Source: Roseovarius mucosus
GTDB lineage: Bacteria > Pseudomonadota > Alphaproteobacteria > Rhodobacterales > Rhodobacteraceae
Length of the DNA stretch: 64,000 nt
Assembly: GCF_002080415.1 (NCBI RefSeq)
Contig: NZ_CP020474.1
Coordinates: 62,001-126,000, forward strand
Direction of reading: 5' to 3'
The notes beneath the pieces were generated by a model. It made no database searches and was not told the origin of the DNA. It was given only the letters and a program-made list of their open reading frames with translations. This document shows, in pieces, positions 1-64,000 of the stretch; positions within the stretch are counted from its first letter, which is position 1, and each line of letters opens with the position of its first letter. The position numbers and the translations under genes were made by a program.

Positions 1-498
1 GGCACGGTGTTTCTGCAATATCAGAGCTATTTCAATACGGTAGCTGGCATTCTTGTGATGATTTTCGGCGCGCATTTCGTGGGCGTCTATCGGATCAAAT
101 TCCTTGACCGCGAGGCGCGGCTGGATGCGGGCGACCGAGGCGGATCGTCCTTTGGGGCCTATATTCTGGGGCTGGCCTTTGCCTTTGGCTGGACGCCCTG
201 CATCGGTCCGCAACTGGGGGCGATCCTGTCTTTGGCGGCGTCAGAAGGGTCGGTTGCGCGGGGCACGATGCTCTTGGCGATTTATGCCATTGGCCTTGGT
301 GTGCCGTTCCTGCTGGTTGCTGCCTTCTTGCCGCGTCTGCAGGGGCTGATGGGCTGGATGAAACGCCATATGGAGCAGATCGAGCGGGTGATGGGGCTTT
401 TGCTTTGGACCATTGGCCTTTTGATGCTCACCGGCGGGTTTTCAGCGTTTTCCTTTTGGTTGCTCGAAACATTCCCCGCCCTAGCGGTGCTTGGATAA
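1..498 (+). CDS. ccdA: cytochrome c biogenesis protein CcdA, C-terminal part (cut by window edge)
   Basis: The reading frame is open from the first base, so the true start lies outside the window; 165 residues are visible. CcdA is an inner-membrane protein that passes reducing equivalents from cytoplasmic thioredoxin to periplasmic cytochrome c maturation thiols. The second half of the family fold is visible: a loop, a hydrophobic segment with the WTPCIGP signature that holds one of the two redox cysteines, and further hydrophobic segments up to the C-terminus. The first redox cysteine would lie upstream. Start codons inside this frame (for example at 7) are not the real start. DsbD-type electron carriers are the alternative, but the WTPC-GP motif and the short C-terminus fit CcdA. 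Confidence 0.88.
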   Translation, partial: GTVFLQYQSYFNTVAGILVMIFGAHFVGVYRIKFLDREARLDAGDRGGSSFGAYILGLAFAFGWTPCIGPQLGAILSLAASEGSVARGTMLLAIYAIGLGVPFLLVAAFLPRLQGLMGWMKRHMEQIERVMGLLLWTIGLLMLTGGFSAFSFWLLETFPALAVLG

Positions 499-552
499 CG
501 CCTTACGCTTGCCCGATTTCCGCGCTAGGTTTGCTGCAACATGAGGTTGGAC

Positions 553-1755
553 ATGAGCAGCGAGCCCCAAGTGCGCCGCAGGCGCGTGTTTTATATTCCG
601 GGCTATGACCCGATTCCACCGCGCCGATACCGCGAGCTTTACCGCAAGGAAAGCGCTGCGCAGGCTGCTATTTCCGGATATGAAATCAATGTCTTGCAAG
701 CCAAAGCTCAGGCGCGATTTGGCTGGAATGTATCTGCGCAGATTGAGGGGGCCGAGGTTGAGAGCGCGGTTGAAGTGCTGGTCTGGTCCGATATTGTCAA
801 AGGCAGCATGGATCAGGGGATTTTGGCCACCTATGTGCAGCTGATCCGCACGGCGGCGATCTATATCGGCACGGGCGCGCTGTTCCGCCTTATGCGGTTG
901 CGCAAGGGTCCGGTGATTGCGGCGCTTTATCCGGTTGGATTTCTGTTGGTGCAGCTTGGCATAGCGTTCATGGTGGCGTGGGGATTGGGCCGCGTGCTGG
1001 CGCTTTGGCATCCTTGGGCGGCGTGGGGCGGGCTTGGTGTTGTGCCGTTCATTCTTGAATGGTTCCGGCGTCTGGATGGCCGGTTTTTTGCCTATTACCT
1101 GATGCATGATTACGCCTATTCGGCGCGGTATCTGGGGGCCAATCCGCCTGAATTGGAGGCGCGGATGGCGGAATTTACCGCCGAGATCGCGCAGGCCTTG
1201 CAGGGAGATTGTGATGAGGTGCTGGTGGTTGGCCATTCCTCGGGCGCGCATCTTGGGGTGTCGATTCTGGCCGATCTGATCCGGGGTGGGCAGGTGCCCA
1301 AGCACGGCCCGGCGCTGTCGTTCCTGAGCCTTGGGCAGGTGGTGCCGATGGTGTCCTTTCTGCCGCGCGCGCACCGGCTACGGGCCGATTTGGCCTATCT
1401 GAGTGCGCGGGACGAGGTGACTTGGGTGGATGTCACGGCACCCGGCGATGGCTGCGCCTTTGCGCTTTGCGATCCGGTGGCGGTGTCGGGCGTGGCCCCA
1501 AAGGACAAACGCTGGCCGCTGGTGATTTCGGCGGCGTTCACCCAAACGCTGAGTGCCGAGCGGTGGCGCGCCTTGCGGTGGCGGTTTTTCCGGCTGCATT
1601 TTCAATATCTTTGCGCCTTTGATCGGCCCGGTGACTATGACTATTTCCGCGTCACGGCAGGGCCATTGACACTGGCCGCGCGGTTTCGTGACAGACCGCC
1701 TTCAAAAAGCCGGATCGAGCGTGCCACCTCGCGGTACACGAGCCTCGCCCCATGA
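553..1755 (+). CDS. membrane-anchored alpha/beta-hydrolase-like protein
   Basis: 400 residues if translation starts at ATG 553, which has GAGG six bases upstream; ATG 541 is the alternative. I do not recognise a named family. The sequence shows a soluble N-terminus, two hydrophobic segments near residues 122-166, and a soluble C-terminal domain. That domain contains G-H-S-S-G at residues 227-231, the nucleophile-elbow pattern (GxSxG) of alpha/beta hydrolases and lipases. An acid and a histidine to complete a triad are present downstream but cannot be assigned. The stop codon overlaps the ATG of the P450 gene (ATGA at 1752-1755), so the two are probably translated together and may act on the same hydrophobic substrate. 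Confidence 0.6.
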   Translation: MSSEPQVRRRRVFYIPGYDPIPPRRYRELYRKESAAQAAISGYEINVLQAKAQARFGWNVSAQIEGAEVESAVEVLVWSDIVKGSMDQGILATYVQLIRTAAIYIGTGALFRLMRLRKGPVIAALYPVGFLLVQLGIAFMVAWGLGRVLALWHPWAAWGGLGVVPFILEWFRRLDGRFFAYYLMHDYAYSARYLGANPPELEARMAEFTAEIAQALQGDCDEVLVVGHSSGAHLGVSILADLIRGGQVPKHGPALSFLSLGQVVPMVSFLPRAHRLRADLAYLSARDEVTWVDVTAPGDGCAFALCDPVAVSGVAPKDKRWPLVISAAFTQTLSAERWRALRWRFFRLHFQYLCAFDRPGDYDYFRVTAGPLTLAARFRDRPPSKSRIERATSRYTSLAP

Positions 1756-3113
1756 TCCCGCCCAAGCCGCCCGCGCGCCCGGACCATGTGTCGCTCTGGC
1801 GGTATCTGCGGCTCTTTCGGGCCGATATTCTGTCGGCACAGCCTGCGCGGCTCTATCGCGCGTGGATGGCTGAATTTCGCACGCCGTTCTTTCGCTCTTA
1901 CCTGTGCAATGACACAGGCCTGGTTGATCTGGTGCTGAAACAACGCCCCGATGATTTCCCGAAATCCGCCCGCGTGTCCGAAGGGTTGCGGCCTCTACTG
2001 GGGCAATCGGTCTTTGTCACCAATGGCGAGACATGGAAGCGGCAGAGGCGCATCATTGATCCCGCATTCGAAGGCGGGCGGTTGCGCGATACCTTTGCCG
2101 CGATGGTCACCGCCGGGCAGGGGGCGGTTGCGCGGTTGGCCCCGCTGGCCGATGGAAGCGGGTTTGATATTGAGGGCCACACCAGCCATGCCGCCGCCGA
2201 TGTCATCTTTCGCACGCTGTTTTCGCTGCCCATCGAGGATCGCACCGCCGCGCAGGTGTTTGACGCCTTCAAGGCGCACCAGCGCATGCAACCCGTTCTG
2301 AACCTTGCCGCCTTTGTGCCCTTGCCCGGTTGGTTTCCACGATTTCATCGCCGTCAGACGCGGGTAACGGCGCGGGCTATCCGGGGGCTGATCACAGAAT
2401 TGACCGCCCGGCGGCAGGCCGAGATTGCGGCGGGCACCGCGCCCGACGATCTGGCGACCAAGATCATGACCACTGCCGACCCGGAAACCGGCGCGCGGTT
2501 TGACACCGAAGAGATGGTCGATCAGGTGGCGATCTTTTTCCTCGCGGGGCATGAGACAAGCGCGTCGGCGCTGGCTTGGGCGCTGTATCTTTTGGCGCTG
2601 TATCCCGAGTGGCAAGAGCGGGTGGCCGAAGAGGCAGAGGCGGTTTTTGGCCCCCGTGCGCCAGAGTTTTCCGATATGGCGCGGTTGCGAGTTACCCGCG
2701 ATGTGTTTCGCGAGACGCTGCGCCTCTATCCGCCTGTGCCGATGATGGTACGCGAGACGGCCTGCCCCGAAAGGTTCCGCAACCGTGATATTCCACGTGG
2801 CGCGCAGGTGGTGATCAGCCCCTGGCATCTGCATCGGCACGAACGGCTTTGGGATAATCCCGATGGGTTCGATCCGGCGCGCTATGGCACCGAGAATGGT
2901 AAGACCTGTCTGCGCGAGGCGTTCATCCCGTTTTCCGCCGGGCAGCGGGTTTGCACCGGGGCGGGGTTTGCGATGATTGAGGGGCCTTTGCTGTTGGCCA
3001 TGCTGGTTCGGGCCTATCGCCTTCGCCCGGTGGCCGAGCGCCCACCGGTGCCGGTGGCGCATCTGACGGTGCGGGGGCGTGACGGGATCTGGCTTAAACT
3101 TTCGCCAAGGTGA
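1752..3113 (+). CDS. cytochrome P450
   Basis: A 453-residue haem-thiolate monooxygenase with all core motifs. The I-helix oxygen-binding motif AGHET is at residues 265-269, the K-helix ExxR at 321-324, and the haem loop FSAGQRVCTG carries the axial cysteine at about residue 401. The length and lack of a membrane anchor fit soluble bacterial P450s that need a separate ferredoxin or reductase; none is visible nearby. The gene starts inside the stop codon of the hydrolase-like gene and is presumably cotranscribed with it. The sequence resembles bacterial P450s acting on fatty acids or terpenoids, but the substrate cannot be read from it. Confidence 0.93.
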   Translation: MIPPKPPARPDHVSLWRYLRLFRADILSAQPARLYRAWMAEFRTPFFRSYLCNDTGLVDLVLKQRPDDFPKSARVSEGLRPLLGQSVFVTNGETWKRQRRIIDPAFEGGRLRDTFAAMVTAGQGAVARLAPLADGSGFDIEGHTSHAAADVIFRTLFSLPIEDRTAAQVFDAFKAHQRMQPVLNLAAFVPLPGWFPRFHRRQTRVTARAIRGLITELTARRQAEIAAGTAPDDLATKIMTTADPETGARFDTEEMVDQVAIFFLAGHETSASALAWALYLLALYPEWQERVAEEAEAVFGPRAPEFSDMARLRVTRDVFRETLRLYPPVPMMVRETACPERFRNRDIPRGAQVVISPWHLHRHERLWDNPDGFDPARYGTENGKTCLREAFIPFSAGQRVCTGAGFAMIEGPLLLAMLVRAYRLRPVAERPPVPVAHLTVRGRDGIWLKLSPR

Positions 3114-3125
3114 CCGGCACCCCCT

Positions 3126-3153
3126 TTGCAAGCCGCTTCAGAGCGCCTATGTA
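3126..3153 (+). promoter_or_regulatory. possible promoter of the tmRNA gene
   Basis: TTGCAA at 3126-3131 and TATGTA at 3148-3153 are separated by 16 bases, just before the acceptor part of the permuted tmRNA. Each box matches the consensus only partly, so this is a tentative call. Confidence 0.3.
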
Positions 3154-3159
3154 TGAGGT

Positions 3160-3475
3160 GTTCGCGCAAGCGGACTATGGACATAAACGCGCTCGTAATA
3201 AGCGGATCGGACCCGGGGGCGGTACCCGGCGACTCCACCAAACATCCTTCATTTGGGGATCATGGGGTCGAAATAGGATCGACGAACGTCTAAAGGGGTT
3301 ATGCTTTGTCCCGGTGAGGTACCACCGTTATCGGTCCGAAACGTACAGTTGCAAATGACAACCGTGCTCCGGTGGCCGTTGCTGCGTAAGCAGTAACCAA
3401 ACCGAAACTTAAGCCCTTGCGCTTAGCCGCGTAAGGCGGGGTTCGCAGGCACCTGGCAACAGAAGCCTGCACTTT
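3160..3475 (+). ncRNA. ssrA: tmRNA, circularly permuted two-piece form
   Basis: This is transfer-messenger RNA, which rescues stalled ribosomes and tags nascent proteins for ClpXP. The gene is permuted as in other alphaproteobacteria. The acceptor piece comes first and ends with CGACTCC-A-CCA at 3240. A spacer of about 23 bases follows, and then the mature 5' end GGGGTCG at 3264-3270. GGGGTCG pairs over seven positions with CGACTCC to form the acceptor stem. The tag frame runs 3351-3389 and reads ANDNRAPVAVAA followed by TAA; the resume codon GCA follows the usual upstream context. The outer ends are approximate. The neighbouring sspB gene encodes the adaptor for proteins carrying this tag. 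Confidence 0.93.
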
Positions 3476-3560
3476 CACTTTAATAATGATCCATAAGGCG
3501 CGGAACTGGCGTCATAAAACTATGTCTTGCGTGTCGTCGCGTGGCGCGCGACAAAGACAT

Positions 3561-4814
3561 ATGAACGCGCCGCCCCTTGCCCTGATCTTTCGCAGCTTTG
3601 CCCGCATTGGTCTTTTGAGCTTTGGTGGGCCGGCGGCGCAAATCTCGATGATGCATGACGAATTGGTAGAGCGGCGCGGCTGGCTGACCGAACAGCAATT
3701 TCTGGGCGCACTGTCGTTTTGCATGCTCTTGCCGGGGCCAGAGGCGATGCAGCTTTGCACCTATGCCGGTTGGCGGCTGCGTGGGGTGCTGGGCGGGTTG
3801 ATTGCCGGGCTTCTCTTTGTGCTGCCGGGTGCGGCGGTGATCCTCGTGCTTGGTCTGGGCTATGCCACCTATGGCGATCTGCCGCTGGTGCAGGCGGTGT
3901 TTTTGGGCATCAAGGCGGCGGTGGTGGTGATCGTGCTGCAAGCCTTGCTCAAGTTGGCGCGGCGCGCTCTCAAGGGCTGGGACAGCTGGGTTCTGGCGGG
4001 CTTGGGCTTTGTCGCGATGTTCTTTTTGTCGGTTCCCTTTCCATTGATCATCGCGGCGGCAGCGCTCTGGGGCGCGTGGTCGCATCGCGGTGTGGCGGTG
4101 GATGCGAGCATGGTCGCCCCTGTGCCTGTGGCGCTCTCTCAGACCGTGGCGACCGCGCTCATATGGGGTGCGCTCTGGGCCGCGCCGGTGCTGCTGGTCT
4201 GGGGCACGGGGGCCACGTTTCTGACTGATCTGGCGCTTTTCTTCAGTAAATTGGCGGTGGTAACCTTTGGCGGGGCCTATGCGGTGCTGGCCTATATGAC
4301 CGAAACCGTGGTGGCGACCAAGGGCTGGTTGACCACGGCCGAGATGATCGACGCGCTTGGGCTTGCCGAAACCACGCCGGGGCCATTGATCCTTGTGACC
4401 GAGTTTGTGGGCCTTTTGGCGGGCTATGCGCAGGGCGGAGTGGGCATGGCGGTGCTGGCGGCCTGCCTTACGCTTTGGGTGACGTTCATTCCCTGCTTTT
4501 TGTGGATCTTCACCGGGGCCCCCTATATCGAACAGATCCTTGCGCGGCCCCGTCTCAAGGGGGCTTTGGCGGGGATATCGGCGGCTGTGGTGGGGGTCAT
4601 CCTCAACCTTTCGGTGTGGTTCGCGCTGCATGTGCTGTTCGGGCAGGTGACGATGGGTGCCTTTGGGCCCCAGCCCGAAATCAGCAGTTTTTCGCTGCGC
4701 GATGCGGTCTATGTGGCGGTTGCGGGCGGTTTATTGCTGGGTCTTCGCCTGCCAATGGTGCCGGTTCTGGCGCTTATGGCGGCGCTGGCGGGGCTGGCTC
4801 ATGTTTTGATCTGA
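3561..4814 (+). CDS. chrA: chromate efflux transporter (CHR family)
   Basis: A 417-residue polytopic membrane protein with the two homologous CHR halves. Each half starts with the family's F-G-G motif: LLSFGGPAAQI near residue 20 and VVTFGGAYAVL in the second half. CHR proteins expel chromate, and some members may move other oxyanions. An upstream ATG at 3486 would add 25 polar residues with no family resemblance, so ATG 3561 is preferred. The gene directly follows tmRNA and precedes sspB on the same strand. No regulator of the ChrB type is visible nearby, so chromate as the substrate rests on family membership only. Confidence 0.9.
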   Translation: MNAPPLALIFRSFARIGLLSFGGPAAQISMMHDELVERRGWLTEQQFLGALSFCMLLPGPEAMQLCTYAGWRLRGVLGGLIAGLLFVLPGAAVILVLGLGYATYGDLPLVQAVFLGIKAAVVVIVLQALLKLARRALKGWDSWVLAGLGFVAMFFLSVPFPLIIAAAALWGAWSHRGVAVDASMVAPVPVALSQTVATALIWGALWAAPVLLVWGTGATFLTDLALFFSKLAVVTFGGAYAVLAYMTETVVATKGWLTTAEMIDALGLAETTPGPLILVTEFVGLLAGYAQGGVGMAVLAACLTLWVTFIPCFLWIFTGAPYIEQILARPRLKGALAGISAAVVGVILNLSVWFALHVLFGQVTMGAFGPQPEISSFSLRDAVYVAVAGGLLLGLRLPMVPVLALMAALAGLAHVLI

Positions 4815-4888
4815 GGCGCGCATTGCGGGTCTTTTGTTTTGTTTCGAATCCCCTATGCTGGCATGCAGCAATTCCCCAAGGGTCAAAC

Positions 4889-5344
4889 ATGTCTCGTTCA
4901 ATCGACTACGGAAATCTTATGCATCGTGCCATGCGCGGCCTCATCCAAGAGGTGCTGAGCAAGGTGCAGGCCGAAGGTTTGCCCGGGGCGCATCATTTCT
5001 TCATCACGTTTGACACCAAACACCCCGAGGCCAAGCTCGCCGATTGGTTGAAACAGCGCTACCCCTCAGAAATGACGGTGGTGATGCAGCATTGGTATGA
5101 TGACCTCAAGGTTACGAACGATGGGTTTGGCGTGACGCTGAATTTTGGCGACGCGCCCGAGCGTCTGTATGTGCCCTATGATTCGATCCAGACGTTTGTT
5201 GATCCTTCGGTTGAATTCGGCCTGCGCTTTGAGACACAGGAAGTGGATGACGATATCGACGAGTTGGATGATACCGACCCACCCGATGACGATCCCAGCC
5301 CCGGCAAGGCCGAGGTGGTGCGGCTCGACAGTTTCCGCAAGTAA
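4889..5344 (+). CDS. sspB: SspB-family ClpXP adaptor (alpha type)
   Basis: A 151-residue protein of the alphaproteobacterial SspB family, which binds the ssrA tag and hands tagged proteins to ClpXP. The N-terminal 110 residues form the tag-binding beta fold, with the family pattern HHFFITFDT near residue 32 and a substrate-groove segment ending in VPYDSIQTFVDP. A strongly acidic linker (VDDDIDELDDTDPPDDD) follows. The short C-terminal tail EVVRLDSFRK matches the known ClpX-docking tail, which ends in a hydrophobic-basic motif. Its location 1.5 kb downstream of the tmRNA gene fits the shared pathway. The start ATG 4889 gives the usual family length. Confidence 0.93.
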   Translation: MSRSIDYGNLMHRAMRGLIQEVLSKVQAEGLPGAHHFFITFDTKHPEAKLADWLKQRYPSEMTVVMQHWYDDLKVTNDGFGVTLNFGDAPERLYVPYDSIQTFVDPSVEFGLRFETQEVDDDIDELDDTDPPDDDPSPGKAEVVRLDSFRK

Positions 5345-5451
5345 CGGGCGCCTTGTCGCGGCCTGCGGTCTTTGTATCCCGTCGTATACAGCATTGATCT
5401 TTTGCAGAACTGCGGTATGAACGGGGCAAACCCGTCACGAAAGGCTTTGCC

Positions 5452-6843
5452 ATGACCGCCACCCGCACCGAAACCGATAGCTTTGGCCCCCTTGAGGTGC
5501 CGAATGACAAATATTGGGGCGCGCAGACGCAGCGCTCGATCATGAATTTCCCGATTGGCTGGGAAAAACAGCCCGTGGCCATCGTGCGCGCGCTTGGCGT
5601 GATCAAACAGGCCTGCGCACAGGCGAACAAGGCCAGCGGTGCGCTGGATGCGCGCCGCGCCGATGCCATCATCCAAGCGGCGGGAGAAGTCATCGCAGGC
5701 AAATTCGACGACAATTTCCCGCTGGTGGTCTGGCAGACCGGATCAGGCACGCAATCCAACATGAATGCCAATGAGGTCATCGCCAACCGCGCGATTGAAA
5801 TCTTGGGCGGTGTCATCGGCTCCAAAGATCCGGTGCATCCCAATGACCATGTGAACATGGGACAATCATCCAACGACACCTTTCCCACCGCCATGCATAT
5901 TGCCGCTGCCATGACGGCGCGCGACGTGCTTTTGCCGGGGTTGGCCAAGCTTTTGGCCGGGCTTGAGGCCAAGTCGGAAGAGTTCAAGGACATCATCAAG
6001 ATCGGCCGTACCCATACGCAGGACGCCACGCCGCTGACACTGGGGCAGGAATTCTCGGGCTATGCGCATCAGGTGCGGCAGGGCATCGCGCGGGTCAATC
6101 TGTGTTTGCCCGGTATCTATGAGCTGGCACAGGGCGGCACCGCTGTGGGCACCGGTCTGAACACCGCGAAGGGCTGGGATACGACCGTCGCGGCTCAAAT
6201 GGCCGAGATCACCGGCCTGCCGTTTGTCACAGCACCCAACAAATTCGAGGCGCTGGCGGCGCATGATGCGATGGTGTTCATGTCAGGCGCGCTCGCTACT
6301 GTGGCCGGGTCTTGCTACAAGATTGCCAATGACATCCGGTTTCTGGGGTCGGGTCCGCGGTCGGGCCTGGGCGAATTGATCCTGCCCGAGAACGAGCCGG
6401 GCAGCTCGATCATGCCGGGCAAGGTCAACCCGACACAGGCCGAGGCGCTGACGCAGGTGGCCGCCCATGTCATGGGCAATGATGCCGCGATCAAGTTCGC
6501 AGGCTCTCAGGGGCATTTCGAGTTGAACGTCTATAATCCGATGATGGCTTATAACCTCTTGCAATCCATGCAGCTTTTGGGCGATGCCGCCGATAGCTTC
6601 ACAGAGCGGATGCTCAACGGGATCGAGGCCAATGGCCCGCGTATCGAAAAGCTGATGCAGGAAAGCCTGATGCTGGTGACGGCTTTGGCCCCCACCATCG
6701 GCTATGACAATGCCACCAAGGTTGCCAAGACCGCGCATAAGAACGGCACGACGTTGCGCGAAGAAGCGATCGCGCTTGGCTTTGTCGATGGCGAGACCTT
6801 TGATCGCGTCGTGCGCCCCGAAGACATGATCGGCCCGAAATGA
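5452..6843 (+). CDS. fumC: class II fumarate hydratase
   Basis: A 463-residue fumarase of the oxygen-stable homotetrameric class, catalysing fumarate to L-malate in the TCA cycle. The superfamily signature [11 protein letters not shown] begins at about residue 317 and supplies the flexible-loop catalytic serine. The substrate-binding stretches [11 protein letters not shown] and [10 protein letters not shown] are also present. Length and motifs are those of intact FumC rather than aspartase or argininosuccinate lyase. The stop overlaps the ATG of the following DUF4169 gene by four bases, indicating translational coupling. Confidence 0.97.
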
Positions 6844-7022
6844 GCGATGCCCCGGTCAATCTGAACCGGGTGCGCAAGCAAAAGGCGCGGGCCAAGGACA
6901 AGGCCCGCGCGGATGAGAATGCCGCGCGCTTTGGCCGGACCAAGGCGCAAAAGGCGCTGGAGCAGGCGCAGACCGAAAAGGCGCGCGCCGCGCTTGACCA
7001 GCATCGCCGGGACGAGGACTGA
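6840..7022 (+). CDS. DUF4169 family protein
   Basis: A 60-residue, highly charged, probably helical protein. It begins with [13 protein letters not shown] and contains [11 protein letters not shown], the pattern of the DUF4169 family found after fumC in many alphaproteobacteria. Its function is unknown. It overlaps the fumC stop by four bases and sits upstream of a ribbon-helix-helix gene, so the three probably form one transcript. Confidence 0.85.
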
Positions 7023-7057
7023 GTTTGGCTTCATCTGGCCCAAAATACCTCGGGGGA

Positions 7058-7093
7058 GTCCTGGACATCATCCAGGACGGGGGCAGCGCCCCC
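7058..7093 (+). repeat. tandem hairpin element between DUF4169 and RHH genes
   Basis: Two perfect inverted repeats lie back to back. GTCCTGG (7058-7064) pairs with CCAGGAC (7072-7078), and GGGGGC (7079-7084) pairs with GCCCCC (7088-7093). The element follows AAAATACCTCGGGGGAG and looks like an intergenic REP-type element; no second copy was found in this window. It could also attenuate transcription into the next gene. Confidence 0.45.
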
Positions 7094-7104
7094 CTGTCTG
7101 ACCT

Positions 7105-7341
7105 ATGATGGGCGCGCGCCCGGTCAAACGCTCGCTCACCCTGCGTGGGCATCGCACCAGCGTGTCTCTTGAGGATGAGTTCTGGCAGGCCTTTCGCGAG
7201 ATTGCCGAGGAAAAATCCATGGCTCTCAACGTTTTGGCTGCCGAAATTGATGCGGGTCGCGGGATCGAGACCGGGTTGGCAACGGCGATCCGGCTCTATG
7301 TTCTGGCGTATTACCGGGATCGGGCCTTGTTGAACGGCTGA
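7105..7341 (+). CDS. ribbon-helix-helix domain protein
   Basis: 78 residues, matching the short alphaproteobacterial RHH_4-type proteins. An N-terminal strand (KRSLTLRGHRTSVSLEDEFW) resembles the DNA-contacting ribbon of RHH proteins, and two helices follow. Such proteins are dimeric and presumed DNA-binding; the target is unknown. It often accompanies fumC and DUF4169, as here. The first of two adjacent ATG codons was used; the second (7108) is equally possible. Confidence 0.8.
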   Translation: MMGARPVKRSLTLRGHRTSVSLEDEFWQAFREIAEEKSMALNVLAAEIDAGRGIETGLATAIRLYVLAYYRDRALLNG

Positions 7342-7363
7342 CGCCGCGCGAGGGGCGCGGCGT
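7341..7363 (+). terminator. hairpin between convergent RHH and BCCT genes
   Basis: ACGCCGCGC (7341-7349) pairs perfectly with GCGCGGCGT (7355-7363) around a five-base loop. It sits at the RHH stop codon and just beyond the end of the opposing transporter gene. No clear T-tract follows, so it may be a bidirectional but weak terminator. Confidence 0.5.
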
Positions 7364-7389
7364 CATGTCGCTCAGGTTCTGCGGTGGGA

Positions 7390-9225
7390 TTATTCCGCCG
7401 GTTGTTCGGCCAAAAGCCCGTGCTTGTCGCGCAGATGATCGCGGTAGAGCGCCTTGGTCAACGCCACCACCATCAACACCATCACCATGGCAAAGGGCAG
7501 CGCGCCGATGATCATGGCGTTCTTCAGCGCCTCGAACGGGTCGGCAGAGGCGCCCGAATTGCCCGCGATGATCAGCGCGCCGATCACCAGCGTAAGGATG
7601 ACGCCCCAGATGATCCGGTGTTTGATGCCGGTTTCCGCCTGACCCCCTGACATGATCGTGTTCATCACGAGGATGCCCGAGTCTGCCGAGGTGACGAGGA
7701 AGGTCAGCACCAGCACCACGCACATGATCGTCACAGCCGTCAGCAGCCCGCCATCAATCATGAAGCCCAATGTGACAAAGAGCTTATTGGTGTTGGAGGC
7801 ACCGATGATGGCCCCTTGCGCCACACCGCTAAGCTCAAGATCAATCGCCGTTGCGCCGAGGATGGTCATCCAGGCAAAGCACACAAGCGCCGGGGCAATC
7901 ACACAGCCAAGAATGAATTCCCGCACGGTCCGCCCCTTCGAGATGCGCGCAAGGAACAGGCCAACGAAGGGTGAAAACGCGATCCACCACGCCCAGTAGA
8001 AGGTTGTCCAGCCCGCCTGCCAGCCAAACAGGCGACCTTGGGCACCGGCCTCGTAGGCGGCGATCTTGGTTGCCTCGGGCAGCTCAGCGGCGGCACCGCT
8101 CAGACCGCCGACAAAGCCATCAAAACTGCCCCATGCGTTCGTTGCGCCCCCGTAAAGGTCGGCGGCAAGCGGGGCCGCTTCGGTGGGAAGCGCGGCAGCA
8201 AAAGCCTCGGACGAGAGCGGCCCATAGGCGTTGAACGACAGCGAGGTGAAGTGCAGGATGTAATCGGCAAGGGCCGTTGCGTATTTGGTCATGGCAAAGG
8301 CGAAAGAGCCAAAGACGATAAAGACCAGCAACAGAACCACCGACAACACGAGGTTGAGGTTCGAGAGATATTTGATGCCGCGTCCCACGCCCGAAACCGC
8401 CGAGAGGATCGACAGGCCCATGATCGCGAGCAGGGCAGCGATGAGGCCTGCGGTGGTGGGTTTTGGGGCCTCGCCCGTGGTGTTCATCAACCATTCCATG
8501 CCGCTGACTGCATAGACGCCATCGACAAATTGCGACACGCCAAAGCCGATGGTGACGGACACGCCGAGAATGGTGGCCACGACGCCCAGAATGTCGACAA
8601 GATCACCCAAAATGCCGTTGGCGGCACGCCCCAGCAACGGGGTCAGCGCCGAGCGGATGGTCAGCGGCATGTCCCGCGTATAGGCGTAATAGGCAAGGCT
8701 GAGCCCTGTCACCACATAGATGGCCCAGGCGTGAAAGCCGTAATGCGCAAAGGTGTAGCGATAGGCCGGGGTTACGCCCTCTGCCGTGTTGCCGATGACG
8801 GCCCCGGTCACAGTCTCGGGGTTCGAGCCCCAGAGGCCCAGCGGTTCCGCCGTGGCGAACACCATGAGACCCACACCAAGACCCGCGCCGAACATCATCG
8901 AGAACCAAGAGAAGTTTGAAAACTCGGGTTTTTCGCCCACGCGCCCCATCATGCGCCTGCCTGTCGCGGGCAAGAGCGCCACGATGAAGAGGAAAAAGGC
9001 AAACATGCCGGTGGCGAGAATATAGAAGGTGTTGAACCCTTCGAGGAGCGACCAGTTGAGGCTCGACAGCGTGGCATTGGCATTGAGCGGCCAGACCAGC
9101 GCCCAGATCACCAAGAGCGCCATCGAGGTTTTGGAAATCAGCGCGATGGGCAAGCTATAGCCCTCGTAGAACCCCTGTGGGGCGGTTTTTATCTCGAGAT
9201 CTGTGAAAGGGGGTTTTATACTCAT
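7390..9225 (-). CDS. BCCT family transporter (betaine/choline/carnitine)
   Basis: A 611-residue sodium- or proton-coupled symporter of the BCCT family, with about twelve hydrophobic segments. The sequence shows the family's unwound-helix region (MMFGAGLGVGLM, then AEPLGLW) and the second signature GWTTFYWAWWIAFSPFVG followed by ISKGRTVREF. BCCT proteins import quaternary ammonium compounds such as glycine betaine, choline, carnitine or DMSP, mainly for osmoprotection or as nutrients. The long insert between helices (about 50 residues rich in Gly and Ala before the signature) distinguishes it from the neighbouring copy. It is transcribed away from the second BCCT gene. The exact substrate cannot be assigned. 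Confidence 0.93.
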   Translation of the reverse strand: MSIKPPFTDLEIKTAPQGFYEGYSLPIALISKTSMALLVIWALVWPLNANATLSSLNWSLLEGFNTFYILATGMFAFFLFIVALLPATGRRMMGRVGEKPEFSNFSWFSMMFGAGLGVGLMVFATAEPLGLWGSNPETVTGAVIGNTAEGVTPAYRYTFAHYGFHAWAIYVVTGLSLAYYAYTRDMPLTIRSALTPLLGRAANGILGDLVDILGVVATILGVSVTIGFGVSQFVDGVYAVSGMEWLMNTTGEAPKPTTAGLIAALLAIMGLSILSAVSGVGRGIKYLSNLNLVLSVVLLLVFIVFGSFAFAMTKYATALADYILHFTSLSFNAYGPLSSEAFAAALPTEAAPLAADLYGGATNAWGSFDGFVGGLSGAAAELPEATKIAAYEAGAQGRLFGWQAGWTTFYWAWWIAFSPFVGLFLARISKGRTVREFILGCVIAPALVCFAWMTILGATAIDLELSGVAQGAIIGASNTNKLFVTLGFMIDGGLLTAVTIMCVVLVLTFLVTSADSGILVMNTIMSGGQAETGIKHRIIWGVILTLVIGALIIAGNSGASADPFEALKNAMIIGALPFAMVMVLMVVALTKALYRDHLRDKHGLLAEQPAE

Positions 9226-9730
9226 CTGTGACGTCCCTGATCCATTGCGATTGAACGGGGTCCTTGTGTGGCTCTGAAATCGGCCTGTTGCCCCATCCCG
9301 TCATTTTCCCACGCCGAGGCCCGTGTAACGAGCGGGTAATCCGGCGCTCCGTGCGCAAATTACGACCATTGGGGTGTGGAATTGCGGCCATCTGTGCGCG
9401 GGGTTCAACCGGATTGATCCGCTGCGCAACGAAACTGAAATCGGCTTTCCATGAAATCAGGGCGCGCGAATCCCTTTGTGATTGTCGTTTGGCGACATGG
9501 TGCAGGTCGCAAACGTGACGTTTCCGTGCCGCCGGGTTGCAGTTTTGGGCGGTTTCTTGCTAAAAGGTTGTGACGATCCGGGCATGCAAGGCCCGGTGCG
9601 CCTGCGGACAGCGTGTCTGCTTTCCTCGTGCGCGAGACCTCAAAACGCTGCCACGTGCCGCACTGGTGCGTCGCCTTTGTCCGCTGCGACGGGCGCAACG
9701 GGCAGCAGAAAAACAAGCAAAGGGGGCCAG
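9226..9730. promoter_or_regulatory. divergent control region between two BCCT genes
   Basis: About 500 bases without a convincing gene, containing the promoters of both transporters. Two inverted repeats are visible on the plus-strand side. An imperfect one, GTTTGGCGAC/GTCGCAAAC, spans 9487-9514. A hairpin CCGGGC/GCCCGG spans 9578-9596, about 135 bases before the start of the downstream transporter. They could be an operator and a leader structure. I could not match them to a known regulator or riboswitch. Confidence 0.4.
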
Positions 9731-11440
9731 ATGGCCGACGAAACAACCAATCAAGGCATACCCGCGCCCGAAGGGCAGTCGGACCTGATCGAGACAGTGT
9801 ACGAGATCGGGCAGGACAATGTGCAACCACAGGTGGGGCCTTTTGGTCTCGATATTCATAACCCGGTCTTTTTTATCTCGGGCCTTAGCATCGTGATCTT
9901 TGTGTTCTACGCGCTGGCGCTGCCCGGTCATGCGGCATCGGTGTTTGACTGGCTGTTTGCGTCAGTTACCCAAGGGTTTGACTGGTTCTTCTTGAGTGCC
10001 GCCAATGTCTTCGTGATCTTCTGCCTTTTCCTGATTGTCAGCCCCTATGGCCGCGTGCGGCTGGGCGGGGATGAGGCGACGCCGGATTACAGCTATCTGG
10101 GCTGGTTCGCGATGCTTTTTGCGGCCGGAATGGGCATTGGCCTGATGTTCTTTGGCGTGTCAGAGCCGATGAGCCATTTTTCCAGTGCCTTGGGTGGCAC
10201 GGCGATGGAGGGCGGTGCGCGCAGCGATTGGGCCCCGCTTGGCGCGGCTGGCGGTGATCCCGAGGCGGCATCACGCCTTGGCATGGCGGCCACCATTTTT
10301 CATTGGGGTCTGCATCCTTGGGCGATTTACGCGGTGGTGGCGCTGGCACTGGCGCTTTTCAGCTATAACAAGGGTCTGCCGCTCACGCTGCGCTCGGCCT
10401 TTTATCCGATCCTGGGCGAGCGGGTCTGGGGCTGGTGGGGCCACGTGATCGACACGCTGGCAGTCTTTGCCACGCTCTTTGGTCTGGCCACCTCGCTGGG
10501 CTTTGGGGCAGAACAGGCGGCGTCGGGGCTGACCTTTCTCTATGGGTCGGGCGACGCAGCAGAGGGCACGCGGGCATTCCTGGGCATCTCTTATGGCAAT
10601 ACCGAAGAAAGCGGCGTTGAAAATTCGAGCCTTCTTTTGGTCTTGCTGATTTCAGGCATCACGGCGATTGCCCTAGTCTCGGTGGTGCGTGGCCTTGATG
10701 GCGGGGTCAAGGTGCTGTCCGAGATCAACATGGGCTTGGCGGCGCTGTTGCTGCTGTTCGTGTTTTTTGTGGGGGGCCCGATTTTCCTGCTGACGTTCTT
10801 TTTCGACAGCCTTTGGGCCTATCTGCAAAACCTTTTCGCGCTGTCCAATCCCTTTGGGCGCGAAGACACCAATTTCATGCAGGGCTGGACGGCGTTCTAT
10901 TGGGCGTGGTGGATCAGCTGGTCGCCCTTTGTGGGCATGTTCATTGCGCGTGTCAGCCGGGGCCGCACGGTGCGGGAATTCGTGATCTGCGTATTGCTCA
11001 TTCCGTCGCTGGTCTGTGTCCTGTGGATGAGTGTTTTTGGCGGCACTGCGCTTAATCAGGTGATTGCCGGGGGCTACGAGGCGGCACAAAATGCCCCTCT
11101 GGAGCTTAAACTCTTCCAGATGCTTGATCCTTTGCCCTTGGCGACGATCACCTCGACCATCGGGATTGTTCTTGTGGTGGTGTTCTTTGTCACCTCATCG
11201 GATTCGGGCAGTCTTGTGATCGACACGATCACGGCGGGCGGCAAGGTTGATGCGCCCGTGCCGCAGCGGGTGTTCTGGTGCATCTTTGAGGGGGCCGTCG
11301 CGATTGTTCTCTTGATCGGCGGGGGCCTGACGGCGCTGCAATCGGCGGTGATTTCGACCGGCCTGCCGTTTACATTGGTGCTGTTGGTGATGTGCTGGGC
11401 GATCTTTCGCGGCTTGCAGAGCGAGCGAAAGATCCTCTGA
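9731..11440 (+). CDS. BCCT family transporter (second copy)
   Basis: 569 residues from ATG 9731, which follows AGGGGG in AAAGGGGGCCAG. The open frame extends upstream to 9482, but that part is leader-like and lacks family resemblance. The sequence shows MLFAAGMGIGLMFFGVSEP, the classic BCCT glycine-rich unwound helix, and GWTAFYWAWWISWSPFVG with RGRTVREF. It is shorter and more typical of the family than the divergent copy, so the two are ancient paralogues rather than a recent duplication. The expected role is uptake of glycine betaine or related compounds. A strong terminator follows. Confidence 0.93.
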   Translation: MADETTNQGIPAPEGQSDLIETVYEIGQDNVQPQVGPFGLDIHNPVFFISGLSIVIFVFYALALPGHAASVFDWLFASVTQGFDWFFLSAANVFVIFCLFLIVSPYGRVRLGGDEATPDYSYLGWFAMLFAAGMGIGLMFFGVSEPMSHFSSALGGTAMEGGARSDWAPLGAAGGDPEAASRLGMAATIFHWGLHPWAIYAVVALALALFSYNKGLPLTLRSAFYPILGERVWGWWGHVIDTLAVFATLFGLATSLGFGAEQAASGLTFLYGSGDAAEGTRAFLGISYGNTEESGVENSSLLLVLLISGITAIALVSVVRGLDGGVKVLSEINMGLAALLLLFVFFVGGPIFLLTFFFDSLWAYLQNLFALSNPFGREDTNFMQGWTAFYWAWWISWSPFVGMFIARVSRGRTVREFVICVLLIPSLVCVLWMSVFGGTALNQVIAGGYEAAQNAPLELKLFQMLDPLPLATITSTIGIVLVVVFFVTSSDSGSLVIDTITAGGKVDAPVPQRVFWCIFEGAVAIVLLIGGGLTALQSAVISTGLPFTLVLLVMCWAIFRGLQSERKIL

Positions 11441-11465
11441 GCGACCCATGGTCATGCGGTCCAAG

Positions 11466-11504
11466 GCCCTCCGGCGCTTGCGCGCCGGGGGGCTTTGCTG
11501 TTTT
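11466..11504 (+). terminator. rho-independent terminator after the second BCCT gene
   Basis: A 12-bp G+C-rich stem (11466-11477 with 11482-11493, one G-U pair) closes a four-base loop and is followed by TTTGCTGTTTT. It lies 25 bases after the transporter stop and before the aminotransferase gene, so those two are separate units. Confidence 0.8.
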
Positions 11505-11535
11505 GTGGCCGCAAAAAGGGACAATGGGGACAGTG

Positions 11536-12756
11536 ATGACACTCGATACAGATTTCGTACGTGCGCAATTTCCGGCCTTTGCCGAGCCAAGCCTTGAGGG
11601 ACAAGCGTTTTTTGAGAATGCCGGTGGCTCTTATACCTGCGCTCCTGTGATTGCGCGTCTGGAGCGGTATTATCGGCAACGCAAGGTGCAGCCCTACGCG
11701 CCCTATGAGGCGAGCCAATTGGCCGGGGCCGAGATGGACGAGGCGCGGGCGCGGCTTGCAGCGATGATGGGAGTGGCCACCGATGAGCTGAGCTTTGGCC
11801 CCTCGACCACGCAGAACACCTATGTTCTGGCGCAGGCATTCCGGCAGTGGATGGAACCGGGCGATGCGATCATCGTCACCAATCAGGATCACGAGGCCAA
11901 TTCCGGGCCGTGGCGGCGGTTGGCGGACGCAGGATTCGAAGTGCGTGAGTGGAAAATCAACCCCGAGAGCGGTTTGCTTGATCCGGCCGATCTTGAAAAT
12001 CTGCTGGATGACCGGGTGCGACTGGTGTGTTTTCCGCATTGCTCCAACGTTGTGGGGGCGATCAACCCGGTGGTCGAGATTACGGCGCTGGCGCATGCCG
12101 CCGGGGCCTTTGTCTGTGTCGATGGGGTTAGCTATGCGCCGCATGGCCTGCCGGATGTGGGGGGAATGGGGCCGGATATTTACCTTTTTTCGGCCTATAA
12201 AACCTATGGGCCGCATCAGGGGATCATGGTGATCCGGCGGGAATTGGGCAATCTCTTGCCCAATCAGGCGCATTATTTCAATGCGGGCACGCTCTATAAA
12301 CGGTTCACGCCAGCGGGTCCGGATCATGCACAGGTCGCGGCAAGCGCCGGTATGGCGGATTATATCGACGATCTGGCGGCGCATCACGGGATCACGGGCG
12401 ATGCCGTGACGCGGGCGGTCGGGGTGCATGACCTGATACGCGGGCATGAAACAGCACTTTTGCAGCCGCTCTTGGATTTCCTCAAGGATCGCAATTCTGC
12501 GCGGCTGATCGGCCCGGTCGAGGCCGAACATAAAGCGCCGACAGTGGCTGTTGCGCTTAATCGCCCCGGTATCGACGCGGCGACAGAGTTGGCGCAGCAT
12601 GGGATCATGGCGGGAGGCGGCGATTTCTACGCGGTGCGGCCCCTGACGGCGATGGGCGTTGACCCAGAGCGCGGCGTGTTGCGTCTGAGTTTTGTGCATT
12701 ACACGACCCGCGCAGAGGTCGACAAACTCTTAACCGCCCTTGATGATATTCTTTGA
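11536..12756 (+). CDS. class V aminotransferase / cysteine desulfurase-like PLP enzyme
   Basis: 406 residues from ATG 11536 (preceded by GGGGACAG); ATG 11524 is an alternative. The fold is aminotransferase class V. The SAYKTYGPHQG motif holds the PLP-binding lysine at about residue 222, DGVSYAPHG contributes the pyridine-ring aspartate, and TNQDHEANSG lies upstream. It belongs to the broad group of cysteine desulfurase-like proteins annotated SufS/CsdA-like or selenocysteine lyase-like. The active-site cysteine loop of true desulfurases is not evident, so the substrate is uncertain. It lies just ahead of the photolyase gene on the same strand. Confidence 0.82.
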   Translation: MTLDTDFVRAQFPAFAEPSLEGQAFFENAGGSYTCAPVIARLERYYRQRKVQPYAPYEASQLAGAEMDEARARLAAMMGVATDELSFGPSTTQNTYVLAQAFRQWMEPGDAIIVTNQDHEANSGPWRRLADAGFEVREWKINPESGLLDPADLENLLDDRVRLVCFPHCSNVVGAINPVVEITALAHAAGAFVCVDGVSYAPHGLPDVGGMGPDIYLFSAYKTYGPHQGIMVIRRELGNLLPNQAHYFNAGTLYKRFTPAGPDHAQVAASAGMADYIDDLAAHHGITGDAVTRAVGVHDLIRGHETALLQPLLDFLKDRNSARLIGPVEAEHKAPTVAVALNRPGIDAATELAQHGIMAGGGDFYAVRPLTAMGVDPERGVLRLSFVHYTTRAEVDKLLTALDDIL

Positions 12757-12804
12757 TCCGCCCGCGTCCCCGGCCCGTATTGCAACCAAAGACCGGGGCA
12801 GGGG

Positions 12805-14226
12805 ATGACGGATATAGCACCATCAATTGTATGGCTACGGCGCGATTTGCGTCTGGCCGATCACCCGGCACTCTGTGCGGCGCTTGCAGGCGGCGGCGCG
12901 GTTATTCCTGTTTTCATCCATGATGAGAGCGTCGAAGGTCTGGGCGCTGCACCAAAATGGCGTCTGGGCCTGTCGCTGGCGTCGCTTGCGCGTGATCTGG
13001 CGGAGTGCGGCAGCCGCTTGATCCTGCGCCGGGGCGCGGCGCTGGATGTGCTGCGTGCGCTGGTGGCTGAAACCGGGGCAGGGGCGGTGCACTGGTCGCG
13101 GCTTTATGATCCGCAGTCCATCGCGCGCGACAAGGCGGTGAAATCCGCGCTGCGTGAGACAGGGGTGGACGCACAAAGCCACCCGGGCCATGTGATGTTC
13201 GAGCCTTGGACGGTTGAGACCAAGACCGGCGGCTTTTACCGCGTTTACAGCCCGATGTGGCGCGCGGTGAAGGATCGCGACGTGGCGGTGCCGCTGACAG
13301 CGCCCGCGCAGATCCCGGCCCCCAAGGTTTGGCCCGCCTCTGACAGGCTGGATGATTGGCAGATGGGGGCCGCCATGCATCGGGGGGCCGATGTGTGCTT
13401 GCCCTATCAGCGGGTGGGCGAGGCTGCGGCGATGGAGCGATTGCATGCCTTTGCCGATGGGGCCATTGCGCAGTATCAGGACGCCCGGAATTTTCCGGCG
13501 GTCGATGCAACTTCTGCGCTGTCGGAAAACCTGACCTATGGGGAAATCTCGCCGCGCCAGTGCTGGCATGCGGGGCAGCGGGCCTTGCATGGCGGGGCCA
13601 AAGGCGCAGAGACATGGCTCAAGGAACTGGTCTGGCGCGAGTTTGCCTATCACCTCATGTATCACACGCCGCATATTCTGAGCGGCAATTGGCGGACAGA
13701 TTGGGATGCCTTTCCATGGTCCACCGATGCGGATCATCCCGAGGTCATGGCGTGGAAACAGGGCCGCACCGGCGAACCCTTTGTCGATGCCGCCATGCGC
13801 GAGATGTATGTGACCGGCAAGATGCACAACCGCGCGCGCATGATCGTGGCCTCATACCTCACCAAGCATCTGATGACCCATTGGAAGATTGGATTGGACT
13901 GGTTCGCCGAATGTCTGACCGATTGGGATCCGGCCTCGAATGCGATGGGCTGGCAATGGGCGGCGGGCTGTGGGCCCGACGCGGCGCCGTATTTCCGGGT
14001 GTTCAATCCCGAGACACAGTTGGACAAGTTCGACCGTGGCGGGGCCTATACCCGGCGCTGGATCGCCGAGGGGCAGCGCACCCCACCCGCCACGGCCTTG
14101 GATTATTTCAAGGCGGTGCCGCGCGCCTGGCAGCTTGATCCGTCGATGCTTTATCCGGGGCGGATTGTTGATCTGTCACAGGGGCGGCAAAGAGCGCTCA
14201 ACGCCTATGAAGCGCGGGAGTTTTGA
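12805..14226 (+). CDS. phr: deoxyribodipyrimidine photolyase (cryptochrome/photolyase family)
   Basis: A 473-residue class I type photolyase. The N-terminal alpha/beta antenna domain begins IVWLRRDLRLADHPAL. The C-terminal FAD-binding domain shows WLKELVWREFAYHLMYH, the signature MHNRARMIVASYLTKHL and the segment DWDPASNAMGWQWAAGCGPDAAPYFRVFNP, all typical of CPD photolyases that repair UV-induced dimers using blue light. The following cyclopropane synthase gene starts three bases after its stop. In Rhodobacter, photolyase and cfa genes belong to the singlet-oxygen (RpoE/ChrR) response, which fits the order here. Confidence 0.95.
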   Translation: MTDIAPSIVWLRRDLRLADHPALCAALAGGGAVIPVFIHDESVEGLGAAPKWRLGLSLASLARDLAECGSRLILRRGAALDVLRALVAETGAGAVHWSRLYDPQSIARDKAVKSALRETGVDAQSHPGHVMFEPWTVETKTGGFYRVYSPMWRAVKDRDVAVPLTAPAQIPAPKVWPASDRLDDWQMGAAMHRGADVCLPYQRVGEAAAMERLHAFADGAIAQYQDARNFPAVDATSALSENLTYGEISPRQCWHAGQRALHGGAKGAETWLKELVWREFAYHLMYHTPHILSGNWRTDWDAFPWSTDADHPEVMAWKQGRTGEPFVDAAMREMYVTGKMHNRARMIVASYLTKHLMTHWKIGLDWFAECLTDWDPASNAMGWQWAAGCGPDAAPYFRVFNPETQLDKFDRGGAYTRRWIAEGQRTPPATALDYFKAVPRAWQLDPSMLYPGRIVDLSQGRQRALNAYEAREF

Positions 14227-14229
14227 AAC

Positions 14230-15501
14230 ATGACCACACTGACCGCAAGATCGGCGATTGACGCGCCGCAAAAGGAAAAAGGGACCGAACGTATGATCCT
14301 GACCGACACGACCGGCCAGACGGGCCTGCCGCGCTATTTCAGCCGTTGCTTTGGCGTGGCGCGCAATATCGACGCCGGACGGCTTGATATTCGCCTACCC
14401 GATGGCCGTGTGTTCCGCGCCGAAGGGCCGCGCCCCGGCCCGGTTGCGGTGCTCGAAATCCACGACACCGAGGTGTTTGCGCGGTTGGTGCGCGAGGGCT
14501 ATCTGGGCTTTTGCGAGGCGTATCTGGATGGGGACTGGTCCACGCCGGACCTTCAATCCTTTATGGACCTTCTCAACGACGACAATGACGGCATTTACAA
14601 CGGCTATCCCGGTCAAAGGCTGGCGCAGATTTACGAGCGTATCCGCTTTTGGTTCAAACGGAATTCCAAGACCCAAGCCAAGCGCAACATCAGCTACCAC
14701 TATGATCTGGGCAATGCGTTTTACAGCCTCTGGCTGGACGAAACGATGACCTATTCCAGTGCTATCTTTCAGCCCGGTCAGAACAGTCTGGAGCAGGCGC
14801 AGATCGCCAAATATGCCAGCATGGTGGATCAGATGGGGGTGAAGCCCGGCGATCACGTGCTGGAAATCGGCTGTGGTTGGGGGGGCTTTGCCGAATACGC
14901 CGCCAAAGAGCGGGGGTTGCGCGTGACGGGCCTCACGATCAGCGCGGAGCAGCTGAAATATGCGCAGGACCGGATTGCGCGCGCCGGGCTGTCTGATCGG
15001 GTCACGCTCAAGTTGCAGGATTACCGCGACGAGCGCGGCACCTATGATGGCATCGCCAGCATCGAGATGTTCGAGGCCGTAGGCGAGCGCTATTGGCCGG
15101 TGTTTTTCAACAGTCTGCGCGAGCGGCTTAATCCCGGTGCGCTGGCCACGCTGCAGATCATCACGGTCGAGGACCGGCGGTGGGAAAGCTATCGTACCGA
15201 TGTGGATTTCATCCAGAAATACATCTTTCCGGGCGGTATGCTGCCCAGCCCCACCGCGTTGCGCGCCGAGATCGAGCGCGCGGGGCTGAGTGTTGCGCGG
15301 TCTATCGAATTTGGCGAAAGCTATAGCCAAACCCTGCGCCGCTGGCATCAGGCGTTCAACGACAAGTGGGACGAAATCGCCGATATGGGCTTTGACGACC
15401 GGTTCCGCCGGATGTGGAATTTCTATCTGACCTCTTGCGCGGGGGCCTTCAAAGGGGGTAGTTGCGATGTGACGCAGATCACCATCGCAAGGCCTGGATA
15501 G
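14230..15501 (+). CDS. cfa: cyclopropane-fatty-acyl-phospholipid synthase
   Basis: 423 residues from ATG 14230; ATG 14293 gives a shorter form that also has a purine-rich leader. The enzyme transfers a methylene group from S-adenosylmethionine to the double bond of membrane phospholipid acyl chains. The SAM-binding motif VLEIGCGWGGFAEYAA starts near residue 210. The upstream NISYHYDLGNAFYSLWLDETMTYS and the downstream IEMFEAVGERYW region are diagnostic of the CFA family. It sits between photolyase and trgA with gaps of three and zero bases, so it is clearly in an operon. Confidence 0.95.
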   Translation: MTTLTARSAIDAPQKEKGTERMILTDTTGQTGLPRYFSRCFGVARNIDAGRLDIRLPDGRVFRAEGPRPGPVAVLEIHDTEVFARLVREGYLGFCEAYLDGDWSTPDLQSFMDLLNDDNDGIYNGYPGQRLAQIYERIRFWFKRNSKTQAKRNISYHYDLGNAFYSLWLDETMTYSSAIFQPGQNSLEQAQIAKYASMVDQMGVKPGDHVLEIGCGWGGFAEYAAKERGLRVTGLTISAEQLKYAQDRIARAGLSDRVTLKLQDYRDERGTYDGIASIEMFEAVGERYWPVFFNSLRERLNPGALATLQIITVEDRRWESYRTDVDFIQKYIFPGGMLPSPTALRAEIERAGLSVARSIEFGESYSQTLRRWHQAFNDKWDEIADMGFDDRFRRMWNFYLTSCAGAFKGGSCDVTQITIARPG

Positions 15502-15960
15502 ATGCCCGTTACAGATCAAATGCCCACCGCCGCGCGGCTGGTCGCGGCGATCGGACTTAGCATTGTGGGATGGTTTGGATCAGAGCTCTTTCGCCCGCTT
15601 ATGCCAGAAGACACCAATTTCGGCTGGTTCAACGTGGTCAATGTTGTGCTTGGCGCGATTTGCGGCTGGCGCGTGACGGGCAGGCGGCTGGGTTATGGCT
15701 ATGCCGAAGGGTTCAGCGCCGGATTGACCGGGGTCGCCGCACTGGTGTTTTGGGCGCTCTTTCTTCAGAGCCTGAATGAGATGCTCAAACGTGCGCTTGA
15801 TAACCGCTATGACGGGGTGATCAAGGGCCTGACCGCGATGTTCGACTTGATGGTTGACTATGGCATGACGATGATCAACGGGCCATTGATCGGCGCGCTG
15901 GTCACCGGCGGGATCGTGGTGGGCCTCGTTTCGGAATGGGTCTCGCATCGGTGGTCGTGA
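15502..15960 (+). CDS. trgA: TrgA-like membrane protein of the tellurite-resistance locus
   Basis: A 152-residue protein with about three hydrophobic segments. It resembles Rhodobacter TrgA, first found in a tellurite-resistance locus together with trgB and cysK; exactly that order follows here. The family conserves GWFN near residue 40 and GYGYAEGFSAGLTG. The molecular function is unknown; in the reference organism the pair contributes to high-level tellurite resistance. It begins immediately after the cfa stop and overlaps the start of trgB. Confidence 0.85.
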   Translation: MPVTDQMPTAARLVAAIGLSIVGWFGSELFRPLMPEDTNFGWFNVVNVVLGAICGWRVTGRRLGYGYAEGFSAGLTGVAALVFWALFLQSLNEMLKRALDNRYDGVIKGLTAMFDLMVDYGMTMINGPLIGALVTGGIVVGLVSEWVSHRWS

Positions 15961-17057
15961 CACCGGTTTTTCTATACGGTCCCTTGGCTGACATCACCGT
16001 TTTGCAGGCAACCTTGCCGGGCCTTGTTGCGGCTGAGGCGCGCGCCGAAGGCGTGCAGATTTGCTGTGATGACGCGCCCCTGCCTTTGGCGGGACTGCGC
16101 CGGGGGCTGGGGGCCGTAGACGGGTGGTTGGTGTCAGAGCCCCACACAGTGGAGTTGGTGACCTTCATCGCCGAGGCGCTTGGCTTGGGGCGTTCGGATG
16201 TCATTACCGTCAGTCAAGGCGGCTGCCCCGTCGCTGCGCGCGTCTTTCCCGGTCGGCCCGGTCCCATGGACTGGGATGGCCAAGACTGGTCGCGCCGCGC
16301 CGCGCCGATCCTGCGCTATGCAGTTCAAGAGATACTCAGCTTGAGGGGCCGTATTGCCGCGCAAGACCTATGCGCGGGCCTGCCCATGATCTTGTCGCGC
16401 GCATCGGGCCGGGTGGCGGCGCAGACGCCTGCGCCCGCCGATGTGCGCAGTGCGACCGAGGCTGCGACCGTGCAAGAGATCGCCTGCGAGATCACCCATG
16501 CGGGGTTTTTCCTTGGCCGCGCCTATACGTTGCGGCATCCCCGTTTTGATGGCACGCCAAGCGATACCTTGCGGCGTGAAGTGTTTGTCGCCACGGATGC
16601 CGCTCTTGTGCTGCCCTATGATCCGGTGCGCGACCGGGTGCTTTTGGTAGAACAGTTCCGCATGGGGCCCTATGGGCGCGGCGATCCGCGCCCGTGGATG
16701 CTAGAGCCGGTCGCCGGGCGGATTGACGGCGGCGAGAACCCCGAAGACGCCGCGCACCGCGAATGTCTGGAAGAGGCGGGGCTGACGCTGCGCGCGCTCG
16801 AGAAGATTTCCCAGCACTATTGCACGCCGGGATATTCGACCGAATTCTTTCACCTCTTTCTGGGAATTTGCGACCTGCCCGATCTGGAACAGGGGCGCGG
16901 CGGTCTGGCCACAGAGCATGAGGATATTCGCACGCATGTGATTGATTTCGCGCAGGCAATGGCGCTTGTGCAGAGTGGAGAGGCCAATAATGGGCCGCTC
17001 ATCCTCTGCCTTCTATGGCTTGAGCGTGAACGCGCACGGCTGCGTGCATCCGCTTGA
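15936..17057 (+). CDS. trgB: TrgB-like protein: GGCT-like domain fused to Nudix hydrolase
   Basis: 373 residues if ATG 15936 is used. A GTG at 15957 that forms a GTGA overlap with the trgA stop is equally plausible and starts just before the first domain. The N-terminal part, with VFLYGPLAD, resembles gamma-glutamylcyclotransferase-like folds. The C-terminal domain has a full Nudix box (G at about 261, then ENPEDAAHRE, then LEEAGL), as in ADP-ribose and related pyrophosphatases. It is assigned to the tellurite-resistance pair by position and domain content. It may clean up nucleoside diphosphate derivatives during oxidative stress; the substrate is unknown. Confidence 0.87.
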   Translation: MGLASVVVTPVFLYGPLADITVLQATLPGLVAAEARAEGVQICCDDAPLPLAGLRRGLGAVDGWLVSEPHTVELVTFIAEALGLGRSDVITVSQGGCPVAARVFPGRPGPMDWDGQDWSRRAAPILRYAVQEILSLRGRIAAQDLCAGLPMILSRASGRVAAQTPAPADVRSATEAATVQEIACEITHAGFFLGRAYTLRHPRFDGTPSDTLRREVFVATDAALVLPYDPVRDRVLLVEQFRMGPYGRGDPRPWMLEPVAGRIDGGENPEDAAHRECLEEAGLTLRALEKISQHYCTPGYSTEFFHLFLGICDLPDLEQGRGGLATEHEDIRTHVIDFAQAMALVQSGEANNGPLILCLLWLERERARLRASA

Positions 17058-17115
17058 GTTCCGTTCTCCAAGCGCCTAAACCCAAGGGAACACTTTGCCT
17101 ACAGGAGCATGAAAG

Positions 17116-18147
17116 ATGCGCATTGCACAGGATTTGGCTGCCGCTGTCGGGAATACCCCGCTCATTCGTTTGCGCCGCGCCAGTGAGGAAACTGGCTGTG
17201 ACATCTTGGGTAAATGCGAGTTTCTCAACCCCGGTCAATCGGTCAAGGATCGTGCCGCGCTCTTTATCATTCGCGACGCCATCGCGCGCGGTGATTTGAA
17301 ACCCGGCGGTACGATTGTCGAGGGGACGGCAGGCAATACCGGCATCGGCCTTGCGCTGGTCGGGGCCTCTCTCGGGTTCAAGACGGTGATCGTCATCCCC
17401 GAAACCCAAAGCCAAGAAAAGAAGGATATGCTGCGTCTGGCCGGTGCCGATTTGGTGCAGGTGCCCGCAGCGCCCTATTCAAATCCGAACAATTTTGTCC
17501 GATACTCGGAGAGATTGGCCGCTGAGCTTGCGAAAACCGAACCTAACGGTGTGATCTGGGCCAATCAGTTCGACAATGTGGCCAACCGTCAAGCGCATAT
17601 CGAAACAACCGGCCCCGAGATTTGGGAGCAAACCGGCGGCAAGGTTGATGGCTTTGTCTGCGCGGTGGGGTCGGGTGGCACCTTGGCCGGGGTCGGCATG
17701 GCGCTGCAACCCAAGGGCGTCAAGGTGGGTATTGCCGATCCGATGGGCGCAAAGCTTTTTTCTTGGTATACCAAAGGCGAGTTGGAGAGCGAAGGCTCGT
17801 CGATTGCCGAGGGGATCGGGCAGGTGCGCATCACGGCCAATCTTGAAGGCTTCACCCCAGATTTCGCCTGCCAGGTCCCCGATGCCGAAGCGTTGCCGAT
17901 TGTCTTTGACTTGCTTCAGCATGAGGGGCTGTGCATGGGGGCCTCGACCGGTGTCAATATCGCTGGCGCTATGCAGATGGCCCGCGACATGGGGCCGGGC
18001 CATACCATCGTGACGATCCTGTGCGATTACGGAACGCGCTATCAGTCGAAACTTTTCAATCCCGAATTCCTGCGCGCCAACAACCTGCCGACGCCAGATT
18101 GGCTGGATCAGGCTCCGCGCTCGATTCCGGGGGTTTTCGCGGGGTGA
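17116..18147 (+). CDS. cysK: cysteine synthase A
   Basis: 343 residues. The enzyme converts O-acetylserine and sulfide to cysteine using PLP. The PLP lysine lies in NPGQSVKDRAA at about residue 44, and the phosphate-binding EGTAGNTGIGLAL follows. ATG 17116 is preceded by ACAGGAGC. It follows trgA and trgB as in the Rhodobacter tellurite locus, where cysK also contributes to resistance through thiol supply. The sequence departs from the shorter CysM type, and its length fits the longer alphaproteobacterial CysK group. Confidence 0.94.
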   Translation: MRIAQDLAAAVGNTPLIRLRRASEETGCDILGKCEFLNPGQSVKDRAALFIIRDAIARGDLKPGGTIVEGTAGNTGIGLALVGASLGFKTVIVIPETQSQEKKDMLRLAGADLVQVPAAPYSNPNNFVRYSERLAAELAKTEPNGVIWANQFDNVANRQAHIETTGPEIWEQTGGKVDGFVCAVGSGGTLAGVGMALQPKGVKVGIADPMGAKLFSWYTKGELESEGSSIAEGIGQVRITANLEGFTPDFACQVPDAEALPIVFDLLQHEGLCMGASTGVNIAGAMQMARDMGPGHTIVTILCDYGTRYQSKLFNPEFLRANNLPTPDWLDQAPRSIPGVFAG

Positions 18148-18152
18148 CAAGA

Positions 18153-20564
18153 ATGCTGCGGCTGCTTTGCCTAGTCCTCTGTCTGGCGTTGGGCGCGGCA
18201 GTTGCTGTGCCCGATACCGCGCTTGCGCAGGGGCAGCATACGCCTGACGCGGTCGATTATGTGACGTGGGAGGAACTTGCGGCCGATGCCGACGAGATGC
18301 TTGCCAACGGCGAGGCCTCCACCGGGCAACTGGAAAACATGCGCGCCCAGATCAACGGTTGGCGGCAACAGTTTGTTGAAATGCAGGGCTTGAATTCCAC
18401 TGCGATCCGAACTGTGCGCGATCAAATCGCCGCCTTGGGGCCCGTGCCCGAGACCGGCGAAGAAGCCGAGGACATCGCAGCGCAGCGTGCGGAACTTAAC
18501 CGGCGTCTGGCCCGGTTAGAGGCACCGGTGAAGCTGGCCGATCTGGCGCGCAGTCGCGCCGATGGGCTGGTCACGAATATAGATGGGGCGATCCGTGACC
18601 GGCAGACCCAAGCGCTGTTGCGGCTTGGGCCATCGCCGGTCAATCCGCTGCATTGGCCGACAGCGGTCAAGGAACTGTACCGCGCGGTGGATACCGTCCG
18701 GGCCGAGACGGCGACCAATTGGCAAAGCAGCTTTCGGCGCACGCGCTTTCAGGGAAACTTGCCGGGGGTGATTGCTCTGGGTCTTATTGGCCTTTTGCTG
18801 ATGACGCGGGGCCGGGTTTGGACAATGCGTCTGGCGGCGCGCGTTTTGGGCGACACACCGACCGCCGGACGCCGTCTTTCGGCCTTCGCAATTTCGTTTG
18901 GCGAATGGTTGTTGCCCTATCTTGGGGTGATTTCCATTGTCGTGGCGGGCGTTCTGACCGGGATTTTGGGGTCCAAGGGAAACCTTGTGCTCGAGTCGCT
19001 GCCCGCGGCGGCCTTTATCCTTCTGCTGGCGCGTTGGTTGTCGCTTCGGGTCTTTCCCCGCGATGACCGGCAGTTGCCCTTGCTCACGCTTGGCCCGTCC
19101 GAGCGCGCCACCGGGCGGCTTAGTGGCGGCTCTCTTGGATTGGTGGTTGCGGGGTTTGCCTATGTGCAGGACCTCGCCGATGGGTTTGATTGGTCCGAAG
19201 CGGCCCGCAATGTCATGATCTTTCCGTTGATGGTGCTGGCGTCGCTGCTGTTGCTGCGGCTTGCGCGGCTCTTGATGCGGCACAGCAAAGCGGCGGCGAA
19301 CGAGCCCGAGACAGAGCTTACGTTCCGCAGCAAGCTGGTGCGTATTCTCGCGCGTGCCCTCTGGGCGCTGGCGCTGCTTGCGCCGCTTTTGTCCGCGATC
19401 GGCTATATGTCCGCCGCCGAGGCGATGATGTTGCCTGCTCTCTTGTCGTTGATGATGATCGCGGCGCTGCTGCTGGTCCAACGGGTGCTGTCCGAGGTCT
19501 ATATCATGCTGCGTGGCAACGCGCAGAGCATTGATGACTCGCTCTTTCCGGTGCTTTTGGGCTTTTTCCTCGTGCTCGGGTCGGTGCCGGTCTTTGCCCT
19601 GATCTGGGGCGCGCGGCCTGCACAATTGCAAGAGGCGTGGCTAAGTTTCACCCAAGGGGTCAGTTTTGGCGGCATCACGCTATCGCCCACCGGCTTTCTG
19701 ATCCTTGCTGTGGTCTTTACCCTTGGCTATCTGCTGACCCGGCTCATTCAGGGCACGCTCAAGAATGCCATCCTGCCAAAAACCAAGCTCGATATGGGCG
19801 GGCGTAATGCCATCGTGTCAGGCGTGGGCTATGTCGGGATTTTCCTTGCGGCGTTGGTGTCGATCACGGCGGCGGGGATTGACCTGAGTTCACTGGCCAT
19901 CGTTGCGGGTGCGCTGTCGGTGGGCATCGGGTTTGGTTTGCAAAATATCGTGTCCAACTTTGTGTCGGGCATCATCCTTTTGATCGAGCGGCCGATTTCC
20001 GAAGGCGACTGGATCGAGGTCGGCGGGCAGCATGGCTATGTGCGGTCGATCTCGGTGCGTTCAACCCGGATCGAGACCTTTGACCGCACGGATGTGATCG
20101 TGCCGAATGCCGATTTCGTCAGTGGCACGGTCACGAATTACACACGCGGCAATACCGTGGGCCGGGTGATTGTGCCGGTGGGGGTGGCCTATGGCACAGA
20201 CACGCGCCGGGTGGAAAAGATCCTGCGCGACGTGGCCGAGGCACATCCAATGGTGCTGATGCAGCCACCGCCGACGGTGCTGTTCCAGAATTTCGGCGCA
20301 AGTTCGCTTGATTTCGAGATCCGGGCGATCCTGCGCGATGTCAACTGGGTGGCCAGTGTGAAATCGGACATGAACCACGAGATTGCCCGCCGCTTTGCCG
20401 AAGAAGGCATCGAAATTCCCTTTCCGCAACAGGATGTGTGGTTCCGCAACGCCACTGCAGAGGCAAAAGAGCCCAAGGCCCCGGTCAAACCCAAGACGAG
20501 CCAAAGCCCCGCCGCCCTGACAGAGGGCGATGTTGAGGGCGAGGGAGACGGTGACGGGCGATGA
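18153..20564 (+). CDS. mechanosensitive ion channel, DUF3772/MscS type
   Basis: 803 residues from ATG 18153, with a signal peptide ending near ALAQ. A periplasmic DUF3772-like helical domain (to about residue 200) precedes about ten membrane segments. A C-terminal MscS domain contains LSVGIGFGLQNIVSNFVSG, the pore helix and beta-domain entry of MscS. These large channels open under membrane tension and release osmolytes during hypo-osmotic shock. A variable, charged C-terminal tail follows. The upstream continuation of the open frame into cysK is out of phase with cysK and is not real. The ATG of the AlaX gene overlaps the stop. Confidence 0.92.
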   Translation: MLRLLCLVLCLALGAAVAVPDTALAQGQHTPDAVDYVTWEELAADADEMLANGEASTGQLENMRAQINGWRQQFVEMQGLNSTAIRTVRDQIAALGPVPETGEEAEDIAAQRAELNRRLARLEAPVKLADLARSRADGLVTNIDGAIRDRQTQALLRLGPSPVNPLHWPTAVKELYRAVDTVRAETATNWQSSFRRTRFQGNLPGVIALGLIGLLLMTRGRVWTMRLAARVLGDTPTAGRRLSAFAISFGEWLLPYLGVISIVVAGVLTGILGSKGNLVLESLPAAAFILLLARWLSLRVFPRDDRQLPLLTLGPSERATGRLSGGSLGLVVAGFAYVQDLADGFDWSEAARNVMIFPLMVLASLLLLRLARLLMRHSKAAANEPETELTFRSKLVRILARALWALALLAPLLSAIGYMSAAEAMMLPALLSLMMIAALLLVQRVLSEVYIMLRGNAQSIDDSLFPVLLGFFLVLGSVPVFALIWGARPAQLQEAWLSFTQGVSFGGITLSPTGFLILAVVFTLGYLLTRLIQGTLKNAILPKTKLDMGGRNAIVSGVGYVGIFLAALVSITAAGIDLSSLAIVAGALSVGIGFGLQNIVSNFVSGIILLIERPISEGDWIEVGGQHGYVRSISVRSTRIETFDRTDVIVPNADFVSGTVTNYTRGNTVGRVIVPVGVAYGTDTRRVEKILRDVAEAHPMVLMQPPPTVLFQNFGASSLDFEIRAILRDVNWVASVKSDMNHEIARRFAEEGIEIPFPQQDVWFRNATAEAKEPKAPVKPKTSQSPAALTEGDVEGEGDGDGR

Positions 20565-21280
20565 CGACACCCCTTTTTCGGCTGGACGCCTATCAAACCG
20601 AGGCGACCGGCGTCGTTGTGGCGCATACCCCAGAGGGTGGGATCGTGCTGGACCAGACGCTGTTTTATCCCATGGGGGGCGGACAACCGGGCGATAGCGG
20701 GCGGCTTATGTGCCAAGGGCGCAGCCTGCCCATTGCCACGGCCGTCAAGGCCGAGGGGGAACAGATCGCGCTGGTGATGGCAGAGCCTATGGCCTTGCCG
20801 CCCATCGGCACGGCCCTGCGGCAAGCGATTGACTGGCCCCGGCGGCATCGTCTAATGCGGATGCACACGGCGCTGCATCTTTTGTCGGTGGTGATCCCGC
20901 TGCCGGTCTCGGGCGGGGCCGTTGCGGAGACGCGCAGCCGCCTTGATTTCGACATGCCCGAAGCGCCAGAGGATCGCGAGACGCTGGAAGACTACCTTAA
21001 TCAGCTGGTGGATCAGGATTTGCCCGTGACCGAAGAGTGGATCACCGATGACGCGCTGCGTGCCAATCCGGGGCTGGTCAAGACCATGTCGGTGGCGCCA
21101 CCCATGGGGTCTGGCCGGGTGCGTTTGGTGCGGATTGGGCAGGGGACGGATCAGGTTGATCTGCAGCCCTGCGGCGGCACCCATGTGGCACGCACGGGCG
21201 AGATCGGGCGGCTTCGCCTTGGCAAGATCGAAAAGAAAGGCCGCCACAACCGCCGGGTTTATCTTCACTTGGAAGATTGA
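20561..21280 (+). CDS. alanyl-tRNA editing protein (AlaX type)
   Basis: A 239-residue free-standing homologue of the AlaRS editing domain, which hydrolyses Ser-tRNA(Ala) or Gly-tRNA(Ala) mischarging. The zinc ligands are visible as HTALH (HxxxH) and CGGTH (CxxxH). The N-terminal TLFYPMGGGQPGDSG segment is the beta-barrel piece shared with AlaRS. It overlaps the channel gene by four bases, so the two are coupled, and it ends 6 bases from the convergent racemase gene. Confidence 0.93.
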   Translation: MTTPLFRLDAYQTEATGVVVAHTPEGGIVLDQTLFYPMGGGQPGDSGRLMCQGRSLPIATAVKAEGEQIALVMAEPMALPPIGTALRQAIDWPRRHRLMRMHTALHLLSVVIPLPVSGGAVAETRSRLDFDMPEAPEDRETLEDYLNQLVDQDLPVTEEWITDDALRANPGLVKTMSVAPPMGSGRVRLVRIGQGTDQVDLQPCGGTHVARTGEIGRLRLGKIEKKGRHNRRVYLHLED

Positions 21281-21286
21281 GCGCGT

Positions 21287-21967
21287 TCAGCCCTTTGCAA
21301 AGTCTGCTATGGCTTGGGTGAGGCAATCGAGGCTGTCGGTATGCGGGGCCGTTGCGGGCAGGGCATCTGTCATCAAGGACAGTTCCGTACACGCCACCAA
21401 CAGGTGATCGGCCCCATGGGCCAAGAGCGCCTCGGCCTCTTGGGCGAGCTGTGGCTTGAGGGTTGCCAGTGGTTCCCCCGCCTTGACCGCGCGGATGATC
21501 GCAAGAATTCCACTGTCATCGGGCAGGAACACCGGGGTCAGCCCATGGGCGGCGAAGGGCGCGGCAAAAACATTCGCCAGCCGGGTTGCGGGTGAGGCCA
21601 GCATCCCGACTCGTCGCGCGCCTTGGCGGGCGAGCGACTGCGCCGTCAGATCCAGCATGTTGAGAAAGGGCAGGGGCGTGGCGGCCACAACGGCGGGCGC
21701 GTAGTGATGCGCCGTGTTGCAGGGCATCGCCAACGCCTCTGCCCCCGCTGCCTGTAGATCGCAGGCCATGCGGGCCAGAACCGGGCCGGGGTCTTCGCCG
21801 GTGCCCTCGATCAGCGCCTTGATCCGGCTGGGCACCTGCGAATTCTGATGCACGATGAGCGGAATATGATCGCTATCGTCGCGCGCGGGCACGGCGGCCA
21901 GCAGTTTTTGCATCAAAAGCACGGTCGCTTCGGGGCCCATGCCCCCCAGAATGCCCACGGTTCTCAT
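21287..21967 (-). CDS. aspartate/glutamate racemase family protein
   Basis: 226 residues. The N-terminal IGILGGMGPEAT-like start, AMPCNTAHHYAP with one catalytic cysteine, and LLVACTELSLM with the second define the cofactor-independent two-cysteine racemase family. Members interconvert L- and D-aspartate or related amino acids. The stereospecific substrate cannot be assigned. It lies ten bases downstream of the HisD-like gene on the same strand, suggesting joint transcription. Confidence 0.88.
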   Translation of the reverse strand: MRTVGILGGMGPEATVLLMQKLLAAVPARDDSDHIPLIVHQNSQVPSRIKALIEGTGEDPGPVLARMACDLQAAGAEALAMPCNTAHHYAPAVVAATPLPFLNMLDLTAQSLARQGARRVGMLASPATRLANVFAAPFAAHGLTPVFLPDDSGILAIIRAVKAGEPLATLKPQLAQEAEALLAHGADHLLVACTELSLMTDALPATAPHTDSLDCLTQAIADFAKG

Positions 21968-21976
21968 CTGGCGGTC

Positions 21977-23272
21977 TTATCCTGTCGATGTTGCCGCGCG
22001 GTCAATCGGACCTGTGCGGATGTCTGCGCTGCGGGCATGCCCCTCCATCCGTTCGGCGCGGCTGAGGCTGGCGGTCACGCGCGCAAGATCAGGCAGCGCG
22101 CGGTCGTCCACCTCTTGCCAGGTGACGGTTTTCAGGAACTTGTGCACCGATAGGCCTCCGGTATAGCGCGCAGCCCCAGAGGTGGGCAAGACATGGTTGG
22201 GGCCTGCCGCCTTGTCGCCAAAGGCAACGGTCGTGTTTTCCCCAAGAAAGAGCGAGCCATAGGCCTGCAAGCGCGTGCGCCACCACGGCAGATCGCGCGC
22301 CTGCACATGCAGATGTTCGGGCGCTTTGGCATCGGCATATTGCGCCATGTCCTCGGGCGTATCGCACAGCACCACCTCGGCCAGATCGCGCCAAGCGGCG
22401 GTGGCGGCGGCGCGGTTCGGCTCTGGCAGGCTGGCGATAAGGGCCGGGGCACGAAGCATCACGGCCTCGGCCAATGGCCGATGCGTGGTTGCGAGCCAGA
22501 CCGGCGAATTCGCCCCATGCTCCGCCTGTCCAACCAGATCGGCGGCGACGGTTTCGGGATCGGCCGTGTCATCGGCAAGAATGAGGCTGTCGGTCGGGCC
22601 TGCGAACATATCAATGCCGATGGGACCAAAGAGTTGGCGCTTGGCCTCGGCGACATAGGCATTGCCGGGTCCGACCAGAATATCGGCAGGCGGTGCGCCA
22701 AAGAGGCCAAAGGCCATGGCCGCAACCCCCTGCACCCCGCCAATGGTCAGGATGCGCGTGGCCCCTGCCAGATCCATCGCATAGAGCATGGCATCGGGAA
22801 TACCCTGATCGCCGCAGGGGGGCGAGACGGCGGTGATGTCAGCCACGCCCGCCTCGCGCGCGGTGGCGATGGTCATCAGTGCCGAAGCGATATGGCTATA
22901 GCGCCCGCCGGGCACGTAACAGCCCGCCGCCCCAAGGGGTATCTGACGTTGCCCGGCGCGCAGTCCGGGCCGCAATTCAATCTCCATATCCTGTGCCGTG
23001 GCGCGCTGTGCCGCGGCAAAGCGCGAGATATTGTCATGCGCCCATTGGATATCCGCCTTGAGCGATACGGGCACACGGGATACCGCGGCGGCAACCTCGG
23101 CGTGGGTCACGGTGATGCCACCCTGCCAGCCATCAAGCTGCCGTGCATATTCCAGCGCCACCTGTGCGCCGCCTGTGCGCAACCGGGCCAGCATGATCTG
23201 GACGGTGTCGGCCACGTCATGGGCGGTGTGCGGCGGCTCTCCGGGGGCGGTCTTGAGCGGGGTGATCGGCAT
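21977..23272 (-). CDS. histidinol dehydrogenase-family NAD-dependent dehydrogenase (HpsN-like)
   Basis: 431 residues from the ATG at 23272, which has AAAGGAG eight bases upstream; the open frame beyond it is not family-like. The fold is histidinol dehydrogenase, with GCYVPGGRYSHIAS, GPTDSLILADD, DLVGQAEHG and APEHLHVQ as cofactor- and zinc-site motifs. The C-terminal GLSVHKFLKTVTWQ and the absence of other his genes suggest a paralogue such as sulfopropanediol dehydrogenase (HpsN) rather than biosynthetic HisD. No sulfonate-cleavage gene is visible nearby, so the substrate remains open. Confidence 0.8.
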   Translation of the reverse strand: MPITPLKTAPGEPPHTAHDVADTVQIMLARLRTGGAQVALEYARQLDGWQGGITVTHAEVAAAVSRVPVSLKADIQWAHDNISRFAAAQRATAQDMEIELRPGLRAGQRQIPLGAAGCYVPGGRYSHIASALMTIATAREAGVADITAVSPPCGDQGIPDAMLYAMDLAGATRILTIGGVQGVAAMAFGLFGAPPADILVGPGNAYVAEAKRQLFGPIGIDMFAGPTDSLILADDTADPETVAADLVGQAEHGANSPVWLATTHRPLAEAVMLRAPALIASLPEPNRAAATAAWRDLAEVVLCDTPEDMAQYADAKAPEHLHVQARDLPWWRTRLQAYGSLFLGENTTVAFGDKAAGPNHVLPTSGAARYTGGLSVHKFLKTVTWQEVDDRALPDLARVTASLSRAERMEGHARSADIRTGPIDRAATSTG

Positions 23273-23402
23273 GGTGGCAACTCCTTTGACCCAAGGAATG
23301 GGGGGCGTTGCGGCCAACGGCAAGGGATTTGCCGATGTAAGGATCGGCTTTTTCCAGCGGCTGAAAGCCGGTTTCGGGATTTCCGAAAATGGCCCGTGCC
23401 GA

Positions 23403-24527
23403 TCAGCCCCGCCTGCGCTTGGGCGCGTCAAGATCCTGATCGGTTTCGGGCAGCCCTTCCCGCGACAGCAACACGGCGATGGCGCGGAAACCCGGCACAT
23501 GGCTGCAGACGATCATCAGCGCCACCATAATCGGCACGGCCAGAAACATCCCCGGTATTCCCCAGACCGCCGCCCAGAACGCAAGGCTGATGATGATGCC
23601 AAACGAGGAGACGCGCAGCGCGCGGCCCATCAGCATCGGGTCAATGATATTGCCATTGATAAACTGAATGATCCCCACGATCAGGAAAATCACCAGCGCC
23701 GTGGTGCCATCCGCCAGTTGCACATAGGCCACCAGCGCCACCAGCACCGTGGCCACAATCGAACCGATGGAAGGGATATAATTGAGCACGAACGTCAGGA
23801 TGCCCAATGCCCCGGCAAGATCGAGCGCGAAAAACTGCGCCACGCCATAGACCATGAGGCCTGTCACGACACTGACCAGCGTTTTGACCAGCAGGTAGTA
23901 ATTTACCCGGTGGATGATCGAGCTGATGATGCGGCCCACCCGTTCGGCCTTTTTGGCATCGCCAAAGAGGCTTTCGAGTTTGGTTGTGAACCAAATCCGC
24001 TCGGCAAAAAGGAAGCCAACAAAAAGGATCACCAGCACCGTGCCCTGCATGATCCCCCCGGCCTGACCGGCCAAGGCGCGCAGATAGCCCGCCACATCAA
24101 GGGTCGAGACCGCATTGAATACCGCCTCTTCGGCATCAGGCCCGAGCCAAGCCACCATGGCGGATATCGCCTGTGGCGCGCGGTCGGTATAGGCCAGCGT
24201 GGTCGACAGCACCGTGTTGATCTGCGACAGGATAACCGCCGAGAGGCTGAGCAACGCCGCCGAAATCAGCAAGAGCGCTACGATGCTGGCCAGCCAGTTG
24301 GGCACGCGCACCGGCCCAAGGCGCACCCGCGCGATCGAGGTGATGGCATCCGAGGTGAGGCTGAACAAAATGATCGCCGTGGCCAAAGAAATCAGCAAGA
24401 ACCGCGCCTGCACCAAGAGAAACAGCACCACCGCAAAGGCGATGATGATCTGCGCCACGGTGCGGATGCGCTGCAACTCGGGCGTGCTCTGGCCGGTAGG
24501 GCGCGTGTCTTGGTCTCTTGGTGTCAC
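23403..24527 (-). CDS. AI-2E family transporter (PerM-like)
   Basis: 374 residues with about eight membrane segments in the AI-2E/PerM arrangement. There are two N-terminal helices, a long extramembranous region, and a C-terminal bundle containing LNYIPSIGSIVAT and NGNIIDPMLMGRALRVS, which are the family hallmarks. Members have been proposed to export autoinducer-2 or act as permeases and Na+/H+ antiporters; the function here is unknown. A good sigma-70-like promoter lies about 35 bases upstream of the start. Confidence 0.9.
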   Translation of the reverse strand: MTPRDQDTRPTGQSTPELQRIRTVAQIIIAFAVVLFLLVQARFLLISLATAIILFSLTSDAITSIARVRLGPVRVPNWLASIVALLLISAALLSLSAVILSQINTVLSTTLAYTDRAPQAISAMVAWLGPDAEEAVFNAVSTLDVAGYLRALAGQAGGIMQGTVLVILFVGFLFAERIWFTTKLESLFGDAKKAERVGRIISSIIHRVNYYLLVKTLVSVVTGLMVYGVAQFFALDLAGALGILTFVLNYIPSIGSIVATVLVALVAYVQLADGTTALVIFLIVGIIQFINGNIIDPMLMGRALRVSSFGIIISLAFWAAVWGIPGMFLAVPIMVALMIVCSHVPGFRAIAVLLSREGLPETDQDLDAPKRRRG

Positions 24528-24559
24528 CGTCTGGCCTGCTTCTGATTTGGATAGGATGC

Positions 24560-24588
24560 AGTATCGGGAATATCGCGTCGGCTGACAA
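24560..24588 (-). promoter_or_regulatory. promoter of the AI-2E family gene
   Basis: On the minus strand TTGTCA (24583-24588) and GATACT (24560-24565) are 17 bases apart, matching five and four of six consensus positions. Transcription would start about 25 bases before the gene. Confidence 0.5.
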
Positions 24589-24656
24589 TCGCAGAACGTG
24601 GCCTTTCGCCTATAAAATCAGGTGTTTCCGCCGCCTGCCTTGATTTGTAGCGGGTC

Positions 24657-26267
24657 TCAGACCTCCCCAAGGATCAGATCCGCGGCGCGCCAAGCCAGCA
24701 TCATGGTGGGCGCGTTGGTGTTGCCTGACGTGACATTGGGAAACACCGAGGCATCAACCACCCGCAACCCCTTGACCCCATGCACCCGCAGCTGTGGGTC
24801 GACCACGGACTGCGCCGGATCGCATCCCATGCGGCAGGTTCCGACCGGGTGAAACACGGTGCCGCAGCGTTTGCGGAAATCCTCAAGAATGGTGGCATCG
24901 TCCATGGTCCGCAGGTCCTGATACATGGCACTTTCGACCAAGGCGGTCAGTGCTGCCGTGGACATGATGCGCTGACACAGGCGGCCCCCCGCAATCACCT
25001 GCGCGCGGTCTTCTTCGGTCGCGAGCGAATTGGGTTGAATGAGGGGCGGCGCCTCGGGGTTGGGGCCGCTGATGTCGATGCGGCCTCGGCTGGTTGGGCG
25101 CGAGGGCTGGAACGAGATGATGAACCCCGGAAACGGATCGGGGCGCACGACCGAGCGGGTGCCCGCAGGCGTGGTCGTATAGGTGACAGGGTTGAAATAG
25201 AGCTGTTGATCGGGATGGTTCTGCCCCGGCTTTGAGCGAAAATAACCGCCACATTGATTGACCGAGAGCGACAGGGGCCCGCGCCGCGTCAGGGCAAAAC
25301 GCAGCGCCGCGCGCACCTTGCCCATGAAGGGGGCAAGATCGTTGTTGAGCGTCGGTTCGGTGGCGCGGAAATAATAGTTGATTCCAAGATGATCCTGAAG
25401 ATTGCCGCCCACATGGGCGCAATCGCGCAATGGCGTGATGCCATGCTGGCGCAACATATCCGCCGGGCCGATGCCCGAGATCTGCAAAAGGCGCGGCGAG
25501 GTAACGGCACCTGCACTCAGGATGATCTCGCGCCCCGCGCGCGCAACGTGGCTTTGCCCGCCGCGACGGTAATGAACGGCGACCGCCCGGCTGCCGTCAA
25601 ATTCGAGGCGGTCCACCAAGGCCCCTGTGACCAACGTCACATTCGGGCGTTTCAGCGCGGGTTTGAGACAGGCGCGCGCCGAAGAGTTGCGCAATCCGCC
25701 CGCAGTGTTGATGCGGTAAACGGTGCCGCCTTCGCCACTCGGGTCGTTGAGATCGTCGGTGCGCGGCAGACCCAATTCATCGAGCGCGGCAAAGTAATGC
25801 CGGTTGACCGGGTGGATCTGGTCCGAGACATCCTGCACCGTGATCGGTCCGCTGCCGCGCCGCGTGCCATCGGGCGAGACCTGCGTCTCTAGGGCCTCAT
25901 AGGTGGCACGAACGGTGCTCCAGCCCCAGCCGGTGGCACCCGCCGCCTCCCAATCGTCGAAATCGTGGGGCAGGCCGCGAGCATAGACCATCGCGTTGAT
26001 CGCCCCCGACCCGCCCACCGTCTTGCCGCGCGGCCAGTAACCGCGCCGCCCATCGAGCGCCTCTTCCGGTTCGGCCTCGTATTTCCAGTTCAGACGCTCG
26101 TCAAAAAAGGTTTTGCCATAGCCCAGGGGCAGGGCGATCCAAGGGCTGCGCCCACGTCCCCCGGCCTCAAGAATCAACACACGGTGCCGCCCATTGGCAC
26201 TCAGCCGGTCGGCCAGTACCGACCCCGCCGAGCCTGCGCCGACGATGATATAGTCGTGGTCTGTCAC
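24657..26267 (-). CDS. GMC family oxidoreductase (choline dehydrogenase-like)
   Basis: 536 residues from GTG 26267. The frame is open further upstream into the tRNA-Ser region, but that part is not protein-like for this family. The FAD-binding start YIIVGAGSAGSVLADRLS follows the first residues. GMC signatures are visible (PRGKTVGGSGAINAMVYARG; GAVTSPRLLQISGIGP), and the C-terminal HPVGTCRMG and NTNAPTMMLAWRAAD complete the active site. It is BetA-like, oxidising a primary or secondary alcohol. It is not next to betaine aldehyde dehydrogenase or BetI, so choline as substrate is unproven despite the two BCCT transporters elsewhere in the window. Confidence 0.93.
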   Translation of the reverse strand: MTDHDYIIVGAGSAGSVLADRLSANGRHRVLILEAGGRGRSPWIALPLGYGKTFFDERLNWKYEAEPEEALDGRRGYWPRGKTVGGSGAINAMVYARGLPHDFDDWEAAGATGWGWSTVRATYEALETQVSPDGTRRGSGPITVQDVSDQIHPVNRHYFAALDELGLPRTDDLNDPSGEGGTVYRINTAGGLRNSSARACLKPALKRPNVTLVTGALVDRLEFDGSRAVAVHYRRGGQSHVARAGREIILSAGAVTSPRLLQISGIGPADMLRQHGITPLRDCAHVGGNLQDHLGINYYFRATEPTLNNDLAPFMGKVRAALRFALTRRGPLSLSVNQCGGYFRSKPGQNHPDQQLYFNPVTYTTTPAGTRSVVRPDPFPGFIISFQPSRPTSRGRIDISGPNPEAPPLIQPNSLATEEDRAQVIAGGRLCQRIMSTAALTALVESAMYQDLRTMDDATILEDFRKRCGTVFHPVGTCRMGCDPAQSVVDPQLRVHGVKGLRVVDASVFPNVTSGNTNAPTMMLAWRAADLILGEV

Positions 26268-26468
26268 GTTTCGCCTGCCTTTGCCTTTTGATCGCGCGCC
26301 AGCGTTACAAATCCGCCCCCGCCCCGGAATGCCGGAAAACGCCAAGCCTGACAGTTTTCCGACAGAACCTTGTGGCAGGTCGATGTCAAGCGCTTTGCTC
26401 TTTTCCCGCCCTGGCATGCATTCTCCCCCTTGCAAACCCCGTCCCCCTGCGGCTAGAACCCGCCCGAT

Positions 26469-26558
26469 GGAGCGGTGGCCGAGTGGTCGAAGGCGCACGC
26501 CTGGAAAGTGTGTAGGCGGGGAACCGTCTCGAGGGTTCGAATCCCTCCCGCTCCGCCA
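26469..26558 (+). tRNA. tRNA-Ser (anticodon GGA)
   Basis: A 90-base class II tRNA with encoded CCA. The acceptor stem GGAGCGG pairs with CCGCTCC, and the anticodon loop CTGGAAA at 26501-26507 gives GGA. A long variable arm GTAGGCGGGGAACCGTCTC follows, and the T arm GAGGG-TTCGAAT-CCCTC is perfect. The last 16 tRNA bases plus one more are repeated at 28549-28565. Confidence 0.97.
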
Positions 26559-26559
26559 C
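26543..26559 (+). repeat. 17-bp direct repeat, left copy (tRNA 3' end; putative att site)
   Basis: CCCTCCCGCTCCGCCAC covers the T-arm 3' strand, acceptor strand and CCA of tRNA-Ser. An exact copy lies at 28549-28565. Integrative elements typically leave such a duplication when they insert into a tRNA 3' end. Confidence 0.65.
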
Positions 26560-26627
26560 ACAATCGCGACCCAAATCGAAACAGGGGCGTGTCTTGGGGG
26601 TGTGTGGGATCCCTCGCTTTGATGCGT

Positions 26628-27080
26628 TCAATCTCGGTGCAACGTTTCCGAAAAACCCGCTTCCAGCTTTTCGATCGTATTGATTGCAGCGAGGCTCTCG
26701 GCAGGGCTGCATTGCGCGAATTCGGCGCTGATCGCGCGGCCGAGGCAGGAATAGACGCGGTCCGCATTGGCACGGAACTTTGAAGTCAGTGCGATTTTGG
26801 CGCGGCGGCGATCGTGGGCATCTTCGATACGTTCCACGAACCCCGCACTCACAAGGCGGTTTATCAACGCTGTCACCGATCCGCTGGTCAGCGCAAGGCG
26901 CCCGCCGATCTCACCTGCCGTGAGCGGCCCGTTTTCCAGCGCGTTCACGCAGCGAAGGTCGGTGACATGCAGTCCCAGCTCGGACGCCGCCCAAGAGTCA
27001 AAGCGATACACGGCTTCGTAGAGGCGCCGCGTGGCAGCGAGGATTTCGTCTGACCGTCCGCGGTGTGAATGTTCTGTCAA
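26628..27080 (-). CDS. MarR family transcriptional regulator
   Basis: 150 residues with the MarR winged helix-turn-helix. The recognition region [31 protein letters not shown] is followed by the wing [13 protein letters not shown]. Flanking helices form the dimer interface. These repressors usually release DNA on binding phenolic or oxidised ligands. The gene is in the same orientation as the small membrane protein upstream of it. A palindromic site of MarR type overlaps the promoter of the divergent SRPBCC gene and is the likely target. Confidence 0.9.
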
Positions 27081-27131
27081 GGCTGGCCTTTCTCTTGTTG
27101 CTCACCCCAAGCTAACGTCTCGGGTCACTCG

Positions 27132-27574
27132 CTAGGCGTCGCTCACCATCGCGGCGGTTCTGTCGATCACGTTCCGGTGATGCCCGTCTGCGACGACACA
27201 CTGCCTGTCATCCATGAATGACACAATGGCGCGGAAGTAGGGATCACTATCCTGATCTTTCCTCTCGGAAACGGCAATGCCCATGACATCATCCGGTCTG
27301 ATCCGCCGCGTCCGCCGCCGGAACAGCGTCGCCACGGTGAGCGTCATGTGCCCAGGTCGCCCGATGTCGAGGGTGACCGACGGTCGACGATTGGCGTGAA
27401 CGAGAGCGGCCAGCACGCCGATGACGTAGACGGTCAGAAGCCACCATTTCCAAGGTTGGAGAGGATCGTCCGGGCTGCTGCGCACCCATAGGACGGCCAC
27501 GGCGATCAGCCATAAAACCAGAAGGATTGTGGATAGGACACGCCTAAAGCGCGGGGTAAGTTTTCAATTTTCAT
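27132..27574 (-). pseudogene. small membrane protein, N-terminus in a different frame (possible frameshift)
   Basis: The open frame 27132-27500 reads 122 residues, but its first possible start, a GTG, lies inside a hydrophobic segment (LLVLWLIAVAVLWV). That segment continues upstream in the same frame to a stop. A good start, ATG at 27574 with GGGAG upstream, reads MKIENL in another frame. Joining the two by one base near 27558 would give a natural N-terminus followed by two membrane helices. The gene is therefore either frameshifted or misread here by one base. The C-terminal soluble part is unrecognised. It lies between the MarR gene and its presumed operator. Confidence 0.5.
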
Positions 27575-27624
27575 GTCATGCTCCCGTTCTGCGCCAGCTT
27601 GTGAGTGAAAGCTCTCTCCCACTC

Positions 27625-27655
27625 TTGACAGGCTCGATAGTGGCCATAAATCTTG
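27625..27655 (+). promoter_or_regulatory. promoter of the SRPBCC gene
   Basis: A perfect -35 box TTGACA (27625-27630) is followed after 16 bases by TAAATC as a weak -10. The -10 overlaps the palindrome at 27650-27666, so a protein bound there would block RNA polymerase. Confidence 0.55.
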
Positions 27656-27666
27656 ATCATCAAGAT
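27650..27666 (+). promoter_or_regulatory. 17-bp palindrome, likely MarR operator
   Basis: ATCTTGAT-C-ATCAAGAT is a perfect inverted repeat with eight-base arms and a one-base centre. Its size and A+T-rich symmetry fit MarR dimer sites. It lies between the membrane protein and the SRPBCC gene and overlaps the promoter of the latter, so it could control both directions. Confidence 0.6.
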
Positions 27667-27689
27667 AAATCAGGTTTTGCGAGGACGCA

Positions 27690-28118
27690 ATGTGGCACTA
27701 CCGTTACGAGGAAGACACGCCCCTGACGTGCGAAGACCTCTGGCCCGTTCTCGCGGATGTCGCCCGCTGGCCCGAGGTGGACCGGAATATCGAGTGTCTG
27801 AAGATCGATGAAGAGCCGGGCCCCGGAGTGACCTTCGTCCTCAAACCGAAAGGCGGCCCGAGACTGAACTTCGTTATCGGCGAATTCGAAGCGCCGTCGC
27901 GTTACGCCGATGTCTGCCGAATGCCGCTTGCGGTCATGCGCACCCGCCACACGCTGATTCCGGACGGGCTCGGGACCAGGATCCGCGTCGATATCGAGAT
28001 CACGGGGCCTCTTGCACCGGTCTGGGGCCGTGTCGTCGGTCGCAGGCACGCGGCCGGACTTCCGGCCCAGACAGCGCGGTTTATCGAGGGCGCTCGGGCG
28101 CGGATCAACCTTGCCTGA
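27690..28118 (+). CDS. SRPBCC-fold (START/polyketide cyclase-like) protein
   Basis: 142 residues. The pattern of an N-terminal strand, two short helices with PVLADVARWPEVDRNI, several beta strands (GVTFVLKPKG, LNFVIGEFEAP, TRHTLIPDG, TRIRVDIEITGPLAPVWGRV) and a long C-terminal helix fits the SRPBCC helix-grip fold that binds hydrophobic ligands. No catalytic role can be assigned. It is the first gene after the MarR-type operator and is followed within a few bases by the alkyltransferase-like gene. Confidence 0.78.
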   Translation: MWHYRYEEDTPLTCEDLWPVLADVARWPEVDRNIECLKIDEEPGPGVTFVLKPKGGPRLNFVIGEFEAPSRYADVCRMPLAVMRTRHTLIPDGLGTRIRVDIEITGPLAPVWGRVVGRRHAAGLPAQTARFIEGARARINLA

Positions 28119-28140
28119 GAGGTCCGTCGCCTACGCCAAC

Positions 28141-28500
28141 ATGAGGCGTGCACTTCTGGGATATGTGGGCGAAATCCCCGTCGGTTCGGTGGTGGAGGTC
28201 GCGACGCTGGCCGAGGCGCTGAACCTGCCTGCTCGCCACGTGGCGCATATCCTGTCGCGGCTTGGCGATGATGAAGCCGAGTTGTTGCCGTGGCACAGGG
28301 TAATCCCGAGAGGTGGCGCGTTCACGAAGGCGCAGATGGGACGCCCGCGCACGATACGCCAGATCGGCCTTCTTCAGGCAGAGGGGGTGCCGTTTGTCGA
28401 CGGCGACCGGCTCGACATGGCGTCCGTCACGTGCTGGCAGCCGCCGGATACCCACCTATCGACGTTCTGGGCCGATCTTGAAGACGATGAGCCCGCCTAG
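28141..28500 (+). CDS. alkyltransferase-like (ATL) protein, MGMT family without the cysteine
   Basis: 119 residues from ATG 28141; TTG 28111 would overlap the end of the SRPBCC gene. The DNA-binding domain of O6-alkylguanine alkyltransferases is present, but the catalytic PCHRV motif reads PWHRVI, with tryptophan in place of the acceptor cysteine. ATL proteins of this type bind alkylated guanine and flag it for nucleotide excision repair instead of repairing it. The following RGGAFTKAQMGRP-like segment differs from the usual GG.LAG.. loop. It lies inside the repeat-bounded block. Confidence 0.85.
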   Translation: MRRALLGYVGEIPVGSVVEVATLAEALNLPARHVAHILSRLGDDEAELLPWHRVIPRGGAFTKAQMGRPRTIRQIGLLQAEGVPFVDGDRLDMASVTCWQPPDTHLSTFWADLEDDEPA

Positions 28501-28828
28501 GCCGACAGGGTGCCTTCACAATGAGGGCGAAAAAGGTGGGATTCACGCCCCTCCCGCTCCGCCACTTGACCCTGAAAAACTCTTCTCCCGATCCGGCTGC
28601 GGCTGGATTTGCGTTGTATTCTAGGGTTATGCGGCTGGAGCCGAGCACTGGCCCTTACGCGAGGAGGCTTGGACGCAGATGCCTCTGAAATCCAACTATG
28701 TCTCATCCCCGGTAAAGACGCGATCCGCAGCTCTACGTGCCCGATGCCTCGTTCAAACAGAGCGATATTTGCCCCCGATCCAAACCCCTATCCAAAATTG
28801 AGGGATTGAACGGCCTGCGTTTCGCGCT
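28501..28828. other. intergenic stretch with the island's right end
   Basis: About 330 bases without a credible gene. It holds the second copy of the 17-bp tRNA repeat and then sequence up to the end of the RTX gene. No terminator with a T-tract or RNA gene was seen. Confidence 0.5.
28549..28565 (+). repeat. 17-bp direct repeat, right copy (putative att site)
   Basis: An exact copy of CCCTCCCGCTCCGCCAC from the tRNA-Ser 3' end, 2,006 bases downstream. No complete tRNA surrounds it, as expected for the far end of an element inserted at the tRNA. Confidence 0.65.
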
Positions 28829-30484
28829 TCACAGGAACTGGAAATCATCCACAGTGAGATCCGCCGCAGCGATCCCTTCAATCAGCACGCGATGGCCGTT
28901 CACGTTGAGTTGCGCACCGGCTGCTGTGTCGAGAATGCCCAAGGCCGCCACAAAGCCAGAAAGCCCCGCGTTGCCGTTGGTGATGTTCGTCTCACCAGTG
29001 TCGGGATTGATGATCCGGATGAAAAGACGGTCGATCCCATCTTGGAAATCAGTGATGACATCGGTCTCGCCCTCGTTGAAGGCGCTGAATACGAATTGAT
29101 CGGCGCCCGCACCCCCTGTCATGCGGTCATTGCCAGCGCCCCCGTTGATCGTGTCAGCGCCGGTGCCCCCGTCGATGGTGTCGTTGCGGCCGCCGCCTGC
29201 AAGGAAGTCGTTGCCAGCACCGCCCTGAATGCTGTCATCTCCCTCGCCGCCTCCGACGCGGTCATTCCCTGCTCCGGCGTCAATCGTGTCGCGTCCGGTG
29301 CCGCCCCCTATGTCGTCAGCCCCGTCTCCACCGCTGATAAGATCATTGCCAAAGCTGCCAGACATGCTGTCATTGCCGTCGCCCCCCTCCAGCGTATCGT
29401 TTCCAGCACCGCCAGCCACCACGTCATTGCCAAGGCCTCCCGATACGACATCGTCGCCAAAACCGGCACCCATGACATCATCCCCAGTAGTGCCAAAGAT
29501 CGTGTCATTGCCCAGACCACCGCCGACACTGTCATTACCTGCGCCGGCATCTACAAAGTCATTCCCATCCGAAGCGGAAATATTATCGTTGCCGCCACCG
29601 GCCTCGATGCTGTCATCGCCATCGCCCCCGGCAATCGTGTCGTTCCCCTCACCCCCACGGAGTGTGTCGTTGCCACCTGATCCCTCTAAGAACCTGTCCG
29701 GTGGAGGTGAATTGGGCTCATCTGGTCCGCCCGTATCCGGGCCTCCGTTGACGGGCAGTTCGGTTGTGGCGACGGACCCTGCCAAAATTCCCGTAAAGAA
29801 ACTGTCGTCAACCAAATAGACGTCCAAATCGAAGTCTGCGAGCAAGCTTGTGCCGATGTCACCAAGCAGACGGCTTTCCGTCAGCACGACAGCATCAACC
29901 ACGCCGGTCTGTAGGGCTTGGTAATGTTCCGCAACCGCGATGCGGATGGGGATCGCGCCGAGGTTGGAGAGGCGTGTCATGACACTGTCATCTACGTCCG
30001 ACTCTACGGCAATCTTCAAGCCTGCAATAGCGCTCGTGTCGCTTAGGGCTCCGTCGCGGGAAAGCAGATAGATCCGTGTGCTCGTGCCACCCTCGGAGTC
30101 TATTGGGGTTTCTTCATTCGTGTTTGGCTCGCCCGTCTCGGTGTTTGGAGGGACCGGCAGCTCGCTGGGGATCAAGACAAAGGCGCCATCGCCTGAGAAG
30201 AATCTGTCGTCAACTCGGAATGCCGCCACGCTGAGTTGGGAAAAATCGATGGGATCGACGCCCAGTAGCAGCTCCTCTGGGACAAGAACGCCGTCAATGC
30301 CGTTTCGTGCAGCCAAAACTGTGGGCAAAGTTTCCGCAGCGACCCGGAACGGCACGGCACCAAAGCCGTCAATCAACGCGTCAACAGTCGCATCAAAGCT
30401 GTCCGGTAGAGCGATATTCGCACCGCTGAGATTGTCGCTTTCGTTTATTCCAAGCTCACGGAGGACGATAAAATAGGTTGTCAT
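28829..30484 (-). CDS. RTX (calcium-binding nonapeptide) protein with duplicated DctP-like N-terminus
   Basis: 551 residues from ATG 30484, which has GGGAG eight bases upstream. Residues 1-110 and about 125-240 are two related units, each shaped like part of a TRAP transporter solute-binding protein. The second contains GLKIAVES and YQALQTGVVDAVV, close to the DctP pattern; the first contains an alternative version (FGAVPFRVAAETLPTVL). A Pro-rich linker follows. Then come 22 uninterrupted GGxGxDxUx repeats at residues 266-463 and a C-terminal segment, FVFSAFNEGETDVITDFQDGIDRLFI, typical of type I secreted proteins. No signal peptide or T1SS genes are visible. The protein is probably exported and calcium-folded; its ligand is unknown. 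Confidence 0.85.
   Translation of the reverse strand: MTTYFIVLRELGINESDNLSGANIALPDSFDATVDALIDGFGAVPFRVAAETLPTVLAARNGIDGVLVPEELLLGVDPIDFSQLSVAAFRVDDRFFSGDGAFVLIPSELPVPPNTETGEPNTNEETPIDSEGGTSTRIYLLSRDGALSDTSAIAGLKIAVESDVDDSVMTRLSNLGAIPIRIAVAEHYQALQTGVVDAVVLTESRLLGDIGTSLLADFDLDVYLVDDSFFTGILAGSVATTELPVNGGPDTGGPDEPNSPPPDRFLEGSGGNDTLRGGEGNDTIAGGDGDDSIEAGGGNDNISASDGNDFVDAGAGNDSVGGGLGNDTIFGTTGDDVMGAGFGDDVVSGGLGNDVVAGGAGNDTLEGGDGNDSMSGSFGNDLISGGDGADDIGGGTGRDTIDAGAGNDRVGGGEGDDSIQGGAGNDFLAGGGRNDTIDGGTGADTINGGAGNDRMTGGAGADQFVFSAFNEGETDVITDFQDGIDRLFIRIINPDTGETNITNGNAGLSGFVAALGILDTAAGAQLNVNGHRVLIEGIAAADLTVDDFQFL
29096..29689 (-). repeat. RTX nonapeptide-coding repeat array (22 units)
   Basis: A run of degenerate 27-bp units within the RTX gene encodes 22 tandem nonapeptides of the GGxGxDxUx type. 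Units differ at third positions, so this is an old array and not a recent expansion. Confidence 0.9.
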
Positions 30485-30760
30485 ATAGGCGCTCCCAAGA
30501 ATGCTTTGTGGGTTAACTACAGAATATTGAACCAAAATTCTAAAATCATAAGGGTGTATGTGTAATGCTGGCGTCACTTTGCGCACGGGTCAAGACCCTT
30601 GGGCACATCGAGTCTAGGTAGGAGGTCCGCCGCGGGCGTTGAAAGCGATGTCGGATGACCAACATCACGTTCAGCGGCAGATCCCTGATCGGATTGCCAC
30701 TGGACTAGCCAATGAGACCTGAGGCTGACCGCCGGAGTACATGTTCTAAAGCGACGTTTG

Positions 30761-31099
30761 CTAGGCAGTCGAGCTCGAGATCTTCATCAGCACAATGCCT
30801 GAAACGATCAACGCCGCCGCAATCAGTCGCGTCGGTGACGCGGACTCTCCCAGGACCAAGACACCCACCGTGAAAGCGCCAATAGCGCCAATCCCAGTCC
30901 AAACAGTATAGGCGGTGCTGAGCGGGAGCGACCGCATCGCGACGGCGAGCAAAGCAAAGCTTGCGATCATGGTTCCAATGGTGATTGCACTGGGTATCAG
31001 CAACGTGAACCCCATGGATTTCTTCATGGAAAAAGCCCAAATGATTTCAAGCAGGCCAGCGAGAACAAGATAGATCCAAGCCAAAGGAGACCCCTTCAT
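30761..31099 (-). CDS. gdx: guanidinium exporter of the SMR family (Gdx type)
   Basis: 112 residues, four transmembrane helices. The central glutamate lies in LVLAGLLEIIWAFSMKKS, followed by the Gdx-type GFTLL; the dual-topology SMR subfamily formerly called SugE exports guanidinium in exchange for protons. ATG 31099 is preferred over 31138, because the longer version would begin inside riboswitch hairpins. A guanidine-II riboswitch immediately upstream gives strong independent support for the substrate. A weak ribosome-binding site fits riboswitch control at translation. Confidence 0.92.
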   Translation of the reverse strand: MKGSPLAWIYLVLAGLLEIIWAFSMKKSMGFTLLIPSAITIGTMIASFALLAVAMRSLPLSTAYTVWTGIGAIGAFTVGVLVLGESASPTRLIAAALIVSGIVLMKISSSTA

Positions 31100-31104
31100 G
31101 TTAA

Positions 31105-31152
31105 GGTCGGGTCGTCCCGAAATGGATGCGTCAGGCACGGGTCGTCCCGCGC
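31105..31152 (-). promoter_or_regulatory. guanidine-II (mini-ykkC) riboswitch
   Basis: On the minus strand two identical 12-base hairpins, CGGGACGACCCG, lie at 31138-31149 and 31108-31119 with an 18-base linker. Each has an ACGA loop, the conserved ACGR loop of the guanidine-II class. The second hairpin ends eight bases before the gdx start, where it can affect ribosome access. The combination of paired ACGR hairpins and an SMR exporter is diagnostic. Confidence 0.93.
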
Positions 31153-31159
31153 GCGATCA

Positions 31160-31188
31160 AAGGTACTAGTGAAGCAAGCGGTGGTCAA
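31160..31188 (-). promoter_or_regulatory. promoter of the gdx riboswitch transcript
   Basis: TTGACC (31183-31188) and TACCTT (31160-31165) on the minus strand are 17 bases apart. The predicted start lies at about 31152, directly before the first riboswitch hairpin. Confidence 0.55.
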
Positions 31189-31343
31189 TGTGCGGATTGA
31201 GACGACATTTTAGTGACCGACAGAGCGGGCCTTATGCCTGCCACTGTCAAAAGGCAGCTTGCCGTCCTCGTGAGGGCGACGCCCCCCCCGGTCATCGAGT
31301 AGAAAAGGAGCGTGAGGCGTAGGCTAGCGCATCGCGCTTGATG

Positions 31344-32852
31344 CTATGGTCGGGTGTGGCCAACCTTCAGTGCGACGAAGGTCGCAGCCCCGTGAAATGC
31401 GCCGGAGAGGGACACCACGACAAGGAACGCTGTGAGCAACCCGCCTGCCGGTCCCACTGCGACCAAAGCGTCGAGGATGGCATCCCGCCACCACCAGATT
31501 GCCAGCGCCGATACCGCACCGGATGCGATCAGGATCGCGCTCGACCGTGCAGATGGGCCTGTGAGGAAACCTCGGGTGCGGCCTGTCTGGAACAAGAGCG
31601 CCGCGTAGAGCGCGATCCCAGCCGATGTTGCGACGGCAAGCCCGGCAGCGCCCAGCCACGGGGTGAGCGCGATCTTGAGTGCGATATTGACCACAGTTGC
31701 TGCAACAAGCAGCCGCAGTGGTGTTCTTGTATCCCCGCGCCCATGGAACCCAGCGACGAGCGAGCGCAGCGCGAGCGCGGGCACCAGACCAAGAGCATAA
31801 GCCGCAAGGATGGCCGCTGACGCCTCGGCTGCGGCCAGATCAAACGCGCCCCGGACGAACAGAATGCGCAAAGCCCAATCGCCCAGTGTCGCCATCATCA
31901 CCGCGACGGGCACGCCCACGGCCAAGCAGATTAGCAGCGCCCGGTCGAGCACGGCGCGCATGCCCATCTCGTCTCCTAGGCCCGCGCGACGCCCGATATC
32001 GGGCAGGATGACGGTGCCGAGTGCAACACCGATCAGGCCGATGGGCAGCTGGTAGAGCCGGTCGGCATAGTAAAGATGCGAGAGCGATCCGCTAGGCAGG
32101 AAGGTGGCGATGATCGTGTCGGCAAAAATCGCCACCTGCAGCGCGCCCGAGGTGAGGATCGCGGGCCCAAGGCGGCGAAACACCAGCCGGGTATCGGGCG
32201 ACAGGCCCAGCCGGGGGCGCGGCAGGGGCAGGCCCGCGCGCCCTGCGGCACCGGCCAATAGGATAACCTGCGCCACGCCCGACACCATGACGCCCCAGGC
32301 GGCGGCATGGGCGGTGCTTGGAAAGTGTTGGGCCATAAGCAATGCGCCGATCATGCACAGGTTGAGAAGGATCGGCGCTGCCGCTGGCGCGGCAAAGTGA
32401 TCGCGCCCATTCAAGAGGGCCGCGAGGAAGGCGACCAGTGACATGCAGAGCAGGTAAGGAAAGGTGATCCGCGTGAGCGTGACGACCAGCGGCCAAGTCT
32501 CGTCGGCGGGTGACAGGCCGGGTGCCAGCACCGCCAGCATCCAGCCGGTCGCCCCAAGCGCCAACGACAACAGCACAAGATTGGCGAGCGTGAGCCAACC
32601 CAAAATCTCCGCGCCAAGGCGCGCGCTGTCGCGACCGCTTGCATCGGCTGCGGCCCATGTCGGCAGGAAGGCGGCGTTGAACGCACCTTCGGCCAGAAGG
32701 GCGCGAAAATGGTTTGGCAGACGAAAGGCCAGCATAAAGGCATCTGCCACCGGCCCTGCACCCAGCGTTGCGGCCAAAACCACGTCGCGCAGGAAGCCAA
32801 GAAGACGGCTGACCAATGTCAGACCCGAGACGGTGCCAAGCTTGCGCAGCAT
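31344..32852 (-). CDS. murJ: lipid II flippase MurJ (MviN)
   Basis: 502 residues from ATG 32852 (the frame continues upstream to 32930 without family resemblance). It begins RKLGTVSGLTLVSRLLGFLRDVV and contains AFRLPNHFRALLAEGAFNAAFLP, the MurJ N-terminal signature. About fourteen helices follow, with the conserved ARG...DTRTP segment (GFHGRGDTRTPLR). MurJ flips peptidoglycan precursor lipid II across the inner membrane. In many Rhodobacteraceae murJ sits next to glnD; here it stands alone between accessory genes, so a second copy elsewhere is possible. Confidence 0.92.
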   Translation of the reverse strand: MLRKLGTVSGLTLVSRLLGFLRDVVLAATLGAGPVADAFMLAFRLPNHFRALLAEGAFNAAFLPTWAAADASGRDSARLGAEILGWLTLANLVLLSLALGATGWMLAVLAPGLSPADETWPLVVTLTRITFPYLLCMSLVAFLAALLNGRDHFAAPAAAPILLNLCMIGALLMAQHFPSTAHAAAWGVMVSGVAQVILLAGAAGRAGLPLPRPRLGLSPDTRLVFRRLGPAILTSGALQVAIFADTIIATFLPSGSLSHLYYADRLYQLPIGLIGVALGTVILPDIGRRAGLGDEMGMRAVLDRALLICLAVGVPVAVMMATLGDWALRILFVRGAFDLAAAEASAAILAAYALGLVPALALRSLVAGFHGRGDTRTPLRLLVAATVVNIALKIALTPWLGAAGLAVATSAGIALYAALLFQTGRTRGFLTGPSARSSAILIASGAVSALAIWWWRDAILDALVAVGPAGGLLTAFLVVVSLSGAFHGAATFVALKVGHTRP

Positions 32853-32985
32853 GGGGTAGGGCGATCCTCTGGAGCCATCGCTTTTTCCCGGTGATCTCGG
32901 GGAGTTTCGGCAGATTGCAATTGAAAACACGAGTTACTTTATCGTTTATTGTTGGAAAATGCCATCGCCTTCGAGAGTATCGCCC

Positions 32986-34761
32986 ATGAGTCTCGACCAG
33001 ATCTTTGTTCTTGCGCTTGTCGCCGTGGTTTTCCTGAGCTTTGTCAAGGAGGTATACCCGCCCGAGGTCACCGCTTTGGCGGCGTCGGCGGCATTGCTGG
33101 CCACGGGAATCATCGAAACACGAGACTTTCTGACGGTGTTCAGCTCGTCAGCGCCGATCACCATTGCGATGATGTTCATCATTTCCGCAGCGCTTGAACG
33201 CACTGGCGTGCTGACCATCGTGGGTGACCTGCTGAAACAACAGGCGCGGGGATCGTTCCTGCGGGCGATGCTCTTGATGATGGTGGGCACCATGGGGGCC
33301 TCGGCCTTTATGAACAACACGCCTGTCGTGATCTTGCTGACGCCGATCATGATCTCGGTCGCGGCCTCGGTGGGCGTGGCCCCCTCGCGTATGCTGATCC
33401 CCTTGTCCTTTGCGGCGATCTTTGGTGGCACGCTGACGCTGGTGGGAACCTCGACCAACATACTTATGAGCGGCGTCGCGCAGGAGGCGGGCCAGCCCTC
33501 GATCACGATGTTCGAGATGACGCTGCCCGGTCTGATATTCGCCGGTGTGGGCATGGCCTATATGATCTTTGCCGGCCGCTTTCTGCTGCCCGACCGTGCG
33601 TCGCTTTCTGGGTTGCTGGGGCAAGAGGGCAAGCGCCGCTTTCTGGCCCGACTGTTGATCCCCAACGGATCGAAATACGTGGGGCGGCGGCTGTCTGATT
33701 TGCCCTTCAACACCGCCGAGACGCGCATCCTCGATGTCGTTCGCGGAGAAGTTTCGATGCGCCGCACGATGCACGACCTCGTGCTCGAGGTTGGTGACCG
33801 GCTGGTCCTCAAAACCGGAACGGGTGAGATTCTCGGGCTTAAGGAAGACGGACAGATCGCGTTTCGGGACCGGGACGACCACGATGTGGAACCCGTCACC
33901 GCCGACCAAACCATCACGATGGAGGCCAGCGTTGGCCCGAACTCGCACCTGCGCGGGCGGCCGATCAAGGATTTGAAGCTGCGCCGCAAATACGGCGTCT
34001 ACCTGATGGCCGTGCATCGGCAGGAACAGAAAATTAGCGAGGAATTGCAGGATCTGCGCCTGCAATTCGCTGACACGCTGCTGCTGGAAGGTCCCCCCGA
34101 GGGGCTTCAACGGATGATGGAGGATGGCGGCATCGTCAACCTGTCAACCCCGACCGAACGCCCGCAGCGACGCTCCAAGGCGCCCATTGCCATTGCGACG
34201 ATCCTTGCCGTGATGGGGCTTGCGGCCTTCGACGTCATGCCCATCGCCGGTCTCGCAGTGATCGGGGCGGTGGTGGTGATGATGACCCGCTGCGTCGATC
34301 CCGAGGAAGCCTTTGAAGCCATCGACTGGCGTATCCTGTTCCTGATTTTCGGGATGCTTGGCCTGTCGATGGGGATGGAGGAAACCGGCACCGCGCGTGT
34401 GATCGTCGAGGCGGTGGTGGGTGCCGTGGGCGGGATTGGCCCGCTCGCCATCCTCGCCGCCGTCTATGTCTTGACCAGCGCGCTGACCGAGATGGTCTCG
34501 AACAACGCGGTCGCTGTGCTGATTGGCCCGATCGTCATTGCCTTGGCCATCGAGTTGGGCTTTGACCCGCGCCCCTTCATCATGGCGGTGATGTTCGCCG
34601 CCTCGGCCAGCTTCGCGACACCTATCGGCTACCAGACCAACACCTTTGTTTATGGTGCCGGGGGCTATAAATTTACCGACTTCATCAAGGTGGGCCTGCC
34701 GCTCAACATCATTTTCGCCGTGGTCGCGGTGCTGATCATCCCGATCTTCTTTCCGTTTTAA
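32986..34761 (+). CDS. SLC13/DASS-type permease with central TrkA-C domains
   Basis: 591 residues from ATG 32986; an in-frame ATG at 32959 is possible. Two membrane halves of the divalent anion:sodium symporter type flank a cytosolic insert at residues 210-380. The first half contains SAFMNNTPVVILLTPI and GTSTNILMSG; the second ends with SNNAVAVLIGPI and SASFATPIGYQTNTFVYG. The insert holds two RCK_C/TrkA-C-like domains (SKYVGRRLSDLPF; SHLRGRPIKDLKLRRKYG). Such proteins transport sulfate, dicarboxylates or citrate. Neighbouring sulfur-gene remnants make sulfate attractive but unproven. Confidence 0.88.
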   Translation: MSLDQIFVLALVAVVFLSFVKEVYPPEVTALAASAALLATGIIETRDFLTVFSSSAPITIAMMFIISAALERTGVLTIVGDLLKQQARGSFLRAMLLMMVGTMGASAFMNNTPVVILLTPIMISVAASVGVAPSRMLIPLSFAAIFGGTLTLVGTSTNILMSGVAQEAGQPSITMFEMTLPGLIFAGVGMAYMIFAGRFLLPDRASLSGLLGQEGKRRFLARLLIPNGSKYVGRRLSDLPFNTAETRILDVVRGEVSMRRTMHDLVLEVGDRLVLKTGTGEILGLKEDGQIAFRDRDDHDVEPVTADQTITMEASVGPNSHLRGRPIKDLKLRRKYGVYLMAVHRQEQKISEELQDLRLQFADTLLLEGPPEGLQRMMEDGGIVNLSTPTERPQRRSKAPIAIATILAVMGLAAFDVMPIAGLAVIGAVVVMMTRCVDPEEAFEAIDWRILFLIFGMLGLSMGMEETGTARVIVEAVVGAVGGIGPLAILAAVYVLTSALTEMVSNNAVAVLIGPIVIALAIELGFDPRPFIMAVMFAASASFATPIGYQTNTFVYGAGGYKFTDFIKVGLPLNIIFAVVAVLIIPIFFPF

Positions 34762-34822
34762 GCGTCAGGCGGCCGTGAAATCACGCGCGAAGTCAGTGGC
34801 GGGTTTGCCGACCTGCTCGATA

Positions 34823-35203
34823 CGGCACATTGCGATAGAGCGCGCCGACGAACTCTGCTGGATCAAGCCCGCTCTGCTCGGCATAGGCCCAAGCGGCAAG
34901 AACAGTCCAGCGCGCGCCACCGGAGGTCTTGAGGGGTTGGGGGGATGACCTATACGCCCTCGACGACAAGGTCGTTCCGGTCTTCGATGCCCTTAGGGTT
35001 CCCGTCGCGCACAAGAAAGAGGATGGTGGACGTCTAGGGCGAGGAATTCTGCGGCAAGCGCGAGTGCCGGCCCGCCGGGAAGAGGCCCGTGCGCTCGGAA
35101 ATCGCATCAATGTCAGCCGAAAGCGCCACTGTGACCACTGTCGCCTTGAGCCCGTCGATCACGGCGCGTGCTTGGGCGTCTGCGCCACCAGCGCTGCCTG
35201 ACA
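34823..35203 (-). pseudogene. remnant of a sulfate ABC transporter substrate-binding protein
   Basis: Reading the minus strand from 35203 gives GSAGGADAQARAVIDGL, then ALSADIDAI, RLPQNSSP and TSTILFLVRDGNPKGIED. A further piece, SGGARWTVLAAWAYA, ends in ALYRNVP. These are consecutive conserved blocks of Sbp/CysP sulfate-binding proteins. Two in-frame TAG codons (35034-35036 and 34950-34952) replace residues that are normally Tyr and Gln. A frameshift near 34935 separates the last block. The N-terminal third and the C-terminal half are missing. The gene is clearly dead. Confidence 0.82.
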
Positions 35204-35292
35204 CCTAAATACGACAGAGTTAATCGTGAGTTGCAAAGGAAGACTCACGCTCTTTTTGTCGTGATTATAGAAGATCATTCTCCTGTGCCGAG

Positions 35293-35742
35293 TTAGGAAA
35301 GCCCAAAGCTTTCCAAGGGCCGTGCATCCCTCTGAAGATCAGCGACAGTGAGCGATTCGATCATCAGGATGTAGGTGGCGTAAAACCCACCGAAGACGGC
35401 GCGCACCCGGCAGGTCTGTTCATCCGTGCAATCTTCGCAGCGCTGGTAAGCTTTGCGCGACAGGCAGGGCAGGGGGGCCATTGGCCCATCAATCAGACGC
35501 AGAACCTCGGCAAGCGATACCCGCCTCGGCTCTTTGATCATCTCGTATCCGCCATTGCGACCTCGGCGACTGCCGATCAGACCGGCGCGCTTGAGATCCA
35601 GCAAGATATGCTCGAGAAAGCGCTTGGGCGCACCCGAGCGAGCCGCGATATCTTCGATGCGCAGGGCTGCGCCTTCACCAGCCTTTTCGTCGGCAAGCAC
35701 CATGAGTGCCTTGAGCGCATATTTGGTCTTATGAGTGATCAT
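35293..35742 (-). CDS. Rrf2 family transcriptional regulator
   Basis: 149 residues from ATG 35742; upstream extension of the frame lacks similarity. The winged helix at the N-terminus (KTKYALKALMVLA; AARSGAPKRFLEHILLDLKRAGLIGSRRG) is typical of Rrf2/IscR/CymR proteins. Four cysteines occur in a cluster, C-x8-C-x2-C-x5-C (CLSRKAYQRCEDC and EQTC), suggesting an iron-sulfur or redox-sensing site. It is adjacent to the dead sulfate-binding-protein gene. It was therefore possibly a cysteine/sulfate regulator that lost its neighbours. Confidence 0.87.
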   Translation of the reverse strand: MITHKTKYALKALMVLADEKAGEGAALRIEDIAARSGAPKRFLEHILLDLKRAGLIGSRRGRNGGYEMIKEPRRVSLAEVLRLIDGPMAPLPCLSRKAYQRCEDCTDEQTCRVRAVFGGFYATYILMIESLTVADLQRDARPLESFGLS

Positions 35743-35912
35743 CGGCTGAATATGGCTCTCAAAACGGCGACTAACAAGGTCAAGATTATCAAGTTTAAAG
35801 TACAAGCGAGCGTGAACATAAAACACGATAAGGAGGATCGACATTGAGAAAAATTGTGGCCTGCTCGCACCGACTCATTTGCTGCGGCCATCTTGGAACA
35901 AAAGCAGGCGCG

Positions 35913-36071
35913 ATGACATTCGACCGGATAGGCCTGAAAATCCTCGACATTTTGCAGCGGGATGCGACCGTGCCAGTCGCCCGTATCGCCGAGCAGATCG
36001 GGCTGTCACAATCGCATTGTTGGAAACGCATTGAGAAGCATGAGGGGGCTGGCGTGATCCGCGACGCAGGT
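35913..36071 (+). pseudogene. 3'-truncated Lrp/AsnC family regulator
   Basis: From ATG 35913 the frame encodes an intact Lrp-type helix-turn-helix (DRIGLKILDILQRD; ARIAEQIGLSQSHCWKRI; EGAGVIR). It then loses similarity exactly where the opposing benE gene ends. The C-terminal ligand-binding RAM domain is absent. The open frame continues to 36242 only as the antisense of benE. A strong AGGAGG at 35831-35836 precedes an in-frame TTG (35844), which may be the original or a fortuitous start. Confidence 0.75.
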
Positions 36072-36074
36072 GGG

Positions 36075-37259
36075 TTACGGGTCGATGGATCGATGCGCGA
36101 ACGCCTTTGCCAACCAGATAAGCGCCCCAACGACAACGCCCCAGAACGCCCCGCTGATGCCAAAAAGCGTCATGCCGCTCGCTGCTATCAAAAACGTCAG
36201 CGCGGGGGCTTCCAATTGGGTGCGGTCACTGAATGCCGCTGACATCGACCCAACCAAAGCGGGAACAAGCGCAAGCCCAGCCACCGCCGTGATAAGGGCG
36301 AGCGGCGCAAGGCTGGCCAATGACGTTACAAGCGCTGCCGCAAATGCCAGCACGACATAGACGACGCCCGATGTGATCGCGGCCCAATAGCGCTTTGCCG
36401 GATCTCGGCCAGCATCCTCACCAGCCATCATCGCAGCGGTGATCGCCGACATATTGACGGGAATTGACCCGAACGGGGCAAACGCGAGGCTGACGATGCC
36501 GGTTCTCCGGATCAGGGGTTGGCGTTCCACCCGATAGCCGTTCAGTTCCAAGACCGCAAAGCCGGGGATGTTTTGCCCTGCCATCGTTACCAGATAAAGG
36601 GGCAGAGCGATGGAAAAGAACGATTGCACCGTGAAAATAGGGATGGTCGGTGTAAAGGCAGGAAGCCATGTTGTGTCGGCCTGCAGAGCGTCTGTTGAAC
36701 TCTCGACGCTGAAGTAAAGAACGGCAAGAAACGCAAGCACAGCAAACGGCATTGCGGCCAGCCTGTTCCATGTCAAACCCACCAGCCACGCCACGAGAAC
36801 AGGCAGAACCAAAAGAGGAATGCTCCCAAGTGCAATCGCGGGGGCAAAACACAGTTTGAGCAGGACGCCCGCCAGCAATCCGTTGGCAATGGGTTTCGGG
36901 ATGGCGGCGACGACCCGGCCAAGGGTTGGAATGAACCCGGTCAACAGAATCAACCCGGCTGCAAAAATCATCGCGCCGACAGCCTCACCAAAACCGCCGG
37001 GCAAGGCGACCGTTGCGGCAAGAAACGCAGCTCCGGGCGTGGACCAGGCCACCGCAGCGGGAATTCGCGTCACGACAGGCAGCCAGATGCTGCAAATACC
37101 CATCCCAACGGTCGCAAAAAATAGCCCTGTGGTCGCCTGCGCCGCCGTGGCCCCCATCGCCGTCAATCCGGCCAACACGATGGCGAATGAGGCCGAGTAT
37201 CCAACGAAAGCTGCAAGGACCCCCATTGAAAAGGCTGATACTGAAAGATCGCGAAACAT
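36075..37259 (-). CDS. benE: BenE family benzoate/H+ symporter-like transporter
   Basis: 394 residues with about twelve hydrophobic segments. The N-terminus begins SVSAFSMGVLAAFVGYSASFAIVL, and the central NIPGFAVLELNGYRV and GSIPVNMSAITAAMMAGEDAGRDPAKRYWAA are BenE family hallmarks. The family imports benzoate in exchange for protons in Acinetobacter. No benzoate catabolic genes are in the window, so the real substrate is uncertain. Its end abuts the truncated Lrp gene, and its start overlaps a probable divergent LysR remnant. Confidence 0.9.
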   Translation of the reverse strand: MFRDLSVSAFSMGVLAAFVGYSASFAIVLAGLTAMGATAAQATTGLFFATVGMGICSIWLPVVTRIPAAVAWSTPGAAFLAATVALPGGFGEAVGAMIFAAGLILLTGFIPTLGRVVAAIPKPIANGLLAGVLLKLCFAPAIALGSIPLLVLPVLVAWLVGLTWNRLAAMPFAVLAFLAVLYFSVESSTDALQADTTWLPAFTPTIPIFTVQSFFSIALPLYLVTMAGQNIPGFAVLELNGYRVERQPLIRRTGIVSLAFAPFGSIPVNMSAITAAMMAGEDAGRDPAKRYWAAITSGVVYVVLAFAAALVTSLASLAPLALITAVAGLALVPALVGSMSAAFSDRTQLEAPALTFLIAASGMTLFGISGAFWGVVVGALIWLAKAFAHRSIDP

Positions 37260-37320
37260 GGACTGGAACCACCTTAGTTCGGGTTTTCAACACCATTATC
37301 GAACGCGGCAGTTTCTACCA
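37258..37320 (+). pseudogene. possible LysR-type regulator N-terminal remnant
   Basis: ATG 37258 reads MDWNHL. After a one-base shift the sequence continues VRVFNTIIERGSF, which together resemble the first helix-turn-helix of LysR regulators (MDWxxLRVFxxIxExGSF). No further similarity is visible. The position, divergent from benE with overlapping start codons, is typical of a LysR regulator and its target. Only about 20 residues support this, so confidence is limited. Confidence 0.4.
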
Positions 37321-37416
37321 GTGCGGTCATGCAAAAACGCAGGCGCGTCGGCAGCTTTGTTTGCAGGGCGTTCTATCCTTCGGGCATGCTGCACCCGACT
37401 TTTAGGGCTGGTCGCG

Positions 37417-38451
37417 TCAGCGTCGTTTGCCTTGGGGTTTCGTGATCTTGTTGCCACGGGGGCCGGACTGGACGGGGGTATTGGTTAGGTTTTCCTGCGT
37501 CAGCTTGCGCCATCGGGCAAGGCGTGCCGGATCGAGTGTACCGTCGGCCGCCGCGCTTTGAACGGCGCAACCGGGTTCGTGATCATGGGTGCAATCCCGA
37601 AAACGACACCGAGCGGCAAGCTCGACAATTTCCGCGAACAGCGTGTTGAGCCCGGCCGCAGCATCGCGAACATGCAGCGTTCGCATTCCGGGCGTATCAA
37701 TCACCCAGCCGCCACCGGCAATTGCATGAAGTGACCGCGACGTGGTTGTGTGACGCCCTTTGGCGTCGGCCTCGCGAATGGGGCCTGTCGGCTGTGCGTC
37801 CTCGGATGATTTGTTTGACAATGTATTGAGCAAGGTCGATTTGCCCACCCCAGAAGATCCGACAAGCGCAACGGTCTGTCCGGGGCCGCACCAAGGTGCC
37901 AAGGTCAGGGCGGCCTCTGGCCCGGTCGCGTTCAACAGGACCACCTCCAACCCTTGTTGAAGGGTTTTGGCTTGCTGCAGGTAAGGGGCGGCATCTGCCG
38001 TCTGATCGATCTTCGTCAAGACAATCACCGGGGTCGCCCCAGCCTCATTCGCAAGCGCGAGATAGCGCTCCAGGCGCGCCAGATTGAAATCATCGTTGCA
38101 GGAGGTGACGATCAGCAACGTGTCGACATTCGCAGCAATCAGTTGTGTGGGCCGGCCGCCTTCGGTTTTCCGCTGTAACAGCATCCGCCTATCCAGCCGC
38201 CGCATCAGCAAGCGGGTCTCGGGGCTCACCAAAACCCAGTCGCCGACGGCAAAATCCGTCGTAAGCGACTGCGCGGAAAGCTCCAGCCGCACCGGGCCGC
38301 GTTCGGAGATTGCTGTGACCCGATCCCGGTGAACAGTCGCAATACGCATGGGGGCAAGCTCTGCCTCGCCATCCTCTACCTGCTCGGAAAAGAACGTAAA
38401 CCAGCCGAGCGCGGCCAATGAAATTGAGGGCTGATCTGATGAAATGCTCAC
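37417..38451 (-). CDS. rsgA: ribosome small-subunit-dependent GTPase RsgA
   Basis: 344 residues from GTG 38451; a much longer frame runs upstream without similarity. It is a circularly permuted GTPase that assists 30S maturation. An OB-fold comes first, then the motifs in permuted order: LTKID (G4), GSSGVGKST (G1), and DTPGMR (G3). The C-terminal zinc knuckle CRFRDCTHDHEPGC follows. All catalytic motifs are intact. The basic tail QGKRR is typical. It is divergent from the ArsC-family gene. Confidence 0.92.
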   Translation of the reverse strand: MSISSDQPSISLAALGWFTFFSEQVEDGEAELAPMRIATVHRDRVTAISERGPVRLELSAQSLTTDFAVGDWVLVSPETRLLMRRLDRRMLLQRKTEGGRPTQLIAANVDTLLIVTSCNDDFNLARLERYLALANEAGATPVIVLTKIDQTADAAPYLQQAKTLQQGLEVVLLNATGPEAALTLAPWCGPGQTVALVGSSGVGKSTLLNTLSNKSSEDAQPTGPIREADAKGRHTTTSRSLHAIAGGGWVIDTPGMRTLHVRDAAAGLNTLFAEIVELAARCRFRDCTHDHEPGCAVQSAAADGTLDPARLARWRKLTQENLTNTPVQSGPRGNKITKPQGKRR

Positions 38452-38633
38452 ATCCGCATGAATGGCGGCGGAATGGCGTTGTTGCAAGCATATCCTTCGG
38501 TTAAGCGCAGATATGACACTGCGAAACATCCGGTCGAACGCAGCTGTCGGCCAGCACAGGCAACCGTTCAGATGGTTGCCTTTGGCGCGGCGTTGGACAA
38601 GGGTGCACGATCGACGCAAAGGGAGTTTGCGAC

Positions 38634-38966
38634 ATGATGATCTACGGCTTGCAGACTTGCGCACTCTGTCAGAAGGCCCGCAAAGCATTGGAGGCGGAAG
38701 GGCTGGATGTTTCTTTTCGTGATATCCGAGCCGAACCATTGAGCGAGGCGGAATTAGCGGCGCTGATCGTAGAGTTCGGGGATCGGCTCGTGGATCGCAA
38801 ATCGAATGATTACCGCGCGCTTAGTGATTGGTTGAAGAATTCAGAGGCCGAGGCGCAGATCGCAGCGCAGCCCAAGGTCATGGCGCGCCCGGTAATTCAG
38901 GACGGGGACACGTTTTACTTGGGTTGGGACGAGACCGTTCAGAACGCGGTGCTTGAAGGCCGCTGA
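38634..38966 (+). CDS. ArsC/Spx/YffB-family thioredoxin-fold protein
   Basis: 110 residues with a thioredoxin-like start and a CALC motif at residues 9-12 (MMIYGLQTCALCQKARKALE). The family pattern MARPVIQDGDTFYLGWDE lies at the C-terminus. Members include arsenate reductase-like YffB and Spx; the arsenate-binding Arg pattern is not clear, so arsenate as substrate is not claimed. ATG 38634 follows GGGAG at a usable distance. It is divergent from rsgA. Confidence 0.85.
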   Translation: MMIYGLQTCALCQKARKALEAEGLDVSFRDIRAEPLSEAELAALIVEFGDRLVDRKSNDYRALSDWLKNSEAEAQIAAQPKVMARPVIQDGDTFYLGWDETVQNAVLEGR

Positions 38967-39195
38967 TTTCTCAACCTGAGCTACGAAAGCGACTGACCAG
39001 ACCGAAGCGCCACGCTGAACTGAAGCCCGTTCGTGCCTAGCATCGGGTCAAGACCGATTGACTGGCACCCAGGCCAAGAGGGGTCAGCGGAACGCTCTGA
39101 CTATCAAATGTCGCCGACCACCGCGCAGAGATGATAGCCGCTCGCGCATGTCACCTTGGCAAATGAAATCCAACACCTTTTGCCCTGCGCAACGC

Positions 39196-39840
39196 TTACC
39201 TCGCCAATAGCGGAGCGATTTGCCCTGCAATACGCGCCGATCCTTTCTGTGACGGATGAAGGCGATCCGCGGCAAAAAGTGAAAGGTCATCAGGAAGAAA
39301 CACGTCATCCAAGTTTACCAGCGTCACGCCCGCGTCAGCATGCGCCATTCGGCCCAGTCTTTCCTCTAGAACCTGATAGGGCGCTTCACATGCGGTGCCT
39401 GCATAGCGTGGCGCAGTATAGTAATCTGCCCAGATCACCTGTGATCCCCGCGCCCGCAAGTTGGCCACGAGGTCTGGGATGGCACCCCGTTCGCCATCGT
39501 CGGAGATCAGCCGATCCAGCACAGCCCCGCAGCTTGAGCAGGTGCAGCCCGTGCTCAGATCGTTGGCACCGCCGTTCAGCACCACCCATTCGGCCCTCAA
39601 TCCTTCAAGCTGGGTTGGAATATTCCAGGCACTCCACCCACCCGCGACCTGTGCCAGTGAAAGTGACACATCGCCGACCGGCTCTCCGAGACGTGCTTGC
39701 AGACCATCTGCAACCGAGGCCCCGGCGGATCGATTCCACGCCATAACAGAATCCCCCGCCACAACGATGCGCGCGGTCTCTGGAATGCCGCGTCCACAGG
39801 CGGCAAGAAGGCTTAAGGCCACAACGATCACGTATTTCAT
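39196..39840 (-). CDS. SGNH/GDSL hydrolase, predicted lipoprotein
   Basis: 214 residues from ATG 39840 (MKYVIVVALSLLAAC). The signal peptide ends in a lipobox, LLAAC, giving a lipid anchor at Cys16. SGNH blocks are present: AGDSVMAW (catalytic Ser), GGAND, and DRLHPS (Asp and His). The central CTCSSCGAV cysteine pair may form a disulfide. It is likely a periplasmic esterase or lipase acting on an envelope component. The frame upstream of the signal peptide is not part of the protein. Confidence 0.85.
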   Translation of the reverse strand: MKYVIVVALSLLAACGRGIPETARIVVAGDSVMAWNRSAGASVADGLQARLGEPVGDVSLSLAQVAGGWSAWNIPTQLEGLRAEWVVLNGGANDLSTGCTCSSCGAVLDRLISDDGERGAIPDLVANLRARGSQVIWADYYTAPRYAGTACEAPYQVLEERLGRMAHADAGVTLVNLDDVFLPDDLSLFAADRLHPSQKGSARIAGQIAPLLAR

Positions 39841-40744
39841 GACAGGTGAAGTAAGCCACGCAGGACCATGCTCAAGGCAGGTCGACCGCATCGGGTGAAT
39901 TCTAGGGTGATCAGCACGGCTTGTCCCGCCGCTTTAGGGTCACAGCCCGCCTCAATTCCCATCGCGCAACATTGCGGTCTGGGGCCTGAGGTGCCGGATG
40001 CGCCCCTTGGTGGCAAGGGCGACAAAGGCGCGTTTGGGGCTGCCTTTTCCTGCATCTTGTGAAGATGTTACGACTTGGAAACCAAATGTGACAATCGGGG
40101 CAACATGTTGCCGATTGTCTCTGTCGGCATTTTTGGCCGGGTTCTTGGCTCAGCCGTCCTCATGTAGCGCATAGGATTTCCATAACGCAACCCGCGAAGT
40201 CACTGAGGGGCGATGCGCGGCACCTGATTGGTCAAGTCGCCCCAGGTTGGCGATCCAAATCTAACGGGCCGCTGCGGATTGACCGGACTATTCTGGCGCA
40301 TCTTCGTGTGGCGCGCTGCTGAATTCCCCGAGTTTAAGAAAGAATTCTATATATAAGTATTTAAACGATAAAATATGAATGTCATTCAAGGTTGCCTGCC
40401 CAAAATTCATCAAGCGCTCACGCGCGCGAGGTTAGAGGGCGACCTATCAAAAGCTGATGATCTGCATCGGCTTGCCGGGTGGAGACGTAACAATAGGGGC
40501 TCTGTTCTAACGCCGCTCTGCACCATGCCGCAACCCGGGCGTTTGATTTGGGTAAAGGGGGCGGGAACGGGCTACGCTCTGGCATTGCAGACTGTGCCAA
40601 GTGGTGTCTCGGGGGGTGCCTTGGCCGCGGGCCAAGTCCTTGACCTGAAACGCCAGCTTGTGCCATCAGACCCTCAAATGCCATATACTTGGTATGACAG
40701 AGGGCAAACCGACCAGAGTCGGAAGCGAAACAAGGAAAATTGGG
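39841..40744. other. 900-base intergenic region before the sphingolipid operon
   Basis: No reading frame here has recognisable similarity. A markedly A+T-rich segment at 40335-40380, with TATATA at about 40349, is unlike the surrounding DNA and may be a promoter region. A minus-strand frame (40418-40590) ending RPLTSRA is open but unassigned. Regulatory input for the long downstream operon probably lies here. No RNA gene was recognised. Confidence 0.45.
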
Positions 40745-42550
40745 ATGCAGGCGACAGGCAGTTCGCACAGTCTCGCGTTGCGGCGCGGCGACTTCACGAC
40801 GTTGATCGAGGCGCTCGACTATGCCGCCAAGGGCGACACGGGTGTCAATTTCTACAACGCGCGCGGCGAGCTTTATGCAACCTCCACCTATGCCGATTTG
40901 CAGGTCGAGGTTGTCGCTCTCGCGCGGCGTCTTTTGGGTCTGGGCCTTGAGCCGGGCGCGCGGGTGGGCCTTGTGGCCGAAACCTCGCCGCATTTCGTGC
41001 GCTTCTTCTGGGCCTGTCAATATGCCGGGCTGGTGCCCGTGCCACTGCCGGCCACGATGCATATCGGGGGCCATGCAGGCTATGTCGCGCAACTGCGCGG
41101 CTTGATCGAGAATTGCGGCGCAGCGGTGGCCATGGCCCCTGTTGAATGGATGAGCTTTCTGGAAGAGGCGACAACGGGCCTGACACTGAGCTTTGTCGGC
41201 ACGCCCGAGGATTTTGATCGTCTGACGCCCTCGACCGCGACATTGCCAACAGTGGCCCCGGACAGCATCGCCTATCTCCAGTATACCTCTGGAAGCACGC
41301 GGTTTCCGCGCGGCGTGGTCATCGACCACACCACGGTGCTGGCCAATATCAACGATATGGCGAGCCATGGCCTCAAGATGACCGAGCAGGACCGCTTTGG
41401 ATCTTGGTTGCCGTTCTATCATGATATGGGCCTAGTTGCCTTTATCATGATGCCGATGGCGACCCAACGCTCGGTCGATTTCCTTGGCACGCAGGATTTT
41501 GCGATGCGGCCGCGCAAATGGCTGGAAATGATGTCCGGCAACCGCACCACGATCACTTCTGGCCCGCCCTTTGGCTATGACCTTGCCGCGATGCGGGTGC
41601 GCCCAAGCGATGCCGAGCAATGGGATCTGAGCGCGCTGCGCGTCGCTTGCGTGGGTGCAGAGATGATCAATCCCGAACCGCTGAAGCGCTTTGCCGAGGC
41701 GCTGGCCCCCTCGGGGTTCAAATCCACCGCATTCTTGCCCTGCTATGGCATGGCCGAATGTTCGCTGGGCATCAGCTTTGCCGGGCTCGATGAAGAGTTG
41801 CAGATTGACTATGTCGATGCCGAACAGATGCAAGAAGACAGCATCGCCACGCCGCTCGACCCGGAAGAGGCGCAGAAATCCAAACGCCGCGTCGCGCGCT
41901 ATGTGGATTGTGGCGCGTTGCTGCCCACGTTCGAGATTGCGATCCGCGATGAGCATGGCAACGATCTGCCCGAGCGTCAGGCTGGTGTGATCCACCTGCG
42001 TGGCCCCAGCGTGATGAGCCACTATTTTCAGGAAGAGGCGATCACCCGCGAATGCCTGAGCGAAGATGGCTGGCTTGATACCGGCGACATCGGCTACTTG
42101 GCCAATGGGCGGCTCTTTGTCACCGGACGGCGCAAGGATATGATCATCATCCACGGGCGCAACATCTGGCCCGAGGATCTGGAATATCTGGCCAAGACGC
42201 AACCGGGCGTCAACTATACCGATGCTGCCGCTTTCTCGGTGCCTTCGGATGTGGATCAACAGGAAACCGCCGTTCTGGTGGTGCAATGCCGCGAGCGCGA
42301 CGAGATCAAGCGTGCGCGTCTGGTCAAGACCATCGCGTCGCTGGTGCGCTCGGAATTCGGGATTGATGTTGTGGTCGAACTGGTGCCGACCCGCACCTTG
42401 CCCCGCACGTCCTCGGGCAAGCTGGCGCGGGCGCGGGCGCGGCTTGATTATCTCGGGCGGCGTCAGGCGGCCAAGATGCAGCATCAGCCGGAACCGGCCA
42501 ATAGCCTGCCCATGGACGAGGCGATGCCGCAGGTCCGTTACATCGCATGA
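40745..42550 (+). CDS. fatty acyl-AMP ligase / acyl-ACP synthetase of the ceramide locus
   Basis: 601 residues from ATG 40745, with AAGGA eight bases upstream. It is an ANL-superfamily adenylating enzyme. YTSGSTRFPRG is the P-loop, and FLPCYGMAECSLG and DGWLDTGDIGYL bind ATP and acyl-AMP. The C-terminal hinge GRRKDMIIIHGRNIWPEDLE and the catalytic lysine segment RTSSGKLARARAR are also present. The architecture fits FAAL enzymes that load a fatty acid onto an acyl carrier protein. In Caulobacter the equivalent gene (acps) charges AcpR for ceramide synthesis. Here it leads a tightly packed operon with cerR-, acp- and spt-like genes. Confidence 0.9.
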   Translation: MQATGSSHSLALRRGDFTTLIEALDYAAKGDTGVNFYNARGELYATSTYADLQVEVVALARRLLGLGLEPGARVGLVAETSPHFVRFFWACQYAGLVPVPLPATMHIGGHAGYVAQLRGLIENCGAAVAMAPVEWMSFLEEATTGLTLSFVGTPEDFDRLTPSTATLPTVAPDSIAYLQYTSGSTRFPRGVVIDHTTVLANINDMASHGLKMTEQDRFGSWLPFYHDMGLVAFIMMPMATQRSVDFLGTQDFAMRPRKWLEMMSGNRTTITSGPPFGYDLAAMRVRPSDAEQWDLSALRVACVGAEMINPEPLKRFAEALAPSGFKSTAFLPCYGMAECSLGISFAGLDEELQIDYVDAEQMQEDSIATPLDPEEAQKSKRRVARYVDCGALLPTFEIAIRDEHGNDLPERQAGVIHLRGPSVMSHYFQEEAITRECLSEDGWLDTGDIGYLANGRLFVTGRRKDMIIIHGRNIWPEDLEYLAKTQPGVNYTDAAAFSVPSDVDQQETAVLVVQCRERDEIKRARLVKTIASLVRSEFGIDVVVELVPTRTLPRTSSGKLARARARLDYLGRRQAAKMQHQPEPANSLPMDEAMPQVRYIA

Positions 42551-43506
42551 CCGGCCCGGTGGCCGTCACGGGTGCCTCCGGCTTTGTCGGGCGCGCCCTG
42601 ATCGGACAATTGCTGGACGCCGAACGCCCTGTCCGGGTGCTTGTGCACCGTCAGGGGCTTGGGATCACGCATCCTTTGCTGGAAACCGTGACGGGCGGCC
42701 TGTCGGACAAGGCCGCACTTGCCAAGCTGATGGCGGGCGCACAGGCCGTCGTTCATGTGGCGGGGCAGGTGCGCGGACGCGATCTGGCGGATTTTCTGGG
42801 GGTCAACGCCGATGGTGTGACCCATGTTGCAGAGGCCGCGCAGGCATCTGGCGTACGCCGCGTGATCCTGATTTCCTCGCTCGCGGCACGTGCGCCGCAT
42901 CTCTCGCCCTATGCCGCAAGCAAGCGCGCGGGCGAAGAGCGGCTGGCCAAGGTGGCCATTGGTGCGGGGTTCACATCGGCCATATTGCGCCCGCCTGCAA
43001 TCTACGGCCCCGAGGACCGCGAACTTGTGCCGCTCTTTCAGACGATGGCGCGGGGCATTGTGCCGCTGCCGGGTGTGGCCGGTGCGCGGGCCTCGCTCTT
43101 GCATGTCGATGACCTTGCGCGCGCAATTGTCAAACTTCTGGACAGCGCGGCAGAGGCTACCTATGAACTCGACGACGGGCACGGGGCGGGCTACAGCTGG
43201 GACGAGATAGCGACCATTGTCGAAGAGGTTGCGGGGCGCGGGCGCGGCTGGCGCGTGAAACTTCCGGGCGGCCTGTTGCGAGCGGTGGCCACGGGCAATC
43301 TGTTGGCCTCGCGGCTTTTGGGGTACAGTCCGATGCTGACACCCGGCAAGGTCAACGAACTGCGCCACCCTGACTGGGTGTGCGACAACACCGAAATCAG
43401 CCGCGACACCGGATGGCTGCCGCTGATTTCTCTGGAGAACGGGCTATCCTCGATCTTGCGCGGGACGCCGTTGAAATCTGATAGGGGCATCACCAATGTC
43501 ACATGA
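42547..43506 (+). CDS. cerR: NAD-dependent epimerase/reductase, CerR-like
   Basis: 319 residues. The short-chain dehydrogenase fold of the extended type starts VAVTGASGFVGRALIGQL (NAD(P) site) and has the catalytic YAASK (Tyr-x-x-x-Lys) near residue 120. In Caulobacter, CerR reduces the 3-keto group during ceramide synthesis. It overlaps the ligase stop by four bases and the acp start by eleven, so it is translationally coupled. A sugar epimerase is the alternative, but the operon context favours the lipid role. Confidence 0.85.
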   Translation: MTGPVAVTGASGFVGRALIGQLLDAERPVRVLVHRQGLGITHPLLETVTGGLSDKAALAKLMAGAQAVVHVAGQVRGRDLADFLGVNADGVTHVAEAAQASGVRRVILISSLAARAPHLSPYAASKRAGEERLAKVAIGAGFTSAILRPPAIYGPEDRELVPLFQTMARGIVPLPGVAGARASLLHVDDLARAIVKLLDSAAEATYELDDGHGAGYSWDEIATIVEEVAGRGRGWRVKLPGGLLRAVATGNLLASRLLGYSPMLTPGKVNELRHPDWVCDNTEISRDTGWLPLISLENGLSSILRGTPLKSDRGITNVT

Positions 43507-43762
43507 CACCCAAGACCTTGAACAGGAAATCCTCGACGTGCTGTTCGAGCGCCTGTCGAAATTCCCGGTGAAATCCGGCGCATTGTCTGCGGACACCAGC
43601 CTTGTCGCCGATATGAACCTTGATTCCGTCAATATGATGGAATTGCTGATGGAGGTTGAGGACACCTTTGACGTCAGCTTTCCGCTCAACATGATGGCCA
43701 ATGTCGATACGGTGCAGAACCTTGCCGATCAGATCAAACTGCTTGTGGAGAAAAAATCATGA
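43496..43762 (+). CDS. acpR: acyl carrier protein, AcpR-like
   Basis: 88 residues, acidic and helical. The phosphopantetheine serine lies in MNLDSVNMMELLMEVED, matching the ACP signature with DSV instead of DSL. This variant and the operon position distinguish it from housekeeping AcpP. In Caulobacter the dedicated AcpR carries the acyl chain for serine palmitoyltransferase. It overlaps both neighbouring genes (eleven and four bases). Confidence 0.9.
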   Translation: MSHDTQDLEQEILDVLFERLSKFPVKSGALSADTSLVADMNLDSVNMMELLMEVEDTFDVSFPLNMMANVDTVQNLADQIKLLVEKKS

Positions 43763-44973
43763 GCATTTCAGACCGTTTTGCCGAACTGGCGCATCTGCGT
43801 GACGCTTTGGGTGCCGAAGAGGCCGACCCGACACGCATTGTGATGGAGCGCATCCTGTCCTCTACCGAGGCGATGATTGGCAACCGTCCGACAATCCTTG
43901 TCGGAACGAATAACTATCTCGGGCTGACCTTTGATCCAGCAGTGCTAGAGGCCGCAAGCGCCGCGCTGCATGAGCAGGGCAGCGGCACCACCGGCTCGCG
44001 CATGGCCAATGGCAGCTTTGCCTGCCATGCGGCACTCGAGCGTGCCTTTGCAGATTTTTACGGCGTGCCCTCGGCTATGGTGTTCTCGACCGGCTATCAG
44101 ACCAATCTGGGCCTCTTGATGGGCATCCTGCGCCCCGGTGACAAGGTCGTGCTGGATAGCCATAGCCACGCCTGCATTTATGACGGGTGCCGCATCAGCG
44201 GGGCTGATTTCCTTGCCTTCCGCCACAATGATCCAGAGGATCTACGCAAGCGTTTGCGGCGTCTGGGGGACGAGGCCAAAGGCGCGCTGGTGATCGCCGA
44301 AGGGCTCTACAGCATGTTGGGCGATACGGCCCCGCTGGCGGAACTCTGCGCCATCGCCAAGGAATATGGCGCGTGGTTCATGGTCGATGAGGCGCATTCC
44401 TTTGGCGTCTACGGCGAACGCGGTTTGGGCCTCTGCGAAGAGGCGGGCATTCTCGATCAGGTGGATTTCATCACCGGCACCTTCTCCAAAAGCCTCGCCT
44501 CGCTGGGCGGCTTCTGCGTAAGCCGTCATCCCGAGTTGCAACTGCTGCGCTATGGCAGCCGGCCCTATATCTTTACCGCCTCGCCCAGCCCGGCCAGCAT
44601 CGGTGCCGCCGCCGCAGCCCTAGAAGCAGTGCGCACGCGGCCCGAACTCAAGGCCAATCTTTGGGCCAATGCCACCCGTCTGCACGACGGGCTGAGTGCG
44701 GCAGGCTATGAATTGGCCGCGCCCGTTTCCCCGGTCATCGCAGTGCGGGTACCCTCCCGTGAAGAGGGCGCGCGGATCTGGAATGCGCTGATGGAGCATG
44801 GTGTCTATGTCAACCTCGTGCTGCCGCCCGCCGCGCCCGAAGGGGCAGCGCTTTTGCGGTGCAGCCTAAGTGCGGCCCATAGCTTTGACCAGATTGACGC
44901 CATCATCGCCGCATTCAAGACCGTGGCACCCGAGGCGGCCACCCGCGCCGCCCAGAGCACGGCGGCGCAGTAA
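43759..44973 (+). CDS. spt: alpha-oxoamine synthase, serine palmitoyltransferase type
   Basis: 404 residues. A PLP-dependent enzyme that condenses an acyl thioester with an amino acid. The PLP lysine lies in GTFSKSLASLGGF; the FSKS form with following GG is characteristic of bacterial serine palmitoyltransferases, whereas 8-amino-7-oxononanoate synthases have a different pattern. LDSHSHACIYDG and FMVDEAHSFGVYGERG complete the cofactor site. It follows ligase, reductase and ACP in the same collinear set as Caulobacter ceramide genes. BioF or KBL are the alternatives; no bio genes are nearby. Confidence 0.88.
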   Translation: MSISDRFAELAHLRDALGAEEADPTRIVMERILSSTEAMIGNRPTILVGTNNYLGLTFDPAVLEAASAALHEQGSGTTGSRMANGSFACHAALERAFADFYGVPSAMVFSTGYQTNLGLLMGILRPGDKVVLDSHSHACIYDGCRISGADFLAFRHNDPEDLRKRLRRLGDEAKGALVIAEGLYSMLGDTAPLAELCAIAKEYGAWFMVDEAHSFGVYGERGLGLCEEAGILDQVDFITGTFSKSLASLGGFCVSRHPELQLLRYGSRPYIFTASPSPASIGAAAAALEAVRTRPELKANLWANATRLHDGLSAAGYELAAPVSPVIAVRVPSREEGARIWNALMEHGVYVNLVLPPAAPEGAALLRCSLSAAHSFDQIDAIIAAFKTVAPEAATRAAQSTAAQ

Positions 44974-45027
44974 ATCGGTGGGCCGGGTCATGCCCGGCAC
45001 GCCCAACCGTTGGCGGACATCTGAGAC

Positions 45028-45987
45028 ATGACAGGGCAGGGGCGATCCGACCCAGAGACAGGCGCTGGCATCACGCTGGCGCATCTGTCGGACCCGCATC
45101 TGCCGCTGACGGGGCCGGTGCCGTGGCATAGCGTGCTGAACAAGCGGGCGCTGAGCCTTTTGTCATGGCACCGCAAGCGCCGCCATCACCACCGGCCAGA
45201 AATCCTCGCGATGCTGATCGCCGATATGCGCGACCATGCCCCTGACCAAATTGCGGTCACGGGGGATCTGACCAATCTTGGTCTGGAAAGCGAGTATCGT
45301 GCCGCGCGTCGCTGGCTTGAAAACCTAGGAAGGCCGGAGCGCGTCATGGTCATCCCTGGCAACCACGAGGCCCTCATTCGGGGCGCATGGGATGCGGGGG
45401 CGGCGCAGTGGCTGCCCTATTGGCAGGGCGATGCTGCACCCGTAACGGTGGATGTGTCCGACGCCTTTCCATATATGCGGCGGCGGGGGATGCTGGCCCT
45501 GATCGGCGTTTCAAGTGCTGTGGCCACCCCGCCGGCCTTTGCCAGCGGCGCGGTCAGTCCGGCGCAATTGGCGCGGCTGGCACCTATGTTGCGCAAGGCG
45601 CGTGATGCGGGCCTCTGCCGGGTGCTGATGATCCATCACCCGCCGCTCGATGGCACGGTATCGGCGCGCAAGGCCCTGCGTGACGCGGCGGCGTTCCGTG
45701 CCGTGCTGCAGGCGGAAGGCGTGGAATTAGTGCTGCATGGCCATAGCCACCGCCACCATCACCAGACACTTGAAACCCGCGATGGGCCAGCCTCGGTTAT
45801 TGGCGTGCCGTCAGCCTCGTCGCTTTATCCCGAGGCGGCCGCCTATCACCTCTATCATATCCGGCCCACCGCCGCGGGCTGGGAGATTGACGTTACGGCA
45901 CGGCACGCGACACGTGAGCAAGAGATGGCGACCGGGCGCTGCACCCGGTTGACACTGGCGCGCGCCCATGCAGCATGCGCGCCGTGA
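45028..45987 (+). CDS. calcineurin-like metallophosphoesterase
   Basis: 319 residues. All metal-site motifs are present: AHLSDPHL, AVTGDLTNLG, VIPGNHEA, MIHHPPL and LHGHSHRHHH. These bind a two-metal centre for phosphomonoester or diester cleavage. LpxH-like and Icc-like proteins share this fold. Given the neighbours, it may hydrolyse a lipid phosphate or nucleotide-lipid intermediate. There is no signal peptide, so it should act in the cytoplasm. A short gap with a six-bp hairpin (44982-44998) separates it from spt. Confidence 0.85.
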   Translation: MTGQGRSDPETGAGITLAHLSDPHLPLTGPVPWHSVLNKRALSLLSWHRKRRHHHRPEILAMLIADMRDHAPDQIAVTGDLTNLGLESEYRAARRWLENLGRPERVMVIPGNHEALIRGAWDAGAAQWLPYWQGDAAPVTVDVSDAFPYMRRRGMLALIGVSSAVATPPAFASGAVSPAQLARLAPMLRKARDAGLCRVLMIHHPPLDGTVSARKALRDAAAFRAVLQAEGVELVLHGHSHRHHHQTLETRDGPASVIGVPSASSLYPEAAAYHLYHIRPTAAGWEIDVTARHATREQEMATGRCTRLTLARAHAACAP

Positions 45988-46095
45988 TGACACCGCTGAA
46001 ACCAAATGCGGCACGCGCCAAGGGCGCAGCCGCCAAGACAAGAGACCGGCGCACCAGAGGCGCAAACTGTCCTGCAAGACCATGAAAGACCTTCC

Positions 46096-47811
46096 ATGCG
46101 CCTGATGCTGAACCTGTTCCGCGCCTATCCGATGGCCAGTTTCCTCATGGTGCTGGCGCTGTTCTTTTCGGGTCTGGCCGAAGGCTTGGGCCTGTCCGCC
46201 ATGTTGCCAATGCTCAAGATCGTGCTCAACACCGATCCATCCGGCACGATGGCAGAGCCGCCGGGGCAGATGGAACAGATGGTGCTTGATGTGCTCGCAT
46301 GGGCCGGAATTCCCGTGACACTCGGGGCGCTGCTGACCCTGATCGTGGTGGCGGCCACGTTCAAGGCGGTGCTGCTTTTGATCGCGCAGCGGCAGGTGGG
46401 CTATACCGCTGCCCGCGTTGCGACCGATCTCCGCCTGCAGATCTTGCGCAACATGATGCGCAGCCGCTGGCATTTCTTCCTGCATCAACCGGCGGGCAAG
46501 CTGGCCAATACGCTGGCCACCGAGGCGCAGCGCGCGGCGGATGCCTATATGAATGGCGCAACTGCGCTGACCTTTTTCATTCAGGCGCTGGTCTATACCT
46601 CGGTTGCGGTGGTGATTTCGTGGAAAGCAACCTTGCTCAGCCTGATCGGCGGGATCGTCATCATCGGCCTGTCGCATTTTCTGGTGCGGATCACCCGCAA
46701 GGCCGGCCAGAAACAAACCGATCTTATGGTCTCGCTGATGTCGCATCTGACCGATACGCTGCAATCGGTGAAACCGCTCAAGGCGATGGCCCGCGAACAT
46801 CTGGCGGATGAGCTGCTCAAGCACGAGACCAACCGTCTCAACAAGGCGCTGCGCCGTCAGGTTCTGGCCAGTGCTGCGCTCAACTCTGGCCAGGATCTGA
46901 TGTTCATCATGGTCATCGCCTTTGGTGTCTATCTGGCGCTCGGCATTCTTTCGATGGATTTCGCCATTGTGCTGATGCTGGCAGTGACGCTGGGGCGCGG
47001 ATATAACTTTCTGGGCAAGGTGCAGAAGCAATATCAGAAAATGATGCAGAGCGAGAGCGCCTATTGGTCGCTGATCGACACCAATCGCCGCGCCGAAGAA
47101 GAACAAGAGCATCTGGGCGGCCATGCCACCCCGGCGCTGACCAAGGGGATCGCCCTGCGCGATATCGCGTTTTCCTATGACGGCAACACGGTGCTCTCCG
47201 GCTTTGATCTTGATATTCCCGCGCATCAGATGACGACACTGGTCGGCCCCTCGGGGTCGGGCAAAACCACGATCATTGATCTGGTGATCGGTCTGTTGCG
47301 GCCGGACACGGGCCAGATCACGATTGATGACCGCCCGTTCGAGGAAATCGACCTCAAGGCGTGGCGTCGCATGGTGGGATATGTGCCGCAGGAAACGGTG
47401 CTGCTGCATGACAGCGTCTTGCACAACGTATCCTTGGGGGACCCGCAGATTTCCGAGGCTCGGGTAGAGGCGGCGCTGAAACAGGCTGGAGCCTGGGATT
47501 TCGTGCAGGACCTGCCCGAAGGTATCCACACCCTCGTGGGCGAGCGCGGCGGGCGGCTTTCTGGGGGCCAGCGTCAGCGGGTCGCCATTGCCCGCGCGCT
47601 GATCAACGCGCCGCAACTTCTGATCCTCGACGAGGCGACCAGCGCGCTTGACCCCGAAAGCGAGGCCGCCATCATCGAAACGCTGCGCGGCCTGCGTGAA
47701 CAGCTTACAATCCTTGCCATCACACATAACAGCAGCCTGTCGGATGCCGCCGATGTCGTCCACCGGCTAGAGCCTGCGGCGGCGCCAAAGGTCGCGACAG
47801 ACGAGGCTTAG
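46096..47811 (+). CDS. ABC transporter, fused permease-ATPase (MsbA-like lipid exporter)
   Basis: 571 residues from ATG 46096 (MRLMLNLFRAYP); the upstream frame is not homologous. A six-helix type 1 exporter domain precedes the ATPase. Walker A is GPSGSGKTTIIDL, the signature LSGGQRQRVAIARAL and Walker B LLILDEATSALD. Half-transporters of this kind flip lipids across the inner membrane. It is last in the plus-strand operon and the natural candidate to export the lipid made by the preceding genes. The exact cargo is not shown by sequence. Confidence 0.88.
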   Translation: MRLMLNLFRAYPMASFLMVLALFFSGLAEGLGLSAMLPMLKIVLNTDPSGTMAEPPGQMEQMVLDVLAWAGIPVTLGALLTLIVVAATFKAVLLLIAQRQVGYTAARVATDLRLQILRNMMRSRWHFFLHQPAGKLANTLATEAQRAADAYMNGATALTFFIQALVYTSVAVVISWKATLLSLIGGIVIIGLSHFLVRITRKAGQKQTDLMVSLMSHLTDTLQSVKPLKAMAREHLADELLKHETNRLNKALRRQVLASAALNSGQDLMFIMVIAFGVYLALGILSMDFAIVLMLAVTLGRGYNFLGKVQKQYQKMMQSESAYWSLIDTNRRAEEEQEHLGGHATPALTKGIALRDIAFSYDGNTVLSGFDLDIPAHQMTTLVGPSGSGKTTIIDLVIGLLRPDTGQITIDDRPFEEIDLKAWRRMVGYVPQETVLLHDSVLHNVSLGDPQISEARVEAALKQAGAWDFVQDLPEGIHTLVGERGGRLSGGQRQRVAIARALINAPQLLILDEATSALDPESEAAIIETLRGLREQLTILAITHNSSLSDAADVVHRLEPAAAPKVATDEA

Positions 47812-48935
47812 CTACGACCCACCAAGGCGTTGATCCGGTCCAGCGCACGCGCCATGTCACTGGGCGGGGGCGTGTCTGAGGCGGGGCGCACAGGCTCTCC
47901 CAGCCATGTCATGCGGCCCGAGCGCGCAAGCCGCAGGTGCATCTGGCTGATGTCGCGCGACAGATGCTTCCAGCCCCAACGCATCAAGGCGCGATAGGCC
48001 AGTGCACCAAGGCTAAGATCAGGGCGGTCAGGATCGTGTCGCGCGAGCGCGCGTGCCTGCGCACGCTCTCCGATCGCCACCAGCGCATCGTGCCGCATGC
48101 TCAGCGTGCCCGCGCCCAGATCGAACATATGCACGGGCTTGCCCGTCGCATAGGCCTCAGACAACATCGAGATACTGTCAGCAGTGACAATGATCTCATC
48201 CGCGATGGCCAGAAACCCAAGATAGGGGTTTTCCGGGTCATTGGGCCGAAAACGATAAAGCTGCATCGGCACATCGGTTTGCGCGGCAAAGGCAGCGATG
48301 GCCTCAGGCGGCGTGCGGGCGCTGGAACTGATAAGAAGCGATCCGCCCCGCGTCTTTGCAAGCGCCATCGTATCGCGCAAGAGCCGCGCAGAGGCGCGCG
48401 CGCCAAACGCATAGGGGCCGCTCGGGCCGCCGATATTCAGCGTAAGATAAGGCCGGGGCAGATGCGCCAATTTGGGGGCCCAGTGTGCGCGCGCCGTCTC
48501 CAGCCGTTCGGGCGTCAGCGGATGCAGGGGCAGGGCGTTGCGCAACACATTGGGCCGGTCAGGCACGCGGTATTGTGGCGTGGTGATGACCAGATCGAAA
48601 TGTGCAGGATCGGCCCAAAGCCGCCCCAAAAACACCAGCCGCGTGCGCCCGCCCGATTGATCCTTGATCCAGCGCGCGACAGGCTCGTTGCGCATGCCCA
48701 TGGAAATCACCAGATCGGGCCAAGGGGCGCTCAGCGGATCAGAGGCGGGAAGGTCTACCCCCCGCAAATCACGCCCACGAAACAGCGTGGTGCGGATTTC
48801 CTTTTTGCGATATCGCAAGGTTTTGATCTCATAAGGCCAGCCCAGCCCCTGTGCCAGCGCGCGCACTTGGGTTTTCTCGCCAGAGCGGTAGGCATCCAGC
48901 ACCCAGACGCGTGGGGTCGCGTTGGCCTCAGGCAT
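47808..48935 (-). CDS. ELM1/DUF1022 family protein, copy 1
   Basis: 375 residues. The family is named for a plant mitochondrial fission factor; bacterial members look like GT-B-fold glycosyltransferases. The first domain has WVLDAYRSGEKTQVRALAQ, in which the usual G-D-N-x-Q reads G-E-K-T-Q. The second has IIVTADSISMLSEAYATGKPV, a donor-binding-like acidic segment. ISMGMRNEPVARWIK and SGGRTRLVFLGR are shared with the other two copies in this locus. It starts inside the upstream acyltransferase gene (eight-base overlap) and its stop overlaps that of the ABC gene. Confidence 0.85.
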   Translation of the reverse strand: MPEANATPRVWVLDAYRSGEKTQVRALAQGLGWPYEIKTLRYRKKEIRTTLFRGRDLRGVDLPASDPLSAPWPDLVISMGMRNEPVARWIKDQSGGRTRLVFLGRLWADPAHFDLVITTPQYRVPDRPNVLRNALPLHPLTPERLETARAHWAPKLAHLPRPYLTLNIGGPSGPYAFGARASARLLRDTMALAKTRGGSLLISSSARTPPEAIAAFAAQTDVPMQLYRFRPNDPENPYLGFLAIADEIIVTADSISMLSEAYATGKPVHMFDLGAGTLSMRHDALVAIGERAQARALARHDPDRPDLSLGALAYRALMRWGWKHLSRDISQMHLRLARSGRMTWLGEPVRPASDTPPPSDMARALDRINALVGRS

Positions 48936-49881
48936 CCGGGGCCTTTGGGGCGCTGTCGCGGGTCTTGAACCAACGACGTTTCATGCAGATCCATTCGCCG
49001 GGATAGTCCCTGATCCAATCTTCAAAAATCAGGTTCAGACGATGTGTCATGTCAAGGATACGCTCTTTGCGCGGCAGATCGGGATCGGCTGGGGCAAGGG
49101 GGGCCAGAACCTCGATCCGAAAGCGGGCGTTGGGCAGGCGCACGGCGCGTATCGGCACCAGCGGATAGCCGCGCTGTGCCAACAAGGCAGGCAGGGTGCT
49201 GGTGGGCGTGGGCGTGCCGAAAAAGGGCACCATCTCGCCTTGATCAACGCGGGTGTCAAAGGCGGCACCAACCGACCGACCGGCTGCCAACTCATGCAAA
49301 AGTTCCCGCGCGCCCCCCGCACTTGGCACCAAGGGACCACCGAACGCCCGACGCAGCGAAAGAAAAAAACCGTGCAGCCACGGGTTTGGCTCGGGCGTAT
49401 AGATCACCGAAATCGTCAACTCTCGCTCGCGCCCAATCAGGTTGCAGAGCTGCCACGCGCTGACATGGGCGGTGGCAAAGACAATCGCCTCTTTGCGCGC
49501 GATGATTTCCTCTGCCTCGGGATGAACGAAAAACTCCAAGTGCTGCGTGCGGTTCTGCCAAAGTCGTTCGAGCAGGAAAAGTTCCGCAGCCGCACGTCCG
49601 GTAGACCGGAAAATATCGCGCATCACCGCGTCGCGTGTGGTGTCACTCGCCTCGGGCAGCACATGCGAAAGATTGCGCCCGACCGTGCGGCGCTTTTGCG
49701 CGTTGCGATAGCCCAGCCACCCCAGAGCGCGTGCAAAAAGCCCTGAGGCCACAGAAAATGGCAGCAGCCGCGCAAACCCGAGCATCAGATAGAACACGCC
49801 CGCCTCAACCATCCAAGCCGGGGTCTGAACCCACGGAAACCGTGCGATCAGCCCCTTGGGCGTGAGGAAAAATTTTGCCAT
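48928..49881 (-). CDS. LpxL-like lysophospholipid acyltransferase family protein, copy A
   Basis: 317 residues, one N-terminal membrane helix (about 23-48). It has the lipid A acyltransferase fold, but the catalytic HX4(D/E) motif reads H-V-S-A-W-Q at residues 139-144, with glutamine in place of the acid. Other family blocks (GAAFDTRVDQGEMVPFFG; PLVPIRAVRLPNARFRIEV) are kept. It therefore may be inactive, use a different mechanism, or have shifted substrate. Its neighbour at 50601-51611 has the intact motif, which makes the change informative. It is cotranscribed with ELM1 copy 1. Confidence 0.85.
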   Translation of the reverse strand: MAKFFLTPKGLIARFPWVQTPAWMVEAGVFYLMLGFARLLPFSVASGLFARALGWLGYRNAQKRRTVGRNLSHVLPEASDTTRDAVMRDIFRSTGRAAAELFLLERLWQNRTQHLEFFVHPEAEEIIARKEAIVFATAHVSAWQLCNLIGRERELTISVIYTPEPNPWLHGFFLSLRRAFGGPLVPSAGGARELLHELAAGRSVGAAFDTRVDQGEMVPFFGTPTPTSTLPALLAQRGYPLVPIRAVRLPNARFRIEVLAPLAPADPDLPRKERILDMTHRLNLIFEDWIRDYPGEWICMKRRWFKTRDSAPKAPDA

Positions 49882-49926
49882 GGCGGATATCCGTTCCCGG
49901 ACTTGTGGCGCGGATAAGACCCGCGC

Positions 49927-50583
49927 CTAGGTGCGGTCGGACCGTTCCGGCTTGGTCGGGTAGGTGCGAAAAATCAGATCCCACAGCGGCGAGCTGACAC
50001 CATAGCGCCCGGCATCATCCGAAAAATGGTGCCGCATATGGTAATGCTTGAGGAATTTCAGCGCCGGGTGCCGCATCGGGAAATGGTGCGTGGCATAGTG
50101 GATATAGTCATAGACCAGATAGCCGATGATGAAGAACCCGGTGAACGGCTCGGCCCAGGGGTAGGGCAGGACCGTGTAGAACATGAGATAGAGCACGGCG
50201 ATGATTGGCAGCGCGCCCGCGGGCGGCATCAGCAGGCGCGTCTTATCCTGTGGCGTATCGTGATGAACGCCATGAAAAAGATAGATGAAACGGCGGCCCA
50301 TGTCGGTCTTGGGCTCAAAGTGAAAGAGGTAGCGATGCAGCAGGTATTCCGCCAGCGTCCATGTCACAAGGCCCGCAACCCCGATCATCGCCATGCCGCC
50401 CCAGCCGATGCCATGCACCATCACAGCGCGCGCAATCAACCAGATGGCCACCGGACCCCAGACCAGCAAGGGCACGATGGGATGCACATGGCTCAACTTT
50501 TCAAGAAGCGGGTTCTCGAACAGGCGAACCGACTCGTCGACGCGATGCGTGCGACTGGGTTGATGACTTGTCATTTTGGGCAC
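49927..50583 (-). CDS. sterol desaturase/fatty acid hydroxylase superfamily membrane protein
   Basis: 218 residues, about four hydrophobic segments. The diiron histidine boxes are H83RYLFH88, H104GVHH108, H162YATHH167 and H180YHMRHH186, the arrangement of fatty acid 2-hydroxylases. In eukaryotes FA2H hydroxylates the N-acyl chain of ceramide. That role would fit the sphingolipid genes around it, but desaturation or other C-H oxidation is also possible. It is encoded between two LpxL-like genes on the same strand. Confidence 0.9.
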   Translation of the reverse strand: MPKMTSHQPSRTHRVDESVRLFENPLLEKLSHVHPIVPLLVWGPVAIWLIARAVMVHGIGWGGMAMIGVAGLVTWTLAEYLLHRYLFHFEPKTDMGRRFIYLFHGVHHDTPQDKTRLLMPPAGALPIIAVLYLMFYTVLPYPWAEPFTGFFIIGYLVYDYIHYATHHFPMRHPALKFLKHYHMRHHFSDDAGRYGVSSPLWDLIFRTYPTKPERSDRT

Positions 50584-50600
50584 TCCTGATCTGCGCCGAC

Positions 50601-51611
50601 TTATGCGTCTTCATATATGTCGGTTTTAGCCCGAAGAATAGAAGACGGCCAGATTTTGCTCGTGCAAAGCCAATCTCCGGGCTTTGCCGTTATCCATTGT
50701 TCGAACTTCTCGTTGATCTGACGGGCAAGGTCAACGGTCTGATTGTCGCGGTCCATCGTGGGGTCACTGGGCACCAAGGGCGGATAGAACCGCACGCGAA
50801 AGCGCGCACCGGGCAGCCGTTCGGCCTGCACGGGAACCAAAGGCACGCCAAACCGCAACGCCAGCCGCGCGGGCAACAGCGAGGATTCCTTGTCTTCATC
50901 GAAAAACGGAATCGGTTTGCCGCCCTCGACGCGCCGATCCGTCAGCATGATTGGCGACCGCCCGGACTTCAGCGCATCAACAAAGGCGCGCAAACCCTCG
51001 TTGCGCGACACCAATTCGCAGCCCAGCATGCCCCGATATTGCAGCATCGTGCGGTCAAGCCACGGGTTTGTCAGCGGGGCGTACATGGCACAGGGGCGCA
51101 CACCCAAACGCGCGATGGCGGTGGCCATCATTTCCCAGTTTGCCAGATGCGCCGACACGAAAACCGCCGGTTTGGTCGGATCAGAATAGGCGGGAATCTG
51201 CTCAAGCACTTCGATTTCCAGAGTGTCGCGCTTTGGATTGCAGAGCTTGGCCAGATTTGGATATTCGCCCAGCACCGCGCCAGCATTGGCCCAGACCTGA
51301 TTGGCCAGATTGTCGATCTCAGCCGGCGACCTGTCAGGCAGGGACATTGTAAGATTGGCGCGCACATGCTGATTGCGCCGGCCAAAGATCCTGCCAAACA
51401 TCTGCCCCAGACGCGCCCCAAGCGCAGAGGCCCATGTCACGGGCATCAAACGGAAAAGCGACATGACCGAGGCCAAGACCACATAGTCGATGAACCACAG
51501 CACATTGCGCGCAACGCGGTTATTGAACAGCTTGTCGCGATGGGCATTGGCGAGAATGAATTTGGCCAAGGAGGACTCGACTTCTTCTGATGCAGTGTGG
51601 ATACTTACCAC
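50601..51611 (-). CDS. LpxL-like acyltransferase, copy B
   Basis: 336 residues if GTG 51611 is the start; an ATG at 51731 would give a longer N-terminus without resemblance, and no good ribosome-binding site is visible, so the start is unsure. A membrane helix lies at about 37-60. The catalytic HX4E motif is intact as H155LANWE160. LTDRRVEGGKPIPFF and PLVPVQAERLPGARFRV are family blocks. It should transfer an acyl chain to a lipid acceptor at the inner membrane. It is divergent from the ceramide synthase-like gene. Confidence 0.85.
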   Translation of the reverse strand: MVSIHTASEEVESSLAKFILANAHRDKLFNNRVARNVLWFIDYVVLASVMSLFRLMPVTWASALGARLGQMFGRIFGRRNQHVRANLTMSLPDRSPAEIDNLANQVWANAGAVLGEYPNLAKLCNPKRDTLEIEVLEQIPAYSDPTKPAVFVSAHLANWEMMATAIARLGVRPCAMYAPLTNPWLDRTMLQYRGMLGCELVSRNEGLRAFVDALKSGRSPIMLTDRRVEGGKPIPFFDEDKESSLLPARLALRFGVPLVPVQAERLPGARFRVRFYPPLVPSDPTMDRDNQTVDLARQINEKFEQWITAKPGDWLCTSKIWPSSILRAKTDIYEDA

Positions 51612-51732
51612 GTTAATTGAGGCAAGGTGCCGGAATTGCAAGCAGTTTCCATGGTTGGTTCCGCCGCTCTGGCATGCGCGCCACGCAGGGCTGCGCGCCG
51701 CCTTGCCCGCATCATCGCAAGAAAGGCCCAAG

Positions 51733-52884
51733 ATGTCGCCAACACAGCCTGAGGGCGCTCACATTCGGCTGGTCGAGGCCGTAAATGGCGCGGCGGTCCG
51801 GGATTTCCTGCACCTGCCAGAGCGGATCTATGCCGATGATCCGGCTTGGGTGGCCCCACTGATCTTTGAGCAAAAGCAGCGCGTGTTCGAGAATGCGCCG
51901 CTCTTTGCCCATTGCGAGGTTGCCCGTTGGGTGGCCTACCGCGACGGCGTGCCCGTGGGCCGCATCACGGCGCAGCTTGATACGCTTCAACCCGAGGCCG
52001 AAGAGGGGGGCAAGATCGGCTATTTCGGGATGCTTGAGGCGGTGGATGACAGAGCCGTGTTCGACGCGCTTTTTGGCGCGGCCGAGGCGTGGCTGCGCGA
52101 TAGGGGCGCGGCCCATCTGCGCGGGCCCTACAACCTCTCGATCAATGAGGATCTTGGCCTTTTGGTTGAGAATTTCGACGATCCGCCCTTCGTGATGATG
52201 GGCCACGCGCGGCCCTATTATCAAAGACAGATCGAGGATCGCGGTTTTGCCACGATCAAGGACCTCCTGACCTACAAGGTGCGCCCCGATTTCGTCGCCC
52301 CCGAGGTGATGACGAAACTGGCCCAACGTGCCAGCCGCACCGTCACCATCCGCCCCCTCAACAGCAAGGGCAAGGCGGCGGATTACGAGGCGATGCGCGA
52401 TATCTTCAACGATGCCTGGTCGGACAATTGGGGCTTTGTGCCCTTTACGCGCGAAGAATTCGCCGAAACCGCCAAGGTTCTGTCGTTCCTTCTGTCGGAC
52501 GATTACATCCAGTTCGCCGAGATTGACGGACGCCCCGTGGCCTTTATCACCGCCTTTCCCAATCTCAACGAGCTGATCGGCGATCTGCGCGGGCGGCTTT
52601 TGCCCTTTGGCTGGGCCAAGCTCTTGTGGCGGCTCAAGGTACGTGGACCGAAAAGCGCGCGCGTGGCGCTGATGGGGGTGCGGAAGGAATACCAGAATTC
52701 CCGCCTTGGGCCGACGTTGGCGTTTTTGGTGATCGACGCGGTGCGCAAGGCGATGCAGCAACGAAACGTCACTTCGGTCGAGATGGGCTGGATACTCGAG
52801 GATAATCATGGCATGCGGCATATCATCGAGGCCATCGGCAGCACGATCTACAAGCGCTATCGCGTCTATCAGAAACCCCTGTAG
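51733..52884 (+). CDS. GNAT-fold N-acyltransferase, bacterial ceramide synthase-like
   Basis: 383 residues from ATG 51733 (AAAGG nearby). The two-lobed GNAT protein resembles the family now known as bacterial ceramide synthase (bCerS of Caulobacter), which attaches the N-acyl chain to the sphingoid base. The N-terminal FLHLPERIYADDPAWVAPL and the central RGPYNLSINEDLGLLVENF and NDAWSDNWGFVPFT are family-typical. The C-terminal lobe has VALMGVRKEYQNSRLGPTLA, in which the acyl-CoA loop RKEYQNSRLG stands out. It is the expected fifth ceramide gene, 7 kb from spt. The assignment is from sequence memory and context, not a search. Confidence 0.78.
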   Translation: MSPTQPEGAHIRLVEAVNGAAVRDFLHLPERIYADDPAWVAPLIFEQKQRVFENAPLFAHCEVARWVAYRDGVPVGRITAQLDTLQPEAEEGGKIGYFGMLEAVDDRAVFDALFGAAEAWLRDRGAAHLRGPYNLSINEDLGLLVENFDDPPFVMMGHARPYYQRQIEDRGFATIKDLLTYKVRPDFVAPEVMTKLAQRASRTVTIRPLNSKGKAADYEAMRDIFNDAWSDNWGFVPFTREEFAETAKVLSFLLSDDYIQFAEIDGRPVAFITAFPNLNELIGDLRGRLLPFGWAKLLWRLKVRGPKSARVALMGVRKEYQNSRLGPTLAFLVIDAVRKAMQQRNVTSVEMGWILEDNHGMRHIIEAIGSTIYKRYRVYQKPL

Positions 52885-52925
52885 CGCGACCGAAGGCCAG
52901 ACCAAGGCACTGAGAAAGTGAGACC

Positions 52926-53723
52926 GTGACAGATTTTGCTTCCGTAATCCTTGCGGGCGAACGGGATGACCGCGACGCCCTGCGCGACGAAACCGGTGTG
53001 GCGTGCAAGGCGTTGCTCGATATCGGCGGCACGCCGATGATCCGCCGCGTGATTGACGCGCTGCGCTCTGCGCAGTCGATTGGCACGATCCATCTCAGCG
53101 GCCCGACCGAGGCCTGTGTTCAAAGCGATGCCGGGCTGGCGGGATTGGTGGCACGCAAAGAGGTCGCTTGGGTTGCCTCTGGCCCATCCCCCAGCACCAG
53201 CGCGCACCAGATGCTCAGCCGCTTTCCCGCCAGTCAGCCGGTCATGATCACGACTGCCGATCATCCGCTTTTGACCGGTGAGATCGTTGATCATTTCTGC
53301 CGTGGCGCAGCAAAGAGTGGCTGCGACGTGGTGATTGGTCTTGCCCCCTATGATTTGGTGCGTGCGACCTACCCTGAATTGAAAAAGACCGTCTTGCGGT
53401 TCCGCGATGGCGGTTATTGCGGCTGCAATCTCTTTGGCTTTCTGACCGAGGACGGGCGCCGGGTGGCGGATTTCTGGCGGCAGGTCGAGAAAGACCGCAA
53501 AAAGCCGCTGGTGGTGATCCGGCTTTTGGGGCTGTGGTCGCTCTTGAGCTATCGCATGGGCTGGCTCACGCTGGACAAGGCGCTGGCGCGCCTGTCACGC
53601 CGGGTGGGCGTGCGCATCGGTGTGGTCATTCTGCCCTATGCCCATGCCTCGGTCGATGTGGATTCGGTGTCGGATTACGTGCTGGTGCAACAATATAGCG
53701 CCGAGGGGCGCGGCGGGGCGTAG
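52926..53723 (+). CDS. MobA-like NTP transferase domain protein
   Basis: 265 residues. The Rossmann-like nucleotidyltransferase start ASVILAGERDDRDALR is followed by KALLDIGGTPMIRRVIDAL. The acidic metal site lies in MITTADHPLL. The domain activates sugars or small alcohols as nucleotide derivatives (CTP- or GTP-dependent). The G-x-x-R-K loop is changed to GERDD, so the chemistry is uncertain. It follows the ceramide synthase-like gene by 41 bases and probably activates a head group. Confidence 0.82.
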   Translation: MTDFASVILAGERDDRDALRDETGVACKALLDIGGTPMIRRVIDALRSAQSIGTIHLSGPTEACVQSDAGLAGLVARKEVAWVASGPSPSTSAHQMLSRFPASQPVMITTADHPLLTGEIVDHFCRGAAKSGCDVVIGLAPYDLVRATYPELKKTVLRFRDGGYCGCNLFGFLTEDGRRVADFWRQVEKDRKKPLVVIRLLGLWSLLSYRMGWLTLDKALARLSRRVGVRIGVVILPYAHASVDVDSVSDYVLVQQYSAEGRGGA

Positions 53724-53775
53724 GGGTGATTTCATAGGTCAGGCGTTGGCCCCAACCGTCCCGCGCGGCTCATCG

Positions 53776-53801
53776 CGAGGGGTCTACCCTCTCACCCCTC
53801 G
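53776..53801. terminator. hairpin between convergent NTP-transferase and sulfotransferase genes
   Basis: CGAGGGGT (53776-53783) pairs with ACCCCTCG (53794-53801) around a ten-base loop. It overlaps the end of the sulfotransferase gene and could stop transcripts from both sides. Confidence 0.4.
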
Positions 53802-54721
53802 TTATACCCAAACACCGGGTCCAGCTTGCCCTCAACCAGCGCATCGACCACCTCTACCTCTTCGGGCGTGAAGTAATCGCGATAGCCGCCGACCTTGCCG
53901 CGCCGCACCTTGAACGAGTCGGGGTTGCTCTCATCCCCCGGCTTGACGCGCTGACCGCTGCCGCGCATGCCCTCATTCGACGCCTCACGCTTTTTCATGT
54001 TTTCATAGGCAGCATAGTCTTTGGCCGCCTCGATATGCGCCGGGTCAGGATCAACGCCGGTAAAGCTGACGACCTGTCGCAGCACCTCGGCCGGATCCCT
54101 ACGTAAATCCTCGTAGCGCACCACCAACACATCCTTGCCCAAGCTGGGCAAGGACCGCGCCCAGGCATTGAACGCCGCGACAATGCGCGGGATGCCGCAA
54201 TCGGGATTGCGCACAAAGTCATAGATCGCCACCTCGCTGCCATGGGCGGGATAGGCGTTCAGGGCCTTCTTGCGCGGGCGCATGCGATAGCTCCACTGGA
54301 AATATTGCGAGACCGCCACATCGCGTGGATCGCGCACCAAGAGCACCAGCTTCTTGCCGCGATACTGATCCAGATCGTCACCATGGTTGAAATGGTCGCG
54401 GATGTAATTGTTGTGGCTAAACAGCACCTTGGGCGCGGCTGGGTTTAGAGCGTGGAAATTGTCAAATTCCAGCATATACTCGGTCTCAAGCCCGTAATGC
54501 AGCTGATAGAAACGCGACAGCATCACGCGAAACCAAGTGCGCCCACTTTTGCCCCAAGACACCAGCGCCCAATCGGCCTCTTGCAGCTTGGCATTCTCCT
54601 GACGCCCGCGCAGGCGGCGTTCCAGCGCGATTTTCTGGCCCTTGGGCAGAAAGAACAGGGCAGAGAGAATGAGGTGACGCGCGGCCACGTCCCGGATCTC
54701 GCGGTAGGATAAATTGGTCAT
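53792..54721 (-). CDS. sulfotransferase domain protein, copy 1
   Basis: 309 residues from ATG 54721; ATG 54730 is close by. PAPS-binding motifs are clear: the 5'-phosphosulfate loop SWGKSGRTWFR at about residues 55-65 and the 3'-phosphate segment RDPRDVAVSQYFQW near residue 135. The C-terminal KVGGYRDYF is shared with the second copy in this locus. It is a cytosolic enzyme of the animal-type family; in bacteria such enzymes sulfate glycolipids or other small molecules. The likely acceptor is the lipid or sugar made by the neighbouring genes. Confidence 0.87.
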   Translation of the reverse strand: MTNLSYREIRDVAARHLILSALFFLPKGQKIALERRLRGRQENAKLQEADWALVSWGKSGRTWFRVMLSRFYQLHYGLETEYMLEFDNFHALNPAAPKVLFSHNNYIRDHFNHGDDLDQYRGKKLVLLVRDPRDVAVSQYFQWSYRMRPRKKALNAYPAHGSEVAIYDFVRNPDCGIPRIVAAFNAWARSLPSLGKDVLVVRYEDLRRDPAEVLRQVVSFTGVDPDPAHIEAAKDYAAYENMKKREASNEGMRGSGQRVKPGDESNPDSFKVRRGKVGGYRDYFTPEEVEVVDALVEGKLDPVFGYNEG

Positions 54722-54858
54722 GTCGGGCATTCTGGTCAGGGATCGGGGTTTCTTGCGGTCCTCATAGAGGGTATCGCTCGGTCTTTGTATGGGTAATTTT
54801 GACCCGTGTCGCATCCGGCGTGATTCCGCGCCATCGCGCAACAACAAGGGAGAGGCCT

Positions 54859-55956
54859 GTGCAGCCCAGCACCACATCGCAAGAGCCAAAGATCTGGTGT
54901 CTCTTGGGGCGCAAAGCGGGCGATAACACGCAGGTCTTGGCCTTGGCCCATGCGCTTGGCTGGCCGATGGAGGAAAAGTTGATCCTCGCGCGTGGTTGGG
55001 AACTTGTACCGCATCTCCTGTTGCGGGTCACGCTCTTGGGGATCGATCAACATGCATCCAGCCCACTGACCGCGCCTTGGCCCGATCTGGTGATCAGCGC
55101 TGGCCGCCGCAACGAGCCGGTGGCGCGTTGGATCAAGCGGCAATCGGGGGGGCGCACAAAGCTGGTGCATCTGGGCCGCCCTTGGGCACCGGTTGAGAGC
55201 TATGATCTGATCGTCAGCACGCCGCAGTATTTCCTGACGCCCGGTCCCATGGTCCTGATCAATCCTCTGCCTTTGCACCAATTCACACGTGCTGGCGTGG
55301 ATCAAGCCGCCACGGCGGCAACCACGGCACTGGCCCATATGCCACGCCCCTATACGACCGTGCTGATTGGCGGGGACAGTGGGCCGTTTGTCTTTACCCT
55401 GGACAAGGGGCGGCTTTTGGCACGAGGGGTGAATCGCCTGATCCGCCAGACCGGTGGCACCGCATTGGTCAGCGGCAGCCCCCGTACCCCGCCCGCCGTG
55501 GCCGAGGCGATCAGCGCCGCCCTTGATGTGCCGGCCCAGTGCTATTGGTGGCACAATCGCGACAAGGCCGCGCCCAATCCCTATTCGGCCTATCTAGGCC
55601 TTGCGGATCGCTTTGTGGTGACCGGCGAGAGCATGTCGATGCTGGCTGAGGCCGCAAGCCTTGGTCGCCCGCTCTATATCTTTGATCCCGGTGATGCGTC
55701 GGGGTCTTGGTGGTCGCATGCGCATAACTTGCGTCCAAAACCGCTGAGCCACGCGCTTGCCATGCGATTTGCCCCGCGCCGGATGCGCCGCGATGTGTCG
55801 CGCATCCAGCAGGCACTGGTGGAGGCGGGGCAGGCCCGCTGGTTAGAGGACGCGCCAGAGTTGATAGCCACAGGCGAGACTTGGGCAAAGAAAATGCGCC
55901 CCGACCCATCGGTCGGAGCGCATGTTGCGGCGGAACGTATCCGCGCGCTGTTTTGA
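54859..55956 (+). CDS. ELM1/DUF1022 family protein, copy 2
   Basis: 365 residues from GTG 54859, which has AGGGAGAGG directly upstream; the frame is open to 54799. The canonical G-D-N-x-Q is present (GRKAGDNTQVLALAHALGW). The second-domain VVTGESMSMLAEAASLGRPL matches copies 1 and 3. GHLG-like SGGRTKLVHLGRPWA and VISAGRRNEPVARWIK are shared family blocks. It lies between the divergent sulfotransferase gene and the glycosyltransferase-like gene that converges on it. Confidence 0.85.
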   Translation: MQPSTTSQEPKIWCLLGRKAGDNTQVLALAHALGWPMEEKLILARGWELVPHLLLRVTLLGIDQHASSPLTAPWPDLVISAGRRNEPVARWIKRQSGGRTKLVHLGRPWAPVESYDLIVSTPQYFLTPGPMVLINPLPLHQFTRAGVDQAATAATTALAHMPRPYTTVLIGGDSGPFVFTLDKGRLLARGVNRLIRQTGGTALVSGSPRTPPAVAEAISAALDVPAQCYWWHNRDKAAPNPYSAYLGLADRFVVTGESMSMLAEAASLGRPLYIFDPGDASGSWWSHAHNLRPKPLSHALAMRFAPRRMRRDVSRIQQALVEAGQARWLEDAPELIATGETWAKKMRPDPSVGAHVAAERIRALF

Positions 55957-55968
55957 ACGCCTAAGCGC

Positions 55969-56919
55969 TTAGGCGGCCTTGGCCAGATTGCCGGTGCTCA
56001 GCGGATGCGCCGGTGCGGGCGGCAGGCTGGGCACGCGCGCGATCACGTCCAACGCATCGTGGCGCACGTGGTTGTCTTTCATTTCCTGACGCAGGAACTC
56101 TTCCGTCAGCTTGCCTTGCTCGACGCATTCCTTGACCAGACCCCAAAAGAAATTCTCTTGGTTCTTGTCGGGATGCTCTTTGTAGTTGCCCATCAGGCCG
56201 TATTCGCCAAAAATCTTGCGGCGCAGGCGCAGCACCCATGCGGCTGGCGGGAACAGGCGGAACCGCTCTGCGGGGCGCCAATCCACCGGCAGGCCGGTTT
56301 TCCATGGCTGGGTTTTGCGGCGGGTGGTGTGCAGCATTTTGGTGTCTGTGGTGAACTTGTCGAAATCGTTCCACTCGTTTTCGATGAACTCCAGCGTGGT
56401 GGGGTCCTCGTTGCGCAGACCGATCCAGCGGGAATAGTCGTGGTCGCCATCGAACATAGCGTTGAACTGTTCCTCAACCTTCCAATGCTTGAGCTTTGCG
56501 CAATCGAGCAGCATCACAGAGCTGGCATAGGCCTTGTCGATCAGGCCCTTGGTGCCCGAACGCATACGCGCCATCACGGCTTTGCCCTTCATGTCGCGGT
56601 TCAGCAGTTCCCAGATATCGGCGCAGGCGAATACGTCGGGGTCGATGACCACGGCGCGGCCCTCATAGCCCATCAACTCGGGCGGCATAAAGCGGGTGGG
56701 GGTAAAGGATTGCAGATCCTCGTTCAACCAAACCCGCTTAACGCCGTCGCGCATATATTCCTGACCTTCACGGGCAAGGAAGAAGGGGTAATCGCGGCTG
56801 TTGACGATATGCACCTCGAATTTGTCATTGTTTGTGGAGTAGCGACGCAGCGCGTGTTCCGCGACGATGGCGCCGACAATCTGCTTGTGGTTCGTCTGGA
56901 TGAATACAGCGTGTTTCAT
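55969..56919 (-). CDS. GT-A-fold glycosyltransferase-like protein
   Basis: 316 residues from ATG 56919 (MKHAVFIQTN); upstream frame not used. The AVVIDPDVFACADIWEL segment holds a D-x-D metal/nucleotide-sugar motif at residues 93-95, as in GT8-like enzymes. The first strand AVFIQTNHKQIVGA and the C-terminal LRRKIFGEYGLMGNYKEH are otherwise unassigned. The enzyme would add a sugar to a lipid or another acceptor. Some members of this group are annotated only as hypothetical proteins, so the exact family is uncertain. Confidence 0.68.
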   Translation of the reverse strand: MKHAVFIQTNHKQIVGAIVAEHALRRYSTNNDKFEVHIVNSRDYPFFLAREGQEYMRDGVKRVWLNEDLQSFTPTRFMPPELMGYEGRAVVIDPDVFACADIWELLNRDMKGKAVMARMRSGTKGLIDKAYASSVMLLDCAKLKHWKVEEQFNAMFDGDHDYSRWIGLRNEDPTTLEFIENEWNDFDKFTTDTKMLHTTRRKTQPWKTGLPVDWRPAERFRLFPPAAWVLRLRRKIFGEYGLMGNYKEHPDKNQENFFWGLVKECVEQGKLTEEFLRQEMKDNHVRHDALDVIARVPSLPPAPAHPLSTGNLAKAA

Positions 56920-57107
56920 GATGAGTGATCCGCAACCTCGGTTTTTTGTTCTGAGCGGCTCTATACAGGAGAATTTGCAGAGACGCCATGTCCAGAAACA
57001 CAATTAAAACTGTCATGTATTGATCTGGATCAGAGAATAGCCCCAATCTTACACGTTTGTAACTGAACCTGATCGCGATACGCGGGTTCTCGCCCATCGC
57101 GCCAGCG

Positions 57108-58055
57108 TTAGCGGAACACACCCCGTCGATAAAGCTGTCGCATAAAGCCCCAGATATGGATCAGCGGGCGGCGGCGCACTTTGTCGGGGATTTCGACCAC
57201 TTGGCCGGAATGGCGCGACAGTTTCCACGCAAGGTAATCAAGGCCGCCTTCAAAGGTGAACAGCCCCTTGATGAGCCGCGCCACCGACAGCGCCTTGCCC
57301 TGCACCCGGCGCAGCGCCCAGAGGATGGGTGCAAGGCGGCGTGCGCGGGGCGATACGTTGCTGCGATACCTCGGCGCGCCCTCCGCCCCTCGCTCAAGCT
57401 GCAAGACATCCGCCATACGCGGCAAGAGCGCCTGCGTCATCGCCGTGAAGAAGCTCCGCCCATGCCCCGCCAACTCTGCCGCGCGGCCCTGCTTTTCGGC
57501 ACGCAATTCCGTGGCATAGCTCAGCGCCAGCGCGCCTTGCCAGAGCGCCTCGACCGATCCCTCGGGTGGCAAGGCGGGCAGGGCGCGGCGCAAGAGCGTT
57601 TCGCCTGCCCGCAAAAATGCGGCGTGCAGGCGCGTTTCCACATCCTGTGATTGACACCAGATTGGTTTGACCGGCTGCGCAAACCGCCCCCAGAGATAGG
57701 ATTGAAACCAGCCAGGGCCGGTGCCGCGTTCAAACTGCCGCAGGCTGAGGACCGCATATTTGCAGCGCACCGTGTCAGAGCCCAGAGGCGCCTCCAAGTA
57801 ATAGACATTGGGCGGCAAGAGCCGACCGCCCAGCCGCAGCCAGAGGCGGGGTTCGGCCTTGGGCGTGCTTTCGACCAGCACATAGAAATCGACCAGCCCA
57901 TCCAGCAGATTGGCGCTGCGCAGGCACGATCCATACAGGATCACCGCCTGCAACCCATCGCCAAAGCGTGCGGTCAACGCCGTCATCAGCGCGCGCAATT
58001 CCGCAGAGCTGTCTAAGGTCGGGCCGTCCGGGGTGGGATACTGCGCGCCGGTCAT
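57108..58055 (-). CDS. nucleotidyltransferase-fold protein of unknown function
   Basis: 315 residues. The start AVILYGSCLRSANLLDGLVDFYVLV has the G-S motif (residues 42-43) of the NTase superfamily and one acid at position 56. The second acid of the D-x-[DE] pair reads tyrosine, so the active site looks degenerate or different. The rest is helical, with a basic C-terminal segment DKVRRRPLIHIWGFMRQLYRR. I do not recognise the family. It lies in the same orientation as the kinase and ELM1 copy 3, so it may belong to head-group synthesis. Confidence 0.55.
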   Translation of the reverse strand: MTGAQYPTPDGPTLDSSAELRALMTALTARFGDGLQAVILYGSCLRSANLLDGLVDFYVLVESTPKAEPRLWLRLGGRLLPPNVYYLEAPLGSDTVRCKYAVLSLRQFERGTGPGWFQSYLWGRFAQPVKPIWCQSQDVETRLHAAFLRAGETLLRRALPALPPEGSVEALWQGALALSYATELRAEKQGRAAELAGHGRSFFTAMTQALLPRMADVLQLERGAEGAPRYRSNVSPRARRLAPILWALRRVQGKALSVARLIKGLFTFEGGLDYLAWKLSRHSGQVVEIPDKVRRRPLIHIWGFMRQLYRRGVFR

Positions 58056-58129
58056 GGATCTGTGCTGCCTTGCATCGGGTGGTGCCCGCCGTTCTATACG
58101 CGCTTGATGCCCGCGCCAACTGCCCGCGC

Positions 58130-59116
58130 CTATTTCGGGCGCAGGAACCGGATCGGTCCTTCGGCCTCGATCACCAATGGCACGTCACCCCCGGACGTCG
58201 CGAACAACTCGCCATCAAGGTTCAACTCGCCGTCAAAACGCAATTCGATCCGCGCACCGCGAAAACTCTCATACCCGTTCTCGAGCGTCACATGCCGATT
58301 GGGATGCCCGCGCAACACCGAGGGAAAGGCGCGGGCAAACCGCCGCGCGCCGCCCTGAATTGCCGTCAGGCCAATGGGGGCCTGTTGCTTGGCCCAAAAG
58401 GGTCGGATGCCGAGGAAAAGCCGCCCCAGCGTGCTCGCCACAAGGATCAGCATCGGGGCGGTATCGCGCGTGACATCCGCACCCGTCCCGTTCTGCACCG
58501 TCATCGCGACATGCGTGGGCTGGTAAAACCTCGCGTCTTGGCGGATCAATCCCCAGACGGACCGGATCAAAACCATGCCAAGGCTCAGCTCGCCGCCCAG
58601 CCCGCGCGAATGCACGGTCTTATGGGCAAAGCGCGTGGCCTGCATGATCGCCCCGGTGCCCAGAAACATACCGTGCCGGATATGGCCATCCGCAGCGCCT
58701 GTTACCCGCATGATATGGCGCGCGCGAATATCCCCCGAAAGGGGCGCGCCGCAATCAAGCCAGCGAAAAAACCGCTTCAACGCCCGCCTATGCGAAGAGG
58801 CGGTGCCAATATCCCCCGCCGTCATATTGGCGGTGCCGCCGGGCAAAAGCACGATCAGCGGCAGGCTCTCCCGCGGCCAATGGCTTAGGATCATGCCCAG
58901 AGCGGCGGCAATGGTGCCGTCGCCGCCATTGATCACCACCACATCGGGCCGTGAGGCGGCCAGTTGCGGCACCAGCGCTTCGGCCTCTTGGGGCGAGCGG
59001 GTTACGTGATGGGCAACCTGCGGATAGGCCGCGAGCCGCGCCTCGATATGCGCCTGCCATTTGCGGTTATTGCCGCTGGTGGGGTTGCTGATCATGCATA
59101 TGCGGGTCGTGCTCAT
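58130..59116 (-). CDS. diacylglycerol kinase-family lipid kinase (ceramide kinase-like)
   Basis: 328 residues from ATG 59116. The catalytic domain starts TRICMISNPTSGNNRKW and has VINGGDGTIAAAL at about 62-73 and LLPGGTANMTAGD, the nucleotide-binding motifs of DAGK, sphingosine and ceramide kinases. The C-terminal beta-sandwich domain is present. In Caulobacter a DAGK-family enzyme, CpgB, phosphorylates ceramide; a similar role is suggested by position. It starts one base after the ELM1 copy 3 stop. Confidence 0.87.
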   Translation of the reverse strand: MSTTRICMISNPTSGNNRKWQAHIEARLAAYPQVAHHVTRSPQEAEALVPQLAASRPDVVVINGGDGTIAAALGMILSHWPRESLPLIVLLPGGTANMTAGDIGTASSHRRALKRFFRWLDCGAPLSGDIRARHIMRVTGAADGHIRHGMFLGTGAIMQATRFAHKTVHSRGLGGELSLGMVLIRSVWGLIRQDARFYQPTHVAMTVQNGTGADVTRDTAPMLILVASTLGRLFLGIRPFWAKQQAPIGLTAIQGGARRFARAFPSVLRGHPNRHVTLENGYESFRGARIELRFDGELNLDGELFATSGGDVPLVIEAEGPIRFLRPK

Positions 59117-59117
59117 G

Positions 59118-60269
59118 TCAGCGCCCCGACAAGAGCGGATCAATCCGCGCAAGGATACGCGCCACATCGGCATCGGTGGCCGACAGGGCAGGGCGGTCGC
59201 CCATTCTGGCATCCTGCCTCTCGCCCATCCATGTGGCCAGCCCGCGATCAATCAGGATCTGGTGAAACCGGGGGAAGTGCCGGGTTTGTTGCAGCATCCG
59301 CAAATGATAAAGCCCACGCGCCAGTGCGAGGCGCAGCCGCTCGGCCGGCCCTGCATTGCGGCGCGCCTGAAACATCCACGCCGCTGCGCGCCTGCGGGCA
59401 TCGTCAAGCTTGCCCAAGGGACCAAAGGGTAGGGGCACGATTTCCAGCGCCTTTCCAAGCCGCGCCACCTCGACCAGCATCGAAATACTGTCGCCGGTCA
59501 CAAGAAAGCGGTCCGCCAGCGCCAAAAGGCCGGTATAGGGGTTTTCACTGTCGGGTTGGGTCCAGTCAAAGCGCTGCACGCCCTGGGGTAGCCCAGCAGT
59601 TACGCGGTCCAGAAACCCTGTGGGTGTGCGGCGCGAGCCGACGATATAGGGCGTGCCGCCCTCGGATAGCACCTGTGCCATCCGTGCGCGCAGCCGCGCC
59701 TCCATCTCTGCGTTATAGATAAAGGGGCTGGTCGGCCCACCGATGAGAAACACCACCAGTGGCCGGGGTAAAGCGCCCAAGCGCTCTTGCCACGCCTTGC
59801 GCCCCGCCTCCAACCGCTCGGGGCTGATCTTCATCAAGGGCAGGTCGATCTGCATCACGTTTTCAAAGGGCGCGGGCAGGGTTTCGGCACTGGTCACGAT
59901 AAGGTCAAACTGCGCCATCTGATGCGAGAACCAGCCCGCAGGCTTGCCCACCAGCACAATCCGCGTGCGCCCGCCTGATTGCTTCTTGATCCAGAGCGCC
60001 ACATTGGCTGAGCGCCGCCCGCGCGTCAGGATCACATCTGGCCAAGGCGGCTCGATCGGATCGCTCAGGCTCTGGTCAATGTGATAAAGCGTGGGGCCGA
60101 CGCGCGGTTTGCCCACCACGAATTTCGGCAGCATTTCGAGGTGCCGCAGTTCCGACACCCAGCCGCGTTCCCGCGCCAGCGCTTCGGCGACAATCTCGAC
60201 TTGCGCATTGTCGCCGCGCTTGTCCCCCAGAACCCGCCAGATGCGGGGCATCGCGTCAGGCTGGCTCAT
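59118..60269 (-). CDS. ELM1/DUF1022 family protein, copy 3
   Basis: 383 residues, the longest of three copies. The N-terminal GDKRGDNAQVEIVAEAL has the canonical GDN-x-Q. SGGRTRIVLVGKPAGWFS and TGDSISMLVEVARLGKALEIVP correspond to the family blocks. It overlaps the upstream sulfotransferase by four bases and is one base from the lipid kinase, so the three are clearly one operon. The link between an ELM1 protein and a lipid kinase supports a lipid glycosylation or head-group role. Confidence 0.85.
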   Translation of the reverse strand: MSQPDAMPRIWRVLGDKRGDNAQVEIVAEALARERGWVSELRHLEMLPKFVVGKPRVGPTLYHIDQSLSDPIEPPWPDVILTRGRRSANVALWIKKQSGGRTRIVLVGKPAGWFSHQMAQFDLIVTSAETLPAPFENVMQIDLPLMKISPERLEAGRKAWQERLGALPRPLVVFLIGGPTSPFIYNAEMEARLRARMAQVLSEGGTPYIVGSRRTPTGFLDRVTAGLPQGVQRFDWTQPDSENPYTGLLALADRFLVTGDSISMLVEVARLGKALEIVPLPFGPLGKLDDARRRAAAWMFQARRNAGPAERLRLALARGLYHLRMLQQTRHFPRFHQILIDRGLATWMGERQDARMGDRPALSATDADVARILARIDPLLSGR

Positions 60270-61249
60270 TCCGCCGGTTTGTCCGCATTTGCCGTGGCTG
60301 CATAGCGATAAACCGGATCAAGCCGTGCCTCGACCAGCGCGTCGATCACTGCCACTTGAGCATCGTCGAAATAGTCGCGATACCCGCCCACCTTGGCGCG
60401 CCGAGTCTTGTAGCTGTCGGGATTGCTTTTATCGCCGGGGGCCACCCGCGCGCCACTCAGGCGGAAACTGCTGTCAGCCTCTTTCTTCTTCATATTCTCG
60501 AACGAGGCATAATCCACCGCCTCTTGGATGGCGGCGGCATCGGCGGGAATGTCCAGAAACTGCGCCACCTCGGTCAGAACCGAGTGGGGATTGGCGCGCA
60601 TATCCTCATACCGAATAAGGCAGAGCGCGCGCATCTTGTCCATTTCCCGCGCCCAAAGGTTCATAAAGTCGATGATCTTGGGCAGACCGCCGCCCTCATG
60701 CAGGACAAAATCATAGATCGGCGTTTCATCGTCATGGGCCGGGTATTCATTCAGCGCCTTTTTCTCCGATGGCATCCGAAAGCGCCATTGAAAGAATTGC
60801 GACACTGCCACATCGCGCGGGTCGCGCATCATCAACAGAACCTTCTTGTCGTAGAAATCCGCCTTGTTGTCGGTGTTTCCGGTGAAATCACCGATGTAAT
60901 TGTCATGGGTAAAGAACAGACGCGGCGCGCGCCGGTCCATGTTGTGAAAATTGTCGAACCCGATCAGAATATCCTCGGGCAGGTCATAGACCTGTTGATA
61001 GAGCCGCGAAATCATCACCCGCAGCCATGTGCGCCCACTTTTGCCAAAGGATACAACCACCGCATCGGCGCGTTGCAGGCTGGCGAATTGCTCGCGCCCG
61101 CGCATGTGGCGTTCGGCGCGGATACGCTCGTCTTGATCTGCGCCTGTCATGTCCATCTTGAGCTTGAGCAGGCGGCGGCTGGCCTTGCGCCAGCCAACCT
61201 TGCTGGCCTCGGGAAAGGAGGCGCGGAGAAGGCGGAGGGTGTCACGCAT
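60266..61249 (-). CDS. sulfotransferase domain protein, copy 2
   Basis: 327 residues. The PAPS 5'-loop SFGKSGRTWLR lies at residues 67-77 and RDPRDVAVSQFFQWRF follows. It is clearly related to copy 1 (shared MKKKEA, PGDKSNPDSYKTRRAKVGGYRDYF), but the N-terminus differs and the divergence is old. Two sulfotransferases in one locus could act at different positions or on different acceptors. No PAPS synthesis genes are in the window. Confidence 0.88.
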   Translation of the reverse strand: MRDTLRLLRASFPEASKVGWRKASRRLLKLKMDMTGADQDERIRAERHMRGREQFASLQRADAVVVSFGKSGRTWLRVMISRLYQQVYDLPEDILIGFDNFHNMDRRAPRLFFTHDNYIGDFTGNTDNKADFYDKKVLLMMRDPRDVAVSQFFQWRFRMPSEKKALNEYPAHDDETPIYDFVLHEGGGLPKIIDFMNLWAREMDKMRALCLIRYEDMRANPHSVLTEVAQFLDIPADAAAIQEAVDYASFENMKKKEADSSFRLSGARVAPGDKSNPDSYKTRRAKVGGYRDYFDDAQVAVIDALVEARLDPVYRYAATANADKPAE

Positions 61250-61351
61250 GGTCTTGGGCCTTTTCTGCCGGTGTCGCGGGGGGATGTGCCACCATGACCG
61301 GTTTTGGGGGTCGCATACCCATTCTACGTCCGATTTGCCATATCAAAAGCA

Positions 61352-63301
61352 TCACTGCGTCAGCGGAGCCTTGCTCAGAACCAGATCCGCGATGGTGGGG
61401 CCGAACAGGCGCTCGCCACAGGGACTAAAGTGATCCACATCCCAAAAGGTCAGGCAATCGCTCTGTAACAGCGCGTCAGGCCCGAAATCGAGCGCGTCAA
61501 GCAACGACAGGTAACGATACGCAGTCTGCCCCTCGGCCTCGGATTTGAGCCGCGCTTCAAGCCGGTCAAAATGCGCCAAGGCCACGGGATTGAACTGTAG
61601 CCGCTCGGTGCTGTAATTTCCGGGATTGCTCAGGTCCACCCGTGCCTCGGCAAAGGGGCCAAGCCAGACCACATCCAGCCCCTCGGGCAGCTTTGCCAGA
61701 TAGGCCGAGGTCAGGATCACATTCTCTTCGGCAATCCGTCCCTCAGTGCCCGGCTCAAAGGCTGCATCACTGTCGCCCTCGTTGCGGTGGTCAAGGATGT
61801 AATGCGAGCCCGAGACGTGAAAGACCACCTGCGCCACCGCGTCGCGATAGCTGGTCAAAAAGGGGATCGCCGCCTCGTAAGAGCATTTGGCCTTGTATTG
61901 ATAGGGGCGACAGCCGCCACGCGTCAGACCAACCAAAAACGGAAACCGCTCAGTGCTGCGCAGGGCGTTGTAAACATTCTCGGCATGAGAATCCCCAAGG
62001 ATAAATATCCCCGGCCCATGCCGCGCGGCGCAGTCTTGCAACCGCGTGCCAAACTCCTCTGTCAGCTCCTCATCGCGGAACCGGCAGCCGTCATCGGCCA
62101 CGCGCGAGCGGGTCGCGGTCGGGCTGTACCTCTCGTAATTGGCGCGGGTGACGGGATCGAGCCGATGCTCAAGGTAATGCGCGCGAAACCCGTCGGTTTC
62201 CTGCCCCAAAAGGCCCAGACCGCCCAGAACCATCATACAGGCAGCCGCAGTGCCAAAAAGGCGCAGGGGCGGCAGCGCGTGCATGCGCCGGAACGGTCGC
62301 TCGACATAGCGCCAACTCAGGCAGGCCAGCGCAAAGGCCAGCGCGCAGGCGGCCAGCATGAGCCACAGGTCTTCTCGCCCGGTGCCGATGCGCGTGAACA
62401 CCAGCGCGGGCACATGCCAAAGATAGAGCGAATAGCTGACCAGCCCGACAAAGACGACCGGACGCCAGCCCAAAACCTGCCCGGTCAGGCTCTGCCCTTT
62501 GGCAAAGGCGATGACCAATGCCGCGCCCACACAGGGCAAGAGCGCGGCAAGCCCCGGAAACGCGGTTTCGGTGTCATAGGTGAACACAGCCCAGAGAATG
62601 AGCGCCAGACCCAACAGCGCGCCATGCCGAAACCGCCCGCCATCGCGCAGCGCGGCCCCCTGCGGCGTGGTCAGCCAATAGGCAATGAGAACGCCCACCA
62701 ACAATTCCCACAGCCGCGCATAAAGCAGGAAAAAGGCGCGCGCCTCATTGCCCCGCGCAATCTGCCATTGCGCCAGCGCAAGACTGAGGAGCGCCACGGC
62801 GATGAAAATGCGGACCTGCCATTTTGCCCCCGCCCGCCATGTGAGCAGCACCGCCATGGGGAAGATCAGGTAGAACTGTTCCTCGACCGACAGGCTCCAA
62901 TTATGCAAAAGCGGTTTGAACTCTGCCGCCGTCGCAAAATAGCCGCTGACCTCAAGGAAATAGACATTGGCGAAAAACACGGTTGAGGCGGCGATACTGC
63001 CGGAAAATTCGGCCATCGCCGAAGGGTCCAGCAGCGCCCAGGCGATGGGATAGCTGACCGCCATCATCACAAAAAGCGCCGGAAAAATGCGCCTGATACG
63101 GCGGCCATAAAATCCGGTGAGCGTAAAGTTGCCCGCGGCACGCTCGCTCAGGATAATCGACGTGATCAGATAGCCGGAGATCACAAAGAACACATCGACG
63201 CCGACAAACCCGCCGGGAAACCACGTAACGCCCGCGTGATAAAATACGACCGGCAAGATCGCTATCGCACGCAAACCGTCGATTTCGGGGCGATACTTCA
63301 T
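61352..63301 (-). CDS. acyltransferase 3 with C-terminal SGNH domain (OafA-like)
   Basis: 649 residues from ATG 63301; ATG 63319 is possible. The N-terminal ten-helix AT-3 domain begins YRPEIDGLRAIAILPVVFYHAG and has FFVISGYLIT and RIRRIFPALF. The C-terminal periplasmic SGNH domain (about 390-649) has FILGDSHAEN and DVDHFSPCGERL. Such two-domain proteins O-acetylate polysaccharides, LPS or glycolipids. It could modify the sugar part of the lipid inferred for this locus or an unrelated surface glycan. Confidence 0.88.
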   Translation of the reverse strand: MKYRPEIDGLRAIAILPVVFYHAGVTWFPGGFVGVDVFFVISGYLITSIILSERAAGNFTLTGFYGRRIRRIFPALFVMMAVSYPIAWALLDPSAMAEFSGSIAASTVFFANVYFLEVSGYFATAAEFKPLLHNWSLSVEEQFYLIFPMAVLLTWRAGAKWQVRIFIAVALLSLALAQWQIARGNEARAFFLLYARLWELLVGVLIAYWLTTPQGAALRDGGRFRHGALLGLALILWAVFTYDTETAFPGLAALLPCVGAALVIAFAKGQSLTGQVLGWRPVVFVGLVSYSLYLWHVPALVFTRIGTGREDLWLMLAACALAFALACLSWRYVERPFRRMHALPPLRLFGTAAACMMVLGGLGLLGQETDGFRAHYLEHRLDPVTRANYERYSPTATRSRVADDGCRFRDEELTEEFGTRLQDCAARHGPGIFILGDSHAENVYNALRSTERFPFLVGLTRGGCRPYQYKAKCSYEAAIPFLTSYRDAVAQVVFHVSGSHYILDHRNEGDSDAAFEPGTEGRIAEENVILTSAYLAKLPEGLDVVWLGPFAEARVDLSNPGNYSTERLQFNPVALAHFDRLEARLKSEAEGQTAYRYLSLLDALDFGPDALLQSDCLTFWDVDHFSPCGERLFGPTIADLVLSKAPLTQ

Positions 63302-63348
63302 GATGAACGCACTCGGCACACGTCGGGATTTTCAGTCACTGGCGCGGA

Positions 63349-64000
63349 TCAGGCCATCCGCTCGACGGTCTGGTATTCTTTCTTGCGGTTCTTGGCGAAG
63401 CCGAACTTCTTCTTGCGCCCCGTCGCGGTCGAGGTGATCAGCCGGTAAGAGACATCCGTGTGCCGCATGGCGATCCCGTGAAACAAACCGGCCCACCATT
63501 CGGGGGATTTGACCGTGCAATGCACGTTCTGCCCATTGGGCAGCACCTTGACCGCCGGATAGCAGGCGACATTGGCGTATAGAAACTTGCGCGCATAGCC
63601 AAACATTTCTTCGACGATCCACGGCACATCGGGCGTGGTGATATGTTCCAGCACATCGGTGCAGATCACCCCATCATACTGCCGGTCGGGCAATTCCTTG
63701 AACGGTTCATGACCCGGGTCATAGCAGCGGATATCGGTCACGCCCCAATAGTCCTGAATGCTGGGCACCGTCAGCTCTTTGGTCAGCGCCACATCGCGCA
63801 GGTCATATCCAACTGCCTTGCCCGCGCCGTAATCCAGAATATCCGCCGCGCCGGTTCGGTCGATCATCTCTTTGATACCGGGCGCATGGCGGATCAACAT
63901 TTTACCGGGAAAGGTCTGGGTGCCGGATTTTCCAGCCGCCGCTTCGCCCTCTTCGTGCAGCCTCTCATACATGGCGACCATGTCGAGATACTCGGGGCTG
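63349..64000 (-). CDS. class I SAM-dependent methyltransferase-like protein, 5' part cut by window edge
   Basis: The minus-strand frame is open to the window end, and the sequence upstream of the first internal Met continues naturally (SPEYLDMVAMYERL), so the start is outside. Visible are a SAM-like motif ILDYGAGKAVGYDL and the post-I CTDVLEHI. The AGK variant of motif I is unusual. Substrate unknown; it might belong to the surface-glycan or lipid locus. Confidence 0.7.
   Translation of the reverse strand, partial: SPEYLDMVAMYERLHEEGEAAAGKSGTQTFPGKMLIRHAPGIKEMIDRTGAADILDYGAGKAVGYDLRDVALTKELTVPSIQDYWGVTDIRCYDPGHEPFKELPDRQYDGVICTDVLEHITTPDVPWIVEEMFGYARKFLYANVACYPAVKVLPNGQNVHCTVKSPEWWAGLFHGIAMRHTDVSYRLITSTATGRKKKFGFAKNRKKEYQTVERMA

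Follow-up and report, generated by a model that had tools for sequence, protein, structure and literature searches.

The window, that is, the whole stretch of 64,000 nucleotides of Roseovarius mucosus DNA that was analyzed, contains a cluster of sphingolipid genes between 40.7 and 61.3 kb. The initial annotation had listed a series of families at 45.0 to 61.3 kb, all of which were recovered in Pfam profile scans or, for the GT8-like protein, through a modeled fold, the match of the Tam41-like protein being weak. Several of the listed ORF starts were overlong, and shorter starts were chosen by eye from homologues. The features are given below, with L068 denoting the locus of Caulobacter sp. RHG1.

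40724..42550 (+), AasR-like acyl-ACP synthetase (AMP-binding), start approximate; PF00501, 2.4e-55; homologue in L068
42547..43506 (+), CerR-like reductase (NAD-dependent epimerase family); PF01370, 1.3e-26; homologue in L068
43496..43762 (+), AcpR, specialised acyl carrier protein of 88 aa; ORF with tblastn match in L068 and others
43759..44973 (+), serine palmitoyltransferase (spt); NCBIfam NF047599, 577.7 bits, cut-off 500
45028..45987 (+), metallophosphoesterase, CC_1158-like; PF00149, 8.9e-15; position in L068
46006..47811 (+), ABC exporter (MsbA/HepA-like), putative sphingolipid flippase; PF00664 and PF00005
47808..48935 (-), ELM1 protein a, predicted GT-B glycosyltransferase; PF06258
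48928..49881 (-), LpxL-like acyltransferase a; PF03279, 5.9e-35; H(x4)Q (HVSAWQ)
49927..50583 (-), fatty-acid hydroxylase (FA2H-like); PF04116, 4.7e-19; His motifs intact
50601..51731 (-), LpxL-like acyltransferase b, true start probably within the ORF; PF03279, 6.2e-43; H(x4)E intact (HLANWE)
51733..52884 (+), CerS-like GNAT ceramide synthase; PF00583, 1.3e-8; 45% to the Caulobacter sp. RHG1 locus
52926..53723 (+), MobA-like nucleotidyltransferase, CC_1153-like; PF12804, 3e-16; comes after cerS in L068
53792..54730 (-), sulfotransferase a, one end approximate; PF00685, 8e-22; PAPS motifs
54799..55956 (+), ELM1 protein b, start approximate; PF06258, 1.6e-55
55969..56919 (-), GT8-like glycosyltransferase, one end approximate; DxD-type motif IDPD; GT8-like GT-A fold in model
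57108..58055 (-), Tam41/CDP-DAG-synthase-like nucleotidyltransferase, CC_1161-like; PF09139, 21.3 bits, below cut-off of 24; 34% in L068
58130..59116 (-), ceramide kinase, CpgB/CC_1160-like, DAGK-type, one end approximate; PF00781, 3.8e-15; GGDG motif; 26% in L068
59118..60269 (-), ELM1 protein c; PF06258, 7e-46
60266..61249 (-), sulfotransferase b; PF00685, 2.1e-25; solved SULT structures matched down to E 2.2e-9
61352..63319 (-), AT3-SGNH O-acyltransferase, uncertain cluster member; PF01757, 3.4e-29

All five ceramide genes (aasR, cerR, acpR, spt, and cerS) were clustered at the locus. Among the NCBIfam equivalogs, the serine palmitoyltransferase passed the 'BetaP' model with the score listed above and failed the 'AlphaP' model (449.9 bits, cut-off 670). 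The Tam41-like gene adjoined the ceramide kinase gene in L068 as well as here. The metallophosphoesterase at 45028 to 45987 is a cluster member that was absent from the gene list of the initial annotation.

The ABC exporter scored 290 bits with the HepA-type model and 261 bits with the MsbA model (TIGR02203), both far under the respective cut-offs. The catalytic motif of the LpxL/HtrB family is H(x4)D/E. This motif is present in LpxL-like protein b, while in protein a the final residue is a glutamine, which was found in 18 of 20 aligned matches, those from two Halieaceae loci actually being the b paralogue. For the hydroxylase, the histidines of the four motifs were conserved in 20 of 20 matches, with some genomes counted twice. 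The AT3 acyltransferase was labeled in loci L009, L010, and L102 and not in L106.

The three ELM1 proteins matched PF06258 with 157 to 198 bits (Pfam cut-off 27). This family is known mainly from plant mitochondrial fission, and a literature search found no link for ELM1. ELM1a, the sole ELM1 protein modeled, had a predicted GT-B fold near those of the galactolipid synthase MGD1 and MurG; UDP-GlcNAc 2-epimerases share this fold and ranked equally high in the comparison. A search of PDB sequences with an ELM1 profile gave chance matches only. The model of the GT8-like protein had a GT-A fold resembling LgtC, with a DxD-type motif; this protein had no Pfam or NCBIfam match, and a profile search found no relevant PDB sequence. 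Bacterial ELM1 proteins are likely to be lipid glycosyltransferases, a role for which the locus gives a functional context.

PAPS-binding motifs were conserved in both sulfotransferases, and an APS kinase gene was present in the R. mucosus genome. PAPS supply was rejected as a marker of the locus, APS kinase matches being found in 74 of 79 Roseovarius genomes. When a sulfotransferase query was run against 149 genomes sampled from the family, the only match at an E value of ≤1e-15 was in its own genome. The lipid of this cluster is probably sulfated. The cluster thereby predicts a sulfated bacterial sphingolipid in culturable strains; a literature search turned up no description of such a lipid.

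Distribution of the locus and of lipid A genes

Gene order was conserved in Roseovarius loci L009, L010, and L012 and, as far as its sequence extends, in L011. In L013 and L014, the order was conserved up to ELM1c, with a different sulfotransferase beyond this point and an oxygenase-like gene inserted after the NTP transferase. For L015 (genome G203) and genome G218, the part from the core to the NTP transferase was kept, while the sulfotransferase-ELM1-kinase block was located across aasR, some 9 to 10 kb off. The conserved arrangement is more than would arise by chance. Identical LpxK coordinates equate L009 with G167, L010 with G172, L012 with G201, L013 with G186, L014 with G185, and L015 with G203, so counts of loci and of genomes are not independent; genomes G227 to G276 also overlap the 79-genome set.

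The initial annotation had suggested a test for co-occurrence of the tailoring genes with spt. Within Roseovarius the genes behaved as a unit with spt, with complete co-occurrence for the three accessory families covered by the genus-wide counts. Thirteen of 79 genomes had ELM1, the GT8-like gene, and sulfotransferase b, always together and with a close spt; the remaining 66 had none of the three. Six Roseovarius genomes with a divergent spt (49 to 52% identity) were without these accessories, indicating that the latter mark one type of sphingolipid locus rather than sphingolipid synthesis in general.

Lipid A status was judged from lpxC and lpxK. The lpxC gene (PF03331) was absent from all 13 locus genomes of the 79 Roseovarius genomes, including the 100% complete R. 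mucosus genome; one further absence was in an 81%-complete, fragmented genome. Among genomes with ≥90% completeness, lpxC was missing from 10 of 10 with the cluster and present in 58 of 58 without it (Fisher P of 3e-12, with kinship ignored). The empty lpxC site of R. mucosus was not located, there being no match to ftsZ, bamD, or recN in the 520 kb examined. LpxK was searched for in 30 of the 79 genomes. Of the 13 with the locus, 12 scored 61 to 324 bits; of the 17 without it, 16 scored 312 to 338 bits and the seventeenth (G191) had no match. The Walker A motif was lost or altered in seven of the eight locus genomes inspected (of 13) and intact in three of three controls; the R. mucosus LpxK is without this motif. 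LptD was retained in 79 of 79 Roseovarius genomes, and LptF, LptG, and LptD were adjacent in R. mucosus. Decay of the KdtA-like protein beside LpxK was considered and rejected, as 145 to 157 of 175 reference columns were kept in the seven locus genomes compared. By eye, the usual KdtA glutamate seems to be missing from this protein, in lpxC-positive genomes too.

Halieaceae-type loci (L017 to L028, L033, L034, and L047), of which we know no previous description, share CerS, NTP transferase, metallophosphoesterase, SPT, AcpR, ELM1a, ABC exporter, two LpxL-like, and hydroxylase genes within the stretches covered. Unlike the Roseovarius locus, several of them include a MurA-like gene (EPSP synthase family) and two genes resembling lptF and lptG. 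No ceramide kinase or Tam-like gene was seen within the Halieaceae-type stretches examined. The lpxC and lpxK status was assessed in named genomes, for which 50 of 80 CerS loci were used. Ten of 15 Halieaceae-type locus genomes were without lpxC, and nine of these also lacked lpxK, most being metagenome-assembled genomes (MAGs) of unstated completeness. Counting against replacement of lipid A, the other five, including Mangrovimicrobium sediminis, had the locus, lpxC, and lpxK together. Sulfotransferase matches occurred in the lpxC-positive L020 and L021 and the lpxC-negative L026; hence, sulfation does not track LPS loss in Halieaceae-type loci.

Proposed product of the cluster and alternative explanations

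Why bacteria can so rarely dispense with lipid A, and what might substitute for it, is an open question. As cluster-bearing relatives nearly always lack lpxC, the outer surface is probably now occupied by the sphingolipid; this connection with LPS, which the initial annotation had missed, is the stronger finding. The explanation that we favor, with some confidence, is that the 40.7- to 61.3-kb cluster makes and exports a phosphosphingolipid, glycosylated and probably sulfated, that replaces lipid A/LPS. What the DNA shows directly is which genes are there, the joint occurrence of the families that were searched for, the absence of lpxC, the alteration of lpxK, and the retention of lptF, lptG, and lptD; from these we infer all of the chemistry, the order of the steps, the position of the sulfate, and the replacement.

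Acyl-AcpR and serine would be converted to ceramide by AasR, AcpR, SPT, CerS, and CerR, and the ceramide kinase and Tam41-like enzyme would begin a phosphate head group, as in the ceramide-phosphoglycerate of Caulobacter. Sugars would be added by the three GT-B (ELM1) enzymes and the GT8-like enzyme, and the two PAPS-dependent sulfotransferases would sulfate the head group. If there is no lipid A, the LpxL-like enzymes need a different acceptor; the hydroxylase may place a hydroxyl on a chain for these enzymes to esterify, which would imitate the acyloxyacyl arrangement found in lipid A. Flipping would be the task of the ABC exporter, and the Lpt system, which is retained, would take the lipid to the cell surface.

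Further observations count against replacement. R. tolerans (G201) has the locus and an LpxK that looks intact, and the Roseovarius MAG L011 combines the locus with lpxC in its normal context and a normal-scoring LpxK. In addition, a published genus description gives 3-OH fatty acids for Roseovarius, with the species unspecified (PMC8267831). A literature search yielded no hydroxy fatty acid data assignable to locus species and no paper on lpxC with Roseovarius, and the papers listed for the genus with sphingolipid or with lipopolysaccharide supplied no link.

A more specific proposal, which we put forward tentatively, is that the cluster is a mobile cassette for LPS replacement. Its product would be a multiply acylated phosphosphingolipid bearing an oligosaccharide and sulfate, which would imitate lipid A and ride on the native Lpt system, with ELM1 proteins as the glycosyltransferases. 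The cassette would have spread between Roseovarius lineages, and after each transfer lpxC would have been lost and lpxK would have decayed, its product being catalytically dead but its frame still open.

It is rather unlikely that the core makes a plain ceramide-phosphoglycerate while the ELM1, GT8-like, and sulfotransferase proteins decorate another envelope glycan (for instance, a sulfated exopolysaccharide or capsule) that merely accompanies the locus and makes up for the missing LPS. Consistent with such a glycan, the GT8-like family (6402 homologues) and the sulfotransferase family (at least 4596) are large and widespread, an AT3 acyltransferase and a methyltransferase-like gene lie at the edge of the region, and the sulfotransferase-ELM1-kinase block is separated from the core in G203 and G218. 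However, this same block holds the ceramide kinase and Tam41-like genes, between the GT8-like gene and ELM1c, and ELM1a, the hydroxylase, and the two LpxL-like genes form a single run. The Halieaceae-type spt and cerS genes are, moreover, surrounded by ELM1, LpxL-like, hydroxylase, and ABC genes, and no Wzx/Wzy-type polymerase or flippase was present among the 20 window proteins scanned.

We regard it as improbable that losing lipid A and having the locus are independent traits of these lineages, linked only by common ancestry or assembly error. In its favor, 12 of 13 locus genomes sit in one part of the Roseovarius tree, genomes G166, G185, and G196 are only 65 to 86% complete, MAG L011 is an exception, and, in the CysNC tree alone (40 of 79 genomes), the G163/G181/G223 group was not adjacent to the R. 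autotrophicus group. The host trees (77 of 79 and 40 of 79 genomes), however, placed the locus genomes in five groups having lpxC-positive sisters, and a Fitch count gave three to five changes; the trees suggest several separate switches. A locus tree including the R. mucosus sequence had the same groups as one without it. Strains named in their record titles as R. mucosus, R. tolerans, and R. autotrophicus are among the lpxC-negative genomes, and the parallel in Halieaceae also argues against independence. It is highly improbable that a divergent pathway, missed by PF03331, produces lipid A on which the LpxL-like enzymes act: the LpxK frames are still open despite the missing catalytic residues and LptD is kept, but PF03331 detected LpxC in 65 of 79 Roseovarius genomes and in controls from four genera (E. 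coli, Caulobacter, Synechococcus, and Bacteroides), and an LpxK without a P-loop is not expected to act as the known 4'-kinase.

Under the favored explanation of lipid A replacement by a phosphosphingolipid, a single genus holds both states, with the change marked by one gene cluster; hence, the replacement is open to dating, comparison, and genetic tests.

Comparison with known systems

The statement in the initial annotation that no described bacterial pathway has this full set was not supported as worded, and novelty of the entire gene set was rejected, as the core and phosphate steps correspond to those of Caulobacter. Nine genes (aasR, cerR, acpR, spt, cerS, ceramide kinase, and the CC_1161-, CC_1158-, and CC_1153-like genes, the last three being matched here against L068) correspond to the Caulobacter phosphosphingolipid locus (CC_1152 to CC_1168) by family and in blocks, and a flippase is also shared. 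Two accounts of the Caulobacter pathway describe counterparts of the phosphoesterase, the ceramide kinase, and the two nucleotidyltransferase-like genes, together with a putative flippase and a hydroxylase for the acyl chain that belongs to a different family (PMC11324152, PMC10331486). To this set the Roseovarius locus adds three ELM1 genes, a GT8-like gene, two sulfotransferases, two LpxL-like genes, and a PF04116 hydroxylase. The CC_1159-like (CDP-alcohol transferase, PF01066) and CC_1152-like (NTP transferase) genes needed for CPG2 were absent from the window locus and the Roseovarius loci compared, and, unlike in Caulobacter, no LptF2/G2 genes were found in the Roseovarius locus. The anionic product of Caulobacter (CPG/CPG2) supports life without lipid A; Caulobacter, however, retains LpxC (control; L068), unlike the Roseovarius locus genomes.

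Sphingomonads have glycosphingolipids instead of lipid A, and a Sphingosinicella MAG (L085) carried sphingolipid genes and was without lpxC and lpxK. Their sphingolipid genes are scattered according to two reports (PMC9386255, PMC11324152), whereas Roseovarius has them in a single region, with different glycosyltransferases and with sulfotransferases, and the switch appears to have happened repeatedly within this one genus. Compared with the bacterial lipid A system, LpxC is missing and ceramide would take the place of the glucosamine disaccharide, while the LpxL-like acyltransferases, the MsbA-like exporter, and the retained Lpt machinery are features held in common.

Content of the locus and co-occurrence with spt

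The initial annotation had grouped the genes around spt into one tailoring and export locus. Pfam confirmed the families that it named, except that the Tam41-like match fell under the cut-off and the GT protein had no match. In the window, a plus-strand run (aasR-cerR-acpR-spt-phosphoesterase-ABC exporter) is accompanied by two minus-strand runs (LpxL-like b-hydroxylase-LpxL-like a-ELM1a and sulfotransferase b-ELM1c-ceramide kinase-Tam41-like-GT8-like), a plus-strand cerS-nucleotidyltransferase pair and single genes for sulfotransferase a (minus) and ELM1b (plus), the letters denoting paralogues. The order was identical in Roseovarius loci L009, L010 and L012. It was kept as far as ELM1c in L013 and L014, which have an inserted oxygenase-like gene and a different sulfotransferase at the end. 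In genomes G203 (locus L015) and G218, the sulfotransferase-ELM1-kinase block lay beyond aasR, ∼9 to 10 kb away. The window CerS was 94% identical to that of R. mucosus DSM 17069, 96% to that of the metagenome-assembled genome (MAG) L009 and 76 to 81% to those of five other Roseovarius-type loci whose CerS is full length, including R. tolerans and R. autotrophicus; the nearest loci outside this group were in Halieaceae-type gammaproteobacteria (∼57 to 62%). Two families recurred near cerS, a 2OG-Fe(II) oxygenase-like family (f25) in L013 to L016 and an aspartyl/asparaginyl beta-hydroxylase-like family (f18) in L037, L088 and others. The window also contains a guanidine-II riboswitch (mini-ykkC) match (31107 to 31153, minus strand; 38.5 bits against a gathering score of 32).

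Co-occurrence was examined in 79 genomes of the GTDB genus, including that of the window. A true spt (E ≤ 1e-90) was present in 19, at 78 to 100% identity in 13 and at 49 to 52% in 6. Sulfotransferase b and GT8-like genes (E ≤ 1e-10) and ELM1 genes (E ≤ 1e-3) were each detected in the same 13 genomes, termed locus genomes; the remaining 66 had none of the three. Each locus genome had three ELM1 matches (39 in total), seven had two GT8-like genes and some had up to four sulfotransferase matches, two of those in G153 being contig-end pieces. The divergent spt belongs to another sphingolipid locus, which lacks ELM1 and sulfotransferase b (L122 to L126), and LpxC was present in all six genomes with this spt. 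Among 149 genomes of the family, an spt of at least 47% identity was found in four and sulfotransferase b (E ≤ 1e-15) solely in the genome of the window. The proposed association with spt was thus upheld for sulfotransferase b, GT8-like and ELM1, none of which occurred without a close spt in either sample. The locus is very likely one functional sphingolipid unit, and sulfation of the lipid is predicted as probable.

Lipid A genes in Roseovarius

LpxC is the committed enzyme of lipid A synthesis. It was found in 65 of the 79 genomes; the 14 without it were the 13 locus genomes and G191, which is fragmented and 81% complete. Among genomes at least 90% complete, LpxC was lacking in 10/10 with the locus and 0/58 without it (Fisher P = 3e-12, uncorrected for kinship). 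LpxK was searched for in 30 of the 79 genomes. All but one of the 17 locus-free genomes gave a match, at 312 to 338 bits, the exception being G191; of the 13 locus genomes, 12 gave matches of 61 to 324 bits and G196 (73% complete) gave none. Of eight locus genomes in which Walker A (GGTGKTP) was examined, seven, including that of the window, had lost or altered the motif; it was intact in R. tolerans (G201) and three locus-free controls. The frame in the genome of the window is as follows.

L111:6399-7385 (own genome C1, ∼3129.4 to 3130.4 kb): LpxK without Walker A

The frames in locus genomes nevertheless remained open (303 to 352 amino acids; 452 in G184 through an upstream extension), a possible sign that function was lost recently or that the protein, as a putative pseudo-enzyme, retains a noncatalytic role. 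LptD was present in all 79 genomes, and LptF, LptG and LptD adjoin one another in the genome of the window. As these genes, the MsbA-like exporter and the two LpxL-like enzymes are kept though lipid A synthesis presumably cannot start, they are most simply explained as serving another lipid. No empty lpxC site was located in the parts of this genome examined. Loss of lipid A in the lineage is predicted with high, if slightly lower, confidence than the unity of the locus.

History of the proposed switch and occurrence beyond the genus

Host trees were built from PdxA, KsgA and SurA (77 of 79 genomes); for 40 genomes, CysNC was also used, by itself and in combination. Locus genomes fell into five groups.

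Group 1: R. mucosus group
Group 2: R. autotrophicus group; sister, lpxC-positive G163/G181/G223 (PdxA/KsgA/SurA and combined trees; not so with CysNC by itself)
Group 3: R. tolerans; sister, lpxC-positive G187
Group 4: G153; sister, lpxC-positive G171
Group 5: G166, placed among lpxC-positive genomes; 86% complete in 410 contigs and perhaps a mixed bin

Fitch parsimony required 4 to 5 changes, or 3 to 4 without G166. In the locus-gene tree, R. tolerans and MAG L011 joined the R. mucosus group (support, 1.00), contrary to the host trees, which suggests that the locus was transferred within the genus. A single early switch, with lpxC later regained by recombination, is possible, but the graded decay of LpxK fits several switches of different age. 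The window SPT fits the NCBIfam 'BetaP' and not the 'AlphaP' model, as expected if the locus had originated outside the Alphaproteobacteria.

Some observations weigh against replacement of lipid A. Roseovarius MAG L011 (L280) carries the locus together with a normal-scoring LpxK and an lpxC whose neighbors match those of lpxC-positive Roseovarius; either its bin is mixed or it is a true intermediate. Among 50 named CerS-locus genomes, mostly MAGs with no completeness values given, 27 had LpxC and 23 did not. Ten of 15 Halieaceae-type genomes (L017 to L028, L033, L034 and L047) lacked LpxC, including Pseudohaliea rubra DSM 19751 and Halioglobus japonicus BC5_1. LpxK was also absent from nine of these, the tenth (L047) having three LpxK fragments. 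Both enzymes were present in the other five, including Mangrovimicrobium sediminis; the locus and LPS genes can therefore coexist. Sphingomonad MAG L085 lacked both, as it should, since sphingomonads are without lipid A (PMC10964400). Three ammonia-oxidizer-type MAGs with phosphosphingolipid genes (L040, L049 and L053) lacked LpxC and kept LpxK. A MurA-like protein (EPSP synthase family, f14; 388.9 bits in L019) lies inside the sphingolipid locus, between phosphoesterase and spt, in 12 loci (L017 to L034). In gammaproteobacterial locus L088, a fused ATP-sulfurylase/APS kinase (4357 to 6099) adjoins cerR and aasR, placed as a PAPS supply would be; two sulfotransferase-like frames are also present.

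Comparison with Caulobacter and other known systems

In Caulobacter, phosphosphingolipids are made by eleven genes, namely, five ceramide genes plus CC_1161, CC_1160 (ceramide kinase), CC_1159, CC_1158, CC_1153 and CC_1152 (PMC11324152). Homologues of window genes occurred in the published order in Caulobacter sp. RHG1 (L068), each family being checked on one member: AasR, CerR, AcpR, SPT, Tam-like, CerK, CDP-alcohol transferase family, phosphoesterase, LptF/G pair, CerS, nucleotidyltransferase and second NTP transferase. Nine of the eleven genes are present in the window, which shares the blocks aasR-cerR-acpR-spt, cerS-nucleotidyltransferase and kinase-Tam-like but differs in their arrangement. 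In the Roseovarius loci, neither the CC_1159-like and CC_1152-like families nor an LptF/G pair was detected. A ceramide and a phosphate-bearing head are thus well grounded by homology as predicted products, while CPG2 would not be expected as the end product. Also weighing against replacement of lipid A, a published genus description of Roseovarius lists 2-OH and 3-OH fatty acids, not assignable to species (PMC8267831).

On balance, and a shade less firmly than for sulfation by itself, we favor a glycosylated, probably sulfated phosphosphingolipid replacing lipid A. The gene set first noted is real, and its interest is higher than was stated, for another reason: presence of the locus coincides with lpxC loss across one genus. 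Substitution of sphingolipid for LPS is already known from sphingomonads and Caulobacter mutants; what is new here is a distinct gene set on that theme, predicted to add sugars, sulfate and further acyl chains.
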